Shown: positions 1 to 64,000 of the stretch, in pieces
Position numbering within the stretch: the stretch's first letter is position 1
Layout of the letters: every line of letters begins with the position of its first letter
Made by a program: the position numbers and the translations under genes
The notes under the pieces: generated by a model
What the model was told of the DNA's origin: nothing
Database searches by the model: none
The model's input: only the letters and a program-made list of their open reading frames with translations
NCBI RefSeq assembly: GCF_003702705.1
Contig: NZ_QZMN01000005.1
Coordinates: 124,001-188,000, forward strand
DNA length: 64,000 nucleotides
Direction of reading: 5' to 3'
Origin: Ornithinimicrobium cerasi
GTDB taxonomy: Bacteria; Actinomycetota; Actinomycetes; Actinomycetales; Dermatophilaceae

Positions 1-11
1 CCCGGGATCTC

Positions 12-368
12 TCAGACGGAGTCCAGCTGGGCAACGCAGAACTCGTTGCCGTCGGGGTCGGCGAGGGTGACCCAGCGGAAGTGCTCGTCGCCGCGGCGCC
101 CGACCAGCGTCGCGCCAGCACCCAGGAGCCGGTCCGCCTCGCCGTCGAGGTCGTCCGTCGTCAGGTCGAGGTGCAGCCGGTTCTTGCCGGGGGTGACCTC
201 CTCGACCTTCTGGAAGGCCAGCACGACGGGCAGCCCACCGCCCCGGACCATGACGTACCAGCCGTCGTTCGTCTCGGCGATCTCCGCCCCCGTCTGCTCC
301 GCCCACCAGGTGGCCAGCGCCACCGCGTCGGTCGTGTCCGCCGTCACCATGCCCAGGGAAAGTGTCAT
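12..368 (-). CDS. VOC-family (glyoxalase/bleomycin-resistance fold) protein
   Basis: A 118-residue single-domain protein with the ending typical of small VOC proteins: a central NRLHLDL strand (about residues 63-69) and the closing ADPDGNEFCV motif (residues 103-112), where metal-binding or dimer residues normally sit. VOC proteins include glyoxalases, dioxygenases and antibiotic-binding proteins; the substrate cannot be read from sequence. I chose the ATG at 366-368 because MTLSLGMV begins a standard VOC strand; the frame stays open far upstream, but only as a shadow of the neighbouring gene. It lies downstream of, and on the same strand as, the winged-helix gene, with a 41-base gap. The family call is firm and the function is unknown. 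Confidence 0.85.
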   Translation of the reverse strand: MTLSLGMVTADTTDAVALATWWAEQTGAEIAETNDGWYVMVRGGGLPVVLAFQKVEEVTPGKNRLHLDLTTDDLDGEADRLLGAGATLVGRRGDEHFRWVTLADPDGNEFCVAQLDSV

Positions 369-409
369 GCCCGTCAACGTAGCGGTGCCCCCCGACAGAC
401 CGCACCCGG

Positions 410-1615
410 TCAGGGGAGGGCGGCGCCCTTCATCAGCTGCGAGCTGTAGACGTTGCTGATCCGCACCCCGTCGAGCCACCGGGTCAGCCGCCGGGCCTCG
501 ACCTCCAGCGCCGCCCGGGCCGCGGCGCCGGGGTCGGCACCGGGCGCGAGGACGACGCGCACCGCCCCGTCCTCGTCCTGCACCCACGCCCCGACGAGCC
601 GGCCGCCCCACCAGGCGGTCGTACCGGCGTTGCCGTTCGTGTCGAAGAGGTAGGTCGTGAGCGCCGGGTCGAGGTAGAACTCCCGCCCCCGCCACCCCAT
701 CGTCGTCGGGTCGAGCGTCGGCAGCAGGGCCGCCCACGGCTCGACGTCCGCCTCGGGGTCGACGTCGTCCGGCAGCAGCCACCCGGTCGACCCGCCGTCG
801 AGGCCGACCGGCACCGCACCGACGGCCGACAGCGACGCCCTCGCCGCCGTCTTCGTCGACCCGAGCCACCACTGGACGTCCTCCACCGTGCCCGGGCCGA
901 AGGTCCGCAGCCAGCGGCGGACCAGCTCGGCATACCCCTCCTCGGCGGGGAGCGGCTCCACCGCGCCGCCCAGCCAGTCGGTCGTGAGCGTCCAGGTCGG
1001 GCGGGAGAGGCGCCAGTGACCGGTGTTGGGCCCCCGGACGACCAGTCCCTGCGCACCGAGCCAGGTCAGCACGCGCGGGGCGAGCGGCGCGGTGCCGCCG
1101 TAGCTCTTGCCGAGGCCGTAGGTCATGGTGCCCGCCAGCTCCGGCAGGTCCTCCCGCAGCTGGCGCGCGGGGAGCGGCCCCCGCTCCGCCAGGTGCCGCA
1201 GCACGGCCCCACCGGCGGCCTCGAGCCAGGCCGCGCCGTCGTCGGCCACCGCCTGGGCCTCGACGTCGCGCGCGATCACCCTCCGCTGCTCGGCCGCCAC
1301 GCGCGCCGACGCGCTGCCGAGCGCGGCGGGCAGCAGGTCGCGGGGGAAGACGAAGAGCGTGCGGCGCATGGCCAGCTGCTTGACCACCGAGCGCTCCTCG
1401 TAGAGCGCCCGGTCGACGTCGGCCGGCCCCGTCCCCTCGGTGCGCGCGTGCACGGCGAGGTGCACGGTCGCGGCCTCGGTCGCGTGCAGGACGGTCATCG
1501 CCCGCGTCGCGGCGACGGTGTCCTGCACCCGGTGGGAGGGGTGGACCGCGTGCCGCCGTGCCAGCCGGGCGCGGCGCTCGCGGTCGTCCACGTGGCGGAC
1601 GGGGGCGCCGCTCAC
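410..1615 (-). CDS. Winged-helix DNA-binding domain protein (HTH_42/YcaQ-like)
   Basis: A 401-residue protein that reads end to end like the actinobacterial winged helix DNA-binding domain-containing family (HTH_42). Family marks are the N-terminal HPSHRVQDTVAATRAM block, the FVFPRDLLPAALG segment near residue 95, the WLGSTKTAARASL region, and the C-terminal ending RISNVYSSQLMKGAALP. Relatives of the YcaQ/AlkX type are linked to DNA repair, including interstrand crosslink unhooking, but this actinobacterial branch is mostly uncharacterised, so a repair role is only inferred. It starts at GTG (1613-1615), which overlaps the TGA of the upstream methyltransferase-DinB gene by 4 bases (GTGA). The two are therefore probably co-translated. 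Confidence 0.8.
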   Translation of the reverse strand: MSGAPVRHVDDRERRARLARRHAVHPSHRVQDTVAATRAMTVLHATEAATVHLAVHARTEGTGPADVDRALYEERSVVKQLAMRRTLFVFPRDLLPAALGSASARVAAEQRRVIARDVEAQAVADDGAAWLEAAGGAVLRHLAERGPLPARQLREDLPELAGTMTYGLGKSYGGTAPLAPRVLTWLGAQGLVVRGPNTGHWRLSRPTWTLTTDWLGGAVEPLPAEEGYAELVRRWLRTFGPGTVEDVQWWLGSTKTAARASLSAVGAVPVGLDGGSTGWLLPDDVDPEADVEPWAALLPTLDPTTMGWRGREFYLDPALTTYLFDTNGNAGTTAWWGGRLVGAWVQDEDGAVRVVLAPGADPGAAARAALEVEARRLTRWLDGVRISNVYSSQLMKGAALP

Positions 1616-2832
1616 CGCTGCGCGGCCTGCCGGGCAGCCTCCTCCACGCGCTCCCGGTGGGCGGACCAGCCCTCGTCGTCCAGGTCGGGGAGGTTGCTCA
1701 CCCCCTCGCGCATGCCGGTCCGGCCGTCCAGGAGCTCCCGGAGGATGTCGGCGTGCCCGGCGTGCCGGGCCGTCTCGGTCGCGAGGTGCACGAGGATCAG
1801 CCCGAGCGTGACGTCAGCCCGGTCCGGCGCCCAGTGCGGGACCCGGCCGCGGGAGTCCAGGTCGAGCGCCGAGACGGTGGCGTCGCCGTGCGCCCAGGCG
1901 CGTCGGTAGAGCGCCACGACCTCCTCGCGCGACTCCTCCTCGGTCGCCCACATGTCGGCGTTGGCCTCCGCCCCGTCGTCGTACCAGGGGAGGGGGATCC
2001 CGCTGGGCCGCCCGAACGTGTCGCCGAGATAGCCCAGCTCCACCGCGGCCAGGTGCTTGACCAGGCCCAGCAGGTTGGTGCCGGTCGGGGTCAGGGGACG
2101 GCGCGCGTCATACTCCGAAAGACCCTCGAGCTTCCACACGAGCGCTGTCCGCGCGACCTGCAGGTAGCGCAGCAGCCAGCCCTTGAGGTCGTCGGGCGCG
2201 GGCACCGGCGGCGGGCCCTTGCGCGCCGTCGCCAGGAAGACCGGGTAGGCCGTGCCCTCCTTCTCGACCTGGGTGCAGTCCTCGACACCCACCTCGCCGA
2301 GCCCGGCCCGCCCCATCGCCGCCGCCAGCTCGGCGCGGTCGAAGCCGGGGTGGCCGTCGAAGTCGTGGGTGTGCGCGTGGAAGGAGCCGTCCTCGGTGTC
2401 CAGGTCGGCAACCGCCACGACGCCGCCCTCCTCGGTCAGCGCGGCCAGGCCCCGCAGCACCGCGTCCAGGTCGTGCACGTGGTGGAGCACCATCGAGGAG
2501 ACGACGAGGTCGAAGCGCTCCGGCGGCGGCTCCTGGTGCTCGAGGTCGAGGTCCCAGACCCGGGAGCCCGCCGGCAGGTCCCCCGACGCGATCTTGCCGT
2601 CCGTCACCTCGCGCATCCCCGAGGAGTTGTCGGCCAGGGTCGCGGCGATCCCGGGGAGGAGGTCGGCCAGCGCCTGGGTGACCAGACCCGTGCCGGCGCC
2701 GTACTCGAGCAGGCTCGTCACCGGCCGACCCCCGAGCGACCCCACGACCGCCCGCGCCACCTCCTGCGCCCGCGCCACCTTGTCGGGGTCGTCCCACGTC
2801 CCGGCGTGCTCGTCGAAGTGCTCGGTGCCCAT
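1612..2832 (-). CDS. Class I methyltransferase fused to a DinB/DUF664 domain
   Basis: A 406-residue two-domain protein. Residues 1 to about 205 form a class I SAM-dependent methyltransferase: SAM-binding LEYGAGTGLV near residue 42, the DLVVSSMVLHHVHDL post-motif near residue 103, and a GFDRAEL helix. Residues about 215-390 form a DinB-like four-helix domain (DUF664 type), whose histidines KHLAAVE and HLATETARHAGHADI fit the three-histidine metal site of DinB and mycothiol-transferase-like proteins. I chose the ATG at 2830-2832 because MGTEHFDEHAGTWD is the usual start of this methyltransferase type; the open frame upstream is low-complexity. The fusion is continuous with no sign of a frameshift. 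It is translationally coupled to the next gene by GTGA. Confidence 0.82.
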   Translation of the reverse strand: MGTEHFDEHAGTWDDPDKVARAQEVARAVVGSLGGRPVTSLLEYGAGTGLVTQALADLLPGIAATLADNSSGMREVTDGKIASGDLPAGSRVWDLDLEHQEPPPERFDLVVSSMVLHHVHDLDAVLRGLAALTEEGGVVAVADLDTEDGSFHAHTHDFDGHPGFDRAELAAAMGRAGLGEVGVEDCTQVEKEGTAYPVFLATARKGPPPVPAPDDLKGWLLRYLQVARTALVWKLEGLSEYDARRPLTPTGTNLLGLVKHLAAVELGYLGDTFGRPSGIPLPWYDDGAEANADMWATEEESREEVVALYRRAWAHGDATVSALDLDSRGRVPHWAPDRADVTLGLILVHLATETARHAGHADILRELLDGRTGMREGVSNLPDLDDEGWSAHRERVEEAARQAAQR

Positions 2833-2926
2833 GCCGACACCCTGCCACGCACGACCGACACCTTGCGCGGGTCCGGCGTGCGGGTGTCGAATGGCTGCAG
2901 GTGGGGCGGTCGTCGAGGAGGTCGGC

Positions 2927-4123
2927 ATGCACGTCGTGGTGGTCGGAGCCGGTCTCGCCGGTGGCCGGGCGGTCGAGGAGCTGCGCGCGGCCGGGCACAC
3001 GGGCGAGGTGACCCTCCTCGGGGCCGAACCCCACAGCCCCTACGAGCGTCCGCCTCTGTCCAAGGACGTCCTGCTCGGCCGGGCCGAGGTCGCGTCCGCC
3101 ACCCTCTTCGACGACGCCTGGTATGCCGAGGCTCAGGTCGACCTGCGCGTCGCCACCGAGGCGGTCGGGGTGGACCTCGCCCGAGGGGTGGTCGAGCTCG
3201 TCGACGGGAGCAGGCTCGCCTACGACCGGTTGCTGCTGGCGACCGGGTGCGAGCCCGTGCGCCTGGCGGTCGCCGAGGCCGGGCGAGCGTCCGGGTCGCT
3301 GCCGGTGCCGGTGACCCACCTGCGCACGGTCGAGGACGCCATGGCGATCCGGTCGCTGTGGTCGGGCGGGGCGGACGGTCGTCGGCTGCTGGTCGTCGGC
3401 GGTGGGTGGATCGGTCTGGAGGTCGCGGCCGCAGCCCGTGAGAGCGGTATGGAGGTCACCCTCGTGCACCGGGGGGCCCAGCCGCTGGGCCGGGTGCTCG
3501 GTCCCGAGATGGGGCAGCTGTTCGCGGCGGTGCACCGTGAGCACGGGGTCGACCTGCGTCTCGGCGCGACGCTGGAGGAGCTCACCGCTGGTGCCGCCGG
3601 TCGCGCCGCCGCCCGGCTCAGCGACGGCAGCAGCGTCGACGTCGACGCCGTCGTGGTCGGTGTCGGGGTCCGGCCACGGACGCGGCTGGCTGAGGCCGCC
3701 GGCCTGGCGACCGACGACGGCGTGCTGGTCGACGCCACCCTGCGCACCGGTGACCCGCACGTCTGGGCGGCCGGGGACCTCGCCTGCCACGAACACCCCG
3801 TCCTCCGCCGGCGGGTCCGGGTCGACCACTGGGACGCGGCCCAGGAGCAGGGCCGCCACGCCGCCCGGGCCATGCTCGGCGACCCCGCTCCCTACACCCG
3901 GCTGCCGTACTTCTACACCGACCAGTACGACCTCGGCATGGAGTACGTCGGCTTCGTCGGCCGGGAGGGCTACGACGACGTCGTCGTCGAGGGGGACGTC
4001 CCGGGCCGGGTCCTCACCGCCCGCTACGTCACCGAGGGCACCGTCGTGGCCGCCCTGCAGATCAACGACTGGGACGCCATGGACGGTCTGCGGGAGACGG
4101 TGGGCCGACCGCTGCGCCGCTGA
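2927..4123 (+). CDS. FAD-dependent oxidoreductase, ferredoxin-reductase type
   Basis: A 398-residue flavoprotein of the pyridine-nucleotide disulfide oxidoreductase/ferredoxin reductase class. An FAD-binding VVVGAGLAGG loop opens the protein (residues 3-12), ERPPLSKDVL follows (about residues 39-48), an NAD(P)H-binding LVVGGGWIGLE loop sits near residue 155, and the second FAD motif WAAGDLACHEHP is near residue 280. The C-terminal reductase domain (LPYFYTDQYDLGMEYVG) is that of rubredoxin/ferredoxin reductases feeding electrons to oxygenases or P450s. The ATG at 2927 is chosen for a clean GAGGAG ribosome site at 2915-2920. No partner ferredoxin or oxygenase lies nearby. The ArsR gene follows 56 bases downstream behind its own operator, so a link to arsenic handling is uncertain. 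Confidence 0.85.
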   Translation: MHVVVVGAGLAGGRAVEELRAAGHTGEVTLLGAEPHSPYERPPLSKDVLLGRAEVASATLFDDAWYAEAQVDLRVATEAVGVDLARGVVELVDGSRLAYDRLLLATGCEPVRLAVAEAGRASGSLPVPVTHLRTVEDAMAIRSLWSGGADGRRLLVVGGGWIGLEVAAAARESGMEVTLVHRGAQPLGRVLGPEMGQLFAAVHREHGVDLRLGATLEELTAGAAGRAAARLSDGSSVDVDAVVVGVGVRPRTRLAEAAGLATDDGVLVDATLRTGDPHVWAAGDLACHEHPVLRRRVRVDHWDAAQEQGRHAARAMLGDPAPYTRLPYFYTDQYDLGMEYVGFVGREGYDDVVVEGDVPGRVLTARYVTEGTVVAALQINDWDAMDGLRETVGRPLRR

Positions 4124-4158
4124 CCGTCGATGCAGGGACCCTTGCGCCCGGGCTCTTG

Positions 4159-4180
4159 ATCGACTATCGTCGATTATCGA
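4159..4180 (+). promoter_or_regulatory. Overlapping dyads at the arsR start, likely ArsR operator
   Basis: Two overlapping perfect dyads sit directly on the start of the arsR gene: ATCGAC-TATC-GTCGAT (4159-4174) and TCGAT-T-ATCGA (4170-4180), the last base being the A of the arsR ATG. ArsR proteins normally bind dyads of this size over their own promoters, so autoregulation of arsR-arsM is the natural reading. The segment is markedly AT-richer than its surroundings. Binding itself is inferred. Confidence 0.6.
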
Positions 4181-4569
4181 TGAATGACATCCTGCCCCGC
4201 GCCGCCGCCGAGGAGTACGCCGACTGGTTCCGGACCCTCGCGGACCCCACCCGCCTGCAGGTGCTGGCCTGGCTGGCCCGCCAGCCCGCACCGGTCCCGG
4301 TGCGAGCGGTCGTGGACGCGTTCCCGCTGTCGCAGTCGACCGTGAGCCACCACCTCGCCGCCCTGACCCGCACCTGCTTCGTGGTCGCCGAGCGTCGCGG
4401 CACGAGCACCTTCTACGTCGTCGACCCGGCCTGCCTGAGGGCACTCCCGGCCGCGGCCGACCAGATCATGGCCGGCGCGTCCGGCATCTGCTGCTCGCCG
4501 AGCCTCGCCGACCTCCCCACCCCGGGCCTCCCCGCCCGGACCACCACCACCACCCAGGAGCGACCATGA
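4180..4569 (+). CDS. arsR: ArsR-family metalloregulator (first copy)
   Basis: A 129-residue ArsR/SmtB winged-helix repressor: ADWFRTLADPTRLQVLAWL opening helices, the recognition region LSQSTVSHHLAALTRT (about residues 47-62) and a wing with ERRGTSTFYVVD. A C-terminal vicinal pair in GICCSP (about residue 105), plus TCF near residue 62, are candidate As(III)/Sb(III)-binding thiols; the classic N-terminal CxC site is absent, which is common in actinobacterial arsenic sensors. The ATG at 4180 is preferred over an upstream TTG because it aligns with family starts and lies at the end of the operator. The stop overlaps the arsM start (ATGA at 4566-4569), placing both in one operon. Confidence 0.88.
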   Translation: MNDILPRAAAEEYADWFRTLADPTRLQVLAWLARQPAPVPVRAVVDAFPLSQSTVSHHLAALTRTCFVVAERRGTSTFYVVDPACLRALPAAADQIMAGASGICCSPSLADLPTPGLPARTTTTTQERP

Positions 4570-5351
4570 CCGACATCCGCGAGACCGTCCGCGAGCGCTA
4601 CGCCGCCGCGGCCCAGGCCGCCACCTCAGGGACGCAGGGCTCCTCGTGCTGCGGTCCGTCCGGCGGCCCCACCCTCGTCGAGCTCACCCAGGACGCCGAG
4701 GGCCACGCCGTCTTCGGCCGCGAGCTCTACGCCGGGGACGACGTCACCGGGGAGGGGGTCGAGGAGGCCATCGAGCTCTCCCTCGGCTGCGGCGTGCCCA
4801 CCGCGGTCGCCGACCTGCACCCCGGCGAGGTCGTCCTCGACCTGGGTTCGGGGGCCGGCGGCGACGTCCTCCTCTCCGCCCGCCGGGTCGCGCCGGGTGG
4901 CCGCGCCATCGGTCTGGACATGACGACCGAGATGGTCGAGCTGGCGCGCCGCAACGCCGCGGCCGCCGGCGTCGACAACGTCGAGTTCCTGCAGGGCTAC
5001 CTGGAGGAGGTCCCGCTGCCGGACGACAGCGTGGACGTCGTCATCTCCAACTGCGTCATCAACCTCGCCGCCGACAAGACCGTGGTGCTGGCCGAGGCTG
5101 CGCGGGTCCTGCGACCCGGCGGCCGGTTCGCCGTCTCCGACGTCGTCGCCGACGAGGGCATGGACGAGCGGACACGCGCCGACATGGCCCAGTGGACCGG
5201 GTGCATCGCCGGCGCCCTCACCGAGGCGGAGTTCCGCACCGCGCTGGCGTCCGCGGGCTTCACCGACGTCGAGGTCGTGCCGACCCACCGGGTGCACCGG
5301 CACGCGCAGGCGGCGATCGTCCGCGCCTCCCTGCCGGTGACGGGTCGATGA
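4566..5351 (+). CDS. arsM: Arsenite S-adenosylmethionine methyltransferase
   Basis: A 261-residue ArsM. It methylates trivalent arsenic with SAM to mono-, di- and trimethylated forms, a volatilising detoxification route. The SAM motif [10 protein letters not shown] lies at residues 91-100. The catalytic and arsenic-binding cysteines expected in ArsM are present at C75 (LGCGVPTA), C163 (SNCVINL) and C213 (TGCIAGAL), together with an N-terminal CC pair (28-29). The product is full length for the family. It overlaps arsR by ATGA and is therefore very likely co-repressed with it. Methylated arsenic could leave by diffusion; unmethylated arsenite would be handled by the ACR3 pump encoded further on. 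Confidence 0.93.
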
Positions 5352-5393
5352 CGCAGGTCACTCCCGGTCGGCACGCATGGACGACCGTCTATG

Positions 5394-5408
5394 CGAGGCG
5401 TAGCCTCG
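5394..5408 (+). promoter_or_regulatory. Perfect inverted repeat just upstream of the second arsR
   Basis: CGAGGC-GTA-GCCTCG is a perfect 6-bp inverted repeat with a 3-base centre. It ends 4 bases before the ATG (5413) of the second ArsR gene and follows TCTATG at 5389-5393, a weak -10-like sequence. The position suits a self-regulating operator for a transcript with almost no leader. It could instead act as a small hairpin near the ribosome site. Confidence 0.5.
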
Positions 5409-5412
5409 AGGT

Positions 5413-5793
5413 ATGACCGACCTCGCAGCGCACCCCGTCCCCGCGGCCGAGGACGTCTGCTGCCCGGGCACCGACTGCGAGCTGCTGCCGCGGCAGCAGG
5501 CCGAGGAGCTGGCGGTCGTGTTCCGCGCGCTGGCCGACCCGACGCGGGTGCGGCTGCTGCAGTACCTCGCGGGGTCCGACTCCGGCACCGCCTGCGCCTG
5601 CCACCTCCCGGGCGCCCTGGGCATCACCCAGCCCACGCTGTCCTTCCACATGCGCAAGCTGCACGACGCGGGCCTCGTCGACCGGGAGAAGCGGGGGCGC
5701 TGGGTCCACTACACCGTGCGCCCCGACGCGCTCGAGCGGGCGCGGTCCTTCCTCGGCCTGCCTCCGGCCGGGGCGGAGACCCGCTGCTGCTAG
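5413..5793 (+). CDS. ArsR-family metalloregulator (second copy)
   Basis: A 126-residue ArsR-type repressor distinct from the first copy. FRALADPTRVRLLQYLAG opens the winged helix, ACACHLPGALGITQPTLSFHMRKLHDAGLV (described here as two adjacent blocks, a CxC site at the start of the recognition helix and the helix itself) carries a C-A-C metal pair like the classic ELCVCDL site, and GRWVHYTVRP is the wing. Extra cysteines lie near the N terminus (VCCPG, TDCEL) and at the very end (RCC). The thiol-rich design fits As(III), Sb(III) or another soft metal. It is 61 bases downstream of arsM and convergent with the ACR3 gene. Confidence 0.87.
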   Translation: MTDLAAHPVPAAEDVCCPGTDCELLPRQQAEELAVVFRALADPTRVRLLQYLAGSDSGTACACHLPGALGITQPTLSFHMRKLHDAGLVDREKRGRWVHYTVRPDALERARSFLGLPPAGAETRCC

Positions 5794-5897
5794 ACCTCAG
5801 GCAGGCGCGACCGGGACGCCGAGGGACTCGAGCAGGGCCGTGACCCGGGCGTGCCTCTCGGGTCGGCGGGTGAGGTCGGGGTATGGCGTGGGGCAGG

Positions 5898-7001
5898 TCA
5901 GGCGCGGGCGTGCGGGAAGCGGTCGCGCAGGGCGAGGGAGACGTAGACGAGCCCGACGAGAACCGGCACCTCGATGAGGGGTCCGACCACGCCGGCGAGC
6001 GCCTGGCCTGACGTCACCCCGAAGGTCGCGATGGCGACCGCGATGGCGAGCTCGAAGTTGTTGCCGGCCGCGGTGAACGCGAGCGTGGTGGTGCGCTCGT
6101 ACGACATACCCAGACCCCTGCCGAGCAGGTAGCCCGCGCCCCACATGAGCGCGAAGTAGACGAGCAACGGCAGGGCGATCCGGGCGACGTCCAGCGGGCG
6201 CGAGGTGATCTGCTCGCCCTGGAGCGCGAAGAGCAGCACGATCGTGAAGAGCAGGCCGTAGAGCGCCCACGGCCCCACGCGCGGCAGGAAGGTCCCCTCG
6301 TACCAGTCCCGACCCCTGGCCCGCTCGCCCCAGACGCGGGAGAGCCAGCCGGCCACCAGCGGGATGCCGAGGAAGATGAGCACCGACCGTGCGATCTGCC
6401 ACGGGCTCACGTCGAGCGCGGCCTGGTCCAGGCCGAGCCAGCCGGGCAGCACCGAGAGGTAGAACCACCCGAGGCCGGCGAACGCGACGACCTGGAAGAT
6501 CGAGTTGAGGGCGACGAGCACCGCGGCCGCCTCCCGGTCGCCGCAGGCGAGGTCGTTCCAGATGATGACCATCGCGATGCAGCGGGCCAGGCCCACGATG
6601 ATCAGCCCGGTGCGGTACTCCGGCAGGTCGGCGAGGAAGATCCACGCCAGCGCGAACATCAGCGCCGGACCGACGACCCAGTTCAGGACCAGCGAGCTGA
6701 CCAGCATCCGCCGGTCGGCGACCACGGTGTCCAACCGGTCGTAGCGGACCTTGGCCAGGACGGGGTACATCATCACCAGCAGGCCGAGCGCGATCGGGAG
6801 CGAGACCCCGTCGATCTCGACCGCGCCGAGCGCCGCGCCCAGCCCGGGCACCAGCCTGCCCAGAAGGAGCCCGGCCACCATCGCCACGCCGATCCACAGC
6901 GGGAGGTAGCGGTCGGTGGTGGACAGGTGCACGGGCGGGCGGGAGGACCCGACGCCGGGCACCCCAGCCGTCGTGGTGCCCCGGCTCCTCGCTGGTTCCA
7001 T
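5898..7001 (-). CDS. acr3: ACR3-family arsenite efflux permease
   Basis: A 367-residue membrane carrier of the bile acid/arsenite (BART) superfamily, ACR3 type, with about ten membrane segments. The diagnostic fourth-segment region ARCIAMVIIWNDLACGD with its essential cysteine is present, followed by ALNSIFQVVAF, and the second conserved asparagine region is FTAAGNNFELAIAVAIA. It exports arsenite or antimonite from the cytoplasm by proton antiport. I chose the ATG at 6999-7001; the extra upstream frame is a shadow. The gene is divergent from arsA with a 55-base shared control region (7002-7056), an arrangement that suggests joint metal control. The 104-base stretch 5794-5897 between it and the second arsR holds no gene I can support. 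Confidence 0.92.
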   Translation of the reverse strand: MEPARSRGTTTAGVPGVGSSRPPVHLSTTDRYLPLWIGVAMVAGLLLGRLVPGLGAALGAVEIDGVSLPIALGLLVMMYPVLAKVRYDRLDTVVADRRMLVSSLVLNWVVGPALMFALAWIFLADLPEYRTGLIIVGLARCIAMVIIWNDLACGDREAAAVLVALNSIFQVVAFAGLGWFYLSVLPGWLGLDQAALDVSPWQIARSVLIFLGIPLVAGWLSRVWGERARGRDWYEGTFLPRVGPWALYGLLFTIVLLFALQGEQITSRPLDVARIALPLLVYFALMWGAGYLLGRGLGMSYERTTTLAFTAAGNNFELAIAVAIATFGVTSGQALAGVVGPLIEVPVLVGLVYVSLALRDRFPHARA

Positions 7002-7056
7002 GGCACGAGTATATTCAGAACTGTCGATGCATGAGCGCCGGGAGGAGCCGAGCGAC

Positions 7057-8829
7057 ATGGTCCCCTCAGCCCCCACCTTCCTGGTCGACACCCCGCGCTT
7101 CCTCTTCCTCACCGGCAAGGGCGGCGTCGGCAAGACCTCGCTCGCCTGCGCCGCCGCGCTGCGGCTCGCCGAGCAGGGCCGGACGGTGCTGCTGACCAGC
7201 ACCGACCCCGCCTCCAACGTCGGCCAGGTGTTCGGGGTGACGGTCGGCGACCGGGTCACTCCCGTCCCCGGCGTCCCGGGGCTGGACGCCCTGGAGATCG
7301 ACCCGCAGCAGGCGGCGGACGCCTACCGCGAGCGGGTCGTCGCCCCCGCCCGGGGGTTCCTGCCCGAGGATGAGGTCGCCGCGCTGACCGAGCAGCTGTC
7401 CGGCTCGTGCACCACCGAGGTGGCGGCGTTCACCGAGTTCGCGCACCTCCTCGCCGGGGGCCCGTCGAGCGCGGCCTACGACCACGTGGTCTTCGACACG
7501 GCGCCGACCGGGCACACCGTCCGGCGGCTCCAGCTGCCGGGGGAGTGGACCCAGTTCCTCGCCCGCGGCCGGGGTGACACGTCCTGCCTGGGCCCGATGT
7601 CCGGCCTCGACGAGCAGCGCGCCGTCTACGCGGCGGCCGTCGACGCGCTCGCCGACCCGTCCCGCACCCGGCTGGTCCTCGTGTCCCGCGCGCAGCGATC
7701 CGCCCTCGCCGAGGTGGCCCGCACGGCCGTCGAGCTCGGTGAGCTGGGGATGACGCGGCCGCACCTGGTCCTCAACGCCGTCCTGCCCGACACCGGCAGC
7801 GACGACCCGCTCGCCGCCGCGGTCCGGCGGCGGGAGGAGGAGGCGGTCTCCGGTATGCCGCGCGCGCTCGCCGCGCTGCCGCGCACCGTCGTCCCGCTGC
7901 GGCCGGTCGACGCCGTCGGGGTGGCGGCGCTGCGCGCCCTGCTCGCGGAGGGTTCCGTCGCGGTCCCCGACCCCGGCCCGACCCCGGCGCCCGTCGCCCC
8001 CCTCGGCGCCCTCGTCGAGGAGTTGGACGCCTCGGGGGACCACGGCCTGGTGCTGTGCATGGGCAAGGGCGGGGTCGGCAAGACGACGGTCGCCGCGGCC
8101 GTCGCCGTCGAGCTCGCCCGGCGCGGGCACGCGGTCCACCTCACGACGACCGACCCGGCCGCCCACCTCGCGGCCACGCTCGAGGGCGAGCTCCCCGGGC
8201 TGACGGTGAGCCGGATCGACCCCGAGGCGGCGCTCGCGGCATACCGGGAACGGATCCTGCGCGTCCGCGCGAGGGAGCTCGACCCCGACGGCCTGGCTGC
8301 GCTGGAGGAGGACCTGCGCTCCCCGTGCCTCGCCGAGATCGCGGTGTTCCAGGAGTTCAGCCACGCCGTGTCCCAGGCGCGCCGGCAGTGGGTGGTCGTG
8401 GACACCGCGCCGACGGGTCACACCCTGCTGCTCATGGACGCGACCGGCTCCTTCCACCGGCAGATGACCCGCCAGCTGGGGGAGGGGGCCCGGTTCACCA
8501 CGCCGCTGATGCGCCTGCAGGACCCGGAGGGGACCCGGGTGCTGCTGGTGACGCTCGCCGAGACCACGCCGGTCCTCGAGGCCCTCGAGCTGCGCGACGA
8601 CCTGCAGCGGGCCGGCATCGAGCCGTGGGCCTGGGTGGTCAACCAGAGCCTGGCCGCCGCCCGACCGGGCGACCCGCTGCTCGCCGCCCGGGCCCGGGCC
8701 GAGGCGCTCCCCCTGGCGACCGTCGCCGGGGCCGCCGCCCGGCTGGCCGTCGTGCCGGCCCTCGCGCGGGAGCCGGTCGGCGTCCCCGCCCTGCTGGAGC
8801 TCACGGCGACGGGGGTCGCGGCCGGGTAG
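7057..8829 (+). CDS. arsA: ArsA-type arsenite-transporting ATPase, two fused domains
   Basis: A 590-residue duplicated ATPase. It has two deviant P-loops GKGGVGKT (residues 20-27 and 337-344), two signal-transduction motifs DTAPTGHT (near residues 148 and 450), and three cysteines matching the metalloid site of ArsA: C118 (SGSCTTE), C177 (TSCLGP) and C424 (SPCLAE). ArsA normally binds the inner face of an arsenite permease and converts it to an ATP-driven pump; here the only candidate partner is the divergent ACR3. No ArsD chaperone or ArsC arsenate reductase is encoded nearby. I prefer the ATG at 7057 for its strong GGAGGAG site at 7041-7047; an in-frame ATG at 7027 lacks one. Confidence 0.9.
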   Translation: MVPSAPTFLVDTPRFLFLTGKGGVGKTSLACAAALRLAEQGRTVLLTSTDPASNVGQVFGVTVGDRVTPVPGVPGLDALEIDPQQAADAYRERVVAPARGFLPEDEVAALTEQLSGSCTTEVAAFTEFAHLLAGGPSSAAYDHVVFDTAPTGHTVRRLQLPGEWTQFLARGRGDTSCLGPMSGLDEQRAVYAAAVDALADPSRTRLVLVSRAQRSALAEVARTAVELGELGMTRPHLVLNAVLPDTGSDDPLAAAVRRREEEAVSGMPRALAALPRTVVPLRPVDAVGVAALRALLAEGSVAVPDPGPTPAPVAPLGALVEELDASGDHGLVLCMGKGGVGKTTVAAAVAVELARRGHAVHLTTTDPAAHLAATLEGELPGLTVSRIDPEAALAAYRERILRVRARELDPDGLAALEEDLRSPCLAEIAVFQEFSHAVSQARRQWVVVDTAPTGHTLLLMDATGSFHRQMTRQLGEGARFTTPLMRLQDPEGTRVLLVTLAETTPVLEALELRDDLQRAGIEPWAWVVNQSLAAARPGDPLLAARARAEALPLATVAGAAARLAVVPALAREPVGVPALLELTATGVAAG

Positions 8830-8900
8830 GCCCCGGCAGGGGAGGCCACCGCCAGCCCCTCCGCCGTGCCCACCCCGCACCCGTGGTGCAGGCTGGCGCC

Positions 8901-9878
8901 ATGCAGATCCTTCTCCTCGGCGGCACCCGCTTCCTCGGCCGTGCGACGGCGGCGGCCGCCCGTGACCGCGGCCACGACGTCGTCTGCCTCGCCCGCGGCA
9001 ACGGCCCGGTGCCCGACGGCGTCCGGCTGGTGGTCGCGGACCGGGACGTCGACGACGCGCTGGCCGCGGTGGCCGACCGCTCCTGGGACGCCGTGGTCGA
9101 CATGGCCACCCAGCCCGGCCACGTCCGCCGGGCCGTGCGCGACCTGCGCACCCCCCACCGGGTGCAGGTCTCCACGGCCAACGTCTACGCGCGCTTCGAC
9201 CTGCCCGAGCAGCCGGAGGGCTCCGCCACGGTGCCGGCGCTGGAGGCTGACGCGATGGCGGGGATGGAGGACTACGGCGCGGCCAAGGTCGCGTGCGAGG
9301 AGGCGGTCCGCGCCGCGGGGGGCACCGCCACGGTGGTGCGGGCGGGGCTGATCGGCGGGCCGGGGGACGTGAGCGGGCGCCTCGGCTACTACCCCTGGCG
9401 GTTCGCCCACCCCACCGGCACCGACGTGCTGGTCCCGCCCGACCTGTCGATGCCGACGGCCGTCATCGACGTCGACGACCTGGCCACCTGGCTGGTGGAG
9501 GCGGCCGAGCGCGGGCTGGACGGGACGTTCAACGCGACCGGGCCCACCACCCAGCTCGGCGACCTCCTCGACCTGGCCCGCCGGGTGGCGGGCAGCGACG
9601 CGGTCGCGCGCCCGGTGCCCGAGGACGTCGTCGCGGCCGAGGGCGTCAACCCGTGGATGGGCCCCACCTCGCTGCCGCTGTGGGTCGACGACCCGGCCAT
9701 GCGGTGGTTCGCGACGCTGGACACCTCGGCGGCGCGGCGCGAGGGCCTGCGCACACGTCCGCTCGAGGAGACCCTGGCCAGGGCGCTGGCCGAGGAGGAG
9801 GCGCGCACCACCCCGCGCGGGTGCGGCCTCACCGACGAGGAGGAGATCCGTGTCCGGGAGGCGATCGACCGGCGCTGA
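8901..9878 (+). CDS. NAD-dependent epimerase/dehydratase family protein
   Basis: A 325-residue extended short-chain dehydrogenase/reductase-type protein. It begins MQILLLGGTRFLGRA, a dinucleotide-binding GGTRFLG loop, and contains STANVYARF (catalytic serine region) and DYGAAKVACEE, a YxxxK catalytic pair (about residues 125-129). The late PTAVIDVDDLATWLV block is typical of reductases that act on nucleotide sugars or isoflavone-like substrates. The actual substrate is unknown. The ATG at 8901 is the first that begins the Rossmann fold; the frame upstream is the arsA shadow. The gene ends 17 bases from the convergent small hypothetical gene. Confidence 0.82.
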   Translation: MQILLLGGTRFLGRATAAAARDRGHDVVCLARGNGPVPDGVRLVVADRDVDDALAAVADRSWDAVVDMATQPGHVRRAVRDLRTPHRVQVSTANVYARFDLPEQPEGSATVPALEADAMAGMEDYGAAKVACEEAVRAAGGTATVVRAGLIGGPGDVSGRLGYYPWRFAHPTGTDVLVPPDLSMPTAVIDVDDLATWLVEAAERGLDGTFNATGPTTQLGDLLDLARRVAGSDAVARPVPEDVVAAEGVNPWMGPTSLPLWVDDPAMRWFATLDTSAARREGLRTRPLEETLARALAEEEARTTPRGCGLTDEEEIRVREAIDRR

Positions 9879-9895
9879 CCGGGGTGCGCTCGGGG

Positions 9896-10294
9896 TCAGC
9901 GGGGGCGGGCGGCGTCGAGCAGGGCGGCGAGCTCGGCCCGGGCGGCGGCGACGTCCTCCGGCGAGGGCAGCTTCTCCCTGCTGAGCGTGACCGGGGTGCC
10001 GCCGCGGGCCTCGTCGCCCGCCGCGGCGGAGAGCCTCGTCCCGTCCGGCAACCTCCAGAGGACCTCCGGCACCGTCCCGACCAGGTTCTGGGCGGACGCC
10101 TCGCCGAACCGGGAGCTCAGCACCGAGGCGACCGCGGCCAGCGCGTCCAGCGGGCCGCCCGGCACGCTGCCGGTCGTCGACGCGGCGAACGTGCCGTCGT
10201 CCTGCTCCAGCAGTGCCGTCCGCTCCTCCTGGTCGCAGCCGGTCGCCCGCCGCGCCCACTGCGACCCCGCCTCGTGCTCCAGCTGCCGTCCCAT
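9896..10294 (-). CDS. Conserved hypothetical protein
   Basis: A 132-residue, acidic-to-neutral, apparently cytoplasmic protein with no membrane segment or signal peptide. I do not recognise its family. It has a charged N-terminal part with one cysteine (ATGCDQEERTALLEQDDG) and an alanine-rich C-terminal helix (SPEDVAAARAELAALLDAARPR is the final stretch, given here only as its composition mark). The ATG at 10292-10294 is preceded on the minus strand by a good GGAGG site. It lies downstream of the citrate synthase gene but is separated from it by a strong hairpin, so it probably has its own promoter. Confidence 0.6.
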   Translation of the reverse strand: MGRQLEHEAGSQWARRATGCDQEERTALLEQDDGTFAASTTGSVPGGPLDALAAVASVLSSRFGEASAQNLVGTVPEVLWRLPDGTRLSAAAGDEARGGTPVTLSREKLPSPEDVAAARAELAALLDAARPR

Positions 10295-10361
10295 CCCGGT
10301 CCCTCCTCGCGTGCTCCGCGCCGGTGTGTCGTCAGCGCGCAGGTGAGCCGAGGGTAGCCCG

Positions 10362-10389
10362 GCGTCCTGCGGTCCGCAGCGCAGGACGC
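10362..10389 (-). terminator. Hairpin downstream of the minus-strand citrate synthase gene
   Basis: GCGTCCTGCG (10362-10371) pairs perfectly with CGCAGGACGC (10380-10389) around an 8-base loop. It lies 36 bases beyond the stop of the minus-strand citrate synthase gene and well upstream of the next minus-strand gene, the right place for a terminator. There is no clear T-tract, which is common for actinobacterial terminators. Confidence 0.6.
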
Positions 10390-10425
10390 GGGGTGGCGTG
10401 CCGGGTCGGCCGGGAGGTCTCAGTC

Positions 10426-11583
10426 TCAGGTCGGCAGCGGCGCGGGCGCAGGCGGCCCGACGTAGCGGGCCGCCGGGCGGAAGATCTTGCTGCTGCCGGA
10501 CTGCTCGATGATGTGGGCGCCCCAGCCGACCACCCGCGCCGTGGCGAAGGTCGGCGTGAACATCTCGCGGGGGATACCGCACAGCTCCATGACCACGCCC
10601 GCGTAGTACTCCACGTTGACGTGCAGCTCGCGCCCGGGCTTGAGCTCGGCGAGCGCGGCGACGACCTCCTCCTCCACGCGGACCGCGAGGTCCACGAGCG
10701 GCCCGCCCATCTCCAGGGCGATCTCGCGCAGCAGGGCGGCGCGCGGGTCGGTGGTGCGGTAGACCGCGTGCCCGAAGCCCATGATCCGCCCGCCCGCGCC
10801 GACCCGCTCGCGCACCCACTCCCGCGCCCGGTCGGGCGAGCCGATCTCGTCGAGCGCGTCCAGCGCCCGGTCGGGCGCGCCCCCGTGCAGCGGCCCGGCG
10901 AAGGTGCCGATCGCCGCGCAGACCGCCGACGCGACGTCCGAGCCGGCCGAGGTCACCACCCGCGCCGCGAAGGTCGAGGCGCTGAAGCCGTGGTCCACGG
11001 TGGAGGTCAGGTAGGCCGTCACCGCGCGCCGGTGCTCCTCCGTCGGCTCCTCCCCGCGGAGCATCCACAGCCAGCTGCCCGCGGCCCCCAGCTCGGGGCG
11101 AGAGGGGAGCGGCTCCAGCCCCGCCCGGAGGCGGTGGATCGCCGCCTGGACCACCGGCACCACGGCGACCAGTCGCAGCACGTCGGCGCGCACCTGCTCG
11201 GCGGGCGCGCCGTACGTCGGCCCGAAGCCCTCGACCGCGCCGAGGTGCGAGACCGCCGTCCGCAACCGCGCGAGCGAGGCGCGGTCCGGACCCGAGCGGG
11301 CGACGTCGAGGAGCACCTCCAGGAGCCCGTGCGGCATCCGTGAGGCGTCCGCGAGGCGGGCCTGCAGGGCGGCGGACTCCTCGGGTGTCGGCAGCGTTCC
11401 CTCGAGCATGAGGTGGCAGACGTCCTCGAACGAGCGGGTCCGCGCCAGCTCCACGGCCGAGTACTGCCGGAAGTGGTAGAACCCCTCCTCGCCGCGGACG
11501 TCCCCCGTGGTGGTGTCGGCGACGACGACGTTCTTCAGCCCCGCAGGCGCGAGGATCTGCTCGGTGCTCCGCTCGGTGGTCAT
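10426..11583 (-). CDS. Citrate synthase family enzyme (short, type II-like)
   Basis: A 385-residue citrate synthase-fold enzyme, condensing acetyl-CoA (or propionyl-CoA in 2-methylcitrate synthases) with oxaloacetate. Active-site histidines are seen in VDHGFSASTF (about residues 196-205) and GFGHAVYRTTDPRA (about 270). The third position, usually Asp in an NVDxxSG-type motif, appears as Glu in HVNVEYYAGVVM (about 322). The C-terminal substrate loop GWGAHIIEQ is present. Starts at ATG 11581-11583. It is divergent from a second citrate synthase-like gene, and the two share a 53-base control region with a double dyad. Whether it is the housekeeping enzyme or a specialised paralog cannot be told here. 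Confidence 0.87.
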   Translation of the reverse strand: MTTERSTEQILAPAGLKNVVVADTTTGDVRGEEGFYHFRQYSAVELARTRSFEDVCHLMLEGTLPTPEESAALQARLADASRMPHGLLEVLLDVARSGPDRASLARLRTAVSHLGAVEGFGPTYGAPAEQVRADVLRLVAVVPVVQAAIHRLRAGLEPLPSRPELGAAGSWLWMLRGEEPTEEHRRAVTAYLTSTVDHGFSASTFAARVVTSAGSDVASAVCAAIGTFAGPLHGGAPDRALDALDEIGSPDRAREWVRERVGAGGRIMGFGHAVYRTTDPRAALLREIALEMGGPLVDLAVRVEEEVVAALAELKPGRELHVNVEYYAGVVMELCGIPREMFTPTFATARVVGWGAHIIEQSGSSKIFRPAARYVGPPAPAPLPT

Positions 11584-11603
11584 ACCGGCGAGCGTGACCT
11601 AGA

Positions 11604-11636
11604 GTTGATCCCCATGTCAACGTTGATCCTGTCAAC
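11604..11636. promoter_or_regulatory. Tandem double-dyad operator between the divergent citrate synthase genes
   Basis: Two abutting dyads fill most of the intergenic gap: GTTGATCCCCATGTCAAC (11604-11621) and, starting at the next base, GTTGATCCTGTCAAC (11622-11636). Each has GTTGA/TCAAC arms and both share GTTGATCC and TGTCAAC words as direct repeats. The second dyad ends exactly one base before the ATG (11637) of the HTH-bearing citrate synthase gene, implying a leaderless or nearly leaderless transcript. The HTH domain of that gene is the obvious candidate to bind, controlling both genes; this is inference. Confidence 0.65.
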
Positions 11637-12824
11637 ATGAAGCCGGGTGGGGACGGCCCGGGGGAGCTGACGACCGCCCAGGTCGCGGACTACCTCGGCG
11701 TCAAGGTGCAGACCGTCTACGCCTACGTCAGCCGCGGCGTCCTCACGCCCCGTCGCCGCGACCCGGCGGTGGGCAGCCTCTTCGCGCTGGCCGACGTCAA
11801 GGGCCTGGTGGGTGGCGGCCGCTCCGGCCGTCGACGGAGGCCCGGCACCAGCGAGGACGTGCGCACCGCGGTGACCGAGGTCCGCCCCGGACGCCTCTCC
11901 TACCGCGGCCGAGACGTCCGCGACCTGGCCGGACGGGTGCCCTTCGAGGCGGTCCGCGCCCTGCTCACGGGCCTGCCGCAGGAGCAGGACGACCCTGCGG
12001 GAGGTCTGCCGTCGGGCCCGGACCGTGCCGCCCTCGCCCGGGTGCTCGGGGCCCTCCCGGAGGGGGCCACGCCGATGGACCGCTTCAAGCACGCGGTGCT
12101 GGTCGCCGGGGCGACCGACGTGGGGCGGCGGGACCGGACGCCCGCGGCGTTCGCCCGGGCCGGCGCCCGCGCCGTCTCCCTCATGGCGCTCTCCCTCCCC
12201 GGGGCGCGGCCGGCGCCCACCCTCGGCGAGGCGCTCGCCATACCCCTCGCGCCGTGCCCGCCCCCGACCCTCGACGCCGCGCTGGTGCTCCTGGCCGACC
12301 ACGACCTCGCCGTGTCCACGACGGCGGTCCGGGTCGCGGTGTCCTCGGGGGCCGACCCCTACGGCGCGCTCCTCGCCGGCCTCGCCGCGGCCGACAGCCC
12401 GCTGCACATGACCGCGTCGTCGCTGGCGCTCGACTGGCTCCGCTCGGCCCTTGCCGCCCCGCAGGACGCCCTCGACGCGGCGCTCACCCGCGGCCGCCCG
12501 CCCGGCTTCGGGCACGTCGTCTACACCGAGCAGGACCCTCGCGCGCAGGTCCTGCTCGACCTGCTCGGGCCGCACCTGCCCCCGGGCGAGCTGGCGGCGC
12601 TGCGGCGGATCGGGTCCGAGCTGCTGGAGCGGCGGGGCTGGGTGCTCAACGTCGACGTCGGCCTGGCGCTGCTCGCCCACGTCCACGGGCTGCCCCGCTG
12701 GGCCGGGACCGCGGTCTTCGCCTGCGCCCGCACCGCCGGCTGGACGGCGCACGCGCTCGAGGAGCTGGCGGAGCCGGGGATGCGGTTCCGGCTGCGCGGG
12801 GTCTACAGCGGTCCCCGGTCCTGA
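11637..12824 (+). CDS. Citrate synthase-like protein with N-terminal helix-turn-helix
   Basis: A 395-residue protein. Residues 10-65 form a MerR/excisionase-like helix-turn-helix (LTTAQVADYLGVKVQTVYAY, then SRGVLTPRRRD wing), followed by a citrate synthase fold. The catalytic set appears retained: His in LADHDLAVSTTA (about 220), His in GFGHVVYTEQDPRAQ (about 287), and Asp in LNVDVGLALLAHV (about 340). However, the usual LHGGA loop is LHMTA, so activity may be altered. The N-terminal HTH suggests DNA binding, perhaps a metabolite-sensing autoregulator or an enzyme with a regulatory role. It starts at ATG 11637, one base after the operator, and is divergent from the other citrate synthase gene. 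Confidence 0.83.
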   Translation: MKPGGDGPGELTTAQVADYLGVKVQTVYAYVSRGVLTPRRRDPAVGSLFALADVKGLVGGGRSGRRRRPGTSEDVRTAVTEVRPGRLSYRGRDVRDLAGRVPFEAVRALLTGLPQEQDDPAGGLPSGPDRAALARVLGALPEGATPMDRFKHAVLVAGATDVGRRDRTPAAFARAGARAVSLMALSLPGARPAPTLGEALAIPLAPCPPPTLDAALVLLADHDLAVSTTAVRVAVSSGADPYGALLAGLAAADSPLHMTASSLALDWLRSALAAPQDALDAALTRGRPPGFGHVVYTEQDPRAQVLLDLLGPHLPPGELAALRRIGSELLERRGWVLNVDVGLALLAHVHGLPRWAGTAVFACARTAGWTAHALEELAEPGMRFRLRGVYSGPRS

Positions 12825-12845
12825 GGCCCGTGGCACCCTGGGCGG

Positions 12846-13631
12846 GTGCCACCCCTCCCGCCCCCGCAGGGCATCGACGCCCAGGGCTTCGTCGTGCGCG
12901 AGGGCGACCGCGCCCGCGTCCCGGCCCCTTTCCTCCCCCTCGTCAGCAGGTATGTCGAGCTCGTCACCTCCGCCTTCGCCGACGTGCACAGCGTCTACCT
13001 CTACGGCAGCCTCCCTCGGGGCACGGCCCGGGTGGGCAGCTCCGACCTCGACGGCCAGGTGGTCCTGAGCCGGCCGGTGACCCCGGCCGACCAGGAGGTG
13101 CGGCGACAGGTCGAGACCGAGCTGGCGGCGGCATACCCGGTGGTCGACGGCGTGGGCGTCCTGCTCGACGACCGCGCGGTGATGCTGGACCCGGGCAACC
13201 GGTTCGACCACGGCTTCCACCTGCGGGTGCTGTGCACGCCGGTGGGGGGCCCCGACGCCGGCGCGGACGTGCCCCCCCACCGCCCGGACGTCGACCTGGC
13301 CCGCGGTGTCCAGGGGGACTGGCGCGCGGTCCTGGCCCGGCTGCGCGAGGAGGGACCGACGGCCGGCGGGGAGCGGGCCTACTGCCGGGCGGTCGGACGC
13401 CGGCTCACCCGCCTCGCCTTCACCTGGGGAATGCCGCGGTGGGGCGGCTGGACGAGCGACCCGGTGGTCATCACGCAGGTCGTCGGAGCGCTGGAGCCGG
13501 GGTGGGAGGACCCGGTCGACGAGGCGGTCGGGCTGGGGTGGCACGGGGTGACCGACGTCCCGCTCGCGCACCGGCTGCTGGGTGCCTGGACCGACGAGCT
13601 GGTCGCCGCGGGCACCGAGCTGGGTGCGTGA
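12846..13631 (+). CDS. Nucleotidyltransferase-domain protein
   Basis: A 261-residue protein. Its N-terminal half carries the pol-beta-type nucleotidyltransferase motif GSLPRGTARVGSSDLDGQV (about residues 53-71), that is GS, a spacer, then DxD, and a third acidic position near LDDRAVMLDPG. The C-terminal half (CRAVGRRLTRLAFTW, TDVPLAHRLLGAW) is helical. It resembles stand-alone NTases of the aminoglycoside adenylyltransferase fold, but the substrate is unknown. The start is GTG 12846, 21 bases after the upstream citrate synthase-like stop, so it could be cotranscribed. An unusual 78-base inverted repeat follows it. Confidence 0.72.
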   Translation: MPPLPPPQGIDAQGFVVREGDRARVPAPFLPLVSRYVELVTSAFADVHSVYLYGSLPRGTARVGSSDLDGQVVLSRPVTPADQEVRRQVETELAAAYPVVDGVGVLLDDRAVMLDPGNRFDHGFHLRVLCTPVGGPDAGADVPPHRPDVDLARGVQGDWRAVLARLREEGPTAGGERAYCRAVGRRLTRLAFTWGMPRWGGWTSDPVVITQVVGALEPGWEDPVDEAVGLGWHGVTDVPLAHRLLGAWTDELVAAGTELGA

Positions 13632-13653
13632 CCCGCTGGCCCGGTTCCGGTGC

Positions 13654-13731
13654 GTGACGCCGGACGGGCACATCGGGGGTCGAGCCCGCCCTCCGACCCC
13701 GGTTCCGGCGATCGTGCCCGTTCGGCGTCAC
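13654..13731. repeat. Long imperfect inverted repeat between genes
   Basis: GTGACGCCGGACGGGCAC (13654-13671) and GTGCCCGTTCGGCGTCAC (13714-13731) are inverted copies matching at 17 of 18 positions around a 42-base spacer. The spacer carries a second, smaller inverted pair, GGGGTCG (13676-13682) and CGACCCC (13694-13700). A CCGGTTCCGG word also occurs twice (13641-13650 and 13699-13708). The gap 13632-13826 holds no gene. This may be the terminator of the nucleotidyltransferase gene, or a dispersed intergenic element. Confidence 0.6.
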
Positions 13732-13826
13732 GACGAGAACCGTCTGGCTCGAGCCGGGCAGCCGTCCAGCAGACTGGGCAGGAGCAGCCGTCCCGGCCGG
13801 ACGGCAGCAACCGCCGAGGAGGCACG

Positions 13827-15122
13827 ATGACCGCGCACCACCAGCCGGACCGCCAGGACCCCCCCGACGCGCAGGCCGACCTCTCCGACGTGCTCGCCGC
13901 GGAGCTCGACGACCTGCTCCGCGCTGACGACGAGGCGCTCGTCGCGCGCTTCCCCGGCGACACGGCCGCGCGCCAGCCGGTCCACACGGTCTACGTGCCC
14001 GCCGACCGGTACGGCGCGGACCTCGTGGCCCGGTGGGGCGAGCAGGCGGGACGCGCGCTCGACGAGAACGAGGGCCTGCTCGCGGAGCTCGTCGGCGACC
14101 GCGCCGAGGAGGTGCTCCCCCTCGTCCGCGCCAAGCTGGCGCGGGAGCCGGTCGAGGACCTGCGGATCGACCTCGAGGACGGCTACGGGCGACGGCCCGA
14201 CGAGGAGGAGGACACCGACGTCGACGCCGCGGCGGCCGCGCTCGCCGCCACTCGGCAGGACGGGACCGCGCCCCCCTTCGCCGGGATCCGCGTCCGCTCG
14301 TTCGAGGGGCCGACCCGGACCCGGGGGGTGCGCACGCTGACCCGGTTCGTGCAGGGGCTGGTCGCGGCCGGGGGCTCGCTCGACGGGGTGGTCGTCACCC
14401 TGCCCAAGGTGACCAGCGTGGCCCAGGTCGAGGCGATGGTGCTGGCCTGCGACCGGCTGGAGGCCGCCCTCGGCCTGCCGCACCGGGCGCTGCGCTTCGA
14501 GATCCAGGTCGAGACGCCGCAGTCGGTCCTCGGGCCGGACGGCACCGCGCCCGTGGCCCGGATGATCCACGCGGGCGCCGGCCGGGTCAGCGGGCTGCAC
14601 TACGGCACCTACGACTACTCGGCGTTCTGCGGCATACCCGCGTCCTCGCAGTCCCTGGACCACCCGGTGGCCGACCACGCCAAGCTGGTCATGCAGGCGG
14701 CCGCCGCGGGCACCGGGGTGCGGCTCTCGGACGGCTCGACCAACGTGCTGCCGGTCGGCACGCCCGAGCAGGTCCGCGACGGCTGGGCGCTGCACCTGCG
14801 GCTGGTCCGCCGGGCCCTCGAGCGCGGCTACTACCAGGGCTGGGACCTGCACCCCTCCCAGCTGCCGAGCCGGTTCGCGGCGACCTACGCGTTCTACCGC
14901 GAGCACCTGCCCGCGGCCGCCCGGCGCCTGCGCGACTACCTCGACACGGCGTCGGCCCCGGGGACGGTCCTGGACGAGCCGGCCACGGCGCGCACCCTCG
15001 CCGACCTCCTCGTCCGCGGGCTCGACTGCGGCGCCCTGCTCCCCGCCGAGGTGGAGGCCGCGGCGGGGATCACCGCGGCCGACCTCCAGGCGCTCGCCCG
15101 CCCCCGCCGGGGTGGTCCTTGA
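13827..15122 (+). CDS. DUF6986 family protein, HpcH/HpaI aldolase-like
   Basis: A 431-residue protein that I recognise as the DUF6986 family, a TIM-barrel HpcH/HpaI aldolase relative that often accompanies urate-degradation genes in actinobacteria. Metal and acid-base features of that fold are visible: DLRIDLEDGYG (about residues 113-123), RFEIQVETPQSVL (about 225-237) and LHYGTYDYSAFCGI (about 259-272). Start ATG 13827 follows GAGGAGG at 13816-13822. It leads the urate-degradation run, 31 bases before urate oxidase, so a step in handling a purine-derived C2/C3 acid such as glyoxylate is a fair inference, but no reaction is shown by sequence. Confidence 0.78.
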   Translation: MTAHHQPDRQDPPDAQADLSDVLAAELDDLLRADDEALVARFPGDTAARQPVHTVYVPADRYGADLVARWGEQAGRALDENEGLLAELVGDRAEEVLPLVRAKLAREPVEDLRIDLEDGYGRRPDEEEDTDVDAAAAALAATRQDGTAPPFAGIRVRSFEGPTRTRGVRTLTRFVQGLVAAGGSLDGVVVTLPKVTSVAQVEAMVLACDRLEAALGLPHRALRFEIQVETPQSVLGPDGTAPVARMIHAGAGRVSGLHYGTYDYSAFCGIPASSQSLDHPVADHAKLVMQAAAAGTGVRLSDGSTNVLPVGTPEQVRDGWALHLRLVRRALERGYYQGWDLHPSQLPSRFAATYAFYREHLPAAARRLRDYLDTASAPGTVLDEPATARTLADLLVRGLDCGALLPAEVEAAAGITAADLQALARPRRGGP

Positions 15123-15153
15123 CGCTCCCCCCGGTGCCACCTAGGGTCCGGGG

Positions 15154-16080
15154 ATGACCGACGGCGACGGCATCGTGCTCGGGACCAACCAGTACGGCAA
15201 GGCCGAGAACCGCGTCGTCCGCGTCTACCGCGACACCCCCCGCCACCGGATCCGCGACCTCAACGTCTCCACCGCGCTGCGCGGGGACTTCGCCGCCGCG
15301 CACACCGACGGCGACCAGCGGGACATCCTCCCCACCGACACCCAGAAGAACACCGTCTTCGCCTACGCCAAGGAGGTGGGGGTCAGCTCGCCGGAGGAGT
15401 ATGCCGTGGCGCTGGCCACGCGCTTCCTCGTCGCCGCGCCGAGGGCGACCGGCGCGCAGGTCAGCGTGCACGAGTACGTCTGGGACCGGGTGGAGGTCGA
15501 CGGGCAGCCGGGGGGCCACGACCACAGCTTCGTCCGGCGCGGCACCGAGACCCGCACCTGCGTGGTGACGGTCGAGGGGCGGGGCGCCGATCAGCTCGTC
15601 TGGGTCGTCTCCGGCCTGCAGGACCTCCTGGTGCTCAAGACCACCGGGTCGGAGTTCCGTGGCTACCTCCGGGACGGTTACACGACGCTGGAGGAGGTCG
15701 ACGACCGCGTGATGGCCACCTCCCTCACCGCCCGCTGGAGGTGGAGCGGCACCGACGGGGTGGACCTCGACGCCGCCTACGCCTCGGTGCGGCAGCAGTG
15801 CCTGGCGGCCTACGCGACGACCTACAGCCGCGCGCTGCAGGAGACCCTCTACGCGATGGGCCGCGCGGTCCTGGGGACGCACCCGCAGATCGCCGAGATC
15901 CGCTTCTCCGCCCCCAACAAGCACCACGTCCTCTGCGACCTGGGCCCGTTCGGCCTGACCAACGACGGGGAGGTCTTCCACGCCGCCGACCGGCCCTACG
16001 GGCTCATCGAGGCGACCGTGACCCGGGAGGACGCCGGCGACCCGGGCGAGGCGTGGACCGCCGTGCCGGCGTTCGCGTGA
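15154..16080 (+). CDS. Urate oxidase (uricase)
   Basis: A 308-residue cofactor-free uricase, which oxidises urate to 5-hydroxyisourate and hydrogen peroxide. Both T-fold repeats are present. The first carries NQYGKAENRVVRV (residues 12-24) and the catalytic Thr-Lys region LPTDTQKNTVFAYAKE (59-74); the second carries MGRAVLGTHPQIAEIRFSAPNKHH (split over about residues 235-258) and the closing DLGPFGLTNDGEVFHA. Length matches bacterial and eukaryotic uricases. Starts at ATG 15154. It is followed by the two enzymes that act on its unstable product, so the complete urate-to-allantoin branch is encoded in one run. Confidence 0.95.
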   Translation: MTDGDGIVLGTNQYGKAENRVVRVYRDTPRHRIRDLNVSTALRGDFAAAHTDGDQRDILPTDTQKNTVFAYAKEVGVSSPEEYAVALATRFLVAAPRATGAQVSVHEYVWDRVEVDGQPGGHDHSFVRRGTETRTCVVTVEGRGADQLVWVVSGLQDLLVLKTTGSEFRGYLRDGYTTLEEVDDRVMATSLTARWRWSGTDGVDLDAAYASVRQQCLAAYATTYSRALQETLYAMGRAVLGTHPQIAEIRFSAPNKHHVLCDLGPFGLTNDGEVFHAADRPYGLIEATVTREDAGDPGEAWTAVPAFA

Positions 16081-16090
16081 GGGCCCGGCC

Positions 16091-16582
16091 GTGACCGGCG
16101 CCCCCCTCCTCGACACGCTGCCCGACGAGCAGGCGGCGGCGCTGCTGCGCGGCTGCCTCGACGTCCCCCGCTGGGTGGCCGAGGTCCTCGCGGGCCGTCC
16201 CTACGGCGACCGCCGCGGGCTGCTGGCGACCGCCGACCTCGCCGCCCGCAGCCTGACCGACGCCGAGGTCGACGCCGCCCTGGCCGGGCACCCCCGGATC
16301 GGCGAGCGTCCGGGCGAGGGCCACAACGTCGAGGCCTCCGCCCGGGAGCAGGCCGGGGTCGACGCCGACGACGCGGGCACCGCCGCGCGCCTGGCCGCCG
16401 GCAACGCGGCCTACGAGCGGCGGTTCGACCGGGTGTTCCTCGTCCGTGCCGCGGGACGGTCCGCCGAGGAGATCCTCGCCGAGCTCGAGCGGAGGCTCGG
16501 CAACGACGACGACACCGAGCGTGCCGAGGTGGCCGACACCCTCCGGCAGATCGCGCTGCTCCGGCTCGAGCAGGCGGTCTGA
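16091..16582 (+). CDS. uraD: OHCU decarboxylase
   Basis: A 163-residue 2-oxo-4-hydroxy-4-carboxy-5-ureidoimidazoline (OHCU) decarboxylase, which gives S-(+)-allantoin as the last step of urate oxidation. The catalytic histidine lies in LAGHPRIGE (about residues 64-72), followed by the family SAREQAGVD block and the NAAYERRFDRVFLVRAAGRS core (split at RFD). LERRLGNDDDTE then leads to a C-terminal helix ending IALLRLEQAV, the normal ending. Start GTG 16091, 10 bases after the uricase stop. It ends 1 base before the HIU hydrolase start. Confidence 0.93.
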   Translation: MTGAPLLDTLPDEQAAALLRGCLDVPRWVAEVLAGRPYGDRRGLLATADLAARSLTDAEVDAALAGHPRIGERPGEGHNVEASAREQAGVDADDAGTAARLAAGNAAYERRFDRVFLVRAAGRSAEEILAELERRLGNDDDTERAEVADTLRQIALLRLEQAV

Positions 16583-16583
16583 C

Positions 16584-16904
16584 GTGGCGACGCTGTCCAC
16601 CCACGTCCTCGACACCGCCCTCGGTCGGCCGGCGGCCGGGGTCGCGGTGACCCTGACCACCCCCGCGGGCGACCGCCTCGGCGGCGGCGTCACCGACGCC
16701 GACGGGCGGGTGGGGGCGGTCGGCCCCGACCTCGGGCCCGGGACCTACGTGCTGACCTTCGCGACCGGCGACTACCACCGGGTGACCGGGCAGGAGGGGT
16801 TCTACCCGAGCGTCGCGGTGGCCTTCACGGTGGGCGGGGCCGAGCACTACCACGTGCCGCTGCTGCTCAACCCCTACGGCTACTCGACCTACCGGGGCAG
16901 CTGA
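16584..16904 (+). CDS. uraH: 5-hydroxyisourate hydrolase (transthyretin-related)
   Basis: A 106-residue transthyretin-like protein that hydrolyses 5-hydroxyisourate to OHCU. It starts with LSTHVLDTALGRPA (catalytic His in THVLD) and ends with the family signature YHVPLLLNPYGYSTYRGS, including the YRGS tetrapeptide that defines hydrolases rather than thyroid-hormone carriers. The GTG start at 16584 follows immediately on the uraD stop (TGA 16580-16582), so the two are translationally coupled. Six bases after its stop begins glycerate kinase. Confidence 0.95.
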   Translation: MATLSTHVLDTALGRPAAGVAVTLTTPAGDRLGGGVTDADGRVGAVGPDLGPGTYVLTFATGDYHRVTGQEGFYPSVAVAFTVGGAEHYHVPLLLNPYGYSTYRGS

Positions 16905-16909
16905 GAGGG

Positions 16910-18082
16910 GTGACCTGCGTCCTGCTCGCCCCGGACAAGTTCAAGGGCACGCTCACCGCCGCCGAGGTCGCCGGCCACCTGCGGACCGGGCTGCTGGAGG
17001 TCCGGCCGGACGTCGAGGTGGTGACGGTGCCGGTCGCCGACGGTGGCGACGGGCTGCTGGACGCCGCCGCGTCGGTCGGCTACCGCTCCGTGGAGCTCGA
17101 GGCGTCGGGACCGCTCGGCGAGGCGGCCCCGACGAGGTATGTCGTGCACGGCACCCGGGCGGTGCTGGAGATGGCGGAGGTGTGCGGCCTCGCCCGGCTC
17201 GGCGGGCACCTGGCCCCCCTGGAGGCGACGAGCGCCGGCCTCGGCGAGGTGGTCGCCCACGCGCTCGACCGTGGCGCGGGCGAGATCGTCCTCGGCATCG
17301 GCGGGAGCGCCTCCACCGACGGTGGCGCCGGCCTGCTCACCGCCCTCGGCGCCCGGTTGCTGGACGAGCGCGGAGGGCCGGTCCCCCCGGGCGGCGCCGG
17401 CCTGCGGCTGCTGGCGGACGTCGACCTGTCCGGCCTGCACCCCCGGCTCGGCGACGTCGGGCTGGTGGTCGCCTGCGACGTGGACAACCCCCTGACCGGA
17501 CCGACGGGGGCGGCCGCGGTGTACGGCCCCCAGAAGGGCGCCGACCCCGACCAGGTGCTGCTGCTCGACCATGCCCTCGGGCACCTGGCCGACGTCGTGG
17601 CGCGGCGGACCGGCCAGGACCTGCGGGACACCCCGGGGGCCGGGGCGGCGGGCGGGGTCGGGTTCGCGGCGCTGGCCGTGCTGGGCGCGCGCCTGCGGCC
17701 CGGGGTGGACGTCGTGCTGGAGCTCACCGGGTTCGACGACGCCCTCCCCGGGTGCGACCTGGTCGTCACGGGCGAGGGGTCGCTGGACGAGCAGACCCTG
17801 CACGGCAAGGCCCCGGCGGGGGTGGCGGCGGCGGCCCGGAGGGCGGGCATCCCCGTCGTCGCGGTCGCCGGCACCGTCCTCCTCGACGCGGACCGGCTGG
17901 CGCGCGCCGGCATCTCGCGCGCCTGGGCGATCGCCGACCTCGCCTCCGACCCGGACGAGTCCTTCACCCGCCCCGGCCCGCTGCTGGTGGAGGTCGGTCG
18001 CCGGATCGCCGCCGACCACCTGCCGTCGGGGCCCGCCGGGGTGCCGTCACCCTCGGGGGACCTCCATCACCCTCCAGCGTGA
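16910..18082 (+). CDS. Glycerate kinase (GlxK/GarK type)
   Basis: A 390-residue class II glycerate kinase, which phosphorylates D-glycerate so that glyoxylate-derived carbon can enter glycolysis. Marks are APDKFKGTLTAAEVA (residues 7-21), ADGGDGLLDA, GIGGSASTDGGAG (about residues 125-137), the CDVDNPLTGPTGAA block near residue 190, and TGEGSLDEQTLHGKAP near 287. Start GTG 16910 has GAGAGG just upstream. In purine degraders this enzyme follows glyoxylate carboligase and tartronate semialdehyde reductase, neither of which is encoded in this window; the run therefore relies on genes elsewhere or on another glycerate source. Confidence 0.93.
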   Translation: MTCVLLAPDKFKGTLTAAEVAGHLRTGLLEVRPDVEVVTVPVADGGDGLLDAAASVGYRSVELEASGPLGEAAPTRYVVHGTRAVLEMAEVCGLARLGGHLAPLEATSAGLGEVVAHALDRGAGEIVLGIGGSASTDGGAGLLTALGARLLDERGGPVPPGGAGLRLLADVDLSGLHPRLGDVGLVVACDVDNPLTGPTGAAAVYGPQKGADPDQVLLLDHALGHLADVVARRTGQDLRDTPGAGAAGGVGFAALAVLGARLRPGVDVVLELTGFDDALPGCDLVVTGEGSLDEQTLHGKAPAGVAAAARRAGIPVVAVAGTVLLDADRLARAGISRAWAIADLASDPDESFTRPGPLLVEVGRRIAADHLPSGPAGVPSPSGDLHHPPA

Positions 18083-18137
18083 TGAGGCTTCCGGGAAGGT
18101 GACCGCACTCCCCCGCGCTGCGCAACCGGACCTGACC

Positions 18138-18178
18138 GCACACCTGCGCCGGGGCTCGCCCGGACGGCGCCGGTGTGC
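18138..18178 (+). promoter_or_regulatory. Stable hairpin upstream of the allantoinase gene
   Basis: GCACACC-T-GCGCCG (18138-18151) pairs with CGGCGC-C-GGTGTGC (18165-18178): 13 paired bases around a single symmetrical mismatch and a 13-base loop. It lies in the 172-base gap between glycerate kinase and allantoinase, 76 bases before the latter's GTG. It may terminate the upstream run or act in the allantoinase leader; no T-tract decides the matter. Confidence 0.5.
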
Positions 18179-18254
18179 GCGAGGATGGGGCCATGGAGGC
18201 CCTCCCACCCGCTCCCGACCCTGGCGCCCCGACCGCTCCCGAGCGGGACGTGCC

Positions 18255-19628
18255 GTGAGCGGCGGCCTGGACCTCCTCGTCCGCGCCCGGCGGGCGGTCG
18301 TGGGGGGCGAGCACGCCGAACGGCCGGCGGTCGTCGGGGTCGGCGACGGCCGCATCCTCTGGGTCGAGGAGTGGGACCCGGACAGCCCCCGGACCGGTCA
18401 CGGCGCCGACGAGCTCGCGGCGCAGGTGGTCGAGCTGGCCGACGACGAGGTGCTGCTGCCGGGCCTCGTGGACACCCACGTGCACGTCAACGAGCCGGGC
18501 CGCACCGAGTGGGAGGGCTTCGCCTCGGCCACCCGGGCCGCCGCCGCCGGCGGCGTCACCACCCTCGTCGACATGCCCCTGAACAGCCTGCCCCCGACCG
18601 TCACCGTCGACGCCCTCCGGGTCAAGCAGGACGCCGCCCGCGGACAGGTCCACGTCGACGTCGGCTTCTGGGGCGGCGCCGTCCCCGACCACCTCGAGGA
18701 CCTGGCGGCGCTGCACGAGGCGGGGGTGCTGGGGTTCAAGTGCTTCCTCGCCGACTCCGGCGTCGAGGAGTTCCCCCACCTCGACGCAGCCACGTTCGCC
18801 CGCGCCATGGACCTCACGGCCGGCCTCGGCGCCCTCATGGTCGTGCACGCGGAGGACGCCGACGCCCTCGCGCGGGCCGCCGTCGCGGGACCGGGCTATG
18901 CCGACTTCCTCGCCTCGCGCCCCGCCGACGCCGAGGTCCTCGCCGTCGAGCGCGTCGTCGCGCAGGCCCGCCGCACCGGCGGGCGGGCGCACGTGCTGCA
19001 CCTCTCGGCCGCCGACGCCGTTCCGGTCCTGCACGCCGCCCGCGCGGAGGGCCTGCACCTGTCGGCCGAGACCTGCCCGCACTACCTGACGCTCACCGCC
19101 GAGGAGGTCCCCGCCGGCGGGACGCAGTTCAAGTGCTGCCCGCCGATCCGCGACCGCGGCAACCAGGACCGCCTCTGGGACGCGCTGGTCGCGGGCGACG
19201 TCGACCTCGTCGTCTCCGACCACTCACCCTCGACGGCCGACCTCAAGCACCTCGGCACCGGTGACTTCGGCACCGCCTGGGGCGGGATCTCCTCGCTGCA
19301 GGTGGGCCTGCCGGCGGTGTGGACGCGGGCGCGCGGGCGCGGCATACCCCTGCCCGAGGTGGTCCGGTGGATGGCGACCCGCCCCGCCGACCTCGTCGGC
19401 CTCGCCACCAAGGGCCGGCTCGAGGTCGGTGCCGACGCGGACCTCGTCGCCTTCGCGCCCGAGGAGGAGTGGCAGGTCGACGTCGAGCGCCTGCACCACC
19501 GCAACCCCGTCAGCGCCTACGCCGGCGCACGCCTCACCGGCGCGGTCCGCCGCACCTGGCTGCGCGGCATACCCGTGACCGGCGAGGACCCTCCCCGCGG
19601 ACGCCTGCTGGAGAGAGGACACGCATGA
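18255..19628 (+). CDS. allB: Allantoinase
   Basis: A 457-residue cyclic amidohydrolase that opens allantoin to allantoate. Zinc and catalytic features are all present: VDTHVHVNEPGRTEWEGF (about residues 74-91), the carboxylated lysine region LGFKCFLADSG (about 159-169), VVHAEDAD (about 196-203), AETCPHYLTL (about 273-282), and SDHSPST (about 325-331). The allantoinase-specific FADSGV-like loop and KHLGTGDFGTAWGGIS match AllB rather than dihydropyrimidinase. Start GTG 18255. The stop overlaps the ATG of the next gene (ATGA, 19625-19628). A stable hairpin precedes it. Confidence 0.95.
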   Translation: MSGGLDLLVRARRAVVGGEHAERPAVVGVGDGRILWVEEWDPDSPRTGHGADELAAQVVELADDEVLLPGLVDTHVHVNEPGRTEWEGFASATRAAAAGGVTTLVDMPLNSLPPTVTVDALRVKQDAARGQVHVDVGFWGGAVPDHLEDLAALHEAGVLGFKCFLADSGVEEFPHLDAATFARAMDLTAGLGALMVVHAEDADALARAAVAGPGYADFLASRPADAEVLAVERVVAQARRTGGRAHVLHLSAADAVPVLHAARAEGLHLSAETCPHYLTLTAEEVPAGGTQFKCCPPIRDRGNQDRLWDALVAGDVDLVVSDHSPSTADLKHLGTGDFGTAWGGISSLQVGLPAVWTRARGRGIPLPEVVRWMATRPADLVGLATKGRLEVGADADLVAFAPEEEWQVDVERLHHRNPVSAYAGARLTGAVRRTWLRGIPVTGEDPPRGRLLERGHA

Positions 19629-20440
19629 GCTCCTACGCGACCCCGCCCGGCGGCCTGCCCCCGCAGACCCAGCTCACCACCAACCGTGCGCGGTTCACCG
19701 AGGCCTACGCCGTCCTCCCCCGCGGCACGATGACCGACATCGTCACCAGCGCGCTCCCGCACTGGGAGGGCACCCGCCTCTGGGTGGTGGCGCGGCCGAT
19801 GACCGGTTTCGCGGAGACCTTCTCGCAGTATGTCGTCGAGGTCGCCCCGGGCGGGGGCTCGGACCGGCCCGAGCTGGAGCGCCGTGCCGAGGCGGTCCTC
19901 CTCGTGGTCGGGGGTGCGCTGACGTTGACGCTGGACGGGCGGGTGCACGAGCTCGTGGCCGGCGGCTACGCCTGGCTGCCGCCGGGTGCGGCGTGGACGC
20001 TGCGCAACGGCGGGCCGGAGGTGGCGACCTTCCACTGGGTCCGCAAGGCCTACGAGGCGGTCGACGGCATCGAGGTGCCCGAGGCGTTCGTCACCCACGA
20101 GTCGCATGTGGAGGCGGTGGAGATGCCCGGCACGGAGGGCGCCTGGCGCACCCAGCGCTTCGTCGACCCCGCTGACGTGCGGCACGACATGCACGTCAAC
20201 ATCGTGACCTTCGAGCCGGGCGGGGCCATCCCGTTCCCGGAGACGCACGTGATGGAGCACGGGCTCTACGTCCTCGAGGGCAAGGCGGTCTACCTGCTCA
20301 ACGAGGACTGGGTCGAGGTCGAGGCCGGCGACTTCATGTGGCTGCGCGCGTTCTGCCCGCAGGCCTGCTACGCGGGCGGGCCGGGGCGGTTCCGCTACCT
20401 GCTCTACAAGGACGTCAACCGGCACGCCCGGCTCTGGTAG
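19625..20440 (+). CDS. allE: (S)-ureidoglycine aminohydrolase, double cupin
   Basis: A 271-residue bicupin of the AllE/UGlyAH type, which releases ammonia from (S)-ureidoglycine to give (S)-ureidoglycolate. The N-terminal cupin has ERRAEAVLLVVGGALTL (split at AVL) and the C-terminal Mn-binding cupin has PFPETHVMEHGLYVLEG (about residues 200-216), with the family end ACYAGGPGRFRYLLYKDVNRH (quoted to its core YLLYKDVNRH). The start overlaps the allantoinase stop. Its substrate is normally made by allantoate amidohydrolase, which is absent here. Its last 26 bases overlap the convergent gene's end. Confidence 0.92.
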   Translation: MSSYATPPGGLPPQTQLTTNRARFTEAYAVLPRGTMTDIVTSALPHWEGTRLWVVARPMTGFAETFSQYVVEVAPGGGSDRPELERRAEAVLLVVGGALTLTLDGRVHELVAGGYAWLPPGAAWTLRNGGPEVATFHWVRKAYEAVDGIEVPEAFVTHESHVEAVEMPGTEGAWRTQRFVDPADVRHDMHVNIVTFEPGGAIPFPETHVMEHGLYVLEGKAVYLLNEDWVEVEAGDFMWLRAFCPQACYAGGPGRFRYLLYKDVNRHARLW

Positions 20441-21131
20441 GCGGCTCCTGCGCGGCCGTGGCCACCGCGTCCAGCAGCTCGCGCTGCCCGATGATGCGGA
20501 AGTGCCCGGAGGTCCGCAGCGGCACGTTGGTCGCCCCCTCGAGACGGCTGCCGCCGGGGATGTGCGGGTCGAAGGCGCCCCAGATCGAGGTGATCCGGGC
20601 GTTGACCTCCAGCTGCTCGCCCAGCCGGCGCAGGGTCGCGTCGCGCGGCGAGAACGCGCGGACGGTGGGCAGGAGGAAGAGGCGGGCGTAGACCGAGCCG
20701 GCGAAGGGAGTCGCGACCGCGATCATCCGCGCGATCCTGCCGTCCGGGTCGTGGTGCAGCATGGTCTGCTTCCCGATCAGCCCGCCCTTGCTGTGCGCCA
20801 CGACGAGCACGTCGCGCAGGTCGGCACGCCGCAGGTAGTCGCCCACGACCTCGGCGCTCGCGGCCACGGTGCGGGTGTTCCAGCCCAGGTCGGGAAGCAC
20901 GTGGACCGGGTGGCCGCGGCCGGCGAGCAGGTCGGCGACCGGGCGCAGGAACTGCCAGCGCTCGTAGACGCCGGGGAGCAGCAGCACCGGGCGACCGGTG
21001 AGGGCGGGGTCGAGGTAGGTGTCGGGGTCCGTGCGGAACAGCACCCCGTGCACCTGCCAGAAGCCGACGTAGCCGTAGTCGAGCAGCCAGGACCAGCCCT
21101 GCGACAGCAGGCGGCCCGGGCTCCTCCTCAC
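20415..21131 (-). CDS. Alpha/beta-fold lipase-like hydrolase
   Basis: A 238-residue alpha/beta hydrolase. The nucleophile elbow is AHSKGG (about residues 112-117), after PVLLLPGVYERWQFLRPVAD, an oxyanion-loop region at about 48-67. An acid is likely in IWGAFDPHIPGG and a histidine in TSGHFRIIG. It resembles actinobacterial esterases/lipases annotated as alpha/beta hydrolases. I place the start at GTG 21129-21131 because a GGGAGGGG site precedes it and the upstream frame is arginine-rich shadow. It is transcribed with the next minus-strand hydrolase, 41 bases upstream, and overlaps the 3' end of the ureidoglycine gene by 26 bases. No tie to purine degradation is evident. Confidence 0.75.
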   Translation of the reverse strand: MRRSPGRLLSQGWSWLLDYGYVGFWQVHGVLFRTDPDTYLDPALTGRPVLLLPGVYERWQFLRPVADLLAGRGHPVHVLPDLGWNTRTVAASAEVVGDYLRRADLRDVLVVAHSKGGLIGKQTMLHHDPDGRIARMIAVATPFAGSVYARLFLLPTVRAFSPRDATLRRLGEQLEVNARITSIWGAFDPHIPGGSRLEGATNVPLRTSGHFRIIGQRELLDAVATAAQEPPTRAGRAG

Positions 21132-21172
21132 GACCCCTCCCGGTCGGGGACCGCACCTGCCGGGCGCACGGC

Positions 21173-21952
21173 TCAGGCCGTCCCGGGCCGCTCCGCCGCG
21201 CGGGCGGCGTGGGCGAGGATCTCGTCGGCGACCAGCTCGGGACGGGCCCACATCAGGACGTGCGGCGCCCCCGGAACCTCCACCACCCGGGCGTCCGGCG
21301 CCCTCCGGCCCAGCTCCTCGACCCAGGCCCGGGGCGCGATGACGTCGCGGCTGCCCCGCAGCAGGAGCAGCGGCTGGGCCAGGCGCGCCACCGCCTCCTC
21401 CGTGCGGTAGCCGAGCATCGCCGGCAGCGTCGCGAGGTACCAGCGGGGCCCCGCCTGGGCGTAGTCGCTGAGGACCACCCAGTTGGACGAGGGACCCTCC
21501 CGCAGGACGTCCCGGAAGAGCCGCCAGCCCTGACGTCCGGCGCTGCGCGCCAGCGGGTCGACGACCGGACCCATCGCCACGACGGGCCCGACGAGGTCGC
21601 CGCCCTGCAGCGCCGCCTCGACGACCACCTGGGCGCCCATGGAGTGCCCCACGAGCACCGGGCGGTCCAGGCGGGCCGAGCGCAGGTGGTCGACGACGTG
21701 GTCCGCGTGCGCCTCGATGCTCAGCGCCTGGTCGGGCCGGGGAGCCGCGCCGAACCCCGGCAGCTCCAGGACGTGCACGTCGCAGGTGCGCGCGAGCACC
21801 CGGGCCAACGGCTGGTAGTAGCGCGCACCGACCCCGATCCCGTGGACCAGGACGACCGGCTGACCGCTCGCGGGGCCGAACCGGCGCACGACCATGGTGC
21901 GTCCCTCGTGCTCGACCTCGTCGACGTCCTGCCAGCGCATGGAGGACGACAC
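21173..21952 (-). CDS. Alpha/beta-fold hydrolase
   Basis: A 259-residue serine hydrolase. The oxyanion loop is VLVHGIGVGARYYQPLA (about residues 34-50), the nucleophile elbow GHSMGA is at about 100-105, the acid is in LLRGSRDVIAPRAW (about 195-208), and the histidine is in VPGAPHVLMW (about 225-234). The substrate is unknown. The start is uncertain: GTG at 21950-21952 or the ATG 12 bases in (21938-21940); neither has a strong ribosome site. It ends 41 bases before the second hydrolase on the same strand, suggesting a small operon with it. Confidence 0.8.
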   Translation of the reverse strand: MSSSMRWQDVDEVEHEGRTMVVRRFGPASGQPVVLVHGIGVGARYYQPLARVLARTCDVHVLELPGFGAAPRPDQALSIEAHADHVVDHLRSARLDRPVLVGHSMGAQVVVEAALQGGDLVGPVVAMGPVVDPLARSAGRQGWRLFRDVLREGPSSNWVVLSDYAQAGPRWYLATLPAMLGYRTEEAVARLAQPLLLLRGSRDVIAPRAWVEELGRRAPDARVVEVPGAPHVLMWARPELVADEILAHAARAAERPGTA

Positions 21953-21965
21953 TACGTCGCGCAGC

Positions 21966-22880
21966 TCACGCGGGCTGCATGCTGCCGTCCCGGACGGGAC
22001 GGGCGGTGAGCGTCCGCGCTCCGTAGCGGCGGAGGAGCACGATGGCGACGACCCACGGGAGGAGGGGGAAGACCGCCTGCGCGGCAGGGTGCTCGGCGGA
22101 CAGGATGAGGTAGGACTGGACGATGTTGAACCAGCCGTGCAGCACGATGACCCAGAACACGCTCTGGGTGTTGTTGTAGATCCAGGTGATCACGATGGTC
22201 CAGCCGACGATGCCGAGCGTCAGGCCGAGCAGGATCGGCACGACCAGCCCGAGGTGGACGTTCCCGAGCAGGTACGGCCCCACGAGGACCGACGGGATGT
22301 GCCACAGTCCCCAGCCGATACCCAGCAGCCAGCTCGCCCGCTCGGCGCTGTGCCGCCGCTGCAGCTCCGGGAGCGCATAGCCCCGCCAGCCGACCTCCTC
22401 GGCGAGCCCGGTGCAGATGAGCATGTAGAGCAGGAGCGGCACGAACGCACCGAGCGGGAGGAGCGGGTCAAAGCCGACGGGCCGGGCACCGTTGGCCAGG
22501 AAGGCGACGGCCAGGCTGACCAGGGCGAGCGCCACCGGCAGAAGGAGGACGATCACGACCCACCGTGGCGCCACCCTCACCGTGGTCACGCGGCGCCACA
22601 GGTCCCGCAGCCCCTCGCGCCCGCCGACCAGACCGGTCACCACCACACCGGCGAGCGTCGGGCCGAAGGCGAAGGAGAAGAGGAACAGGTAGGGCGCCAG
22701 GCCGGGGTGCAGCTCCCCCCCGGCGAGGTCCAGGAAGTGGGCGGTGTTGGCCTCGTTGGAGAGCGTCACCCCCTCGCGTCGCGCGAAGAGGTATCCGGGC
22801 AGCTGAGCCGTCCAGCTGATGACGTACGCGAGGAGGAAGAAGACCACGAGCTGGTGCCGTACCACCCAGGTCCGTGCCAT
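21966..22880 (-). CDS. CPBP-family intramembrane glutamic protease
   Basis: A 304-residue membrane protein of about eight segments. The three CPBP/Abi motifs are all visible: EEVGWRGYALP (EExxxR, about residues 164-174), WGLWHIPSVL (FxxxH-like, about 196-205) and VLHGWFNIV (HxxxN, about 249-257). Relatives include CAAX-type proteases and bacteriocin self-immunity proteins; here the substrate is unknown. I use the ATG at 22878-22880, just before the first membrane segment. It starts 97 bases from a short dyad in the shared gap with the divergent xanthine dehydrogenase genes. Confidence 0.85.
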   Translation of the reverse strand: MARTWVVRHQLVVFFLLAYVISWTAQLPGYLFARREGVTLSNEANTAHFLDLAGGELHPGLAPYLFLFSFAFGPTLAGVVVTGLVGGREGLRDLWRRVTTVRVAPRWVVIVLLLPVALALVSLAVAFLANGARPVGFDPLLPLGAFVPLLLYMLICTGLAEEVGWRGYALPELQRRHSAERASWLLGIGWGLWHIPSVLVGPYLLGNVHLGLVVPILLGLTLGIVGWTIVITWIYNNTQSVFWVIVLHGWFNIVQSYLILSAEHPAAQAVFPLLPWVVAIVLLRRYGARTLTARPVRDGSMQPA

Positions 22881-22976
22881 CGGACTCACATCCCATCTCT
22901 CGATGCCCTGAGGTGCTTCTTCGACGGTAGGCCGGGGTCCCGGGACGGCACACCCGTCGGATGTCCGGAGATGCCC

Positions 22977-22994
22977 CTGACACTTGTCAGTGTC
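22977..22994. promoter_or_regulatory. Overlapping dyads between the CPBP protease and xanthine dehydrogenase genes
   Basis: CTGACA-CT-TGTCAG (22977-22990) overlaps GACACT-TGTC-AGTGTC (22979-22994). Nested dyads of this size are typical of TetR- or GntR-family operators. They lie 97 bases from the protease start and 120 bases from the xdhA-like start, so either gene could be the target. No candidate regulator is adjacent except the IclR gene at 29.4 kb, whose own upstream palindrome is different. Confidence 0.5.
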
Positions 22995-23113
22995 GAGAGC
23001 ACGCCCGTGCTCCCGCGGGACGTCGTTGATGCGGCGCTGCCGTGCAGGTAGCGTGACCGCATCGACACCCGGCCAGGGCCTTGCTCGGCATCGATCACCG
23101 GCAGGAGGCCAGC

Positions 23114-24693
23114 ATGACGACGACGTCGCCCGACACCCGGCAGGGAAGCGTGCCCGCACCGGAGGTCGCGCCCGGCCTGACCGTCAACGGCACCGCCGCG
23201 CTCCTGGGCGCAGACGTCACCCCGCACACCACCGTCCTGGACTGGCTGCGCGGGCGCGGGCTGACCGGGGCCAAGGAGGGCTGCGCGGAGGGGGAGTGCG
23301 GCGCCTGCGCGGTGCTGGTCGCCCGCCCAGCCACGCCCGGTGCGGACGACGCGGACGGGGCAGGGTCCGCCACCGAGTGGCTGGCCGTCAACGCCTGCCT
23401 CATCCCGGTGGCGGCGCTCGACGGCCAGGAGGTCGTCACGGCGGAGGGCCTGGGGTCGCCCGACCGGCTGCACCCGGTCCAGCGGGAGCTGGCCGACCGC
23501 GGAGGTTCCCAGTGCGGCTACTGCACACCGGGTTTCGTCTGTGCGATGGCCGCGGAGTACTACCGTCCCGACCGGGCCCCCCGCGAGCGCGACCACGCCG
23601 ACGACCCCACCCACGAGGACGCCGACCCGGCCGAGCCGGCGAGCGCTCCCGACGACGAGCACGGCCCCAACGGCTTCGACCTGCACGCGCTCTCGGGCAA
23701 CCTGTGTCGGTGCACCGGCTACCGCCCGATCCGCGACGCCGCCTACGCGCTCGGCCCCCCCGGCCTCGACGACGCGTTCGCGGAGCGGCGCAGGTGCGCG
23801 CCGCCGGTGCCGCGGCATACCCGCCTGGAGGCGGACGGCGCACGGTTCGTGCGCCCGCGCGACCTGGCGGAGGCGGTCGCGCTCCTCGCCGAGCACCCCG
23901 ACGCGCTCGTCGTGGCCGGCTCGACCGACGTCGGCGTCGAGCTCAACCTGCGCGGGGCCAGGCCGTCCCTCCTCGTCGCCGTCGACCGGCTCCCGGAGCT
24001 GCGCGCGCTGGCCACCGACGGTGAGGAGATCGTCCTCGGCGCCGCGCTGACCCTGACCGAGATCGAGCGCGGCCTGGGCGGACGGGTGCCGCTCCTCGCG
24101 GAGCTGCTGCCGCAGTTCGCCTCCCGGCTGATCCGCAACGGCGCCACCCTCGGCGGCAACCTCGGCACGGCCTCGCCGATCGGCGACGCGGCGCCGGTGC
24201 TGCTCGCGCTGGAGGCCTCGCTCGTCCTGGTCGGACCCCGCGGCGAGCGGACGATCGCCTTCGCCGACTGCTTCACCGGCTACCGCGAGACCGTGCGGGA
24301 CGCCGACGAGCTCATCCGCGAGGTGCGTATCCCGCGGCCGCTCGCGCGCACCACCGGCTTCACCAAGGTCGCCAAGCGCCGCTTCGACGACATCTCCAGC
24401 GTCTCGGTCGCGTTCGCGCTCGACGTCGAGGGCGGCACCGTGACCCGCGCACGCGTCGGTCTCGGCGGGGTCGCCGCGATGCCGCTGCGCGCGCTCGCCA
24501 CCGAGGCGGCCCTGGAGGGTATGCCGTGGACGCGCGAGGCGGTCGCGTCCGCCGCCCGGGTCCTCGGCGGGGAGGGCACCCCGGTGTCCGACCACCGCGC
24601 CAGCGGGCGCTACCGTCGCGCCATGCTCGAGCAGTCGCTGCTCCGGCTGCACGCGCACCACCGGGACGCCGGGGCCGGTGCGGGGGCCGCGTC

Positions 24694-24697
<4 letters not shown>
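23114..24697 (+). CDS. xdhA: Xanthine dehydrogenase small subunit (2Fe-2S and FAD domains)
   Basis: A 527-residue fused subunit. The N-terminal ferredoxin domain has KEGCAEGECGACAV (residues 54-67). The second 2Fe-2S domain has SQCGYCTPGF (about 136-145) and LSGNLCRCTGYRPI (about 196-209); the linker between these pairs is acidic and unusually long (about 45 residues rich in D, E and P). The FAD domain has VVAGSTDVGVEL (about 273-284) and GATLGGNLGTASPIGD, with a CO dehydrogenase flavoprotein-like C terminus. It passes electrons from the Mo site to NAD+ via FAD. Start ATG 23114 follows AGGAGG (23103-23108). It overlaps the large subunit by GTGA. Confidence 0.93.
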
Positions 24698-27159
<2,462 letters not shown>

Positions 27160-27207
27160 GGTGCGGATCTCGAGGACGCAGCCGTACGGGCGCCGGGAGT
27201 CGCCCTG

Positions 27208-28047
27208 ATGCGCTGGCTCGCGGCTGTCGAGCACCTGCGCGACCGCAGGATCGCCGGCGTGCTCGTCACCCTGACGGCGGTGCGCGGCCACGCCCCTCGC
27301 GACGCCGGCGCCAAGATGGTCGTCTCGGCGCGGGACACCTGGGACACGGTCGGCGGCGGCAACCTCGAGGCCGTCGCGGTCGAGCGGGCGAGGGCGATGC
27401 TGGCCGAGGGCGTCGGCGTCCCGCAGAGCTTCACCTCCTCCCTGACCGACCGTGCTCCCTCGACGCACGGGGTGCAGTGCTGCGGCGGGGAGGTCGGCGT
27501 GCTGCTCGAACCGCTCGCCGTCGTCCCCGCGGTCGCCGTCTTCGGGATGGGTCACGTCGGGTGGGAGCTGGCTCGTATCCTGGCCCGCCACGACCTCGAC
27601 CTGCACCTCGTGGACACCCGTCCGGAGCAGCTCACCGAGGAGCTCCTCGCGGTCCTCGCCGACCCCGCCGCGCGGGTGCGCCCCCACCCGGTCCCCGCCC
27701 TGCCGGAGCTCGTCCTGCCCACCCTCCCCCGGGGCACCCACGTCCTCGTCATGACCCACGACCACGCCGAGGACGCCGCGCTCGTCGACGCCGCGCTGCG
27801 CACGGAGGGGCTCGCGACCGTCGGTCTCATCGGCTCGAGCGCCAAGTGGGCCCGCCTGCGGGGTCGGCTCCTGGAGGCGGGGCAGTCCGAGGAGGACCTC
27901 GCCCGCGTCGTCACGCCGGTCGGCCTGCCGGGTCTACCCGGCAAGGACCCCGCCGCCATCGCCGTGAGCGTCGCGGCCGACCTGCTCGTCCGCTTCGCCG
28001 CGCAGGAGCGGACGCTCGGCGCGGCGCCCCGGTCGGTCGCCCCGTGA
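27208..28047 (+). CDS. xdhC: Xanthine dehydrogenase accessory protein XdhC
   Basis: A 279-residue XdhC/CoxI-family protein, which binds molybdenum cofactor, promotes its sulfuration and inserts it into xanthine dehydrogenase. The N-terminal domain has GHAPRDAGAKMVV and TVGGGNLEAVAVE (about 46-58) and a QCCGGEVGVLLEP cysteine pair (about 90-102). The C-terminal Rossmann domain has VFGMGHVGWELARIL (about 111-125), VMTHDHAEDAALV and GLIGSSAKWARLRGRL. Starts at ATG 27208, 48 bases after the large subunit. It overlaps the guanine deaminase start by GTGA (28044-28047). Confidence 0.93.
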   Translation: MRWLAAVEHLRDRRIAGVLVTLTAVRGHAPRDAGAKMVVSARDTWDTVGGGNLEAVAVERARAMLAEGVGVPQSFTSSLTDRAPSTHGVQCCGGEVGVLLEPLAVVPAVAVFGMGHVGWELARILARHDLDLHLVDTRPEQLTEELLAVLADPAARVRPHPVPALPELVLPTLPRGTHVLVMTHDHAEDAALVDAALRTEGLATVGLIGSSAKWARLRGRLLEAGQSEEDLARVVTPVGLPGLPGKDPAAIAVSVAADLLVRFAAQERTLGAAPRSVAP

Positions 28048-29348
28048 CGCTCTACCGCGGCACCTTCCTCGACACCCCCGCCGACCCCTTCTACGGCGGG
28101 ACCCTGCGGGTCGAGGAGGACGGCGCGCTGCTCGTTGACCCGGCCGGGGTGATCCGCGACCGGGGGGGCTGGGAGAGCCGGCGCGCGGCATACCCGCAGG
28201 AGGAGGTGGTCGACCTGCGCGGTGGACTGGTGCTGCCCGGGCTGGTCGACACGCACGTCCACTTCCCGCAGGTGCGGGTCATCGGTGCCCTCGGGATGCC
28301 GCTTCTGGAGTGGCTCGAGCGCTGCGCGCTGCCGGAGGAGGCGAGGCTGGCGGACACCGGGTATGCCGAGGGGGTGGCGGTCGACCTCGTGCGTGGCCTG
28401 GCCGCTGCGGGGACCACCACGGCGCTCGTCTTCGGCTCGCACTTCGCCGGGGCCGTCGACGCGTTGTTCACCGAGGCGGACCGGGTCGGGCTGCGCGTCA
28501 CCAGCGGCCTCGTGGTCAGCGACCGGGTGCTGCGGGAAGACCTCTTCACCACCCCCGACCGCGCGCACGCCGAGGGTCTGGAGCTCGCGAGACGCTGGCA
28601 CGGCCTGCGGCGCAACAGGTATGCCGTCATCCCCCGTTTTTCCCTCTCCTGCACCGACGCGCTTCTCGCCTCGTGCGCGGCCCTGCAGGAGGAGGTCGAG
28701 GGGCTGTGGTTCACCTCGCACCTCAACGAGAACGTGGTGGAGGTCGACGCGGTGCGGGTGCTGTTCGAGGACGCCGAGCACTACCTGCACACCTATGCCG
28801 AGCACGGTCTCGTCGGGGGCCGGAGCGTGTTCGCCCACAACGTCCACCCCACGTACTCCGAGCTGGTCGAGCTGGCGGCGGCGGGGGCGAGCGTGTCCCA
28901 CTGCCCGACGAGCAACTCGGCGCTGGGGAGCGGGTTGTTCCCCCTGCGGGCGCACGTCGAGCACGGGGTGCGGGTGGCGCTGGGGTCCGACGTCGGTGCC
29001 GGGACCGGGTTCTCGCTGCTCAAGGAGGGGTTGCAGGCCTACTTCATGCAGCAGCTGCTCGGGGCCGAGGGTCTTCCCCTGACCGCGGCGCACCTGCTGC
29101 ACCTGGCGACGGCCGCCGGTGCCGACGCACTCGGGCTCGGGGACGTGGTCGGCCAGCTCTCCGTGGGGCACGAGTTCGACGCCGTGTGGCTGCGCCCTGC
29201 GGAGGGGACCACGCTCGACGTGGCGCTGCGGCACGCGCACTCGCCCGAGGAGGCGCTGGCGAAGGCTTTCGCGCTGGGGACGACGGCGGACGTGCGGGCG
29301 ACGTGGGTCGCGGGTGGGGTCGTGAGCGGTGGGGCGATCGTGGCGTAG
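28044..29348 (+). CDS. guaD: Guanine deaminase
   Basis: A 434-residue amidohydrolase that deaminates guanine to xanthine, feeding xanthine dehydrogenase encoded just upstream. Zinc-binding VDTHVHFPQVRVIGA (about residues 69-83), RFSLSCTD (about 198-205), FTSHLNENVVEVDAV (about 223-237), SVFAHNVHPTYSEL (about 260-273), VSHCPTSNSALGSGLFP (split at SNS) and LGSDVGAGTGFSLL (about 312-325) match the family. Start GTG 28044, coupled to xdhC. The product length is normal for bacterial guanine deaminases. An IclR-type regulator follows after a palindrome. Confidence 0.94.
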   Translation: MTLYRGTFLDTPADPFYGGTLRVEEDGALLVDPAGVIRDRGGWESRRAAYPQEEVVDLRGGLVLPGLVDTHVHFPQVRVIGALGMPLLEWLERCALPEEARLADTGYAEGVAVDLVRGLAAAGTTTALVFGSHFAGAVDALFTEADRVGLRVTSGLVVSDRVLREDLFTTPDRAHAEGLELARRWHGLRRNRYAVIPRFSLSCTDALLASCAALQEEVEGLWFTSHLNENVVEVDAVRVLFEDAEHYLHTYAEHGLVGGRSVFAHNVHPTYSELVELAAAGASVSHCPTSNSALGSGLFPLRAHVEHGVRVALGSDVGAGTGFSLLKEGLQAYFMQQLLGAEGLPLTAAHLLHLATAAGADALGLGDVVGQLSVGHEFDAVWLRPAEGTTLDVALRHAHSPEEALAKAFALGTTADVRATWVAGGVVSGGAIVA

Positions 29349-29360
29349 CCTTTCCACAGC

Positions 29361-29378
29361 GCGGAAGAACTCTTCCGC
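29361..29378 (+). promoter_or_regulatory. Perfect palindrome upstream of the IclR-type gene
   Basis: GCGGAAGAACTCTTCCGC is an 18-base inverted repeat with perfect 8-bp arms around a 2-base AC centre. It lies in the 47-base gap between guanine deaminase and the IclR-type regulator, ending 17 bases before the regulator's GTG. IclR proteins bind palindromes of about this length, commonly over their own promoters, so it is probably the operator by which this regulator controls itself. I did not find a close second copy upstream of the other purine genes by eye. Confidence 0.6.
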
Positions 29379-29395
29379 AGGCGTGGAGGTGAGTG

Positions 29396-30277
29396 GTGTC
29401 CGACCCGGTTGATCCGCTCGGGGCTTCCGCCCCTGCTGAGGTGAACTCCCAGGCTGAGGTGGCTACACAGGCCGAGGTGGCCGACCTGACCGGGATGGCC
29501 GCCCCGGTGCGGTCCGGCGGGGTGCAGTCGCTGGCCCGGGCCTTCGCCCTGCTCGAGGGGATCGCGGACGCGGGCGGGACGGTCGCGCTCTCCCAGCTCG
29601 CGGAGCGCGTCCGGCTGCCTCCCGCGACCATCCACCGCCTGCTGCGCAGCCTCGTCGACCTGGGTTACGTGCGTCAGGAACGGAGCCGGCAGTACTCCCT
29701 GGGCCCCCGCCTGCTCCGGCTCGCCGGCGAGTCGAGCAAGCGCATCGGCGTATGGGCACGACCGCATCTCTCCGAGGCGGTCGCGCAGCTCGGGGAGTCG
29801 GTCAACCTCGCCGTCCTGGACGGCGACGAGATCGTCTACGTCGCCCAGGTGCAGCCCTCGACCACCCTCATGCGGATGTTCACCGAGGTGGGGCGGCGCA
29901 CCCTGCCGCACTCCACCGCGGTCGGCAAGGCGATCCTGGCCGGGTCCTCGGACGACGAGGTGCTCGCGCTGCTGCACCGCACGGGGATGCCGCGCCGGAC
30001 GGAGCACACGGTCACCGACCCGGAGGAGTTCCTCCGGCGGCTGGCGCTCACGCGCGAGCGCGGATACGCCACGGACGACGGCGAGCAGGAGGTCGGTGTG
30101 CGGTGCGTCGCGGTCGCCGTCCCGGGAGCCCCGCGGCCGATGGCCATGTCGCTGTCCGGGCCGACGACGCGGATGGACGACGCCACGGTGGAGCGGGCGG
30201 CCGTCGTGCTGGGTGACGTCGCGGGCAGGCTGGGGGCCGAGCTGGGGAGCGGGTCCGCAGGCGTCGTCATCGCCTGA
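29396..30277 (+). CDS. IclR-family transcriptional regulator, likely of purine/allantoin catabolism
   Basis: A 293-residue IclR-type regulator. An unusual alanine/glutamate-rich leader (residues 1-38) precedes the winged helix, with VQSLARAFALLEGIADAGG and LSQLAERVRLPPATIHRLLRSL (split at RL) as HTH marks. The effector-binding domain has LGESVNLAVLDGDEIVYVAQV (split at GDE), GRRTLPHSTAVGKAILA (about 164-180), and GYATDDGEQEVGVRCVAVAV (about 220-239). Position at the end of the purine run suggests an AllR-like repressor responding to allantoin or glyoxylate. I prefer GTG 29396 over 29393 for spacing from GGAGG (29385-29389). Confidence 0.85.
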   Translation: MSDPVDPLGASAPAEVNSQAEVATQAEVADLTGMAAPVRSGGVQSLARAFALLEGIADAGGTVALSQLAERVRLPPATIHRLLRSLVDLGYVRQERSRQYSLGPRLLRLAGESSKRIGVWARPHLSEAVAQLGESVNLAVLDGDEIVYVAQVQPSTTLMRMFTEVGRRTLPHSTAVGKAILAGSSDDEVLALLHRTGMPRRTEHTVTDPEEFLRRLALTRERGYATDDGEQEVGVRCVAVAVPGAPRPMAMSLSGPTTRMDDATVERAAVVLGDVAGRLGAELGSGSAGVVIA

Positions 30278-30465
30278 GGGGGATACGGCGGCGCGTTCGT
30301 GGGGGTGACCCAGGCCGTTGCTGCAGGGGTGACTGAGGCCGGCCGGAGCTGCGGGTCGACGTGGCGCGTCCCCACATCTCGTCGGAACGACGTGACCGAG
30401 ATGCAGAACCGTCACCGATGTCCTGAGGCATCGCACGACTCGCTGGGGACAATCGACGAGGTTTG

Positions 30466-30481
30466 TCGTACAGGTGTTCTA
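30466..30481 (+). promoter_or_regulatory. Putative LexA/SOS box upstream of the DUF222/HNH gene
   Basis: TCGTACAGGTGTTCTA matches the actinobacterial SOS box TCGAAC-N4-GTTCGA at 10 of its 12 defined positions. It is 57 bases upstream of the GTG of the DUF222/HNH gene, a promoter position. LexA control of 13E12-family genes is established in mycobacteria, which raises the likelihood. The rest of the 261-base gap 30278-30538 holds no gene that I can support. Confidence 0.6.
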
Positions 30482-30538
30482 AGATGGGTGCACGGGTCAG
30501 GGGAGAGCCCTATCAGGTAGAAGCACGGGGAGGGTGAC

Positions 30539-32689
30539 GTGGCAGTACACGTGCAGGAGATGTGGGAGGACGAGGACGCGGTGCACCGGCACCGGCGGGG
30601 CCGAGGCTTCGAGGTGGTCGCGGCGGACCCGGGCTCACCGCCCCACCGGGGGGAACCCTCGGATGGGGAGGGATCCTCGGGCGGTCTGCAGGTCACGGGT
30701 GCCCGGTTGGTCGCTGCGGGCACCGACGCCCGGTTGGTCGCTGCGGGCACCGACGCCCGCGAGGTCCTCGAGCGGGCCCTGGCCCTGCTCGGTCTGGAGG
30801 ACGCCGTGGCGGGTGCCTGGTCAGCCGCCCTCGTCGCCCAGGCCAGGCAGGACGGAGTCGCGCACCCATCGCTGGAGCTACGCAGCGGCGCCCTGGCCGC
30901 TCTCGGCGAGATGGTCGCCATGGCTCGAGGGCGGTGCGCGATCGACGCCACGATGCTGGTGGCCGTCCAGGACCTCCTGCTCCGCGCCGGGGAGAAGCTG
31001 CTCGCCCAGCGCGGGGTGGAGGACGTCTCGGCTCTCAGCCGCACAGCACACCAGACCTGGCGTGCCCACCTGAAGGCCGCGGTGGCGGGGGAGCTGCAGG
31101 TGACCCTCGGCGTCGGCGTCACCGAGGCCCGGCAGCTGGTCTCCATGGCCTCCGCCCCGGCGGGAGTGCGCATCCCCCTCGTGGCGGCGATGCGCCGCGG
31201 CGAGGTGCACTGGGTGATGGGACGTCGTTTCCAGTCCCGGACGTCCCGGCTCGACCCCCAGGACGCCGCGGACGTGGCGGCCGTGCTCTTCGGCTCCGAC
31301 GAGGCCAGAGCCGCGCCGGAGCGGCTCGACCCGGACGGTCGACTGCTGTCGAGACCCTGGCACCACAGCGAGTACTACGCCGCACTCGACCGGGAGATCA
31401 CCCGGGTGAGGGGGAGGGACGCGCGCGGTGAGAGGGAGCGGCGCAGGGTCGCCCTCACGCTGCGGGACGCTCGTCTCGACGTCCTGGACGACGGGACCGC
31501 CACCTTCTCCGTCTGCGGGTCGGTCGCGACGATGCTGGCCCTCAACGCGCGGATCGACGGCATGGTGCGACGGTGCCGGAAGGCCGGCGACCCCCGGTCG
31601 CTCGCGCAGCTGCGTGCCGACATCGCCGCCTCACTGCTCCTGCACGGGACGGTCGCGATCCCCGACCCCGGTGGCGGCGGGTGCGACGAGATCGTCACAC
31701 CCGACGATCTCGAGGCGCTCGCCGCGGTCGTGAACGCGACGCCGTCAGGGCAGGTCGAGCTGGTCGTCCCGTGGGACGCCATCCTCGGACGGGCGGTCTG
31801 CCCGCGCTGCGACCGCACTGCGGTGCCCGACAGCCGCGGCGGAGGTCCCACCTCAGCCCCGGATCAGGACGTGGGAGGGGTGGGTGAGCTGAAGGGCTGG
31901 CCGTCAGCCTGGGTGACCCCGGAGGAGGCCCGCGAGATCGCCCTCCGCCCTGGGTCGTTCTTCCACAGGATCCTCACCGATCCTGCCGACGGGCGGTGCG
32001 TCGAACGATCGATCTCCCGGTATGCCCCGGATGCCGAGATGCGTCGGCAGGTCCGTGCGGCCGACGTCTACGGGCGGGGGCCGGGATGTCGACGGCCCGC
32101 GGCCGCCTGCGAGCTCGATCACGAGCAGCCCTGGGGTTCCGGTGGCACGACCGCCGAGACCAACCTCAGCGCCAAGGCTCTGCTGGACCACTTCCGCAAG
32201 ACGAAGGGTCTGTGGACGAGCGTCATGGGTCCACGTCGCGACCTCACCTGGACCACTCTCCTCGGTCAGGTCGCCCGGACCCGCGGTCACGACTACCGCC
32301 AGTACGCCGACCGGTTCGAGCTGATGACCGGTGGTGGACCGGAGGGTGGGCCTGACATGTCGGACCTCGCGGACCGGCGGGACCTCGCCGGCCAGATCCT
32401 GTATGCCGCGCTCGTCTCCAGACGACCCGGCGAGAAGGTCGAGGCGTCCGACGACGCGGCCGGCTCCGAGGACTGGCTGTGCGTGGGGGCCTGGGGCTCA
32501 GTCTCCTACCAGGACGACACGGGGCGGCGGCGCTACGGGGCTCCTCCACACCCCACCACCCCGGAGGAGCTGCTCGGTCTCGGCGGGCCGGAGGTCTCAC
32601 CCGACGGGGCGGTCAGCACGACCGGTCCGGACGGCACGCAGTCCGATGACCGGGACCTGGGCCGTGACGACGAGCTGCCCCCGTTCTGA
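30539..32689 (+). CDS. DUF222 / HNH endonuclease signature protein (13E12 family)
   Basis: A 716-residue member of the DUF222 plus C-terminal HNH family, known in mycobacteria as REP13E12 proteins. DUF222 covers about residues 75-430. The HNH-like core is ACELDHEQPWGSGGTTAETN (about residues 520-540) followed by KALLDHFRKTKGLW; the LDH and N are kept, but the zinc-cysteine frame around it looks reduced, so nuclease activity is uncertain. The C-terminal 120 residues are acidic and low in structure. Start GTG 30539 follows GGGGAGGG (30527-30534). Near the N terminus a nine-residue unit is duplicated in tandem. The family is often multi-copy and linked to repeats, but no mobile-element ends are visible here. 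Confidence 0.87.
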   Translation: MAVHVQEMWEDEDAVHRHRRGRGFEVVAADPGSPPHRGEPSDGEGSSGGLQVTGARLVAAGTDARLVAAGTDAREVLERALALLGLEDAVAGAWSAALVAQARQDGVAHPSLELRSGALAALGEMVAMARGRCAIDATMLVAVQDLLLRAGEKLLAQRGVEDVSALSRTAHQTWRAHLKAAVAGELQVTLGVGVTEARQLVSMASAPAGVRIPLVAAMRRGEVHWVMGRRFQSRTSRLDPQDAADVAAVLFGSDEARAAPERLDPDGRLLSRPWHHSEYYAALDREITRVRGRDARGERERRRVALTLRDARLDVLDDGTATFSVCGSVATMLALNARIDGMVRRCRKAGDPRSLAQLRADIAASLLLHGTVAIPDPGGGGCDEIVTPDDLEALAAVVNATPSGQVELVVPWDAILGRAVCPRCDRTAVPDSRGGGPTSAPDQDVGGVGELKGWPSAWVTPEEAREIALRPGSFFHRILTDPADGRCVERSISRYAPDAEMRRQVRAADVYGRGPGCRRPAAACELDHEQPWGSGGTTAETNLSAKALLDHFRKTKGLWTSVMGPRRDLTWTTLLGQVARTRGHDYRQYADRFELMTGGGPEGGPDMSDLADRRDLAGQILYAALVSRRPGEKVEASDDAAGSEDWLCVGAWGSVSYQDDTGRRRYGAPPHPTTPEELLGLGGPEVSPDGAVSTTGPDGTQSDDRDLGRDDELPPF
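30701..30754 (+). repeat. Perfect 27-bp in-frame tandem duplication
   Basis: Positions 30701-30727 are repeated exactly at 30728-30754. The unit keeps the reading frame of the DUF222/HNH gene and encodes ARLVAAGTD twice, with a third partial start (AREVL) following. The perfect identity points to a recent duplication. It lies between the disordered N-terminal region and the DUF222 domain. Confidence 0.95.
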
Positions 32690-32777
32690 CCGTGCCAGGT
32701 GCAGCGGGACCGTGGGTGGCGCCTCGCGCCCGACCGCACCACTCCGCGGCAGACGCGCATCATTCCGCGACAGACGC

Positions 32778-32801
32778 CCGGGGCCAGGGGTCGGGCCCCG
32801 G
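32778..32801. terminator. Bidirectional hairpin between convergent genes
   Basis: CCGGGGCC (32778-32785) pairs perfectly with GGCCCCGG (32794-32801) around an 8-base loop. It lies between the DUF222/HNH stop and the end of the convergent rhodanese gene. Just upstream, a degenerate 20-base direct repeat (cores CTCCGCGGCAGACGC near 32741 and TTCCGCGACAGACGC near 32763) fills the gap. Confidence 0.6.
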
Positions 32802-32805
32802 TGGG

Positions 32806-33261
32806 TCAGCTCGCGACGGGTTTGCCGGCCTTGGTCCAGGCCGTGACCCCGCCGGCGAGGTGCACGAGGGAGGTGAACCCGTGGTCCCGCATGATCTGCA
32901 GGGCCGCCGCCGAGCGGACACCGGTGCGGCAGTAGACGGCGTAGGACGCATCGGGGTCGAGCCCCTCGAGCTCCTGGCTGAACCCGGGCGCCGACACGTC
33001 TAGGTTGAGGGCTCCTTCGAGGTGCCCCTCGGCATACTCCTGCGGGGTGCGCACGTCGATGACCACCGTGCCCGCCTCCGCGACCACCTGCGCGAAGTCC
33101 TCGACCGCCAGCCCGGGGTCCGCGGACGTGTCCTGCGACCCGTCCGCGGTGGTCAGGGCGGCCGCGGCGTCAGCCGGATCCGGCACGGCGGCGGAGTCCG
33201 CGCACCCGGCGAGCACGGCCGCGAAGGGCAGCGTCAGGAGGAGTGTGCGGCGGGTGAGCAT
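32806..33261 (-). CDS. Rhodanese-domain lipoprotein
   Basis: A 151-residue exported lipoprotein. The N terminus MLTRRTLLLTLPFAAVLAGC is a lipoprotein signal with lipobox LAGC (Cys20), with two arginines in the n-region. After an acidic linker comes a single rhodanese domain: VVIDVRTPQEYAEGHLEGAL (about residues 66-85) and the active-site loop VYCRTGVRSAAAL with the persulfide-forming cysteine (about residue 110). It probably transfers sulfane sulfur or senses thiols outside the membrane. The ATG at 33259-33261 gives the full signal peptide. It is convergent with the DUF222 gene and divergent from topoisomerase IB. Confidence 0.88.
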   Translation of the reverse strand: MLTRRTLLLTLPFAAVLAGCADSAAVPDPADAAAALTTADGSQDTSADPGLAVEDFAQVVAEAGTVVIDVRTPQEYAEGHLEGALNLDVSAPGFSQELEGLDPDASYAVYCRTGVRSAAALQIMRDHGFTSLVHLAGGVTAWTKAGKPVAS

Positions 33262-33384
33262 CGGACCACCATACCCGGTGCCGCCATACCCCAGCGGGTA
33301 TGAACGGAAGAATCCCGTCCGGAAGGCAAGTTCGGGGTCGTCTTCGACTGGACGCCGAGCACAGGACGGGCGTGAGATGAGCCC

Positions 33385-34383
33385 ATGACGCGACTGCGCC
33401 GGGTCAGGCCCGGGTCGAAGGGTTGGACGCGCCGCCGTGCCGGCACGGGCTTCAGCTACCTCGACGCCGAGGGTCGTCGACTCCCGGCCGAGGACGTCGA
33501 GCGCATCCGCTCCCTGGCGATCCCGCCGGCCTGGCAGGACGTCTGGATCTGCCCCTACCCCAACGGCCACGTCCAGGCCGTCGGCACCGACGACGCCGGG
33601 CGTCGGCAGTACCTCTACCACCCCGTCTGGAGGGAGAAGCAGGATCAGCTGAAGTTCGAGCGCATCGCGGAGGCGGCGGCCCAGCTGCCTGCGGCCCGGC
33701 GACGCGTCGCGCGGGACCTCCGTCTCGACGGTATGCCGCTCGAGCGCGCCTGTGCGGCGGCCGTCCGCATGCTGGACCTCGGCTACTTCCGGATCGGTCA
33801 CGACGTCTACACCGACGCCAACGGCAGCTTCGGGCTGACGACGCTGGAGCGACGCCACGTGCGCGCGGTCGGGGAGGGGCTGCGGTTCTCGTTCACGGGC
33901 AAGAGCGGGATCGAGCAGCAGGTGAGCATCGAGGACCCGGACGTCATCACCGTGCTCGGGGTGATGCGGCGGCGTCGGGGCGGTTCGTCCCGTCTGATGG
34001 TCTTCAAGGACGGGTCGCGGTGGCGCGACCTCGACGCGCAGCACGTCAACAGCTATCTGGCGGACCTGGTGGACGCCGACCTGACCGCCAAGGACTTCCG
34101 CACCTGGCACGCGACAGTCCACGCCGCCGTGGCCCTGGCCAGCTCCCCCGAGCCCGGTGACACCACGGCCTCGAAGAGGCGGGCGGTCCGGGCGGCGGTC
34201 GAGGAGGTGTCCACCTACCTCGGCAACACGCCGACGATCGCGAAGGGCTCCTACATCGACCCTCGCGTCGTCGAGCGCTACGAGGGGGGAGAGACGATCA
34301 CCGTCCCCTCCAGCACCGGTCGCAGCCCGACGGCACGACAGGCGGCGATCGAGAAGGAGGTGCGCGACCTCCTCGAGGAGTAG
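33385..34383 (+). CDS. DNA topoisomerase IB (poxvirus type)
   Basis: A 332-residue bacterial type IB topoisomerase. It relaxes supercoils through a 3'-phosphotyrosine intermediate. The nucleophile is Tyr290 in KGSYIDPRVVERY; the catalytic Arg/Lys set fits LMVFKDGSRWRDLD and the TAKDFRTWHATV block (about residues 233-244), which carries the conserved DFRTWH-A motif. The N-terminal part (IPPAWQDVWICPYPNGHVQA, YLYHPVWREKQDQLKF) is the DNA-clamp domain. Start ATG 33385. Such enzymes occur widely but patchily in actinobacteria. It overlaps a short tandem repeat at its stop codon. Confidence 0.93.
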   Translation: MTRLRRVRPGSKGWTRRRAGTGFSYLDAEGRRLPAEDVERIRSLAIPPAWQDVWICPYPNGHVQAVGTDDAGRRQYLYHPVWREKQDQLKFERIAEAAAQLPAARRRVARDLRLDGMPLERACAAAVRMLDLGYFRIGHDVYTDANGSFGLTTLERRHVRAVGEGLRFSFTGKSGIEQQVSIEDPDVITVLGVMRRRRGGSSRLMVFKDGSRWRDLDAQHVNSYLADLVDADLTAKDFRTWHATVHAAVALASSPEPGDTTASKRRAVRAAVEEVSTYLGNTPTIAKGSYIDPRVVERYEGGETITVPSSTGRSPTARQAAIEKEVRDLLEE

Positions 34384-34425
34384 CGCCCCGCGTCCTCGGG
34401 GTCAGCGCCCCGCGTCCTCGGGTCA
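34383..34425. repeat. Tandem 21/22-bp direct repeat between convergent genes
   Basis: GCGCCCCGCGTCCTCGGGGTCA occupies 34383-34404 (22 bases, given here at its limits) and recurs with one G fewer at 34405-34425. The pair spans the whole gap from the last base of the topoisomerase stop to the stop codon of the convergent DUF6328 gene, so the second copy supplies that gene's TGA. It looks like a recent slippage duplication of a gene-end segment. Confidence 0.9.
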
Positions 34426-34923
34426 GAGCGTAGCGGCGGCGTCCCGGTCCCGCCGCATCCACTGCGGCAGGCCCCACCACACCGCGGCGAAGAGCATGAC
34501 GGCGATCCCGCCGGCGACGTAGCCCTCCACGGAGCCGAGGACCACGCCGAAGATCAGGGTGATGACCGACGCCATGGTCAGCCCGAGAGTCAGCAGGCCC
34601 AGACGGGCCAGCACGTGCGAGACCGCGACCAGGTCCTCCTTGCGGTGCTGCCGGAACAGCGCCCGGTGCACGCTGACCGGCCCCACGAGCAGGACCGTGG
34701 TGAGGAAGGCGAGGACGATGGCGACGAGGAAGAGGAACCGGTGCTCGCCGCCCAGCTCGGTGAAGCGCGCCTGGAACGGCAGCGTCATCAGGAAGCCGGC
34801 GAGGATCTGGGTCCCCGTCTGCAGCACCCGCAGCTCCTGCAGCAGCTCCACGAAGTTGCGGTCCATGCGCTCGTCGCGCGACTCGTCGCGGTCGTCCTGC
34901 CGCGCCCCGAGGATGTCTGACAC
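34423..34923 (-). CDS. DUF6328 family membrane protein
   Basis: A 166-residue protein with four predicted membrane segments, which I recognise as DUF6328. The family pattern is FVELLQELRVLQTGTQILAG (about residues 24-43), FLMTLPFQARFTEL, an FLFLVAIVLAFLTTVLLVGP segment, and HRALFRQHRKEDLV before the last two helices. The function is unknown. The N-terminal 20 residues are charged and soluble. I chose GTG 34921-34923; an internal ATG at 34862-34864 (MDRNFVEL) is also possible and would remove the charged leader. It is convergent with topoisomerase IB. Confidence 0.75.
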   Translation of the reverse strand: MSDILGARQDDRDESRDERMDRNFVELLQELRVLQTGTQILAGFLMTLPFQARFTELGGEHRFLFLVAIVLAFLTTVLLVGPVSVHRALFRQHRKEDLVAVSHVLARLGLLTLGLTMASVITLIFGVVLGSVEGYVAGGIAVMLFAAVWWGLPQWMRRDRDAAATL

Positions 34924-35083
34924 AGCCCCAACTCTCCACCTGCGAGGACCCCCCGTCCACCTGCGTCGTCCCGCGCGGGAACGGTCGACGACGAGGCGCC
35001 GCGCAATCCCCGGCCGCCCCCCGGACGAACAACCTCCGGAGGGTGGAGCAGCCGCCCCGCCCACGTCCGGAGGAGCACCCACC

Positions 35084-35692
35084 ATGCAGATCCACCGCAG
35101 CGCGGCGATCGCCGCCCTCGTCCTGACCGCGGCCGCCCTGCCCGCGGTGGCCGCGGCAGGGGACAGCGTCCCCTCCGACCGCGTCTCCAGCCACTCCCAC
35201 GACCTCGTCGCCGTCCAGTCCGCCGACGTCCCCCGCAGCCAGGCGTGGGGGAGCGCCCGCGTCAAGGCCCTGCCCAACGGAAAGCTGCAGGTGACGGTCG
35301 AGGCCGGCGGTCTCGCCCCCGGCGTGCACCACATGGCCCACCTGCACGGCTTCGTCGACCGGGTCGACGGCGGCTGCCCGGGACCCGCGCGGGACACCAG
35401 CGGCGACGGCCTGATCAGCGTGGCCGAGGGTGCGGTCGACTACGGTCCCGTGCTCGTCCACCTCACCACCGCCGGGCCGACCCAGGCTCCGGTCACCTTC
35501 ACGGACTACCCCCTCGCGGACGCCGACGGCACCATCTCCTACCAGCGCACCTTCCCGGCCACCGTGGACCACCACCGGATGGCCGGCCGGGTCCAGGTGG
35601 TCGTGCACGGCATCGACCTCGACGGCGACGGCACCGTCGGAGCCGGCCCGGAGACCAGCATCCCGGCGCTGTGCGGGGGTGTCGCCGACTGA
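35084..35692 (+). CDS. Secreted protein with CHRD/SodC-like motif and an EF-hand-like loop
   Basis: A 202-residue protein with a Sec signal peptide (residues 1-25, cleavage near AVAAAG). The mature part contains LAPGVHHMAHLHGF (about residues 81-94), which resembles the histidine-bearing region of CHRD-domain and CuZn superoxide dismutase-like proteins, then DTSGDGLISVAEG (about 106-118), an EF-hand-type calcium loop. A second acidic loop, DLDGDGTVGAGPE, lies near the C terminus. Start ATG 35084 follows GGAGGA at 35069-35074. The enzyme activity is not established; a CHRD-like fold is the best guess. It is divergent from the DUF6328 gene. Confidence 0.7.
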   Translation: MQIHRSAAIAALVLTAAALPAVAAAGDSVPSDRVSSHSHDLVAVQSADVPRSQAWGSARVKALPNGKLQVTVEAGGLAPGVHHMAHLHGFVDRVDGGCPGPARDTSGDGLISVAEGAVDYGPVLVHLTTAGPTQAPVTFTDYPLADADGTISYQRTFPATVDHHRMAGRVQVVVHGIDLDGDGTVGAGPETSIPALCGGVAD

Positions 35693-35740
35693 GCCGCGAG
35701 CGGCATACCGCAGCCCCCCTGTCAAGGGGTGAGGGCATGG

Positions 35741-35755
35741 GCAGTTGTACCCATA
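35741..35755. promoter_or_regulatory. Dyad-like motif shared with 38238-38252
   Basis: GGCAGTTGTACCCAT occurs here, 68 bases before the azoreductase start, and again with one change (GGCAGTTCTACCCAT) at 38238-38252, at the stop codon of the GMC oxidoreductase gene. Here, with three preceding bases, it forms an imperfect dyad ATGGG...CCCAT. Two near-identical 15-mers flanking one pair of flavoenzyme genes are unlikely by chance, but the function is unknown. Confidence 0.4.
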
Positions 35756-35822
35756 CCGCCGGGCGCCAGCCGGTCCCTACGGTCGAGAGACAGCCTGCCC
35801 ACCGCCCGATCAGGAGGTCGTC

Positions 35823-36458
35823 GTGACCCGTCTGCTCCATGTCTCCGCCAGCCCCATGAACGGGCTGTCCTTCTCCCACCGGGTCGCCGCCTCCTTCGTC
35901 GACGTCTGGCGCACCGCGCACCCGGACAGCGTCGTCGACGAGCTCAACGTCTGGTCCGAGCCGCTGCCCGAGTTCGACGCCGCGGCCGCCTCCTGGAAGG
36001 GCAAGATGATGGCCGGGCAGACCCCCACCGCGCAGGAGGTCGCCTCGGTCGAGCAGGTGCTCGACGTGGGGGTCCGCTTCCAGGCCGCGACCCACTACGT
36101 GTTCTCGGTCCCGATGTGGAACTTCTCGGTGCCCTACCGCCTCAAGCACTACCTCGACGTCCTCGTCCAACCCGGCTCGACGTTCGCCTTCGACCCGGCC
36201 GCCGGCTTCGCCGGCCTCGTCCCCGCCGACCGGCCGGTCCTGCTCGTCCTCTCCCGCGGCAACACCGCCTACGGACCCGGTGAGCCGATGGGTCACTACG
36301 AGCACCAGGAGTCCTACCTGCGCTCGATCCTGGGGTTCATCGGCCTCACCGACGTGCGCACGATCACGGTCGAGTGCACCGCCTACCCCGCCGAGGTCTG
36401 CGAACCGCTCGTCAACGCGGCGTGCGTCCAGGCGGAGGCGATGGCCCCCGCGTTCTGA
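35823..36458 (+). CDS. azoR: FMN-dependent NADH-azoreductase (AzoR/AcpD family)
   Basis: A 211-residue flavodoxin-fold quinone/azo reductase. It begins RLLHVSASPMNGLSFSHRVA, the FMN phosphate-binding loop (residues 3-22), has VFSVPMWNFSVPYRLKHYLD (about residues 98-117, the MYNF-like FMN loop), and a late SRGNTAYGPGEPMGHYE block. It reduces quinones, azo or nitroaromatic compounds with NAD(P)H by two-electron transfer. Start GTG 35823 follows AGGAGG at 35812-35817. The GMC oxidoreductase gene follows 28 bases downstream and may be cotranscribed. Confidence 0.9.
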   Translation: MTRLLHVSASPMNGLSFSHRVAASFVDVWRTAHPDSVVDELNVWSEPLPEFDAAAASWKGKMMAGQTPTAQEVASVEQVLDVGVRFQAATHYVFSVPMWNFSVPYRLKHYLDVLVQPGSTFAFDPAAGFAGLVPADRPVLLVLSRGNTAYGPGEPMGHYEHQESYLRSILGFIGLTDVRTITVECTAYPAEVCEPLVNAACVQAEAMAPAF

Positions 36459-36486
36459 CCTGGGCCGGGGCCGTTACGGTCCTGGC

Positions 36487-38238
36487 ATGCCCTCGCCGCC
36501 GACCCACCACGACGTGCTCGTCGTCGGCAGCGGCTTCGGCGGGAGCGTCGCCGCCCTGCGGCTTGCCGAGAAGGGGTATGACGTCGCCGTCCTGGAGGCG
36601 GGTCGCCGGTTCGCCGACGAGGACCTCGCCCGCACGTCCTGGGACCTGCGCCGCTTCCTCTGGGCACCGCGGCTGGGCCTGCGCGGCATCCAGCGGATCC
36701 ACCTGCTCCCCCACGTGCTGGTCCTCGCGGGGGCCGGCGTCGGGGGAGGCTCGCTCAACTACGCCAACACGCTCTACCGCCCGCGGTCGTCGGCGTTCTA
36801 CGACGACCCCCAGTGGGCGCACCTCACCGACTGGCGCGAGGAGCTGGCCCCGCACTACGACACGGCCTCGCGGATGCTGGGCGTGATGACCAACCCGACG
36901 ACGACCGCGACCGACCGGCTCTACCGGGAGGTGGCCGAGGAGCTCGGCGTCGGGGACACCTTCCGTCTCGCGCCCGTGGGCGTCTTCTTCGGCCGGGACG
37001 GGGCCAGGGAGCCTGGGGTCCAGGTCGAGGATCCCTACTTCGGCGGCTCGGGCCCTCCGCGCACCGGCTGCACCGAGTGTGGCAGCTGCATGGTCGGCTG
37101 CCGGGTCGGCGCCAAGAACACGCTGCCGAAGAACTACCTCTGGTTCGCCGAGCGCGCGGGCGCGACCGTCGTCCCGGACACCACCGTCGTGCGGATCCGA
37201 CCCCGCGAACAGGGCGGGTATGCCGTGGAGACCGTCCGCACGGGCGCGCGCCCCGCGCGGTGGCCGGGTGCGCGGCGGACCTGGACCGCGGACGAGGTGG
37301 TGCTGGCGGCCGGGACGTGGGGGACCCAGCACCTGCTCCACCGCCTCCGGCGTGACGGTGACCTGCCGCACCTGTCGGACCGGCTCGGGGTGCTGACCCG
37401 GACGAACTCCGAGGCCCTGGTCGGGGCGACCGTCCCCCCGGGCCGACGTCCGCGGGAGGTCGACTTCACCCACGGGGTCGCGATCACCAGCAGCTTCCAC
37501 CCCGACGAGCACACCCACGTCGAACCGGTGCGCTACGGGCGCGGCCAGAACGCGATGGGTCTGCTCACCACCCTGCTCACGGACGGCGGCGGCCGGCTGC
37601 CCCGACCCGTCCGGTGGCTCGGCCAGGTGCTGCGGCACCCCGTGCGCACGGTCGGCATGCTGGTCGGGATCGGGTCCTGGTCCGAGCGCGGCTCGATCGC
37701 GCTCGTCATGCAGTCGCTCGACAACTCCATCACCGTCCGCGCGGGACGGGGTCCGCTGGGTGGCTACCGGCTCACCTCGACGCAGGGCCACGGCGAGCCC
37801 AGCCCGACGTGGATCCCGGTCGCGCACCGGGTGGTGCGTTCGCTGGCCCGGCGCATCGGCGGCTACCCGGTCGGCAGCGTGGGCGACGTGCTGGACGTGC
37901 CGATGACCGCGCACTTCCTCGGCGGGTGCGTCATCGGGGACTCGCCCGCCACGGGAGTGATCGACCCCTACCACCGTGTGCACGGGCACCCGGGGCTGCA
38001 CGTCGTCGACGGCTCCGCGGTCTCGGCGAACCTCGGCGTCAACCCCTCGCTCACCATCACCGCCCAGGCCGAGCGGGCCCTGTCGATGTGGCCGCACCGG
38101 GGGCAGAGAGACCCACGACCGGCGCCCGGCGAGGCCTACCGGCGGGTCGAGCCGGTGCCGCCACGGAGCCCTGCGCCGATGCCCGCCGCACAACCGGAGC
38201 CGCCGGCCCATGTCAGAAGGCCGGCCGGGGCGCAATAG
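36487..38238 (+). CDS. GMC-family FAD oxidoreductase (cholesterol oxidase-like)
   Basis: A 583-residue flavoenzyme. The FAD loop is VLVVGSGFGGSVAALRLAEKG (residues 10-30; core GSGFGGS), followed by GAGVGGGSLNYANT (about 82-95), and it ends with the GMC signature FLGGCVIGDSPATGVIDP (about 477-494) and NLGVNPSLTITAQAER. A cysteine cluster GCTECGSCMVGC (about 196-207) looks like a metal or Fe-S site; it is found in the cholesterol oxidase-like branch of the family. The product ends in a proline-rich tail of about 45 residues. Start ATG 36487. The substrate is unknown; sterol-like alcohols are possible. Confidence 0.86.
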   Translation: MPSPPTHHDVLVVGSGFGGSVAALRLAEKGYDVAVLEAGRRFADEDLARTSWDLRRFLWAPRLGLRGIQRIHLLPHVLVLAGAGVGGGSLNYANTLYRPRSSAFYDDPQWAHLTDWREELAPHYDTASRMLGVMTNPTTTATDRLYREVAEELGVGDTFRLAPVGVFFGRDGAREPGVQVEDPYFGGSGPPRTGCTECGSCMVGCRVGAKNTLPKNYLWFAERAGATVVPDTTVVRIRPREQGGYAVETVRTGARPARWPGARRTWTADEVVLAAGTWGTQHLLHRLRRDGDLPHLSDRLGVLTRTNSEALVGATVPPGRRPREVDFTHGVAITSSFHPDEHTHVEPVRYGRGQNAMGLLTTLLTDGGGRLPRPVRWLGQVLRHPVRTVGMLVGIGSWSERGSIALVMQSLDNSITVRAGRGPLGGYRLTSTQGHGEPSPTWIPVAHRVVRSLARRIGGYPVGSVGDVLDVPMTAHFLGGCVIGDSPATGVIDPYHRVHGHPGLHVVDGSAVSANLGVNPSLTITAQAERALSMWPHRGQRDPRPAPGEAYRRVEPVPPRSPAPMPAAQPEPPAHVRRPAGAQ

Positions 38239-38351
38239 GCAGTTCTACCCATCGCCACCGCCGGGCCCCGGCGCGTAGCCTCGTGCAGGTCGTCAGGGCC
38301 GCGGGCCGGCCGGGGTCCGTCCCCGGCGGGGGTCGGACCCTGGCCGTGAGC

Positions 38352-38389
38352 CCGGTGCCCGGCCTGCTGCCCGCAGGGCCGGGCACCGG
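38352..38389. terminator. Strong bidirectional hairpin between convergent genes
   Basis: CCGGTGCCCGGCC (38352-38364) pairs perfectly with GGCCGGGCACCGG (38377-38389) around a 12-base loop. A second hairpin, GGGTCCG/CGGACCC (38313-38319 with 38334-38340), precedes it. Both lie between the stops of the GMC oxidoreductase and the convergent RimK-type gene, so they probably end transcription from both sides. No gene is visible in 38239-38424. Confidence 0.75.
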
Positions 38390-38424
38390 CCGAGCGGCGC
38401 CGGAACGGCATACCCGACCGCGCG

Positions 38425-39642
38425 TCAGCGCACCAGCGCCTCTGCCTGACCGGGCACGTCGTGGATCGGCTGCTTGGGCAGGCGGCGGACCCGCTTGGGG
38501 CGTCGGCTGCGTGCCGGGATGAGCGAGCGCATGCCCTCGTGGCGACCGAAGCACAGCAGCCGGTCGCCCTCCTCGAGGACCTTGCCCGGTCCGGGGTTGG
38601 GCGTGACGCGCGTGCCGCGGTGCAGGGTCAGCACCTGGACGTCCATCTCGAGCAAGCCTGACTCGGCGATGGTCCGGCCGACCAGCTCGGACCCGGCGAG
38701 GACCGCGATCTCGGCCACGCCGTAGCCGGTGGACACCGCCAGCCGCTGGCGCACGTCGATGTCCGGGAAGCCGGACTGGTCGGCGACGTAGTCGACGATC
38801 GCGCCGGCGACGTCGAGCTTGGTCGCGGCCTCGATGCCCCGCAGCCCGGGGGAGGAGTTGACCTCCATGACCAGCGGCCCGTGCTCCCCCTCGAGCATGT
38901 CGACGCCCGCGACGCGCAGACCCATGATGTGCGCCGAGCGCACCGCCACCTCCTCGTAGGCGGGGTCGAGGTCGACCTTCTCCACGGTCCCGCCGCGGTG
39001 CACGTTGGAGCGGAACTCCTCGCCCTGGGCGCGACGGCGCATCGACGCGACGACCCGGTCGCCGACGACGAGCGCGCGGACGTCGCGGCCCCTGCTCTCC
39101 TGGACGAAGCGCTGGATGAGGACCTGCTGGTTGGCCCCGTGCAGGGTCTCGATGATGGCCTCGGCGACCTTGGTCGTCGGGGCGAGGATGACCCCGATCC
39201 CCTGGGTGCCCTCGAGCAGCTTGAGCACCACCGGAGCCCCGCCGACGAGCTCGATGGCGCCGCGGACCTCGTCGCGGTTGCGGACCAGGGCGGTCGCCGG
39301 CATCGCGATGTTGTGGCGGGACAGGATCTGGCTCGCCCGCAGCTTGTCCCGGCTGTTCATGATGCCGTTGGCGGTGTTGGGGGTGTAGACGTCCATCTGC
39401 TCGAACTGCCGGACGACGGCGGTGCCGAAGTAGGTCACCGAGGCGCCGACCCGCGGGATGACCGCGTCGTAGACCGACAGCGGGCGCCCGCGGAAGTGCA
39501 GGTCCGGCTCGTCCCCGGTGAGGTCGATCCCGAAGCGCAGCGTGTCCAGGACCTTGACCTGGTGCCCGCGGTCGATGGCCGCGGTGCGCAGGCGCTGCGT
39601 GGAGTAGGCGCGCAGGGACCGGGAGAGGATGGCGAGCTTCAT
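38425..39642 (-). CDS. RimK-type ATP-grasp ligase with C-terminal TrkA-C (RCK_C) domain
   Basis: A 405-residue fusion. Residues 1 to about 295 are a RimK-family ATP-grasp ligase: MKLAILSRSLRAYSTQRL, YDAVIPRVGASVTYFGTAVV, SRDKLRASQILSRHNIAMP, VVLKLLEGTQGIGV (ATP loop), and the metal-binding LVMEVNSSPGLRGIE. Relatives add glutamates to ribosomal protein S6 or to small molecules. Residues about 305-385 are a TrkA-C domain (GYGVAEIAVLAGSELVGRTI, PNPGPGKVLEEGDRLLCFGR), a ligand-sensing fold usually found on potassium channels and transporters. Start ATG 39640-39642. It is divergent, by only 25 bases, from a retropepsin-like protease and an aspartoacylase-like gene. Confidence 0.85.
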   Translation of the reverse strand: MKLAILSRSLRAYSTQRLRTAAIDRGHQVKVLDTLRFGIDLTGDEPDLHFRGRPLSVYDAVIPRVGASVTYFGTAVVRQFEQMDVYTPNTANGIMNSRDKLRASQILSRHNIAMPATALVRNRDEVRGAIELVGGAPVVLKLLEGTQGIGVILAPTTKVAEAIIETLHGANQQVLIQRFVQESRGRDVRALVVGDRVVASMRRRAQGEEFRSNVHRGGTVEKVDLDPAYEEVAVRSAHIMGLRVAGVDMLEGEHGPLVMEVNSSPGLRGIEAATKLDVAGAIVDYVADQSGFPDIDVRQRLAVSTGYGVAEIAVLAGSELVGRTIAESGLLEMDVQVLTLHRGTRVTPNPGPGKVLEEGDRLLCFGRHEGMRSLIPARSRRPKRVRRLPKQPIHDVPGQAEALVR

Positions 39643-39667
39643 TCCGGGATCCTGACAAGATAGGGGT

Positions 39668-40159
39668 GTGCCTGGGCCACCCAATGAAACCATCCTCGGG
39701 AAGATGGTCGTCGGGTGGCGGGAGTGGGTCCGGGCGGAGGCTCTCGGGGTGCCGTGGGTCAAGGCGAAGATCGACACCGGGGCGCGCACCTCGTCGCTGC
39801 ACGCGTTCGACCTGCGGACCGAGGAGGTCGACGGGCAGGAACGGGTGCGCTTCACCGTGCAGCCCTGGCAGGCGAGCGAGGAGGACGCGGTCGAGGTCTG
39901 CCTGCCCGTCCACGACCGGCGCGCGGTGCGCAGCAGCTCGGGTCACTCCGAGACGAGGTATGTCGTGCTCCTTCCCCTCGTCCTGGCGGGCCGGGAGGTC
40001 ACCGCGGAGGTCACGCTGACCGACCGGGACGAGATGGGGTTCCGGATGCTCGTCGGACGCGAGGTCCTGGTCCAGGGGTTCGTCGTCGACCCCTCGGTGT
40101 CCTACGCCGGCGGACGGCCGGAGCGCGCGGTGCGGCGGCGCAACTGGGGACGCGGGTGA
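39668..40159 (+). CDS. RimB-family retropepsin-like protease (RimK/ATP-grasp-linked)
   Basis: A 163-residue member of the PF05618 family, once called ATP-dependent zinc protease and now recognised as retropepsin-like. The aspartic protease signature is KIDTGARTSSLHAF (Asp36-Thr37-Gly38-Ala39), preceded by the family start VVGWREWV and followed by the flap-like RSSSGHSETRYVV and the closing MLVGREVLVQGFVVDP. In Pseudomonas, RimB acts together with RimK, and this gene is divergent from a RimK-type gene. Start is GTG 39668 or ATG 39704 (MVVGWREW); the latter would leave a more ordinary 61-base gap. It overlaps the next gene by GTGA. Confidence 0.87.
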   Translation: MPGPPNETILGKMVVGWREWVRAEALGVPWVKAKIDTGARTSSLHAFDLRTEEVDGQERVRFTVQPWQASEEDAVEVCLPVHDRRAVRSSSGHSETRYVVLLPLVLAGREVTAEVTLTDRDEMGFRMLVGREVLVQGFVVDPSVSYAGGRPERAVRRRNWGRG

Positions 40160-41175
40160 GCCCCGCGCGCAAGCTGCGGACCTCCTTCCCGATCGGTGGC
40201 GTGCGGGTGCGGGCCGGCCAGCGGCGCGAGGTCTCGCTCATCGTGTCGCGACTGGTGACCGGGGCCGAGGTGACCCTGCCCGTGCAGGTGGTCCACGGCC
40301 GTGAGGAGGGGCCGGTCGTCTGGCTGGACGCGGCGGTGCACGGGGACGAGGTGGTGGGGATCGAGGTGATCCGGCGGGTGCTGGCGCAGCTCTCGCCGAG
40401 GACGCTGCGCGGGACGGTCCTGGCGGTGCCGATCGTCAACGTGCTGGGTGTGGTGACCGGCGACCGCTACCTGCCGGACCGGCGCGACCTCAACCGCAGC
40501 TTCCCCGGGTCGGCGCGGGGCTCCCTGGCCAGCCGCATCGCGCACCTCCTGATGACCGAGGTGGTCGCCAAGTGCGAGGTGGGGATCGACCTGCACACCG
40601 GCTCCGACCGCCGCTCCAACCTGCCGCAGATCCGGTGCGACCTCGAGGACGAGCGCACCCGCGAGCTGGCCGAGGCGTTCGGCGCCCCGGTGATCTACCA
40701 CGCCCGGCTGCGTGACGGCTCGCTGCGGTCGGCGGCGCGGGAGGCCGGCGCGCGGGTGCTGCTCTACGAGGCGGGTGAGGCCTGGCGGCTCGACGAGTAC
40801 GCGATCGTCCCCGGCGTCGACGGCGTGCTCCGGGTCCTCGGCTCGCTCGGCATGATCGACGAGGAGGACGTGGAGGCGGCGGTGAGCTCGGAGCCCGTGG
40901 GGCCGGGCGTGGTCAGCCGTCGCAGCGCCTGGGTCCGCGCCCGGCGGACCGGGATGGTGCACATGGAGGCCTCGCTGGGGCAGCGGGTCCACGAGGGCGA
41001 GCGGCTCGGGGCCCTCTTCGACAGCTACGGTCGCCGGCTGGCCATCGTCAAGGCGGACCGCGACGGCATCGTCATCGGCCGCAGCGAGGCCCCGCTCGTC
41101 AACCGCGGCGACGCCCTCGTCCACATCGCCGAGATCGAGCCGCCCGCCGGGTCAAGACCTGTCACAGAGTCCTGA
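40156..41175 (+). CDS. Succinylglutamate desuccinylase/aspartoacylase-family metallohydrolase
   Basis: A 339-residue zinc carboxypeptidase-fold enzyme of the AstE/AspA family. Metal-binding HGDE is seen in AAVHGDEVVGIEV (about residues 54-66) and His in GIDLHTGSDRRSN (about residues 142-154). The RDLNRSFPGS substrate loop (about residues 110-119) and the LYEAGEAWRLDEY region with a catalytic Glu (about 199-211) follow. The C-terminal beta barrel (TGMVHMEASLGQRVHEGERL) is intact. Start GTG 40156 overlaps the protease stop. With the RimK-type ligase this makes a ligase/protease/amidohydrolase module; the substrate may be an N-acyl amino acid or gamma-glutamyl conjugate, which is inference. Confidence 0.85.
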   Translation: MSPARKLRTSFPIGGVRVRAGQRREVSLIVSRLVTGAEVTLPVQVVHGREEGPVVWLDAAVHGDEVVGIEVIRRVLAQLSPRTLRGTVLAVPIVNVLGVVTGDRYLPDRRDLNRSFPGSARGSLASRIAHLLMTEVVAKCEVGIDLHTGSDRRSNLPQIRCDLEDERTRELAEAFGAPVIYHARLRDGSLRSAAREAGARVLLYEAGEAWRLDEYAIVPGVDGVLRVLGSLGMIDEEDVEAAVSSEPVGPGVVSRRSAWVRARRTGMVHMEASLGQRVHEGERLGALFDSYGRRLAIVKADRDGIVIGRSEAPLVNRGDALVHIAEIEPPAGSRPVTES

Positions 41176-41202
41176 CCGACAACCTGTCACAAGGTCCTGA
41201 CC
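41157..41202 (+). repeat. Two 21-bp direct repeats spanning a stop codon
   Basis: ACCTGTCACAGAGTCCTGACC (41157-41177, here described as a 21-base unit) recurs at 41182-41202 with two changes, giving a 25-base period. The first copy contains the stop codon of the aspartoacylase-family gene. The remaining gap to 41331 holds only short GC-rich repeats (GGACCGT words near 41270) and a small CCGG-GCAA-CCGG hairpin. Confidence 0.8.
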
Positions 41203-41331
41203 TGCGCACAGGCATCGGCCGGACGTCGCCGCCGCCACCACCGCCACAGCCGCACCAGCCGTGCACCCGCGGACCGTGGACCGTGGACCCGCGCCACCGG
41301 GCAACCGGCCTCCGCTTCACCCTCCACCCGC

Positions 41332-42459
41332 TCAGAGCCGGGCGAGCTCCTGGAACCGACCCAGCAGCCCGAACATCGTCTCGTCCAGCTCCACCTGCGT
41401 GAGCAGGATCGCGACGGTGCCGTCCGGGTCGGCGAAGAAGTCCGTGCCCTGGCCCCCCGACCAGCCGAAGCGCCCCGCGTGCTCGCCCGCGAGGGTGACG
41501 GCGACGCCATACCCCCAGCCCATGACGTCCCAGAAGCCGGGCATGAAGCTCTCCGGCGTCCTCGCCCCGGGCGCGACCTGGTCGCGGAGCATCTCCCGCA
41601 CCAGACCTGCGTCGAGGAAGGGTCGCCCGTCCACCTGACCGCCGTCCACGAGCATCCTCACGAACCGGTGGTAGTCGGCGGCCGTGGAGACGAGCTCGCC
41701 GTGCGCGGGGTCCTGGGGCGGCGGGCCGAGGTAGGGGCCACCTCCGAGCGGCTCGGTCTCGACGAGCCGGCCGTCCTCGAGGCGGTAGGCGGCAGGGAGC
41801 CGGGCGGCCTGGGACGTGGGCACGCTCAGACCCGTGTCCACCATCCCCAGGGGGTCGAGGACCTCGTGGCGGAGGTGCTGCTCGAGCGGTAGGCCTGCCG
41901 CGCGCTGCAGCAGGATCCCGAGGATCGGGAAGGAGTGGTGGTAGCGGAACCCCTCCCCCGGCTGGTGCGCGAGCGGCAGTCCGGCCAGGGCCGCGAGCCA
42001 GTCGTCGGCACCGCGGGAGACTTGCGCCGGGCCGCCGTCCAGCCCGCGCTCGTGCATCGTCAGGCCCCACGGGGTGTCGCCGAACGCCATCCCGTAGCCG
42101 GACCCGTTCACCAGCAGGTCGCGCACCGTGATCGGCCGCCGGGCGGGCTCGACGTCGTCCAGCGAGGCGTCGGGGCGGCGCAGGACCACCCGGTCGGCGA
42201 GCTCCGGGAGCCACCGGTCCACCGGGTCGGCCAGCGCGAGGCGCCCGGCCTCGACCCCGCGCAGCGTGGCCACGGCCACGACCGCCTTGGTCATCGACTG
42301 GATCCGCATGATGGCGTGCTCCGGCATCGGCGGGCCGCCGACCGACATCGACCCCACCGTGCGCACGCGCACCTCGTCGCCGCGCGCGAGCAGCACGACG
42401 GCGCCCGGGACCCGGCCGGCGTCGACCCAGTCCTGCAGCAGGGGGATGAGCTCGTCCAC
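41332..42459 (-). CDS. Beta-lactamase-family serine hydrolase
   Basis: A 375-residue class C beta-lactamase/esterase-fold protein with no signal peptide, so probably cytoplasmic. The SxxK nucleophile is Ser55-x-x-Lys58 in MRIQSMTKAV. A YxN-like position lies near NGSGYGMAFG, and the third motif is HAGRFGWSGGQGTDFF near the C terminus (residues about 332-347), normally K[ST]G or HxG in esterases. Relatives are annotated as beta-lactamase-related esterases. I chose GTG 42457-42459 because of an AGGAGGG site directly upstream; the longer frame upstream is shadow of the rhomboid gene. It ends a minus-strand run with the rhomboid and DUF membrane gene. Confidence 0.85.
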   Translation of the reverse strand: MDELIPLLQDWVDAGRVPGAVVLLARGDEVRVRTVGSMSVGGPPMPEHAIMRIQSMTKAVVAVATLRGVEAGRLALADPVDRWLPELADRVVLRRPDASLDDVEPARRPITVRDLLVNGSGYGMAFGDTPWGLTMHERGLDGGPAQVSRGADDWLAALAGLPLAHQPGEGFRYHHSFPILGILLQRAAGLPLEQHLRHEVLDPLGMVDTGLSVPTSQAARLPAAYRLEDGRLVETEPLGGGPYLGPPPQDPAHGELVSTAADYHRFVRMLVDGGQVDGRPFLDAGLVREMLRDQVAPGARTPESFMPGFWDVMGWGYGVAVTLAGEHAGRFGWSGGQGTDFFADPDGTVAILLTQVELDETMFGLLGRFQELARL

Positions 42460-42484
42460 GGTGCCCTCCTTCGGCACGACCACG

Positions 42485-43063
42485 CTACGCCCGGCGGGCC
42501 GTCCGGTCCTGACGGCCGAGCCACAGCGCCAGCCCGACCCCGGCGAGCGCGCCGAAGAGGTGGCCCTGCCAGGAGACCCCCTCGCGCAGCGGCAGCACGC
42601 CCCACAGCAGGCCGCCGTAGACGAGGATGACGAAGAGGCCGGCCATCGCCGGGGCGAGGCGCCGCGCGGCGAACCCGTAGACGGCGAGGAACGCGGCATA
42701 CCCGTAGACCACCCCGCTGGCCCCGATGACCACGGTGTTCGGGCCGCCGAGCAACCACACCCCGAGCCCGCCGAGCAGCACCACGCCCGCGGTGACGAGC
42801 CACAGGTGCCGGGTCGTCCAGGCGAGGAGGGCGCCGAGGACCAGGAGCCCGGAGGTGTTGGCGACCAGGTGGCCGAGGCCCAGGTGCAGGAACGGGCTGA
42901 GTACCACCCCGACCAGCCCGTCGGGGTCGCGGGGTCGGATGCCGTAGCCGTCGAGGCGCAGCGGGGTCAGCAGGTCGAGCAGCTCGCTCAGCCACATCAG
43001 CCCGACCAGGACCAGGACGGGGACGACGCGCTGCAGCCAGGCGGACCCGCCCGGCCGGCTCAC
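42485..43063 (-). CDS. Rhomboid-family intramembrane serine protease
   Basis: A 192-residue membrane protein with about six segments. The catalytic serine lies in VVIGASGVVYGYAAF (GxSG, about residues 117-131), the partner histidine is in WQGHLFGALAG (about 168-178), and the oxyanion/asparagine region is HLGLGHLVANTSGLL (about 62-76). The first loop RLDGYGIRPRDPDGL is typical of short actinobacterial rhomboids. Start GTG 43061-43063 overlaps the TGA of the upstream membrane gene (GTGA), so they are coupled. The substrate is unknown. Confidence 0.9.
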   Translation of the reverse strand: MSRPGGSAWLQRVVPVLVLVGLMWLSELLDLLTPLRLDGYGIRPRDPDGLVGVVLSPFLHLGLGHLVANTSGLLVLGALLAWTTRHLWLVTAGVVLLGGLGVWLLGGPNTVVIGASGVVYGYAAFLAVYGFAARRLAPAMAGLFVILVYGGLLWGVLPLREGVSWQGHLFGALAGVGLALWLGRQDRTARRA

Positions 43064-43476
43064 CCGGCGTCGGCCCGCGGGCGCAGCGACCACAGCTGCC
43101 AGCCGGCGACGGCGGCGAGCACCCCGCCGGCGAGGGTGAGGACGAGGCCGGGGCCGGGCACCCAGCCCTGCATCCCGACCAGCCGGAAGACGTGGAAGAA
43201 CTGCCACAGCGGCAGCGCGACGCAGACCGCGGCGGCGACGAGCGCCTGGCCGATGGCGAGGAACCGGATCGGCACGAGCGCCCCGGCGAGCGCGAGCAGG
43301 CCGACGGTCGCGGTCCAGAGCCCCGGGCCGCGCATCCCGGTGACGGTGCCGAGCGGCGTGTAGAGCCAGGGCAGGAAGGCGCCGACGAGCATCATCACGC
43401 TGGCCGCGAGCAGCCGGAGCTGCCCGGGCATCCTGCGCCGGCTCGTGCGGGCGGGCAGCTGCGCCTGGGTCGCCAT
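43060..43476 (-). CDS. Small four-helix membrane protein, hypothetical
   Basis: A 138-residue integral membrane protein. After a short basic N terminus (TSRRRMPGQLR) there are four hydrophobic segments, at about residues 22-40, 53-72, 76-95 and 105-127. An outward loop contains YTPLGTVTGMRGPGLW. I do not recognise a named family; actinobacterial genomes contain many such unassigned proteins. Starts at ATG 43474-43476. It is translationally coupled to the rhomboid gene downstream, so it might be a partner or substrate, though nothing in its sequence proves that. Confidence 0.65.
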   Translation of the reverse strand: MATQAQLPARTSRRRMPGQLRLLAASVMMLVGAFLPWLYTPLGTVTGMRGPGLWTATVGLLALAGALVPIRFLAIGQALVAAAVCVALPLWQFFHVFRLVGMQGWVPGPGLVLTLAGGVLAAVAGWQLWSLRPRADAG

Positions 43477-43555
43477 CGGGTCAGCCTATCGATCGGGGGT
43501 GCAGGTGGTCTGCAGGGCGGCGCAGGTATGACGTGCAGGTGCGTCGCGAGGGGGT

Positions 43556-43600
43556 GGCCGGCACGGCCGCGGGTGGGACGGGACCGTGGCCGTGCCGGCC
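43556..43600 (-). terminator. Long perfect-stem hairpin after the symporter gene
   Basis: GGCCGGCACGGCC (43556-43568) pairs with GGCCGTGCCGGCC (43588-43600) over 13 perfect base pairs around a 19-base loop. It begins 16 bases after the stop of the minus-strand symporter gene and precedes the next minus-strand gene, so it is most likely the symporter operon terminator. Confidence 0.75.
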
Positions 43601-43616
43601 GGGAGACCTCAGGACG

Positions 43617-45346
43617 TCAGTGGTGCTCGTCCCGAGGGTGGTGGTCGCCGTGCAGCAGCTCGTCGTCGATCGCCCCCGAGGCGTGGGCGGCGACCAGCTC
43701 GCTGCGGCCGGGGTAACGGACGTCCTCGACCAGCTTCTGCATCAGCTCGGTGGGCTTCGGCGTGAACTGCGACACGATGATCGTCACGGCGAAGTTGATG
43801 AGCATGCCGACCGCGCCGAAGCTGGCCGCCGAGATGCCGAAGATGCCCTCGCCGCCCAGGTAGACCGGCAACGTCCAGATCTGGTAGGCGAGCGTGGAGA
43901 TGAGCCCGGCCGCCATACCTGCGGCGGCGCCCATGGCCGTAGCCTTCTTCCAGAAGATCCCGAGGAAGAGGATCGGGAAGAAGCTGGCCGCTCCCAGCCC
44001 GAACGCCAGGGCGACCACCTGCGCCACGAACCCGGGCGGGTTGATGCCCAGGTAGCCGGCGATGACGATCGCGACACCCATCGCCATCCGACCGACCAGC
44101 AGCTGCCGGGCCTCCGTCGCCGCGGGGTTGATCCGCTTGAAGTAGACGTCGTTGGCGACGGAGGAGGAGATGACGAGCAGGAGGCCGGAGGCCGTGGACA
44201 GCGCCGCGGCGAGGCCGCCGGCGGCGACGAGGCCGATGATCGGCGCGGGCAGGCCGGCGATCTCCGGCGTGGCAAGCACGACGATGTCGTTGTTGATGGC
44301 CAGCTCGAAGCCCTCGCCCAGACCGCCCGCGACGTCGATCACGCCGTTGCCGTTGAGGTCGTTGACGTTGATGAGGCCGACGTCCTGCCAGGACCGGAAC
44401 CACGCGGGGACCTCGTCCAGGGCGGTGCCCGGGATCTGGTTGAGGATGTTGTACTTGCTGAACGCGCCGACGGCGGGGGCCGTGGTGTAGAGCAGCGAGA
44501 TGAAGAACAGCGCCCAGAGCGCGGAGAACCGCGCCGCCCGCACGCTGCGGGCCGTGTAGAACCGCACGATGACGTGCGGCAGCCCGGCGGTGCCGAACAT
44601 CAGCGTCGCCGTCATGAGGATCATGTTGAGCATGTTCATCTGGGTGAACGGGCTGGTGTACTCCGCCAGCCCGAACTCCGCCTGCAGGGCGTTGAGCTCG
44701 TCCATGATCTGGCCGAAGCCGACCTGCGGCAGCGGGATGCCGGTGAGCTGCTGGGAGATCGCGACCGCCGGGATGAGGTAGGCGACGATCAGCACGATGT
44801 ACTGCGCCACCTGGGTCCAGGTGATGCCCTTCATCCCGCCGAGCACGGCGTAGAAGAAGACGATGACCATGCCGATGACGACGCCCAGGGTGGTGTTCAC
44901 GCCGAGGAAGCGCTGGAACACCACGCCGACGCCGGCCATCTGGCCCGCGACGTAGACGAAGGAGACGACGATGGCCGCGACGACGGCGATGAGCCGCGCG
45001 GTCTCGGAGTAGCGGTCGCCCACGAAGTCGGGGACGGTGTACTTGCCGAACTTGCGCAGGTAGGGCGCCAGCAGCATGGCCAGGAGGACGTAGCCACCCG
45101 TCCAGCCCATGAGGTAGACCGATCCCGCGTAGCCGTTGGTGCTCAGCGCGATGATGCCCGCCATCGAGATGAACGACGCCGCGCTCATCCAGTCGGCCGC
45201 GATCGCGGCCCCGTTGGCGGGGGCGGGGATCCCGCCGCCGGCGATGTAGAAACCGGCGGTGTCCTTCACCCGGCTGGCGTAGGCGATGTAGATGTAGACG
45301 CCGAAGGTGATGACGACGAAGACGAGGGTCCAGAGCTGCACGCTGT

Positions 45347-45350
<4 letters not shown>
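43617..45350 (-). CDS. Sodium:solute symporter (VC_2705/ActP-like)
   Basis: A 577-residue member of the sodium:solute symporter family with about thirteen membrane segments, in the branch that pairs with DUF4212 subunits and is annotated as cation/acetate-type symporter. Marks are FYIAGGGIPAPANGAAIAADWMSAASF (split at GAA; sodium-site helix), YVLLAMLLAPYLRKFGKYTVPDF and FYAVLGGMKGITWTQVAQY. A soluble loop near residues 335-350 contains DLNGNGVID, an EF-hand-like calcium loop. The C terminus is histidine-rich (LLHGDHHPRDEHH). Start GTG 45348-45350 overlaps the small-subunit stop. Its substrate is probably a short monocarboxylate, by family. Confidence 0.9.
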
Positions 45351-45625
<275 letters not shown>

Positions 45626-45702
45626 CACGACACCTCGGGGGTGGGGACGGTGGCACTCACTGGAGGTCTCCTCTACAGGGGGCGGGTCCGCCGTCACGGC
45701 GG

Positions 45703-45718
45703 TGTGACGCGGGTCACG
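45703..45718 (-). promoter_or_regulatory. CRP/GlxR-like site upstream of the symporter operon
   Basis: TGTGACGCGGGTCACG matches the CRP/GlxR consensus TGTGA-N6-TCACA at 9 of 10 defined positions. It lies 78 bases upstream of the DUF4212 start on the minus strand. In related actinobacteria, carboxylate uptake genes are under cAMP-responsive regulators, which fits. An overlapping dyad CGTCAC-N6-GTGACG (45692-45709) uses the same left half. The rest of the gap 45626-45890 holds no gene and no B12 riboswitch for cobS that I can see. Confidence 0.55.
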
Positions 45719-45890
45719 GTAGGCGCAACGGTGCGGCCCGGGGGAGGGGAGGCGGACGGTCGGTCGGTCAGCGGGCGCGGGAGGACGACGAACGGTCGGT
45801 CCGGCGCGACGAGCGGTCGGGTATGCCGCCGGGCCGGGCGAGAGGGTCGGTGCGGTCGGCCGAGGGGCTCGCTGGGGCAGACTCCGTGTC

Positions 45891-46676
45891 GTGCGCAGCT
45901 TCCTCGACGCGGTCACCTTCCTCACCCGGCTCCCCCTGCCGGTCGACCACCGCCGCACGCCCGACCTCGCGCGCGCGTCGGCGTGGTTCCCCGTCGTCGG
46001 GGCGCTGCTGGGGGCGGGGCTGCTGCTCAGCGTCCTGCTGCTGTCGACCTGGACGTCGCCGCTGGTCGCCGCCGTCCTGGTCGTCACCCTGGAGATCGTG
46101 GTCACGGGCGCCCTGCACCTCGACGGTCTGGCCGACCTCGCGGACGGGTCCGGCGGCGCGGACCGCGCCAGCCGGCTGCGCATCATGAAGGACCACGCGG
46201 TCGGCGCGTACGGCACGGCAGCGGTGGTCCTCGCGCTGCTCCTGGAGGTGGCGCTCCTCGCCTCCCTGCCGATTCCGGGGCAGGGTGTGCCGGGGCTCGG
46301 CGCCGTCCCGCTCCTCGCCGACGCACCGGGCTGGCTGGTCGTGGCGCTGGCGGGAGCCGCCGCGTGGTCCCTGTCCCGCGCCGCGATGCTGCTCGTGGCC
46401 CGCACCCTCCGCTACGCGCGCGACGAGGGGACGGGTCGGCGGGTCGTGGAGGGCCTCACGACCGGCACCACCGTCCTCGCCTCCCTGGTGCCCGTGGGTC
46501 TGTGCCTGCTGCTGGGCATGGCCGGCGTCGCGATGCTGGTCGGCGCGCTGGCCGGTGCCGTGCTGGTCGGAGGGCTGGCGCAGCGCCTCCTGGGCGGCTC
46601 CACCGGCGACGTCCTGGGTGCCACGGCGCAGGTCGCGCTCCTGGGCGCGCTCCTCGGGCTGGCGGTCACGCTCTGA
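45891..46676 (+). CDS. cobS: Adenosylcobinamide-GDP ribazoletransferase
   Basis: A 261-residue membrane enzyme (CobS/CobV) joining alpha-ribazole to adenosylcobinamide-GDP in the last step of cobalamin assembly. The diagnostic region is GALHLDGLADLADG (about residues 74-87), with MKDHAVGAYGTAAVV (about 100-114) and SRAAMLLVARTLRYARDEG (about 164-182) following. About six to seven membrane segments. It starts at GTG 45891 with FLTRLPLP near the N terminus, a family hallmark. It stands apart from the riboswitch operon and no riboswitch precedes it. Confidence 0.93.
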   Translation: MRSFLDAVTFLTRLPLPVDHRRTPDLARASAWFPVVGALLGAGLLLSVLLLSTWTSPLVAAVLVVTLEIVVTGALHLDGLADLADGSGGADRASRLRIMKDHAVGAYGTAAVVLALLLEVALLASLPIPGQGVPGLGAVPLLADAPGWLVVALAGAAAWSLSRAAMLLVARTLRYARDEGTGRRVVEGLTTGTTVLASLVPVGLCLLLGMAGVAMLVGALAGAVLVGGLAQRLLGGSTGDVLGATAQVALLGALLGLAVTL

Positions 46677-46722
46677 CGGGAGGAGCGGCATACCCCCCGG
46701 CCGGTCGCTGTCCCCGGCGGGT

Positions 46723-47079
46723 TCAGGAGCGGTAGCGGTGCTCGTGACCGTCGGCCGAGGCCGTGCCGGTGGCGTGCTCGGCGTGCGAGAGCGCCTCGGT
46801 GAGCAGTCGTCGCACGTGCGCGTCGTCCGCGGAGTAGTGGACGAAGGTGCCCTCCCGCCGCGTCTGCACCAGTCCGGCGAGGCGGAGCTTGGACAGGTGC
46901 TGGCTGACCGCGGTGGGGTTGGCGTCCACCAGGTCGGCGAGCGTGCCGACGTTGAGCTCCCCGTGCAGCAGCGCCCACAGGATCCTGACGCGGGTCGGGT
47001 CGGAGAGCAGCCGGAAGGTGTCGGCGACCTCACGGGCGTGCATCTCGTCGGGCACCACCTGGACGGGCGTCTCGGACAC
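46723..47079 (-). CDS. ArsR/SmtB-family zinc-type metalloregulator
   Basis: A 118-residue SmtB/CzrA-like repressor. The winged helix has FRLLSDPTRVRILWALLHG and DANPTAVSQHLSKLRLAGLV. The C-terminal helix shows Asp-x-His, ten residues, then His-x-x-His (DAHVRRL...LSHAEH, about residues 86-102), exactly the alpha-5 zinc/cobalt sensor signature of SmtB and CzrA. It should release DNA when zinc is abundant. Start GTG 47077-47079. It is divergent from a cation-diffusion-facilitator gene, and a dyad fills the 54-base gap between them. The tail is histidine-bearing (DGHEHRYRS). Confidence 0.9.
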   Translation of the reverse strand: MSETPVQVVPDEMHAREVADTFRLLSDPTRVRILWALLHGELNVGTLADLVDANPTAVSQHLSKLRLAGLVQTRREGTFVHYSADDAHVRRLLTEALSHAEHATGTASADGHEHRYRS

Positions 47080-47096
47080 AGGGACACCTTAAGCCC

Positions 47097-47120
47097 CTGC
47101 GTATCTTCGCAACTATGCAG
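47097..47120. promoter_or_regulatory. Dyad between the zinc regulator and CDF exporter genes
   Basis: CTGCGTA (47097-47103) and TATGCAG (47114-47120) form a 6-of-7 inverted repeat with a 10-base spacer, in an AT-richer patch between the divergent starts at 47079 and 47134. The geometry suits the binding of a SmtB-type dimer and would allow joint control of repressor and exporter. Confidence 0.55.
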
Positions 47121-47133
47121 GTATGCTGGCGGG

Positions 47134-48147
47134 GTGCCGACCAGCCACGACCGCGACCACCCGTCGTCCGTCCTCGCCCGGGTGCGGCACGCGCTCGTCC
47201 CGCACAGCCACGACCACGCGACCGCGATCCAGACCGCCGAGCAGTCGAGCGCCGAGGGCATCCGGGCCGCCTGGATCAGCCTCGTCGGCATGGCTGCGAC
47301 GGCGGCGATGCAGGTCGTCATCGTCTGGATCTCCGGGTCGATCGGTCTGCTCGCCGACACCGTGCACACCCTGGGTCACCTCGTCACCACGATCCCGCTG
47401 ATCATCGCCTTCCGCGTCGGTCTGCGGGCGCCCACGCGGCGGTTCGCGTACGGTTTCCGACGGGCCGAGGACCTGGTCGGGCTGCTGATCGGCCTGGTCA
47501 TCGCGCTCTCCGCGATGCTGATCATCGGGGAGTCGGTCCGCGCCCTCGCCCAGCCCCGGGAGCTGGCCAACCTCGGCTGGGTGCTCCTCGCGGCCGTCGT
47601 CGGGGCGACGGGCAACGAGGTGGTGGCCCGCTACCGCATCCGGGTCGGCCGCCGCATCGGGTCTGCCGCGCTGGTCGCGGAGGGTCAGCACGCCCGCACC
47701 GACGCCCTGACCTCGCTCGCCGTCCTCCTCGGGGCGGGCGGTGCCTGGCTCGGCTGGCCGCAGGCCGACGCCGTCGTGGGGCTGGGCATCGCGGCCGTCA
47801 TCGTGGTCGTCCTGGTGCGCTCGATGGGAACGACGCTGACGCGGCTCATGGACGGGGTCGACCACGGCACCCTGGACCGGGTGGAGGAGATCGCCGCCAC
47901 GGTCCCCGGGGTCCTCACCGTCGAGCACGCGCGAGCCCGCTGGGTCGGTCACCGGATGGAGGCGGACCTGCAGGTCCAGGTCGACCCGGCGCTCACCGTC
48001 CGGGAGGGCGACACCATCGCGCACGGGGTGGCCGAGGCGCTCACCGCCCGCGTGCCGAACCTCGACCACGTCGACGTCCACGCCTGCCCGGCCGCTGACC
48101 AGGCTGCCGACGTCCGGGCCGGCCGACGACGGGGCGCCGAGGGCTAG
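47134..48147 (+). CDS. Cation diffusion facilitator (zinc/divalent metal exporter)
   Basis: A 337-residue CDF transporter with six membrane segments, exporting Zn2+ or a similar ion by proton antiport. The N terminus is histidine-rich (HALVPHSHDHATAIQ). The helix-2 site reads LLADTVHTLGHLVTT, giving HxxxH where most CDFs have HxxxD or DxxxD; helix 5 has GQHARTDALTSL with the usual HxxxD. The cytoplasmic domain has GVLTVEHARARWVGHRMEADLQV (split at ARW). Start GTG 47134, 13 bases after the dyad. Its stop TAG shares bases with the convergent cobT stop (48144-48147). Confidence 0.9.
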   Translation: MPTSHDRDHPSSVLARVRHALVPHSHDHATAIQTAEQSSAEGIRAAWISLVGMAATAAMQVVIVWISGSIGLLADTVHTLGHLVTTIPLIIAFRVGLRAPTRRFAYGFRRAEDLVGLLIGLVIALSAMLIIGESVRALAQPRELANLGWVLLAAVVGATGNEVVARYRIRVGRRIGSAALVAEGQHARTDALTSLAVLLGAGGAWLGWPQADAVVGLGIAAVIVVVLVRSMGTTLTRLMDGVDHGTLDRVEEIAATVPGVLTVEHARARWVGHRMEADLQVQVDPALTVREGDTIAHGVAEALTARVPNLDHVDVHACPAADQAADVRAGRRRGAEG

Positions 48148-49241
48148 GCCGTCGGCCGCTCCTCGGCCAGCCCCAGGTCGGCGAAGCTGCCCATCTCCAC
48201 GAGCAGCGCCACCGCCGAGCGGACGACCGGGATCGCGAGCGCGGCGCCGCTGCCCTCGCCCAGCCGCATCCCGAGCCGCAGCAGCGGGTCGAGCCCCAGC
48301 ACGTCGAGGAGCACCGCGTGCCCGGGCTCGGGCGAGAGGTGCCCCGCGATCATCGAGTCCACGGACGCGGGGGCCAGCCGCGACGCCACGAGCGCCGCCG
48401 TGGTGGTGATGAACCCGTCGAGCAGCACCGGCACGCGGCGGGCGGCGCAGCCGAGGACCACGCCCGCCAGGGCGGCGACCTCCAGCCCACCCATGCGGGC
48501 GAGCACGTCCCACGTCCCGCGGGCGCCCTCGTGCCGCCGCAGGATGGCGTCGACGGCGGCGACCTTGGCGGCCATCGCCTCACCGGTCACACCCGTCCCC
48601 GGTCCGGTGACGCGCGCCGGGTCACGCTCCAGCAGGGCCGCGGTCAGCGCGCTGGCGGTCGTCGTGCTGCCGATCCCCATCTCGCCGAGTCCGACGAGGT
48701 CCGCGCCGTCGTCGACGAGCAGGTCCGCCAGCCCGATGCCGTGGGCCACGGCCGCCTGCGCCTCGGCGAGCGTCATCGCCTCGCCCTCCAGGCTGCTGGC
48801 GGTGCCGGCCCGCACCCGGCGGTCGAGGACCTCGTTCTGGCCCGGGGCCACCTGCGGCGGCGTGAGGACCCCCAGGTCGGCGACGACGAGCCTGGCCCCC
48901 GCCTGCCTGGCCAGCACGCCGACGGCGGCCGTCCCGGACGCGAATCCCTGGAGCATCAGCCCGGTGACCTCCTGCGGGTAGGCGCTCACCCCGCTCGCGG
49001 CGACGCCGTGGTCGGCCGCGCACACGACGAGCGCGGGGCATCCCACGTGCGGGGCCGCGGTCCCCTGGATGCCGGCGACCCGCGCCGCCAGGCGCTCGAG
49101 CTCACCGAGGCTGCCCAGCGGCTTCACCTTGCCGTCCATCGCGGCGGCGGCGGCCGCGATGGCCCCGGCGTCGAGGGGGACGACGGCCGCGACGGTGCGC
49201 TCGATCAGGGCCAGGACGTCGGTGGGGGGGTGCTCGGTCAT
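48144..49241 (-). CDS. cobT: Nicotinate-nucleotide--dimethylbenzimidazole phosphoribosyltransferase
   Basis: A 365-residue CobT, which makes alpha-ribazole phosphate, the lower-ligand nucleotide of cobalamin. Marks are KPLGSLGELERLAARVAGIQ (about residues 40-59), VCAADHGVAASGVSAYPQEV (about 74-93), GLGEMGIGSTTTASAL (about 184-199), DGFITTTAALVA, and the catalytic-glutamate region LRLGMRLGEGSGAALA (about 330-345). Start ATG 49239-49241, four bases after the cobU stop. It ends head-on with the CDF gene, the two TAG stops overlapping. Confidence 0.95.
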   Translation of the reverse strand: MTEHPPTDVLALIERTVAAVVPLDAGAIAAAAAAMDGKVKPLGSLGELERLAARVAGIQGTAAPHVGCPALVVCAADHGVAASGVSAYPQEVTGLMLQGFASGTAAVGVLARQAGARLVVADLGVLTPPQVAPGQNEVLDRRVRAGTASSLEGEAMTLAEAQAAVAHGIGLADLLVDDGADLVGLGEMGIGSTTTASALTAALLERDPARVTGPGTGVTGEAMAAKVAAVDAILRRHEGARGTWDVLARMGGLEVAALAGVVLGCAARRVPVLLDGFITTTAALVASRLAPASVDSMIAGHLSPEPGHAVLLDVLGLDPLLRLGMRLGEGSGAALAIPVVRSAVALLVEMGSFADLGLAEERPTA

Positions 49242-49245
49242 GCGG

Positions 49246-49770
49246 TCAGTCCTCCGGGGGGTCGAGGGTCAGGGTGCGGCCCGCCACGACGAGCTGCGCG
49301 AGAGCGGCATACCCGGCGACCACGGCGTTGACGCGGCCGAGCCGGTCGCGGTAGTCCCGCGAGACGGGGTGCATCGGGACGATGCCGGAGCCGACCTCGT
49401 TGGTCACGACCACGACCTCCCCCGGGTATGCCGTCGCCCACCGCCCGAGCGCGTGCGCCCGGTCGAGGGTGCCGGCCTCGTCGACGCCGCGGCCCATGAG
49501 GTTGGAGACCCACAGCGAGAGGCAGTCGACGAGGATCGTCTGTCCCGGGGCCAGCCCGGCGAGCGCCTCGACGAGGTCGGTCGGCGCCTCGACGGTGCTC
49601 CAGCGCGAGGGCCGCTCCGCGCGGTGCCGGGTGATCCGGTCGGCCATCTCGGCGTCTCCCGCCTCGCCCGTCGCCACGAAGACGACAGGGGCACCGGTGC
49701 GCCCGGCGCGCCGGACCGCCACCGCCGACTTGCCGCTGCGGGCGCCGCCGGTGAGGAAGGTGAGAGGCAC
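49246..49770 (-). CDS. cobU: Adenosylcobinamide kinase/guanylyltransferase
   Basis: A 174-residue CobU/CobP, which phosphorylates adenosylcobinamide and transfers GMP to it. The P-loop is TGGARSGKSAVA (residues 7-18), followed by VFVATGEAGDAEMADRI (about 30-46) and RITRHRAERPSRWSTVEAP (guanylylated His in RHRAERP), the catalytic LVDCLSLWVSNLM (about 80-92) and VVTNEVGSGIVP (about 121-132). Start GTG 49768-49770. It is followed at four bases by cobT, so the kinase and the lower-ligand enzyme form one operon. Confidence 0.95.
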   Translation of the reverse strand: MPLTFLTGGARSGKSAVAVRRAGRTGAPVVFVATGEAGDAEMADRITRHRAERPSRWSTVEAPTDLVEALAGLAPGQTILVDCLSLWVSNLMGRGVDEAGTLDRAHALGRWATAYPGEVVVVTNEVGSGIVPMHPVSRDYRDRLGRVNAVVAGYAALAQLVVAGRTLTLDPPED

Positions 49771-49904
49771 GGGTGCGACGGTATCGCGGCCCCCGACGTC
49801 AGCGGCGTACCGGACCGGGCTGTGGACGACGGGGAGGAGGCGTCGGTGCGCTCGCCTAGTGTCGGAGGCACGCGCAGGGGGCGCGGGGAGAGGGAGGGAG
49901 CACC

Positions 49905-50516
49905 ATGACGACCGAGACAGCGTTGCAGGCCCGGTGGGACCAGGAGCGTCGACAGATCACCGAGGCCATCAGGACGTTCGGGGTCCATCTGACCTACGTG
50001 CCGCCCGTCGGCTCGGCGGGGACGGGGATGGCGACGTGCTGCGGGTGCCGGGCCGCCGGTCCGGCGGACGACGGGGGTGAGCTGCCGGACCCGTTCGCCG
50101 ACCTGCTCCTCGAGACCGGCGGTGACCCGGCGTCGTTGCCGCCGCGCGCCGACACCCCGTTCTGCTACACCACCGGACTGTTCGGCGTCGGTCACGCCGA
50201 GCTGGCGGTGGTGGGCCTGGACCGGCTGAGGGCGGCGGAGGTGCTCGACGCGGCGGCCCTGAGGGTGCTCGACGAGGGGCTGGACCTCATGCCGGGTGAG
50301 GTGGTCGAGCTCGAGGGCACGAGCTTCCTGGTCGAGGAGCTGGGCTGCTCGGGGATGGTGTTCTTCGAGACCCACAGCTTCTACGACCGGCCGGCCTGGG
50401 CCTCCCTCGCCGCCTACCAGCTGACCTGGGCCGACGACCAGGGCCGCTTCCCGTGGGACGAGGGGCACGAGGCGGGGCCGTGGCCTCAGCCCCGGGCGGG
50501 CCGGTGGCGGGCGTGA
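49905..50516 (+). CDS. DUF4262 domain protein
   Basis: A 203-residue protein whose family core is DTPFCYTTGLFGVGHAELAVVGLD (split at GVG; about residues 85-108), the standard DUF4262 pattern, then VLDEGLDLMPGEVVELEG. A ATCCGCR cysteine cluster (about residues 43-49) precedes it, and the C terminus has YQLTWADDQGRFPWDEGHE. The function is unknown. Start ATG 49905. It is divergent from cobU and followed by a perfect hairpin. The first 35 residues are charged and lack similarity I can place. Confidence 0.8.
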   Translation: MTTETALQARWDQERRQITEAIRTFGVHLTYVPPVGSAGTGMATCCGCRAAGPADDGGELPDPFADLLLETGGDPASLPPRADTPFCYTTGLFGVGHAELAVVGLDRLRAAEVLDAAALRVLDEGLDLMPGEVVELEGTSFLVEELGCSGMVFFETHSFYDRPAWASLAAYQLTWADDQGRFPWDEGHEAGPWPQPRAGRWRA

Positions 50517-50526
50517 GCGGTTGGCG

Positions 50527-50545
50527 GTGCGCCGGGGCGGCGCAC
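50527..50545. terminator. Tight perfect hairpin after the DUF4262 gene
   Basis: GTGCGCCG-GGG-CGGCGCAC: an 8-bp perfect stem with a GGG loop, 10 bases after the DUF4262 stop and before the convergent luciferase-like remnant. Probably a terminator for one or both. Confidence 0.6.
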
Positions 50546-50576
50546 GCCGTCCGGGCGCCCGTCTCCTTGCCCTGTC

Positions 50577-51615
50577 TCAGCGCCAGCCGAGGGCGGGCGC
50601 GACGTCCCTGACGAGTGAGCGCAGCAGGTGGGCGTTGTAGTCGACACCCAGCTGGTTCGGCACCGTCAGCAGCAGGGTGTCGGCCTCCGCGACCGCCTCG
50701 TCCTCGGCCAGCTGGCGTGCGAGCTCGTCGGGCTCCGCGGCGTAGGTCTTCCCGAACGTCGCGCGCCCGCCCTCGAGCATCCCGACCTGGTCCGTGCTGC
50801 GGCGCTCGAGCCCGAAAGTAGGCGTGGTCCTGCGCGGTGACGAGGGGGAAGATGCTCCGGCTGACCGAGACCCGGGGCTCCCAGTCGTGACCGGCCTCCG
50901 CCCAGGCCGCCCGGAAACGGCGGATCTGCTCCGCCTGCAGGGCGTGGAACGGCAGGCCGGCGTCCTCGGTCAGGAGGGTCGAGCTCATGAGGTTCAGACC
51001 CTGCCGGCCGGCCCACTCGGCGGTGTCGCGCGACCCGGCGCCCCACCAGATGCGGCGCCGCAGGCCCTCGGAGTGCGGCTCGATCCGCAGCAGCCCCGGC
51101 GGGTTGGGGAACATCGGGCGCGGGCTCGGCTCGGCGAAGCCCTCGCCCGAGAGCACCTCCAGGAACCGCGCGGTATGCCGTCGCGCCAGGTCCGCGGAGG
51201 ACTCACCCTACCGCGGCTCGTGACCGAAGTGACGGAACCCGTCGACCACCTGCTCGGGCGACCCGCGGCTGATGCCCAGCTGCAGCCGGCCGCCGGAGAT
51301 GAGGTCCGCCGCGCCGGCGTCCTCGGCCATGTACAGGGGGTTCTCGTAACGCATGTCGATCACGCCCGTGCCGATCTCGATCCGGCTGGTCCGGGCTCCC
51401 ACGGCGGCCAGCAGCGGGAACGGGGAGGCCAGCTGCCGGGCGAAGTGGTGCACGCGGTAGTAGGCGCCGTCGGCACCCACCTCCTCGGCCGCCTCGGCCA
51501 GCTCGATCGACTGGATCAGGACGTCGGAGGCCGATTGCGTCGCCGACTGCGGGTGGGGGGTCCAGTGCCCGAAGGACAGGAAGCCGATGGTCTTGCGGGT
51601 CGGGTTCGGCTGCAT
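50577..51615 (-). pseudogene. LLM-class flavin-dependent monooxygenase, broken by a nonsense codon and a frameshift
   Basis: Read continuously, this is a full-length (about 345-residue) luciferase-like flavin-dependent oxidoreductase (CE1758-type). The first part runs from ATG 51615 (KTIGFLSFGHWTPHPQSA, FPLLAAVGARTSRIEIGTGV) to GFRHFGHEPR, then a TAG at 51208-51210. The same frame continues directly with GESSADLARRHTARFLEVL, so a CAG-to-TAG change is likely. Homology then continues through IWWGAGSRDTAEWAG until 50816-50818, where one extra base in an A/T triplet shifts the frame; the rest (VGMLEGGRATFGKTYAAEPD to NAHLLRSLVRDVAPALGWR) is in another frame ending at 50577. Two lesions argue for a real pseudogene rather than one read error. 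Confidence 0.85.
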
Positions 51616-51686
51616 GTGAGGTGTCAACGCCGTCGGCGTGGTGGCATTCCGCGCGGTGGAGCAGGCCCTTGCGTAGCCTCGGCTGC

Positions 51687-53087
51687 ATGCCCGCCCTGCT
51701 CTGGCTGCGCCGCGACCTGCGCGTCGCCGACCACCCCGCCCTGCTCGCCGCCCGGAAGGCCGCCGACGGTGACCTCGCCGTCTGCTTCGTCGTGGACCCG
51801 GTGCTCTGGGAGGGTGGCGGGTCGGTGCGCCGGGCCTGGCTGGCGGCCTCCGTGCGCGCGGTCGCCGACAAGCTGGGTGGGTGTCTGGTGCTGCGCGCGG
51901 GCGACCCCGCCGAGGTGCTGCCCGCCCTCGTGTCGGAGCTCGGCGCGACGTCCGTCCACGTCACCCGGGAGACCACGCCCACCGGGGCCCGGCGCGACCG
52001 TCGGGTGCGTCGGCTGCTCGAGGAGGGGGGTGGTGGCCGCGCGGGAGCACCGGCGGGCGGCGCGTCCGTCGAGTGGGTGGAGACCGGCACGCCCTACGCC
52101 GTCGGGCCGGGCCTGGTGCGCAACGGGTCCGGTGACCCCTACCAGGTCTTCACGCCGTTCTCACGGGCCTGGCGGGAGCACGGCTGGCCGGAGCCGGCGG
52201 CGACGCCGCGCAGCCTCGACCTCGTCGAGCTGCCCACCGAGGCGCGGGCGGAGAAGCTGCTGGACGACGCGCTGGCGGACGACGACCTGCCGACGATGCC
52301 GGACGCCGGTGAGGACGCCGCGCTGCGGAGGTGGCGCGACTTCCTCGACGACGGGTTGTCCGACTACGCCTCGGCCCGGGACCGGCCCGACCTCGACGGG
52401 ACGAGCCGGCTCTCGGCATACCTCAAGGTCGGTGCGGTCCACCCCCGGACCCTGCTGGCCGACCTCGCGGGGCGGCGCGGGAAGGGGGCGGAGACCTACG
52501 CGACGGAGCTGGCCTGGCGCGAGTTCTACGCCGACGTGCTGCACCACCACCCGCGCAGCGCCTGGCGCGACCTGCGGGACGGCCTCGCGGGGCTGCGCTA
52601 CGAGGAGCCGGAGGACGCCGTCGAGGCGTGGCGTACGGGGCGGACGGGCTACCCCGTCGTGGACGCCGGAATGCGGCAGCTGCTGGCCGTCGGGTGGATG
52701 CACAACAGGTTGCGGATGATCACGGCGAGCTTTCTCACCAAGGACCTCCACGTGTGGTGGCCGGTCGGTGCGCGCCACTTCCTCGACCACCTCGTCGACG
52801 GCGACCTCGCGTCCAACAACCACGGCTGGCAGTGGGTCGCGGGGACGGGGACCGACGCGGCGCCGTACTTCCGTGTCTTCAACCCGGTGACGCAGGGCGA
52901 GAAGTTCGACCCCGACGGGGACTACGTCCGGCGGTGGGTCCCCGAGCTGGCCCACCTGCCGGGCAAGGCCGCCCACCAGCCGTGGAACCACCCGGACGGC
53001 TACGCCCACGGCTACCCGCAGCGCATCGTGGACCACGCCGAGGAGCGCCGCGAGGCGCTGGCGCGGTACGAGGCCGCCCGCCGCTGA
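51687..53087 (+). CDS. phrB: Deoxyribodipyrimidine photolyase (CPD photolyase)
   Basis: A 466-residue photolyase, which splits cyclobutane pyrimidine dimers with blue light using FADH-. The N-terminal antenna domain is MPALLWLRRDLRVADHPAL. The FAD domain shows LDGTSRLSAYLKVGAVHPRT (about residues 232-251), ELAWREFYADVLHHHP (about 272-287), DAGMRQLLAVGWMHNRLRM (about 328-346), TKDLHVWWPVG and NNHGWQWVAGTGTDAAPYF (about 374-392), matching class I CPD photolyases. Start ATG 51687. The gene sits between the luciferase-like remnant and the end of the cobalamin operon, divergent from the former and convergent with the latter. Confidence 0.93.
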   Translation: MPALLWLRRDLRVADHPALLAARKAADGDLAVCFVVDPVLWEGGGSVRRAWLAASVRAVADKLGGCLVLRAGDPAEVLPALVSELGATSVHVTRETTPTGARRDRRVRRLLEEGGGGRAGAPAGGASVEWVETGTPYAVGPGLVRNGSGDPYQVFTPFSRAWREHGWPEPAATPRSLDLVELPTEARAEKLLDDALADDDLPTMPDAGEDAALRRWRDFLDDGLSDYASARDRPDLDGTSRLSAYLKVGAVHPRTLLADLAGRRGKGAETYATELAWREFYADVLHHHPRSAWRDLRDGLAGLRYEEPEDAVEAWRTGRTGYPVVDAGMRQLLAVGWMHNRLRMITASFLTKDLHVWWPVGARHFLDHLVDGDLASNNHGWQWVAGTGTDAAPYFRVFNPVTQGEKFDPDGDYVRRWVPELAHLPGKAAHQPWNHPDGYAHGYPQRIVDHAEERREALARYEAARR

Positions 53088-53152
53088 GGTCGCGCACCGC
53101 CCCCGCCACGGCTCGCCCCCCACCGCCACCCCGCCGCCACGGCGAACCCCTT

Positions 53153-53219
53153 CTCACAGGCGGGAATCGTGCTTCCGGCCGGATGCATCACCCGGTAAGT
53201 GTGGCTTCGCGCCTGTGAG
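53153..53219. repeat. 10-bp inverted repeat at the end of the cobalamin operon
   Basis: CTCACAGGCG (53153-53162) and CGCCTGTGAG (53210-53219) are perfect inverted copies 47 bases apart; the spacer holds a smaller GGAA-TCGTGC-TTCC pair. The right arm lies inside the last codons of cobD, the left arm in the photolyase-cobD gap (53088-53187). It may serve as the operon terminator. Confidence 0.5.
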
Positions 53220-54276
53220 TTGGGCGGCTGACCCCGAGGGCGACGGCGCCGGCGACCAGGCTGAGCTCGACCCGGTCCACGAGCCGCCGCGCACGGGTGA
53301 TCGTCGTCGCGTCAGGGCGTGGGCCCTCGCCGAGCCGCGGCCGGTCCTCGGTGATCTCGCCGTAGCGCAACGGCCCGCCCAGCTCCACCCCCAGCGCCGC
53401 CGCGACCGCGCTCTCGGCGACGCCCGCGTTGGGCGAGGGGTGGGCGGGGGCGTCCCGACGGACGACGCGGAGCACGTCGAGGACGCGGACCCGGCCGAGG
53501 ACGCGCGCGACGTGGGCCACACGCGCTCTCCGAGCGGCACCCTGGTCCGACGGCAGCCTCGGCGCCAGGAGCGCGACGATCCCGGCCGTCACCCGTGCCG
53601 GCACCCACGCCATCGCGTCGTCCAGGCGCGCGGACGCCCAGCCGAACCGCGCGTAGCGGGTCGAGCGGTGCCCCACCATCGCGTCCATCGTGTTCACCGC
53701 CCGGTGGGCCAGCACCCCGGGCGCCCCCGCCACCACCGCCCAGAGCGCCGGGGCGACCACCGCGTCGACGGTGTTCTCGGCGAGCGACTCCACCACCGCG
53801 GCCGCCACCCCGCTCGCGTCCAGGCCGCTCGGGTCCCGCCCCACCAGCCACGGCAGCCGTTCACGCGCGCCCTCGAGGTCGCCGGCCCGCAGCAGCTCCT
53901 CGATGTCGCGCGAGGTATGCCGCAGCAGCCGCCCCGCGCAGGCCACGGCCACCGCGACGGCGACGGCCGGCGCCACGACTCCGTCGCCCCGCGCCGCACC
54001 GGCCGGACCCCGAGCCGCGCCGGTCACGCCCCGCACCAGACCGGCCGCCCCCCGCACGAGAACGTCCACCACCAGGCCGGATCCGACGCCCAGCCCGACC
54101 CCCACGACCGTGTACCCCGCCCCCGCGAGCCGCCGGTCGGCATACAGGAGGCCCTCGACGTGCCCCATCGCGGTGCCGAACCACGCCACCGGGTGCCAGG
54201 CCGCGGGCGGCTCGCCCAGCGCCCGGTCCAGGAGCAGCCCGGCGGCGACGCCGAGGGCACGGCCGCGCAGGCTCAC
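53188..54276 (-). CDS. cobD: Adenosylcobinamide-phosphate synthase (CobD/CbiB)
   Basis: A 362-residue membrane enzyme that attaches the aminopropanol arm to adenosylcobyric acid. Marks: LDRALGEPPAAWHPVAWFG (about residues 16-34), RDPSGLDASGVAAAVVESLAENTVDAVVAP (split at AAAV; about 146-175), NTMDAMVGHRSTRYARFGWASARLDD (split at RYA) and HPSPNAGVAESAVAAALGVELGG (split at AVA). Start GTG 54274-54276 overlaps the cbiZ stop (GTGA). It is the last gene of the riboswitch-led operon. An alanine/arginine-rich insert near residue 85-100 is longer than usual. Confidence 0.93.
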   Translation of the reverse strand: MSLRGRALGVAAGLLLDRALGEPPAAWHPVAWFGTAMGHVEGLLYADRRLAGAGYTVVGVGLGVGSGLVVDVLVRGAAGLVRGVTGAARGPAGAARGDGVVAPAVAVAVAVACAGRLLRHTSRDIEELLRAGDLEGARERLPWLVGRDPSGLDASGVAAAVVESLAENTVDAVVAPALWAVVAGAPGVLAHRAVNTMDAMVGHRSTRYARFGWASARLDDAMAWVPARVTAGIVALLAPRLPSDQGAARRARVAHVARVLGRVRVLDVLRVVRRDAPAHPSPNAGVAESAVAAALGVELGGPLRYGEITEDRPRLGEGPRPDATTITRARRLVDRVELSLVAGAVALGVSRPTHRREATLTG

Positions 54277-54986
54277 CAGAGCCGGTCCGGGTCAGCGGCG
54301 ACGCGCGGCCAGGGGTGGAGCTGCATGCCGGTCGCCACCGCCTGACGCACCGCCTCCGCCAGCCGGTGACCCCACGTGGAACGCACGCCCGCGAACGCCA
54401 CCGGCTCCTCACCGAGCGCGGCGGAGTCGGGGCAGAGGACGACGAGGGCGTCGCTCGCGGTGCCGGTGCCCGGGACCCCGGCGTGCAGGAGCGCCTGAGC
54501 CTTCGCTTCGGTGACCGTCCCCACGGCCTGGACCAGCGCCGACGTGGTCAGCGGGACGGGCAGCGCCACGACGATGTTCACCGTCCCGGGCGCCGGTGGT
54601 CCGTCCGCGGTGGCGGCCCTGTCTCCCCGGACCGGGGAAGGCTCGGCGAGGCCGCCGGGGCGGGCGGCCCAGGTGGGCTTCGTCGGCGCCACCGTCGCCC
54701 ACGCGCGGACGCCGTCGCTCTCGCCACCGGTCCAGGAGCGCACGTCCGCGGCGGTGAGCAGCGCCGTCACCGGTCCCCCGACCGGCGGCCCCACCCCGGC
54801 CAGGCGCTCGCCGACGTACGCCTCGAGGTCGGTGCGCAGGAAGTCCGCCCCGACGTCGAGGTTCACCACCCGCCGGGGCCACACCAGCCCTCCGCCGACG
54901 GCCGCGGAGCTGAGCGCCACCCAGCCCTCGGGCACGTCGAAGAGCAGCGCGCCGTCCAGCTCCACCATCCGCACGGACGCGGTCAC
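54273..54986 (-). CDS. cbiZ: Adenosylcobinamide amidohydrolase (CbiZ)
   Basis: A 237-residue CbiZ-type enzyme, which cleaves the aminopropanol side chain of adenosylcobinamide or pseudocobamides to give adenosylcobyric acid for re-use. Recognised by SSAAVGGGLVWPRRVVNLDV (about 22-41), LLTAADVRSWTGG (about 71-83), GTVNIVVALPVPLTTSALVQ (about 130-149), TVTEAKAQALLHAGVPGTGTASDALVVLCP (split; about 152-181) and STWGHRLAEAVRQAV (about 201-215). Start GTG 54984-54986 overlaps the cobQ stop; an ATG six codons in is possible. Its presence marks the operon as salvage and cobamide remodelling rather than de novo ring synthesis. Confidence 0.87.
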   Translation of the reverse strand: MTASVRMVELDGALLFDVPEGWVALSSAAVGGGLVWPRRVVNLDVGADFLRTDLEAYVGERLAGVGPPVGGPVTALLTAADVRSWTGGESDGVRAWATVAPTKPTWAARPGGLAEPSPVRGDRAATADGPPAPGTVNIVVALPVPLTTSALVQAVGTVTEAKAQALLHAGVPGTGTASDALVVLCPDSAALGEEPVAFAGVRSTWGHRLAEAVRQAVATGMQLHPWPRVAADPDRLW

Positions 54987-56590
54987 CAGCCCGGCTCCCG
55001 GCCGACGGGCGTCGCCGTGCGCGCCAGCGCGAGCAGAGCAGGTATGTCGAGGCTCGCCCCGACCCAGTCCGCCAGGTGATCGAGATGGTGGTCCAGGGCG
55101 TCCGCCCACGGGACCGGTGACGGGGCGAAGGCCCGACCCCGGGCCGCTGCGATGTCAGCCATCATGGTGTGGCGCAACGTATCCGAGTCGAACAGGCCGT
55201 GCACCGAGGTTCCTCGCACCCGTCCATCGTCGCGCAGGCAGCCCTCGGGCCGGACGTCGCCCTCACCCTCGTCCACCTCGCACCACGGCACGCCGGAGCT
55301 GAGGCCGCCGGTCACGACCGGGCGGGTCCGGCCCCACCTGATCTCGTAGCCCCGCACCTCGGCACCGGCACCGGCCCCCGACCGGTCGGTCAGGGTGCCG
55401 CGCACCCGGCGGACCACCTTCGGCGCCTCGAACGTCGTCGCCACCGGGAGCAGCCCCAGCCCGGCCACGGTGCCGACGCCGGACTCCAGCTCGTCCGCGA
55501 CGCTGACGCCGAGCATCTGGTAGCCGGCGCACAGGCCCAGCACCTGCGGGCCGTCGGGGTCGTCGACCAGCGCGGCGATCGCCCGGTCCAGGCCGCGGGT
55601 CCGCAGCCACCGCAGGTCCGCCACCGTCGCGCGGCTGCCCGGCAGGACCACCAGGTCCGCGTCCCCCACGTCGGCCGGCCCCGTCGCCCACCGGACGTCG
55701 ACGTCCGGCTCCAGGACGAGCGGGTCGAGGTCGGAGGGGTTGGCGAGGTGGGGCAGGCGGACGACGCGGACGCGGACCGGCCGACCCGTCGGTGTGTCCG
55801 CGGGGGCGGGGGAGGGGAGGGTGGTGGACAGGTCCAGGGAGTCCTCCACGCCCAGCATCAGGTGGTCGCCCAGGTGCGGCAGCACGCCCAGGACCGGCAC
55901 CCCGGTCCGCCGCTCCAGGTCGCGCAGGCCGGGCTCGAGCAGCGACACCTCACCCCGGAAGGAGTTGACGACGAAGCCGCGCAGGCACGCCCGCAGCCGC
56001 TCGGGAAGGAGCGCCCAGGTGCCGTACGCGGCGGCGAACGCCCCACCCCTCTCGATGTCGACGACGAGCACCGCCGGGATCCCGGCCGCGGCGGCGAGCG
56101 GGAGGTTGACCAGGTCGCGGTCCAGCAGGTTGATCTCCGCGGCCCCGCCAGCGCCCTCGAGCACCACGACCTCGTGCTCGGACCGCAGCCCCTGGAGCGC
56201 CCCCAGGACGAGCGGGCGCAACCGGGCCGCGCGCTCGCCATACCCCACCGCGTCGGCGACGCCGACCTCCTCGCCGAGCACCACGAGGTGGGAGCTGCGC
56301 GCCCCGGACGGCTTGAGCAGCACCGGGCCCATCCGCCGGTCGGTCTCGACCCCGGCCGCGAGCGCCTGCATCGCCTGCGCGCGGCCGATCTCGCCGTCGT
56401 CGGGCGTCACCGCGCCGTGGTTGGACATGTTCTGCGCCTTGAACGGCGCGACGTCCACCCCCCGGCGCGCGAACGCCCGGCAGAGCGCGCTGGTCAGCGT
56501 CGACTTGCCGGCGCCGCTCGCCGTCCCCACGACCATGAGCGCTCCCGCCGCGGCGGCGCCCGGACCGGGGCCCTCAGTAGTCGATGCCAC
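54983..56590 (-). CDS. cobQ: Cobyric acid synthase
   Basis: A 535-residue glutamine amidotransferase (CobQ/CbiP) that amidates four carboxylates of adenosylcobyrinic diamide. The ATP-binding dethiobiotin-synthetase-like domain has VVGTASGAGKSTLTSALCRA (about residues 20-39), FKAQNMSNHGAVT, LLKPSGARSSHLVVLG and VLEGAGGAAEINLLDRDLVN. The triad-type glutaminase domain has LGLCAGYQMLG (nucleophile Cys, about 353-363) and TSVHGLFDSD (His). Start GTG 56588-56590 overlaps the end of cobO by 17 bases; an internal ATG at 56532-56534 is less likely. Full length for the family. Confidence 0.94.
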   Translation of the reverse strand: MASTTEGPGPGAAAAGALMVVGTASGAGKSTLTSALCRAFARRGVDVAPFKAQNMSNHGAVTPDDGEIGRAQAMQALAAGVETDRRMGPVLLKPSGARSSHLVVLGEEVGVADAVGYGERAARLRPLVLGALQGLRSEHEVVVLEGAGGAAEINLLDRDLVNLPLAAAAGIPAVLVVDIERGGAFAAAYGTWALLPERLRACLRGFVVNSFRGEVSLLEPGLRDLERRTGVPVLGVLPHLGDHLMLGVEDSLDLSTTLPSPAPADTPTGRPVRVRVVRLPHLANPSDLDPLVLEPDVDVRWATGPADVGDADLVVLPGSRATVADLRWLRTRGLDRAIAALVDDPDGPQVLGLCAGYQMLGVSVADELESGVGTVAGLGLLPVATTFEAPKVVRRVRGTLTDRSGAGAGAEVRGYEIRWGRTRPVVTGGLSSGVPWCEVDEGEGDVRPEGCLRDDGRVRGTSVHGLFDSDTLRHTMMADIAAARGRAFAPSPVPWADALDHHLDHLADWVGASLDIPALLALARTATPVGREPGW

Positions 56591-57149
56591 GTCGCGCGCG
56601 GATCCCCTGCTCGAACGGGTGCTTGACCTTGACCATCTCGGTGACCGTGTCGGCGACGTCGACAACGGCCTGCGGCATCTCGCGCCCGGTCAGGAAGACC
56701 GAGACGTCCTCCGGCCGCTCGCGCAGCACCGAGGCAACCTCGTCGGGATCGATCCAGCCCCAGTTCATCGGGTAGGAGATCTCGTCCAGCATCACCATCC
56801 GGTGCTGCCCGGCCTCGATGAGCCGGCGGGAGAACGCCCAGGCGGCCACGGCCTTGCCCCGGCTCTCGTCGAGGTCGTCGGACTCCCAGGAGAAGCCGTC
56901 GCCGGCGCTGAACCACTCCACGCCCAGCTGCCGCAGCATGGCCTCCTCGCCGGTGCGCCACTTGCCGGACTTGAGGAACTGGACCACGGCCGTGGGCCAG
57001 TCGCGTGCGCGACTGCGCAGCAGGGTGCCGAAGGCGGCGGTGGACTTGCCCTTGCCGTGCCCGGTGTTCACCAGCACGAGCGAGGGTGCCGAGCGCAGCT
57101 CGCGCCGGTCGTAGGGCCGCTCGGTGCGGGGCTGGTCGTGGTCGCTCAC
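56574..57149 (-). CDS. cobO: Cob(I)yrinic acid a,c-diamide adenosyltransferase
   Basis: A 191-residue CobO/BtuR-type adenosyltransferase, which adds the 5'-deoxyadenosyl ligand to the corrin cobalt. The modified P-loop is VNTGHGKGKSTAAFG (about residues 28-42), followed by VVQFLKSGKWRTGEEAML (about 55-72), MVMLDEISYPMNWGWI (about 118-133) and FLTGREMPQAVVDVADTVTEM (split at VVD). It ends GIRARRGIDY, the family ending. Start GTG 57147-57149 overlaps the ABC ATPase stop, continuing the coupled chain of the operon. Confidence 0.95.
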   Translation of the reverse strand: MSDHDQPRTERPYDRRELRSAPSLVLVNTGHGKGKSTAAFGTLLRSRARDWPTAVVQFLKSGKWRTGEEAMLRQLGVEWFSAGDGFSWESDDLDESRGKAVAAWAFSRRLIEAGQHRMVMLDEISYPMNWGWIDPDEVASVLRERPEDVSVFLTGREMPQAVVDVADTVTEMVKVKHPFEQGIRARRGIDY

Positions 57150-58018
57150 GAGATCTCCTCCATGCGTCGGGACTCCAGGTCGATGGCGGTATGCCGTCCG
57201 CCCGTCGGTCGGGTCGGCCGAGGCGCGGGCACCACGACCAGGTGCCCGTCCAGCTCGACGACCCGGATCGGGTGGCCGTAGACGCGGGACAGGAGGTCAG
57301 GGTCGAGAACCTCCTCCGGGACGCCGAGGGCCTGCGGGCTGCCGTGCTCCAGGAGCAGGAGCCGGTCGGCATACCTGGCGGCCATCCCCAGGTCGTGCAT
57401 GGCGGCGATCACCGTGAGCCCGTCCTGGTGGCGCAGCTCGTCGACCATCTCCAGGACCTCCACGGAGTGGCCGACGTCCAGGGCGCTGGTCGGCTCGTCG
57501 AGGAGAAGGACCGGGGCCTGCTGGGTCAACGCGCGGGCGATGACCACCCGTTGCGCCTCGCCGCCAGAGAGGCTGCGCACCTCCCGGTCGGCGAACGAGG
57601 CCAGCCCCAGCCGGCGCAGCACGCTGGCGACGATCTGGCGGTCCTGCGTCGACTCCGCCTGCAGCCAGCCCAGGTGGGCGGTCCGGCCCAGCAGGACGTA
57701 CTCCACGACGGTCATCCCCGGCGGCAGCTCCGGGGCCTGGGGCATGAACGACAGGTCGGTCGGGGTGGGCACCAGCCCGTCACCGAGCTCCACGGTGCCC
57801 GTGCGCGGGACCAGGCCGAGCAGGCTGCGCAGGTAGGTCGACTTGCCCGAGCCGTTGGGTCCGATCAGGCCCAGCCACTCCCCGGCGCGCAGTTCCAGGT
57901 CGACGCCGCGGACGACCTCGTTGCCCTGGAAGGCGACCCGGACGTCGTGGGTGCGGAGGGCGTGCGTGGGACGCAGCGGGGTGGGGGCACCAGCCCCGAC
58001 GGGTGGCTGAGGGGTCAC
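57146..58018 (-). CDS. btuD: ABC transporter ATPase for corrinoid (B12) uptake
   Basis: A 290-residue ATPase of the FepC/BtuD class. Walker A is GPNGSGKST (about residues 53-61), the Q-loop SFMPQAP, the signature LSGGEAQRVVIARAL (about 149-163), Walker B VLLLDEPTSALD (about 169-180) and the H-loop MHDL (about 207). A C-terminal extension of about 35 residues (PAPRPTRPTGGRHTAIDLE) follows. Family members serve siderophore, heme or B12 importers; the riboswitch upstream and cob genes downstream make corrinoid the likely cargo. Start GTG 58016-58018 overlaps the permease stop. Confidence 0.9.
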   Translation of the reverse strand: MTPQPPVGAGAPTPLRPTHALRTHDVRVAFQGNEVVRGVDLELRAGEWLGLIGPNGSGKSTYLRSLLGLVPRTGTVELGDGLVPTPTDLSFMPQAPELPPGMTVVEYVLLGRTAHLGWLQAESTQDRQIVASVLRRLGLASFADREVRSLSGGEAQRVVIARALTQQAPVLLLDEPTSALDVGHSVEVLEMVDELRHQDGLTVIAAMHDLGMAARYADRLLLLEHGSPQALGVPEEVLDPDLLSRVYGHPIRVVELDGHLVVVPAPRPTRPTGGRHTAIDLESRRMEEIS

Positions 58019-59109
58019 GGGTTGGCCTTGCCTCTCCACAGCACGAAAGAGAAGAAAGGTGCGCCGATGAACGCGGTGATGACACCGACGGGCAGCTCGG
58101 CGGGGGCCACCAGGGTGCGGGCGCCGATGTCCACGAAGGCCAGGAAGGTGGCGCCGAGGACGGCCGACAGCGGCACGATGAGCCGGTAGGAGTGCCCGAC
58201 GAGCAGCCGCACCACGTGCGGCGTCACCAGGCCGACGAACGCGATCAGCCCGCTGACCGAGACCGCGGCCGCGGTGATCAGCGTGGCGGCGGTCACCACG
58301 ACCAGGCGGGAGCGGGCCGGCTTGAGCCCCAGCGAGCGGGCCTCGTCGTCACCGAGCCGCAGCACGTCCAGGTGCCGGGCGTGAAGCACCAGCACCGCAC
58401 CGGCCAGCACGACGTACGGCACCAGCATCCCGACGGGTTGCCACCCGTGCGTGGCCAGCCGGCCGAACAGCCACGACAGCACCTCACGGGCGCGGGTCTC
58501 GTCCAGCCGAGTCAGGGCATAGGTCTGGGAGGCGGAGAAGAACGCGGCCATGGCGACACCGGCCAGCAGCAGCGTCGCCGGGTCGCGGAAGGAGGCGCGG
58601 GCCACCAGCACCGACCCGATCACCGCGAGGACCGCGCCGAGGAACGCCGCCATCGGCAGCGCGTCGATCGGACCCCAGGACAGGTCGAGACCGAACCCCA
58701 GGGCCAGGACCGCGCCGAGCCCGGCTCCGGCCGAGACGCCGAGCAGGTAGGGGTCGGCGAGCGGGTTGCGGAAGACCCCCTGGTAGCCCGCGCCGGCGAC
58801 GGCCAGGCTGCCGCCGACCAGCGCGGCCAGCATGGTGCGCGGCAGACGGATCTGCCACAGCACCTGCTCCTGCTGCGTCGTCAGCGTCTGCTCGACGTCC
58901 AGCCCGGGCACCGCCCCGACGAGCGAGCGGACCACCCCCTCCACGGGAAGCCCGGCCGCCCCCTGGCTCGCCGAGGCGAGGATGGCCAGCACGAGCAGCG
59001 CCACGCAACCGAGCAGCGCGGCCACGGGCCGGCGGAAGGCGCGCGCGACGGACGCCTCAAGGGCGTCCGGCGCGCGCTGCGCCTCCGGGGTGGGGGTCCT
59101 CGACCTCAT
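58015..59109 (-). CDS. btuC: ABC transporter permease for corrinoid uptake (BtuC/FecCD)
   Basis: A 364-residue FecCD-family permease with about ten membrane segments. Family signatures are IRLPRTMLAALVGGSLAVAGAGYQGVFRNPLADPYLLGVSAGAGLGAVLAL (given as its cores LPRTMLAALVG, QGVFRNPLADP and LGVSAGA; about residues 88-137), GLIAFVGLVTPHVVRLLVGH (about 282-301; the ATPase-coupling helix region) and PAELPVGVITAFIGAPFF near the end. It forms the channel through which periplasmic-side-captured corrinoid passes. Start ATG 59107-59109, 43 bases after the binding protein. Confidence 0.93.
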   Translation of the reverse strand: MRSRTPTPEAQRAPDALEASVARAFRRPVAALLGCVALLVLAILASASQGAAGLPVEGVVRSLVGAVPGLDVEQTLTTQQEQVLWQIRLPRTMLAALVGGSLAVAGAGYQGVFRNPLADPYLLGVSAGAGLGAVLALGFGLDLSWGPIDALPMAAFLGAVLAVIGSVLVARASFRDPATLLLAGVAMAAFFSASQTYALTRLDETRAREVLSWLFGRLATHGWQPVGMLVPYVVLAGAVLVLHARHLDVLRLGDDEARSLGLKPARSRLVVVTAATLITAAAVSVSGLIAFVGLVTPHVVRLLVGHSYRLIVPLSAVLGATFLAFVDIGARTLVAPAELPVGVITAFIGAPFFSFVLWRGKANP

Positions 59110-59152
59110 GGTGTGCGGTATGCGGTCCGCCGGGGCCGGCAGCCGGGCCCGG

Positions 59153-60169
59153 TCAGCGGCCGGCCGGCACGGACACCGAGTTCATCGCCTCGGCGACGGT
59201 CTCCACCAGCTGGGGCAGGCGGGGGCCCCAGCGGGAGGCGATGTCGGCGTCGACCACCACGATGTTGCCGTTCTTGACGGCCGAGATCTCCGACCAGCCG
59301 GGACGGTTCGCGACGTCCTCGGCGGTGTAGGTCACCTGGTCGGTGATGACGATGAGCTCCGGGTCGGCCTCGACGATGGCCTCCTCGGTCAGCTGGGGGT
59401 AGCCGGTGCCGTCCGCATCCGCCTCGTCGGCGATGTTCACCGCACCCATCTGCTCGTAGACCGAGCCGATGAAGCTGTTGCTGCTCGCGGAGAAGAAGGT
59501 GTCGTCCAGCTCGTGGTAGACCCGGATCTCCTGGTCCTCCGGCGCGGCGGCGAAGGCCTCCTCCATCTCGGTGCGCATCTGCTCCACGACCCTGGCGGCA
59601 CCGTCGATCTGGCCGGTGGCCATGCCGAGCGCGGCGACGGCGTCGTAGCCGCCCTCGATGTCGGCGGGGGCCGAGTTGGCCATGACCGGGATGTCCAGGG
59701 CCTCGAGCGAGGCGACCAGGTCGTTGGAGTCGTTGGCGATGATTACCAGGTCGGGGTCGTAGCCGACGATCGCCTCGACGTTGGGGTCGAAGCCCGAGAG
59801 GTCGGTGGTCGGGGCCTCCGCGGGGTAGGTCGAGAACTGGTCGGCGGCGATCACCTGGTCGCCGGCACCGATGGCGAAGAGGATCTCGGTGGCCGACGGC
59901 GAGAGCGAGACGATCCGCTCCGGGCGGGCCTGGATCGTGACCTCGCCGCTGTCGGAGTCCACGGTGACGGGGAAGCCAGCCTCGGCGGTGCCGCCGGAGG
60001 TGGCTCCGGCGCTGTCGGCGGCGCTGACCTCGGCGGTGTCGTCGGTGGTGTCGTCGGGCGTCCCCGCGGTCGGGGAGGCGGACCCGCTCTCCTCGACGCT
60101 GCAGGCGGTGAGGCCGAGCGTGAGCGCGGCCGTGAGCACGACGACGAGGCGGGGGGAGGAAGGGTGCAT
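59153..60169 (-). CDS. btuF: Corrinoid-binding lipoprotein of the ABC importer
   Basis: A 338-residue substrate-binding lipoprotein of the BtuF/FepB type. The signal has a lipobox ending LTAC (Cys23), and an acidic, threonine/serine-rich linker of about 40 residues follows. The binding fold has PERIVSLSPSATEILFAIGA (about residues 83-102), GYDPDLVIIANDSNDLV and DPELIVITDQVTY. Start ATG 60167-60169 follows AGGAG at the ideal distance on the minus strand. It is first in an operon headed by a cobalamin riboswitch, which supports corrinoid rather than iron-siderophore binding. Confidence 0.9.
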   Translation of the reverse strand: MHPSSPRLVVVLTAALTLGLTACSVEESGSASPTAGTPDDTTDDTAEVSAADSAGATSGGTAEAGFPVTVDSDSGEVTIQARPERIVSLSPSATEILFAIGAGDQVIAADQFSTYPAEAPTTDLSGFDPNVEAIVGYDPDLVIIANDSNDLVASLEALDIPVMANSAPADIEGGYDAVAALGMATGQIDGAARVVEQMRTEMEEAFAAAPEDQEIRVYHELDDTFFSASSNSFIGSVYEQMGAVNIADEADADGTGYPQLTEEAIVEADPELIVITDQVTYTAEDVANRPGWSEISAVKNGNIVVVDADIASRWGPRLPQLVETVAEAMNSVSVPAGR

Positions 60170-60274
60170 GCGGTTCTCCTGTCGGTCGAGGTGGGAGCGC
60201 TCGAGCGACGGACGCGTGCGACGGTCAGCCGTCCGAACCGGCCCTGGGTCCTCGCGGGCGAGTGGTTGCGGATC

Positions 60275-60408
60275 ATCGGACAGTTCGACCGGACTCGGCG
60301 ACCTCGGTCCGCGTCCTCCGACCAGTTGGTCGGGGCCACGTGACCGGGCAGCTCCACCGTTGCGGGACAGTGCCGGTTTTCCACCGGACTTCGTCTGCAC
60401 GACCTGGC
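60275..60408 (-). promoter_or_regulatory. Cobalamin (AdoCbl-type) riboswitch
   Basis: Read on the minus strand, 60355-60393 carries the conserved core: AAGTCCGGTGGAAAACCGG, then CACTGTCCCGCAACGGTG, nearly the textbook B12 riboswitch core. The 3' B12 box reads GCCGAGTCCGGTCGAACTG (complement of 60281-60299), matching the actinobacterial form AGTCC...ACCTGCC loosely. A GGGTATACCC sequence (60411-60420) just upstream can serve as the -10 region. About 105 bases lead from the aptamer to the btuF start and hold no gene. When B12 is plentiful it should shut off the btuFCD-cobO-cobQ-cbiZ-cobD operon. Confidence 0.88.
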
Positions 60409-60473
60409 TAGGGTATACCCCCCGGGCCGGCCCCTCGCCCGCGTTCCGTCCCGCCCGTCCTCCGGTCGAGGAT

Positions 60474-60543
60474 GCCTGTGCGCGGCTGTCGTGCCACGAC
60501 GATCGCCCCGACGACCGATGGGACACGACAGCGGGGCACAGGG
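60474..60543 (-). terminator. Extended hairpin after cobC
   Basis: GCTGTCGTG (60485-60493) pairs with CACGACAGC (60524-60532), and the stem extends past a small internal loop by CCTGTGC (60474-60480) with GCACAGG (60536-60542). It begins just after the stop of the minus-strand cobC gene and precedes the promoter of the riboswitch operon, so it probably insulates the two transcripts. Confidence 0.65.
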
Positions 60544-60551
60544 ATGGGGGC

Positions 60552-61451
60552 TCAGCCGTCAGCGTCCATCCGGGTCAGCGCTGTCGCAAGCCGGTGCAGA
60601 CCCGCCTCGTCCGGCACCGCGACGCGGGCGACCCCGGGGAGCCCGAAGCTGGCGCAGTCGCGCACGAGGACGCCGTGCGGGGCGAGGCGCTCGCGCAGCC
60701 CCGGCTCGTGCACCAGCACCCACGGGGCGTCGGCCGCCTCGGTGCGCAGGCCCCGGTCCTCGAGCAGCGTGACCAGGTGCACCCGCAGGCGTGCCACCTC
60801 CGAGGACCACCGGGGCAGGTCCGCCCCCCGCAGCAGGTCGGGGAGCACCGCGAGCGCCAGGGTGGACACCGACCAGTGCGGCTGGACGCCCGCGCACCGC
60901 CGGACGACGTCCGGCGCCGCCAGGACGTACCCGAGCCGCAGCCCGGGGCAGGCGAAGGTCTTGGTGAGCGACCCCACGACCACGACGTCCTCGCGGCCGG
61001 CGCTCCAGCGGCCGGTCGCGAGGGCGTGGAAGGCCTCGTCCCACACGTCTGCGACCTCGCCGCGGCCCGCGAGCCGCCCGGTGGGGGAGTGCGGGTCGCT
61101 GCGCCACACCGGGCCGGAGCTCCCGCGCGGGTGCAGCCCGAACTCCGGCTCGCTGCGCACGCGGCCGCCGAGCACCCGCGCGACCAGGTGGATCGCCTCG
61201 CTGCCGCCGTTGGTGAGCAGCACCCGGTCGGCGTCGACGCCGAGGGTCGTGGCCAGGAGCGCGGTCGCCTCGCGGGCGTCGGGGTAGCGGCCGAGCGCGT
61301 CGAGGTGCCGGCCGACGAGCGGGCCGACGTCGGGGGCGACGGGATTCATGTTCTGCGAGAGGTCGAGCAGGTCGGCCGGGTCGAGGCCGAGCGAGCGCGC
61401 GACCGCGACGCCGTCACCGCCGTGGGTGCCGGCCGGTGGGACGGCCCTCAC
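60552..61451 (-). CDS. cobC: CobC-like PLP-dependent aminotransferase/decarboxylase (cobalamin)
   Basis: A 299-residue fold-type I PLP enzyme of the Rv2231c-like CobC group, shorter than histidinol-phosphate aminotransferase relatives because the middle is compact. It shows DLSQNMNPVAPDVG (about 32-45), LLTNGGSEAIHLVARVLGG (about 82-100), EPEFGLHPRGSSGPVWRSDP (about 105-124), WDEAF and the PLP-lysine loop GSLTKTFACPGLRLGYV (about 162-178). It is proposed to make or handle the aminopropanol (threonine-phosphate) arm used by CobD. Start GTG 61449-61451 overlaps the alarmone synthetase stop (GTGA). Confidence 0.85.
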   Translation of the reverse strand: MRAVPPAGTHGGDGVAVARSLGLDPADLLDLSQNMNPVAPDVGPLVGRHLDALGRYPDAREATALLATTLGVDADRVLLTNGGSEAIHLVARVLGGRVRSEPEFGLHPRGSSGPVWRSDPHSPTGRLAGRGEVADVWDEAFHALATGRWSAGREDVVVVGSLTKTFACPGLRLGYVLAAPDVVRRCAGVQPHWSVSTLALAVLPDLLRGADLPRWSSEVARLRVHLVTLLEDRGLRTEAADAPWVLVHEPGLRERLAPHGVLVRDCASFGLPGVARVAVPDEAGLHRLATALTRMDADG

Positions 61452-62443
61452 CCCTGTGCCCGCCCGAGGCGACCCAGGAGCGCGTCGCGCCGGCGCGCGT
61501 TGCCCGGCAGGTCGACATACCGCTGACCGGCGCTCGCCAGCAGGTCGTCGTCGAGGCGCCGCACGGCGCCGGGCGGGTACTTGTAGCCCATCGCGGCCGT
61601 CACCGCGGCGCTGTCGACGTGGACCAGCAGTGCGCTCAGCTCCTCGAGGGAGCCGATCCCCAGCTGGAGCAGCAGCTCGGCGATCCACTCGTAGTGCTCC
61701 GTCCGCGACCAGCCGGCGGAGGCGTAGCGGCCGGCGAGGAAGGTGGCCAGCTCCTGCGGGCTGATCCGCGGGTCGGCGTCGTCGTGGGTCACCGCCCCGC
61801 GGGACAGGCCCGCCTGCAAACGGTCGCGGATGGCCGTGAACTCGGAGTCGGCCAGCTCGAGGAGGCCGGCGGCCAGGGTGAAGCGGCGGTCCATGTCCGG
61901 CACCTGCTCCGGCGGGATGGTGCCCTTGTAGCGGATGTCGTGCTCGAACTCGGCCCAGGCGTGCTGCAGCACCGTCCTCAGCTGCACGGACACGCAGCGC
62001 GTCGCCTCGTAGGGCGGGAGCGCGCCGTCCGGCCCGACCGGGTCGGCGGAGAGGAGCAGGTGGCGGCTGGCGTAGCCCCACCGTCCCGCGCTGGCCGTCT
62101 CCTCGCCGAGGTCGCGGTCCTCGAGCACGGTGTAGTTCTCGTGCAGGAGGTCGGCCACCGCCCGCACGTCCTCGCGGACGTAGGTGATGATCCGGGCCCC
62201 GACGAGGTCGGTGATCTGCCGCAGCGGGTCGATCGCCGCCCCCTGCGCCGCGGCCACGGCGCGCTGGGTCTTCGCGGCGAAGGAGGTCACGCTCTTGGTC
62301 CGGCCGGAGACGGTGAGGTAGTTGATGCCGGCGTCGTCGATGAGGGAGGTCAGGGTGGTCACCGCGTCCTGCGTCACCTGCTCGAGGGTGGGCTGGAGGG
62401 CGGTGTATGCCGTGACCGCTCGGTCGACCTCGGGATGGCCCAT
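61448..62443 (-). CDS. Small alarmone synthetase (RelA/SpoT synthetase domain)
   Basis: A 331-residue single-synthetase protein without HD, TGS or ACT domains, predicted to make (p)ppGpp from ATP and GDP/GTP. Motifs: SVTSFAAKTQRA (substrate loop, about residues 51-62), LRQITDLVGARIITYV (about 74-89, with the DLxGxR-type core), and VSVQLRTVLQHAWAEFEHDIRYKG (split at AWA; about 151-174), holding the catalytic Glu/Gln-x-R-T region. The helical C-terminal third (ELLLQLGIGSLEELSALL) is specific to this subfamily. Start ATG 62441-62443. Translational coupling to cobC is unexpected. Confidence 0.85.
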   Translation of the reverse strand: MGHPEVDRAVTAYTALQPTLEQVTQDAVTTLTSLIDDAGINYLTVSGRTKSVTSFAAKTQRAVAAAQGAAIDPLRQITDLVGARIITYVREDVRAVADLLHENYTVLEDRDLGEETASAGRWGYASRHLLLSADPVGPDGALPPYEATRCVSVQLRTVLQHAWAEFEHDIRYKGTIPPEQVPDMDRRFTLAAGLLELADSEFTAIRDRLQAGLSRGAVTHDDADPRISPQELATFLAGRYASAGWSRTEHYEWIAELLLQLGIGSLEELSALLVHVDSAAVTAAMGYKYPPGAVRRLDDDLLASAGQRYVDLPGNARRRDALLGRLGRAQG

Positions 62444-62586
62444 GAGGTGGACGATAGGGCACCCGTGGGGGGTGCAGAGGCCGGATTCCGCAGAACGGCG
62501 CGAGATTTCGGGCGCGTCGGTTCGCTATTCGGGGGCCCGTGTGCCTACCGTGGGGCGACCATTCAGTCGATGAAAGGGCTGTACCC

Positions 62587-62862
62587 ATGAGCAAGAAGGT
62601 CATTGTCGAGGCAGTCGCACGCGAGGCCGGCATGACGCAGGCCGCTGCCGACAAGGTCGTCAGCGCCGTCCTGGACGCGATCGGTTCCGAGCTGGCCAAG
62701 GGCGAGAAGGTCTCGTTCCCCGGCTTCGGCACGTTCGAGGTCCGTGAGCGCGCCGCCCGCACCGGTCGCAACCCGCAGACCGGCGCGGAGATCCAGATCG
62801 CCGCGAGCAAGGCCCCGGCCTTCAAGGCGGGCTCCAAGCTGAAGGAGCGCGTCTCCAGCTGA
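62587..62862 (+). CDS. hup: HU-family nucleoid DNA-binding protein
   Basis: A 91-residue classic HU: MSKKVIVEAVAREAGMTQ, a GEKVSFPGFGTFEVRERAAR saddle strand (about residues 39-58), the DNA-arm proline loop GRNPQTGAEIQIAASKAPAF (about 61-80) and AGSKLKERV end. It bends and compacts DNA. Unlike mycobacterial HupB it lacks the long lysine/alanine-rich tail. Start ATG 62587; no strong ribosome site is visible. A likely promoter lies at about 62521-62551 (TTCGCT and TACCGT, 19-base spacing, weak). Its terminator follows 18 bases after the stop. Confidence 0.95.
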   Translation: MSKKVIVEAVAREAGMTQAAADKVVSAVLDAIGSELAKGEKVSFPGFGTFEVRERAARTGRNPQTGAEIQIAASKAPAFKAGSKLKERVSS

Positions 62863-62880
62863 CGCCGCCGGACACACCCC

Positions 62881-62917
62881 GACCGCCCCGCCCGTCCTCG
62901 TGACGGGCGGGGCGGTC
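62881..62917 (+). terminator. Perfect 16-bp terminator hairpin after the HU gene
   Basis: GACCGCCCCGCCCGTC (62881-62896) pairs perfectly with GACGGGCGGGGCGGTC (62902-62917) around a 5-base loop, 18 bases after the HU stop. This is the strongest hairpin in the window; it is followed by GTCGCTGTC, a mixed rather than T-rich tail. Confidence 0.88.
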
Positions 62918-62987
62918 GTCGCTGTCAGCCCCCCCGTCCTATGCTCGAGGGCGAGGCGGTGCGGCGGTGCGACGCGGGAGGACGGGG

Positions 62988-63836
62988 ATGATTGGGCAGG
63001 GAGCAGGGGACGGCAAGGTCTGGGAGCGGTTCGTCGCGCTGGGGGACTCCTTCACGGAGGGTCTGAGCGACCCGCACCCGGACGAGGAGGACCGCTACGT
63101 CGGCTGGGCGGACCGCGTCGCCGCCACGCTCGCCATGCACAACAGCGTGCGCGGACGGCCGTTCGCCTACGCCAACCTCGCGATCCGGGGACGCCTGATC
63201 GACGACGTCGTCGTGGAGCAGCTCGGGCCGGCGCTGGAGATGGCGCCCGACCTGGTCTCCATCTGCGCGGGCGGCAACGATCTCCTGCAGTCGCGGACCT
63301 CGGTGGCTCACGTCGTCGAGCGTGTGGAGGACATGGTCGTGCGGATCCGCGCGACGGGAGCCGACGTGCTGCTGGTCACGGCGCCCGACGTGTCCTGGGT
63401 GTCGATGGTCAGCCGGGTGCACCCCCGCCTGGTCGAGTACACCGCCCACGCCTGGGCCCTGGCGCAGCGGACCGGCTGCCTCGTGGTCGACATCTTCACC
63501 CTGCCGTCGCTGCGCGACCCCCGGATGTACCACCCCGACCGCATCCATCTCAGCAGCGAGGGCCACGCACGCGTCGCCGCCCAGGCGCTGTGGACCCTCG
63601 GCCTGACCCCGACCGGTCCCGGCGACTGGCGGGAGCCGCTGGGGGCCCTGCCGGCGCTCTCCCGCCGGGAGGCGCTGCTGGCCGACCGCGCGTGGGCCGT
63701 CGATCACCTGCGGCCCTGGCTGCGGCGGCACCGGGGCGGGCACGGGGGAGGGGAGGGCCGCACGGCCAAGCGGCCGGAGCTGCTCCCCTGGGACCACGAG
63801 TACGACCATGAGCGGTACGAGGACAGCGGGCGCTGA
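62988..63836 (+). CDS. SGNH/GDSL-family hydrolase
   Basis: A 282-residue serine esterase. Block I is ALGDSFTEGL (about residues 17-26; nucleophile Ser), block II glycine lies near NLAIRGRL, block III is CAGGNDLL (about 86-93; oxyanion Asn), and block V is PDRIHLSSEGH (Asp and His, about 183-193). No signal peptide is present, so it is probably cytoplasmic. The C-terminal 60 residues are arginine- and histidine-rich. Start ATG 62988 follows GGGAGGA (62976-62982). A paralog begins 22 bases after its stop on the same strand. Confidence 0.9.
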   Translation: MIGQGAGDGKVWERFVALGDSFTEGLSDPHPDEEDRYVGWADRVAATLAMHNSVRGRPFAYANLAIRGRLIDDVVVEQLGPALEMAPDLVSICAGGNDLLQSRTSVAHVVERVEDMVVRIRATGADVLLVTAPDVSWVSMVSRVHPRLVEYTAHAWALAQRTGCLVVDIFTLPSLRDPRMYHPDRIHLSSEGHARVAAQALWTLGLTPTGPGDWREPLGALPALSRREALLADRAWAVDHLRPWLRRHRGGHGGGEGRTAKRPELLPWDHEYDHERYEDSGR

Positions 63837-63857
63837 GCACGCGCCTACTCTGGTCGG

Positions 63858-64000
63858 GTGCCTGTCCGCCCCGCCCCCGCCCGCCCCCGCCAGTGGGAGC
63901 GCTTCGTCGCTGTCGGAGACTCGTTCACCGAGGGGATGGTCGACGAGGACCCGCGCCGGGAGGGGGAGTACGTCGGCTGGGCAGACCGGGTCGCGGCCGC
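63858..64000 (+). CDS. SGNH/GDSL-family hydrolase, tandem paralog (cut by the window end)
   Basis: Starts at GTG 63858 and runs off the window after 47 codons. The visible part reads RQWERFVAVGDSFTEGM, then EYVGWADRVAA, matching the upstream paralog almost residue for residue (WERFVALGDSFTEGL and YVGWADRVAA). The start has an arginine/proline leader. The two genes are therefore a tandem duplication. Confidence 0.85.
   Translation, partial: MPVRPAPARPRQWERFVAVGDSFTEGMVDEDPRREGEYVGWADRVAA

Follow-up and report, generated by a model that had tools for sequence, protein, structure and literature searches.

What is a single short word doing in such numbers in the DNA of Ornithinimicrobium cerasi, and what might read it? 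In the 64,000-nucleotide stretch analysed here (the window), GGTATGCC/GGCATACC occurs exactly 29 times (14 copies on the forward strand and 15 on the reverse), whereas dinucleotide shuffles of the window gave a mean of 0.59 and a maximum of 3. The first-pass annotation had claimed about 30 exact copies; the enrichment is real and larger than it had estimated, and its coordinates proved correct to the base, except for a copy placed at 52425 whose actual position is 52415. The word also tops the ranking of 8-mers and 9-mers in the window (CGGCATAC, 34 versus 1.2; CGGCATACC, 28 versus 0.5), and GGTATGCC is found 1127 times genome-wide, as compared with 18 times for the reversed word. GGTATGNC, with 45 copies in the window where 2.4 were expected, offers only a partial view, because the fuller word is GTATG-N-CG (GTATGNCG), which in O. 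cerasi is preceded by A, G or T and rarely followed by G. This consensus is non-palindromic, with one free position, and is present in 2119 copies in its own genome, against 181 of the reversed word.

Within the window, forward-strand GTATGNCG sites lie at positions 3121..3128, 7853..7860, 12950..12957, 15399..15406, 17137..17144, 19828..19835, 24519..24526, 25431..25438, 28361..28368, 28619..28626, 32401..32408, 33731..33738, 36576..36583, 37218..37225, 39958..39965, 49426..49433, 53915..53922, 55042..55049, 57189..57196 and 62405..62412. Reverse-strand sites occupy 928..935, 2106..2113, 6102..6109, 8237..8244, 12236..12243, 13129..13136, 14630..14637, 19340..19347, 19565..19572, 23813..23820, 25190..25197, 28186..28193, 33030..33037, 41505..41512, 42694..42701, 43911..43918, 49305..49312, 52414..52421, 54138..54145, 56236..56243, 57367..57374 and 61513..61520. 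Further sites are located between called genes, on the forward strand at 5881..5888, 43526..43533, 45821..45828 and 51173..51180 and on the reverse strand at 33282..33289, 35701..35708, 38406..38413 and 46686..46693; the four copies previously described as non-coding (35702, 38407, 45820 and 46687) do sit between called genes. The sole exact copy of GGTATGCC falling outside GTATGNCG, at 32019..32026 on the forward strand, lacks the following G.

Could codon usage or base composition alone produce such a word? Our codon analysis covered 464 kb of genomic sequence including the window, in which 0.59% of all codons lie inside GTATGNCG; the fractions are 114/170 for TAT, 25/45 for ATA, 41/591 for GCA and 17/501 for AGG, bearing out the earlier claim that these rare codons are concentrated in the word. 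Within-gene synonymous shuffling, the kind of codon-preserving check that the first-pass annotation had named as able to refute its reading, retained 28.8 ± 5.0 genic copies (n=100, maximum 40) against 226 observed, and thus brought no refutation; the word stands approximately 8-fold above this null, whereas the reversed word occurs as often as this null predicts (14 observed, 14.4 expected). In addition, GTATGNCG is twice as dense between genes as within them. In the light of these figures, an origin in codon usage or composition is practically out of the question. Genic copies are found in sense and antisense at 144:82 (19.8:10.3 in the shuffles); an RNA-level role suggested by this bias was rejected, since coding constraint accounts for it. 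The excess over the codon-preserving null, the higher density between genes and a sense:antisense ratio such as coding allows support the earlier proposal that selection acts on the DNA itself, or else a drive.

KOPS/AIMS are frequent non-palindromic octamers whose orientation follows the replichore, and GTATGNCG, a short, non-palindromic and very frequent octamer, resembles such polar signals for chromosome segregation or replication. It differs from them in its lack of replichore polarity: all ten 40-kb samples of the single-contig genome G007 contain both orientations (130 versus 122 in total), as do 18 of 20 segments from G000, each 20 kb long. Apparent one-strand polarity on contig C1 beyond 154 kb was dropped, the sequence read there containing a mixture of orientations. 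As there is no replichore bias in G007, roles in replication or segregation are disfavoured; we consider a KOPS/AIMS-like signal very improbable, and the earlier rejection of a polar motif of this kind holds. The leading-strand bias typical of E. coli Chi is equally absent from the G007 samples, which are mixed throughout; not all Chi sites show such a bias, however (PMC5959072).

The two orientations had been described as equally common, which is correct for the overall totals but conceals a local rule: same-orientation copies avoid each other below approximately 500-1000 bp, whereas opposite-orientation copies do not. Pooled pairs closer than 500 bp number 98 in the same and 214 in opposite orientation, with 192 expected for each, and of the pairs of successive sites in 464 kb of the O. 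cerasi genome, 189 differ in orientation and 90 agree. Compared with permuted labels, same-orientation pairs within 600 bp are depleted in this genome (18 versus 40.7, 0/2000 permutations as low), G007 (14 versus 31.2, 0/2000), G034 (43 versus 53.9, 38/2000) and G035 (48 versus 60.8, 16/2000), the 600-bp limit having been set after the binned counts of G000, G007, G034 and G035 were viewed; additional data from G102 and G172 came after the limit was fixed. A codon-aware null, in which amino-acid-permissible positions are occupied at random, predicts 34.0 same-strand pairs where 10 are observed (0/1000) and 31.8 opposite-strand pairs where there are 39. The limit of 600 bp was likewise used for this null, for the scan of enriched words described next and for the 600-bp counts in G102.

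When enriched words of G000 and G007 were scanned blindly, strong same-strand avoidance was confined to GTATGNCG and its overlapping words. The C form is also avoided on its own strand by variants that have A, G or T in the free position, but not by five one-letter non-motif variants. Some results go the other way. In G007, two near-miss words that are themselves rare (12 and 8 copies) have 0 same-strand neighbours as well, against 3.7 and 2.5 expected. Successive sites in G007 show no significant alternation (130 versus 112, p 0.27), and in pooled 20-kb loci from other members of the genus pairs are depleted at 300-1000 bp and not below 300 bp (11 versus 13). Since only same-orientation copies avoid each other at short range, we conclude that the word acts on each strand separately and that the site has a direction.

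Such strand-separate spacing suggests that the word is a repair signal with a direction, comparable to the Chi sites of RecBCD/AddAB (E. coli GCTGGTGG, Pseudomonas GCTGGCGC), which are likewise short, non-palindromic words, overrepresented as GTATGNCG is relative to both its reversed form and the codon-preserving null. Same-strand avoidance combined with opposite-strand independence serves as a genomic proxy for the Chi property of being read in one orientation, with the strands served separately. At a double-strand break, a helicase-nuclease would unwind and trim the DNA from each end; an encounter with a correctly oriented copy would switch its mode, so that it leaves a 3' tail for RecA instead of trimming further. 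Since an enzyme travelling in a given direction would read one orientation only, both strands of the chromosome would need copies at intervals of a few kilobases, and another same-orientation copy nearby would be redundant. The mean density of GTATGNCG is one per 3.2 kb per strand. Pseudomonas Chi, according to an excerpt of its description (PMC5959072), occurs once per 3 kb and shares with GTATGNCG the lack of strand bias. There are also differences: GTATGNCG has a free position, and the response of the enzymes is known for Chi, whereas the reader of GTATGNCG is a candidate only. Moreover, E. coli Chi is overrepresented with an O/E of 2.3 in one analysis (PMC3784561), or 1008 versus 151 under a simpler model in an excerpt of another (PMC1939737), and the enrichment of GTATGNCG above this O/E of 2.3 was counted against the Chi reading.

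Which enzyme might respond? RecBCD was rejected as the general reader because RecC was found in only 9 of the 36 motif-rich genomes and is missing from the other 27, "motif-rich" denoting at least 1000 copies, a limit of our choosing that 36 of 69 family genomes reach. The actinobacterial counterpart of RecBCD is AdnAB, which resects breaks in mycobacteria and in actinobacteria more widely. Two adjacent AdnAB-like frames, and hence a helicase-nuclease of the RecBCD type, are present in all 20 loci read; this presence is not discriminating, for the loci comprise 8 motif-poor as well as 12 motif-rich ones. In O. cerasi, the frames match the solved M. smegmatis complex (6PPJ/6PPR/6PPU), by which the upstream frame corresponds to the shorter subunit. 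AdnAB gene replacement as the cause of the patchy distribution was discarded: the trees of the two subunits (20 loci, unrooted, some weak branches) are broadly alike, motif-rich genomes are scattered in them, and neither a horizontal signal nor a link to the word appears. We found no published account of a sequence to which AdnAB responds, and what controls its stopping is described as unclear in an excerpt of a 2026 paper (PMC13309787). We infer that the reader is a helicase-nuclease, AdnAB, and that it undergoes the switch outlined above. The identification of GTATGNCG as a Chi-like directional recombination signal, with AdnAB as its likeliest reader, seems to us evenly poised.

The main rival is a DNA-uptake sequence like those of Neisseriaceae and Pasteurellaceae, in which a surface receptor would prefer word-bearing DNA and uptake-biased recombination would spread the word. 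To our knowledge, no uptake sequences are known outside two Gram-negative families; if GTATGNCG were one, it would be the first. Like Neisseria DUS and Haemophilus USS, it is a frequent non-palindromic word present in both orientations, with flanking letters that differ between genomes, and its density, overrepresentation, lack of strand bias and restriction to one family all fit. So does its absence from one provirus: the resident element has 0 copies in 21.6 kb, where 13.1 would be expected at the host rate. Among phage relatives, one protein query matched this provirus only and a second added a single weak relative, L239 (5 copies in 20.3 kb); the phage collection contained no match for the one protein tried. 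A ComEC match is present in 67 of the 69 family genomes, motif-poor ones included; 7 of these matches pass the curated cut-off, and the one in G451 is not long enough to qualify as ComEC. The pilus retraction ATPase PilT exceeds the cut-off in only 1 of 69, among at most 25 candidates scored per genome. In a second PilT genome the gene is split over two contigs, and both PilT genomes are motif-rich. ComEC loss as the explanation for the motif-poor G023 was set aside; the match there is no evidence because it ends at the boundary of an 8.5-kb contig.

Spacing bears most directly on this rival. Haemophilus uptake is independent of site orientation, as stated in an excerpt of PMC1939737, and under orientation-independent uptake a neighbour in either orientation should make a site equally redundant. 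Opposite pairs of GTATGNCG are depleted in neither the pooled nor the codon-aware counts given above, so redundancy does not extend to any neighbour, and 464 kb contain just 3 inverted pairs within 50 bp. On the other hand, even spacing of USS was reported by Karlin, as cited in the same excerpt, and a direction-sensitive uptake process could still yield the pattern seen here. GTATGNCG also lies outside the two Gram-negative families named for uptake sequences (PMC7811141), and our literature search found no report of one in actinobacteria. We rate uptake as rather unlikely. The first-pass annotation had offered binding, uptake or modification; a directional Chi-type signal fits better than a plain uptake tag, which the same-strand-only spacing disfavours.

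A different strand-specific DNA-binding or DNA-modifying protein, apart from break repair or uptake (a nucleoid organiser, a one-strand methyltransferase or a nicking enzyme), could also recognize a non-palindromic word with one free position, and the distribution would suit it: GTATGNCG is enriched throughout the genus (32 of 32 genomes), yet not every genus shows this, and a different word is found in genera g31 and g35. The cyanobacterial palindrome GCGATCGC, which we take to be HIP1, is similarly a highly iterated octamer of one lineage; being a palindrome it has no orientation, whereas the consensus of GTATGNCG is non-palindromic and its orientation matters. As an iterated word holding a methyltransferase site, in an excerpt of PMC1939737, this palindrome provides a precedent, although its very symmetry weakens the parallel. 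Per-strand saturation over approximately 500-1000 bp would be difficult to account for unless something moved along a single strand, and we judge a protein of this kind improbable.

Among the genomes sampled, strong enrichment of GTATGNCG is confined to one actinobacterial family, most sampled genera of which carry GTATGNCG. Genera g31 and g35, which are without it, carry an unrelated iterated word, CGAAGGGG, whose same-strand pairs in G102 number 43 versus 69.5 within 600 bp (p 4e-4) and 39 versus 57.5 within 500 bp (p 0.006); the pattern is similar to that of GTATGNCG but weaker, and is seen in one of the two genera. It is the only other word found with a similar avoidance signature, which counts against the Chi-like reading, no convincing alternative having been found in G032, G033, G238, G436 or G172. 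Dialect words from G032 (GGATGCCG), G172 (CGTACGNC), G238, G436 and G056 (GGATGCC) are enriched with no clear same-strand avoidance, and we retain them as leads only.

We tentatively propose, with slightly less than even confidence, that GTATGNCG and, in two genera, CGAAGGGG are AdnAB recombination signals, and that a Chi-like reader has changed its specificity within a single family. Whichever reading holds, examining spacing separately for each strand is an inexpensive means of telling directional iterated words from non-directional ones; were the proposal true, strand-specific mutual avoidance would allow such signals to be discovered from the sequence by itself. If the word is indeed an AdnAB signal, the question of what makes this enzyme stop would become testable with an exact sequence, a defined orientation and natural word-switch pairs.

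The octamer GGTATGCC, noticed as an iterated word in the first-pass annotation, is present in 29 exact copies within the window (14 on the forward and 15 on the reverse strand), as compared to a mean of 0.59 and a maximum of 3 in shuffled sequences; GGTATGNC occurs there 45 times. The whole genome of O. cerasi (G000; 3.83 Mb in 87 contigs) contains 578 + 549 copies on the two strands, versus 6 + 12 for the reversed word, used as a control. In a 464-kb part of this genome that includes the window, 96% of the copies (149 with readable flanks) are followed by G, the seventh base of the word is free (A, G and T are each enriched), and C is not enriched at the first place (7 versus 6.7). The consensus reads D-GTATG-N-CG-H. 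Its fuller form, GTATGNCG (GTATG-N-CG), is found in 1081 + 1038 copies in the genome, versus 97 + 84 for the control, with 50 sites falling within the window.

The first-pass proposal that the word is selected at the DNA level is supported by its behaviour in the 398 genes of the 464 kb, which were called by our own codon-model caller and not taken from a curated annotation: 226 genic copies of GTATGNCG were seen, versus 28.8 +/- 5.0 (maximum 40) in 100 within-gene synonymous-codon shuffles, and the reversed word matches the same null (14 versus 14.4). In this region the word contains 114 of the 170 TAT codons (67%) and 25 of the 45 ATA codons (56%), occupies 23% of the 624 sense and 13% of the 639 antisense positions permitted by the protein sequence, and reaches a density of 1.08 per kb between genes and 0.54 within them. 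Between tandem genes of the 464 kb, the word is oriented opposite to transcription in 20 cases and along it in 8. The genes of the window include ordinary metabolic ones, namely those for urate oxidase (15154-16080), the molybdopterin-binding subunit of xanthine dehydrogenase (24526-27159) and cobT (48144-49241). Outside the window, a 14.8-kb stretch of contig C59 (6381-21209) is devoid of GTATGNCG; with a G+C content of 69%, versus 73% in 400 kb of the genome, it may be acquired DNA.

The arrangement of the sites is strand-specific. Over the 464 kb, the orientation of successive sites alternates 189 times and repeats 90 times (p = 3e-9), and sites of one orientation, on average 3.2 kb apart, are more regularly spaced than by chance (coefficient of variation 0.73). 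Pairs of equal orientation separated by 10-500 bp are scarcer than expected in all four genomes analyzed: 14 versus 41.9 in G000, 9 versus 38.6 in the single-contig genome G007, 38 versus 55.9 in G034 and 37 versus 55.9 in G035, the corresponding opposite-orientation pairs numbering 55, 39, 59 and 61. In the pooled data, the observed-to-expected ratio of same-orientation pairs rises from 0.51 below 500 bp to 0.81 at 500-1000 bp and to 1.02 farther away, versus 1.11, 1.12 and 1.00 for opposite ones. Permutation of the orientation labels agrees, values as low being obtained in 0, 0, 38 and 16 of 2000 permutations for G000, G007, G034 and G035, respectively. When sites were placed at random on amino-acid-permissible positions (1000 runs), 34.0 +/- 7.0 same-strand pairs closer than 600 bp were expected and 10 seen (0/1000 runs as low), versus 31.8 +/- 6.9 and 39 for opposite pairs. 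Other enriched words recovered in a blind scan of G000 and G007 mostly lack self-avoidance (median ratios of about 1.2 to 1.4), and GACGAGG, taken as a control, shows same-strand clustering.

In G000, sites whose free position is A, G or T also keep away from same-strand copies of the C form (9 versus 21.8 expected; 29 on the opposite strand), but five near-miss words, taken together, do not (50 versus 47.6); copies of the word therefore appear to be interchangeable within a strand, and they appear independent between strands. G007 shows no significant alternation (130 versus 112, p = 0.27), and that of G035 is marginal (86 versus 61, p = 0.05). Among loci of 20 kb pooled from 17 other members of the genus, alternation is strong (103 versus 50), and pairs closer than 300 bp are not depleted there (11 versus 13).

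GGTATGCC exceeds its control at least five-fold in all 32 genomes of the genus (38 to 2180 copies), only nine of which carry the exact 14-base parS core GTTTCACGTGAAAC. A LeuS encoded by G000 shares 82% identity with its counterpart in Ornithinimicrobium sp. CNJ-824; one contig of a congener, G023, is identical to a contig of Ornithinicoccus halotolerans. Ornithinimicrobium is assigned to Ornithinimicrobiaceae by NCBI, and we take the wider family of the genome counts to be the GTDB Dermatophilaceae. Among 396 genomes of the order, judged by eye, 22 of the 34 family members possess more than 800 copies of GTATGNCG and the remaining 12 at most 175, while none of the 362 outside the family has more than 30 copies at above about 2.5-fold. 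Across 396 genomes of the phylum (also by eye), three of the four family members are 4- to 12-fold enriched, and all the others reach at most about two-fold, except G497 (17 versus 5). A survey of 69 family genomes from 53 genera separates 36 motif-rich genomes (30 genera; at least 1000 and up to 6035 copies, control ratio 2.3 to 18) from 33 motif-poor ones (23 genera; at most 607 copies, ratio 0.85 to 5.1, the top value resting on 46 copies), and no genus is split between the two groups.

Two family genomes in which GTATGNCG is absent as an iterated word, G102 (genus g31) and G214 (g35), use another one. The top enriched 8-mer of G102, CGAAGGGG (266 versus 37 in 300 kb), avoids itself on the same strand more than any other 8-mer put to the test; since it was first chosen from 100 kb of the same sample, this test is not wholly independent. 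In G102, to which the spacing figures refer, same-strand pairs number 43 versus 69.5 expected below 600 bp (82 opposite) and 39 versus 57.5 below 500 bp (70 opposite). Genome-wide, CGAAGGGG outnumbers its reversal by 3180 to 119 in G102 and 2201 to 142 in G214; the other 67 family genomes stay below three-fold. Candidate words of G032, G172, G238, G436 and G056 are enriched, but their avoidance is unconvincing, and the enriched-word search returned no outstanding word for G033 and G047. In 300 kb of G172, CGTACGNC, whose core differs from GTATGNC by one letter, is four-fold enriched (418 versus 103), with weak avoidance in both orientations. The top 8-mer of G032 (L027-L031), GGATGCCG (57 versus 9), is one letter off GTATGCCG and shows no avoidance. 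In 60 kb (L231-L233) of G056, from another family of the order, GGATGCCTC (28 versus 0.9 expected) and GGATGCC (71 versus 12) possibly represent a further iterated word, with no avoidance seen.

The word has no replichore polarity in G007, which argues against a segregation or replication signal. The observed saturation, separate for the two strands and reaching about 500-1000 bp, would be expected if something travelling along DNA read the word in one direction only, much as RecBCD reads its recombination signal Chi. Alternatively, the word could be a DNA uptake sequence. A Haemophilus-type uptake receptor is indifferent to site orientation, according to PMC1939737; it would make opposite neighbours redundant, yet opposite pairs are not depleted. 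A direction-sensitive uptake process, however, could yield the same spacing. ComEC is matched in 67 of the 69 family genomes, motif-rich and motif-poor alike, and PilT exceeds the cut-off in one. A provirus adjoining a truncated comEC in G000 has no copy of the word in 21.6 kb, versus 13.1 at the host rate (p = 2e-6), which fits both the Chi-like and the uptake reading. This provirus, recorded as IMGVR_UViG_2833441259_000001 with a length of 37.9 kb, terminates at position 8185 of L047, a stretch whose positions 1-9140 correspond to about 79.0-88.1 kb of contig C66. This comEC lacks its N-terminal part, similarity beginning at L047 9165, and, like that of G002, starts at the residue numbered 326 in the G011 protein. 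The gene may contain a phage attachment site.

Searches of open-licence papers, only some of which named genera of the family, brought up no account of this word, and none of a Chi or uptake word from that family. RecC is present in 9/36 motif-rich and 17/33 motif-poor genomes (Fisher p = 0.03, a statistic that ignores descent), so that RecBCD is ruled out as the general reader. Both frames resembling AdnAB, the actinobacterial helicase-nuclease, were found in each of the 20 loci examined, 12 from motif-rich and 8 from motif-poor genomes, and the G000 pair matches the solved M. smegmatis chains at E = 7e-150 and 1e-205; the nuclease domain PF12705, which is not specific for AdnAB, occurs in 69/69 family genomes. 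AdnAB is the sole enzyme of this kind shown in all these loci; we propose it, by analogy with Chi and with about even confidence, as the putative reader of the word.
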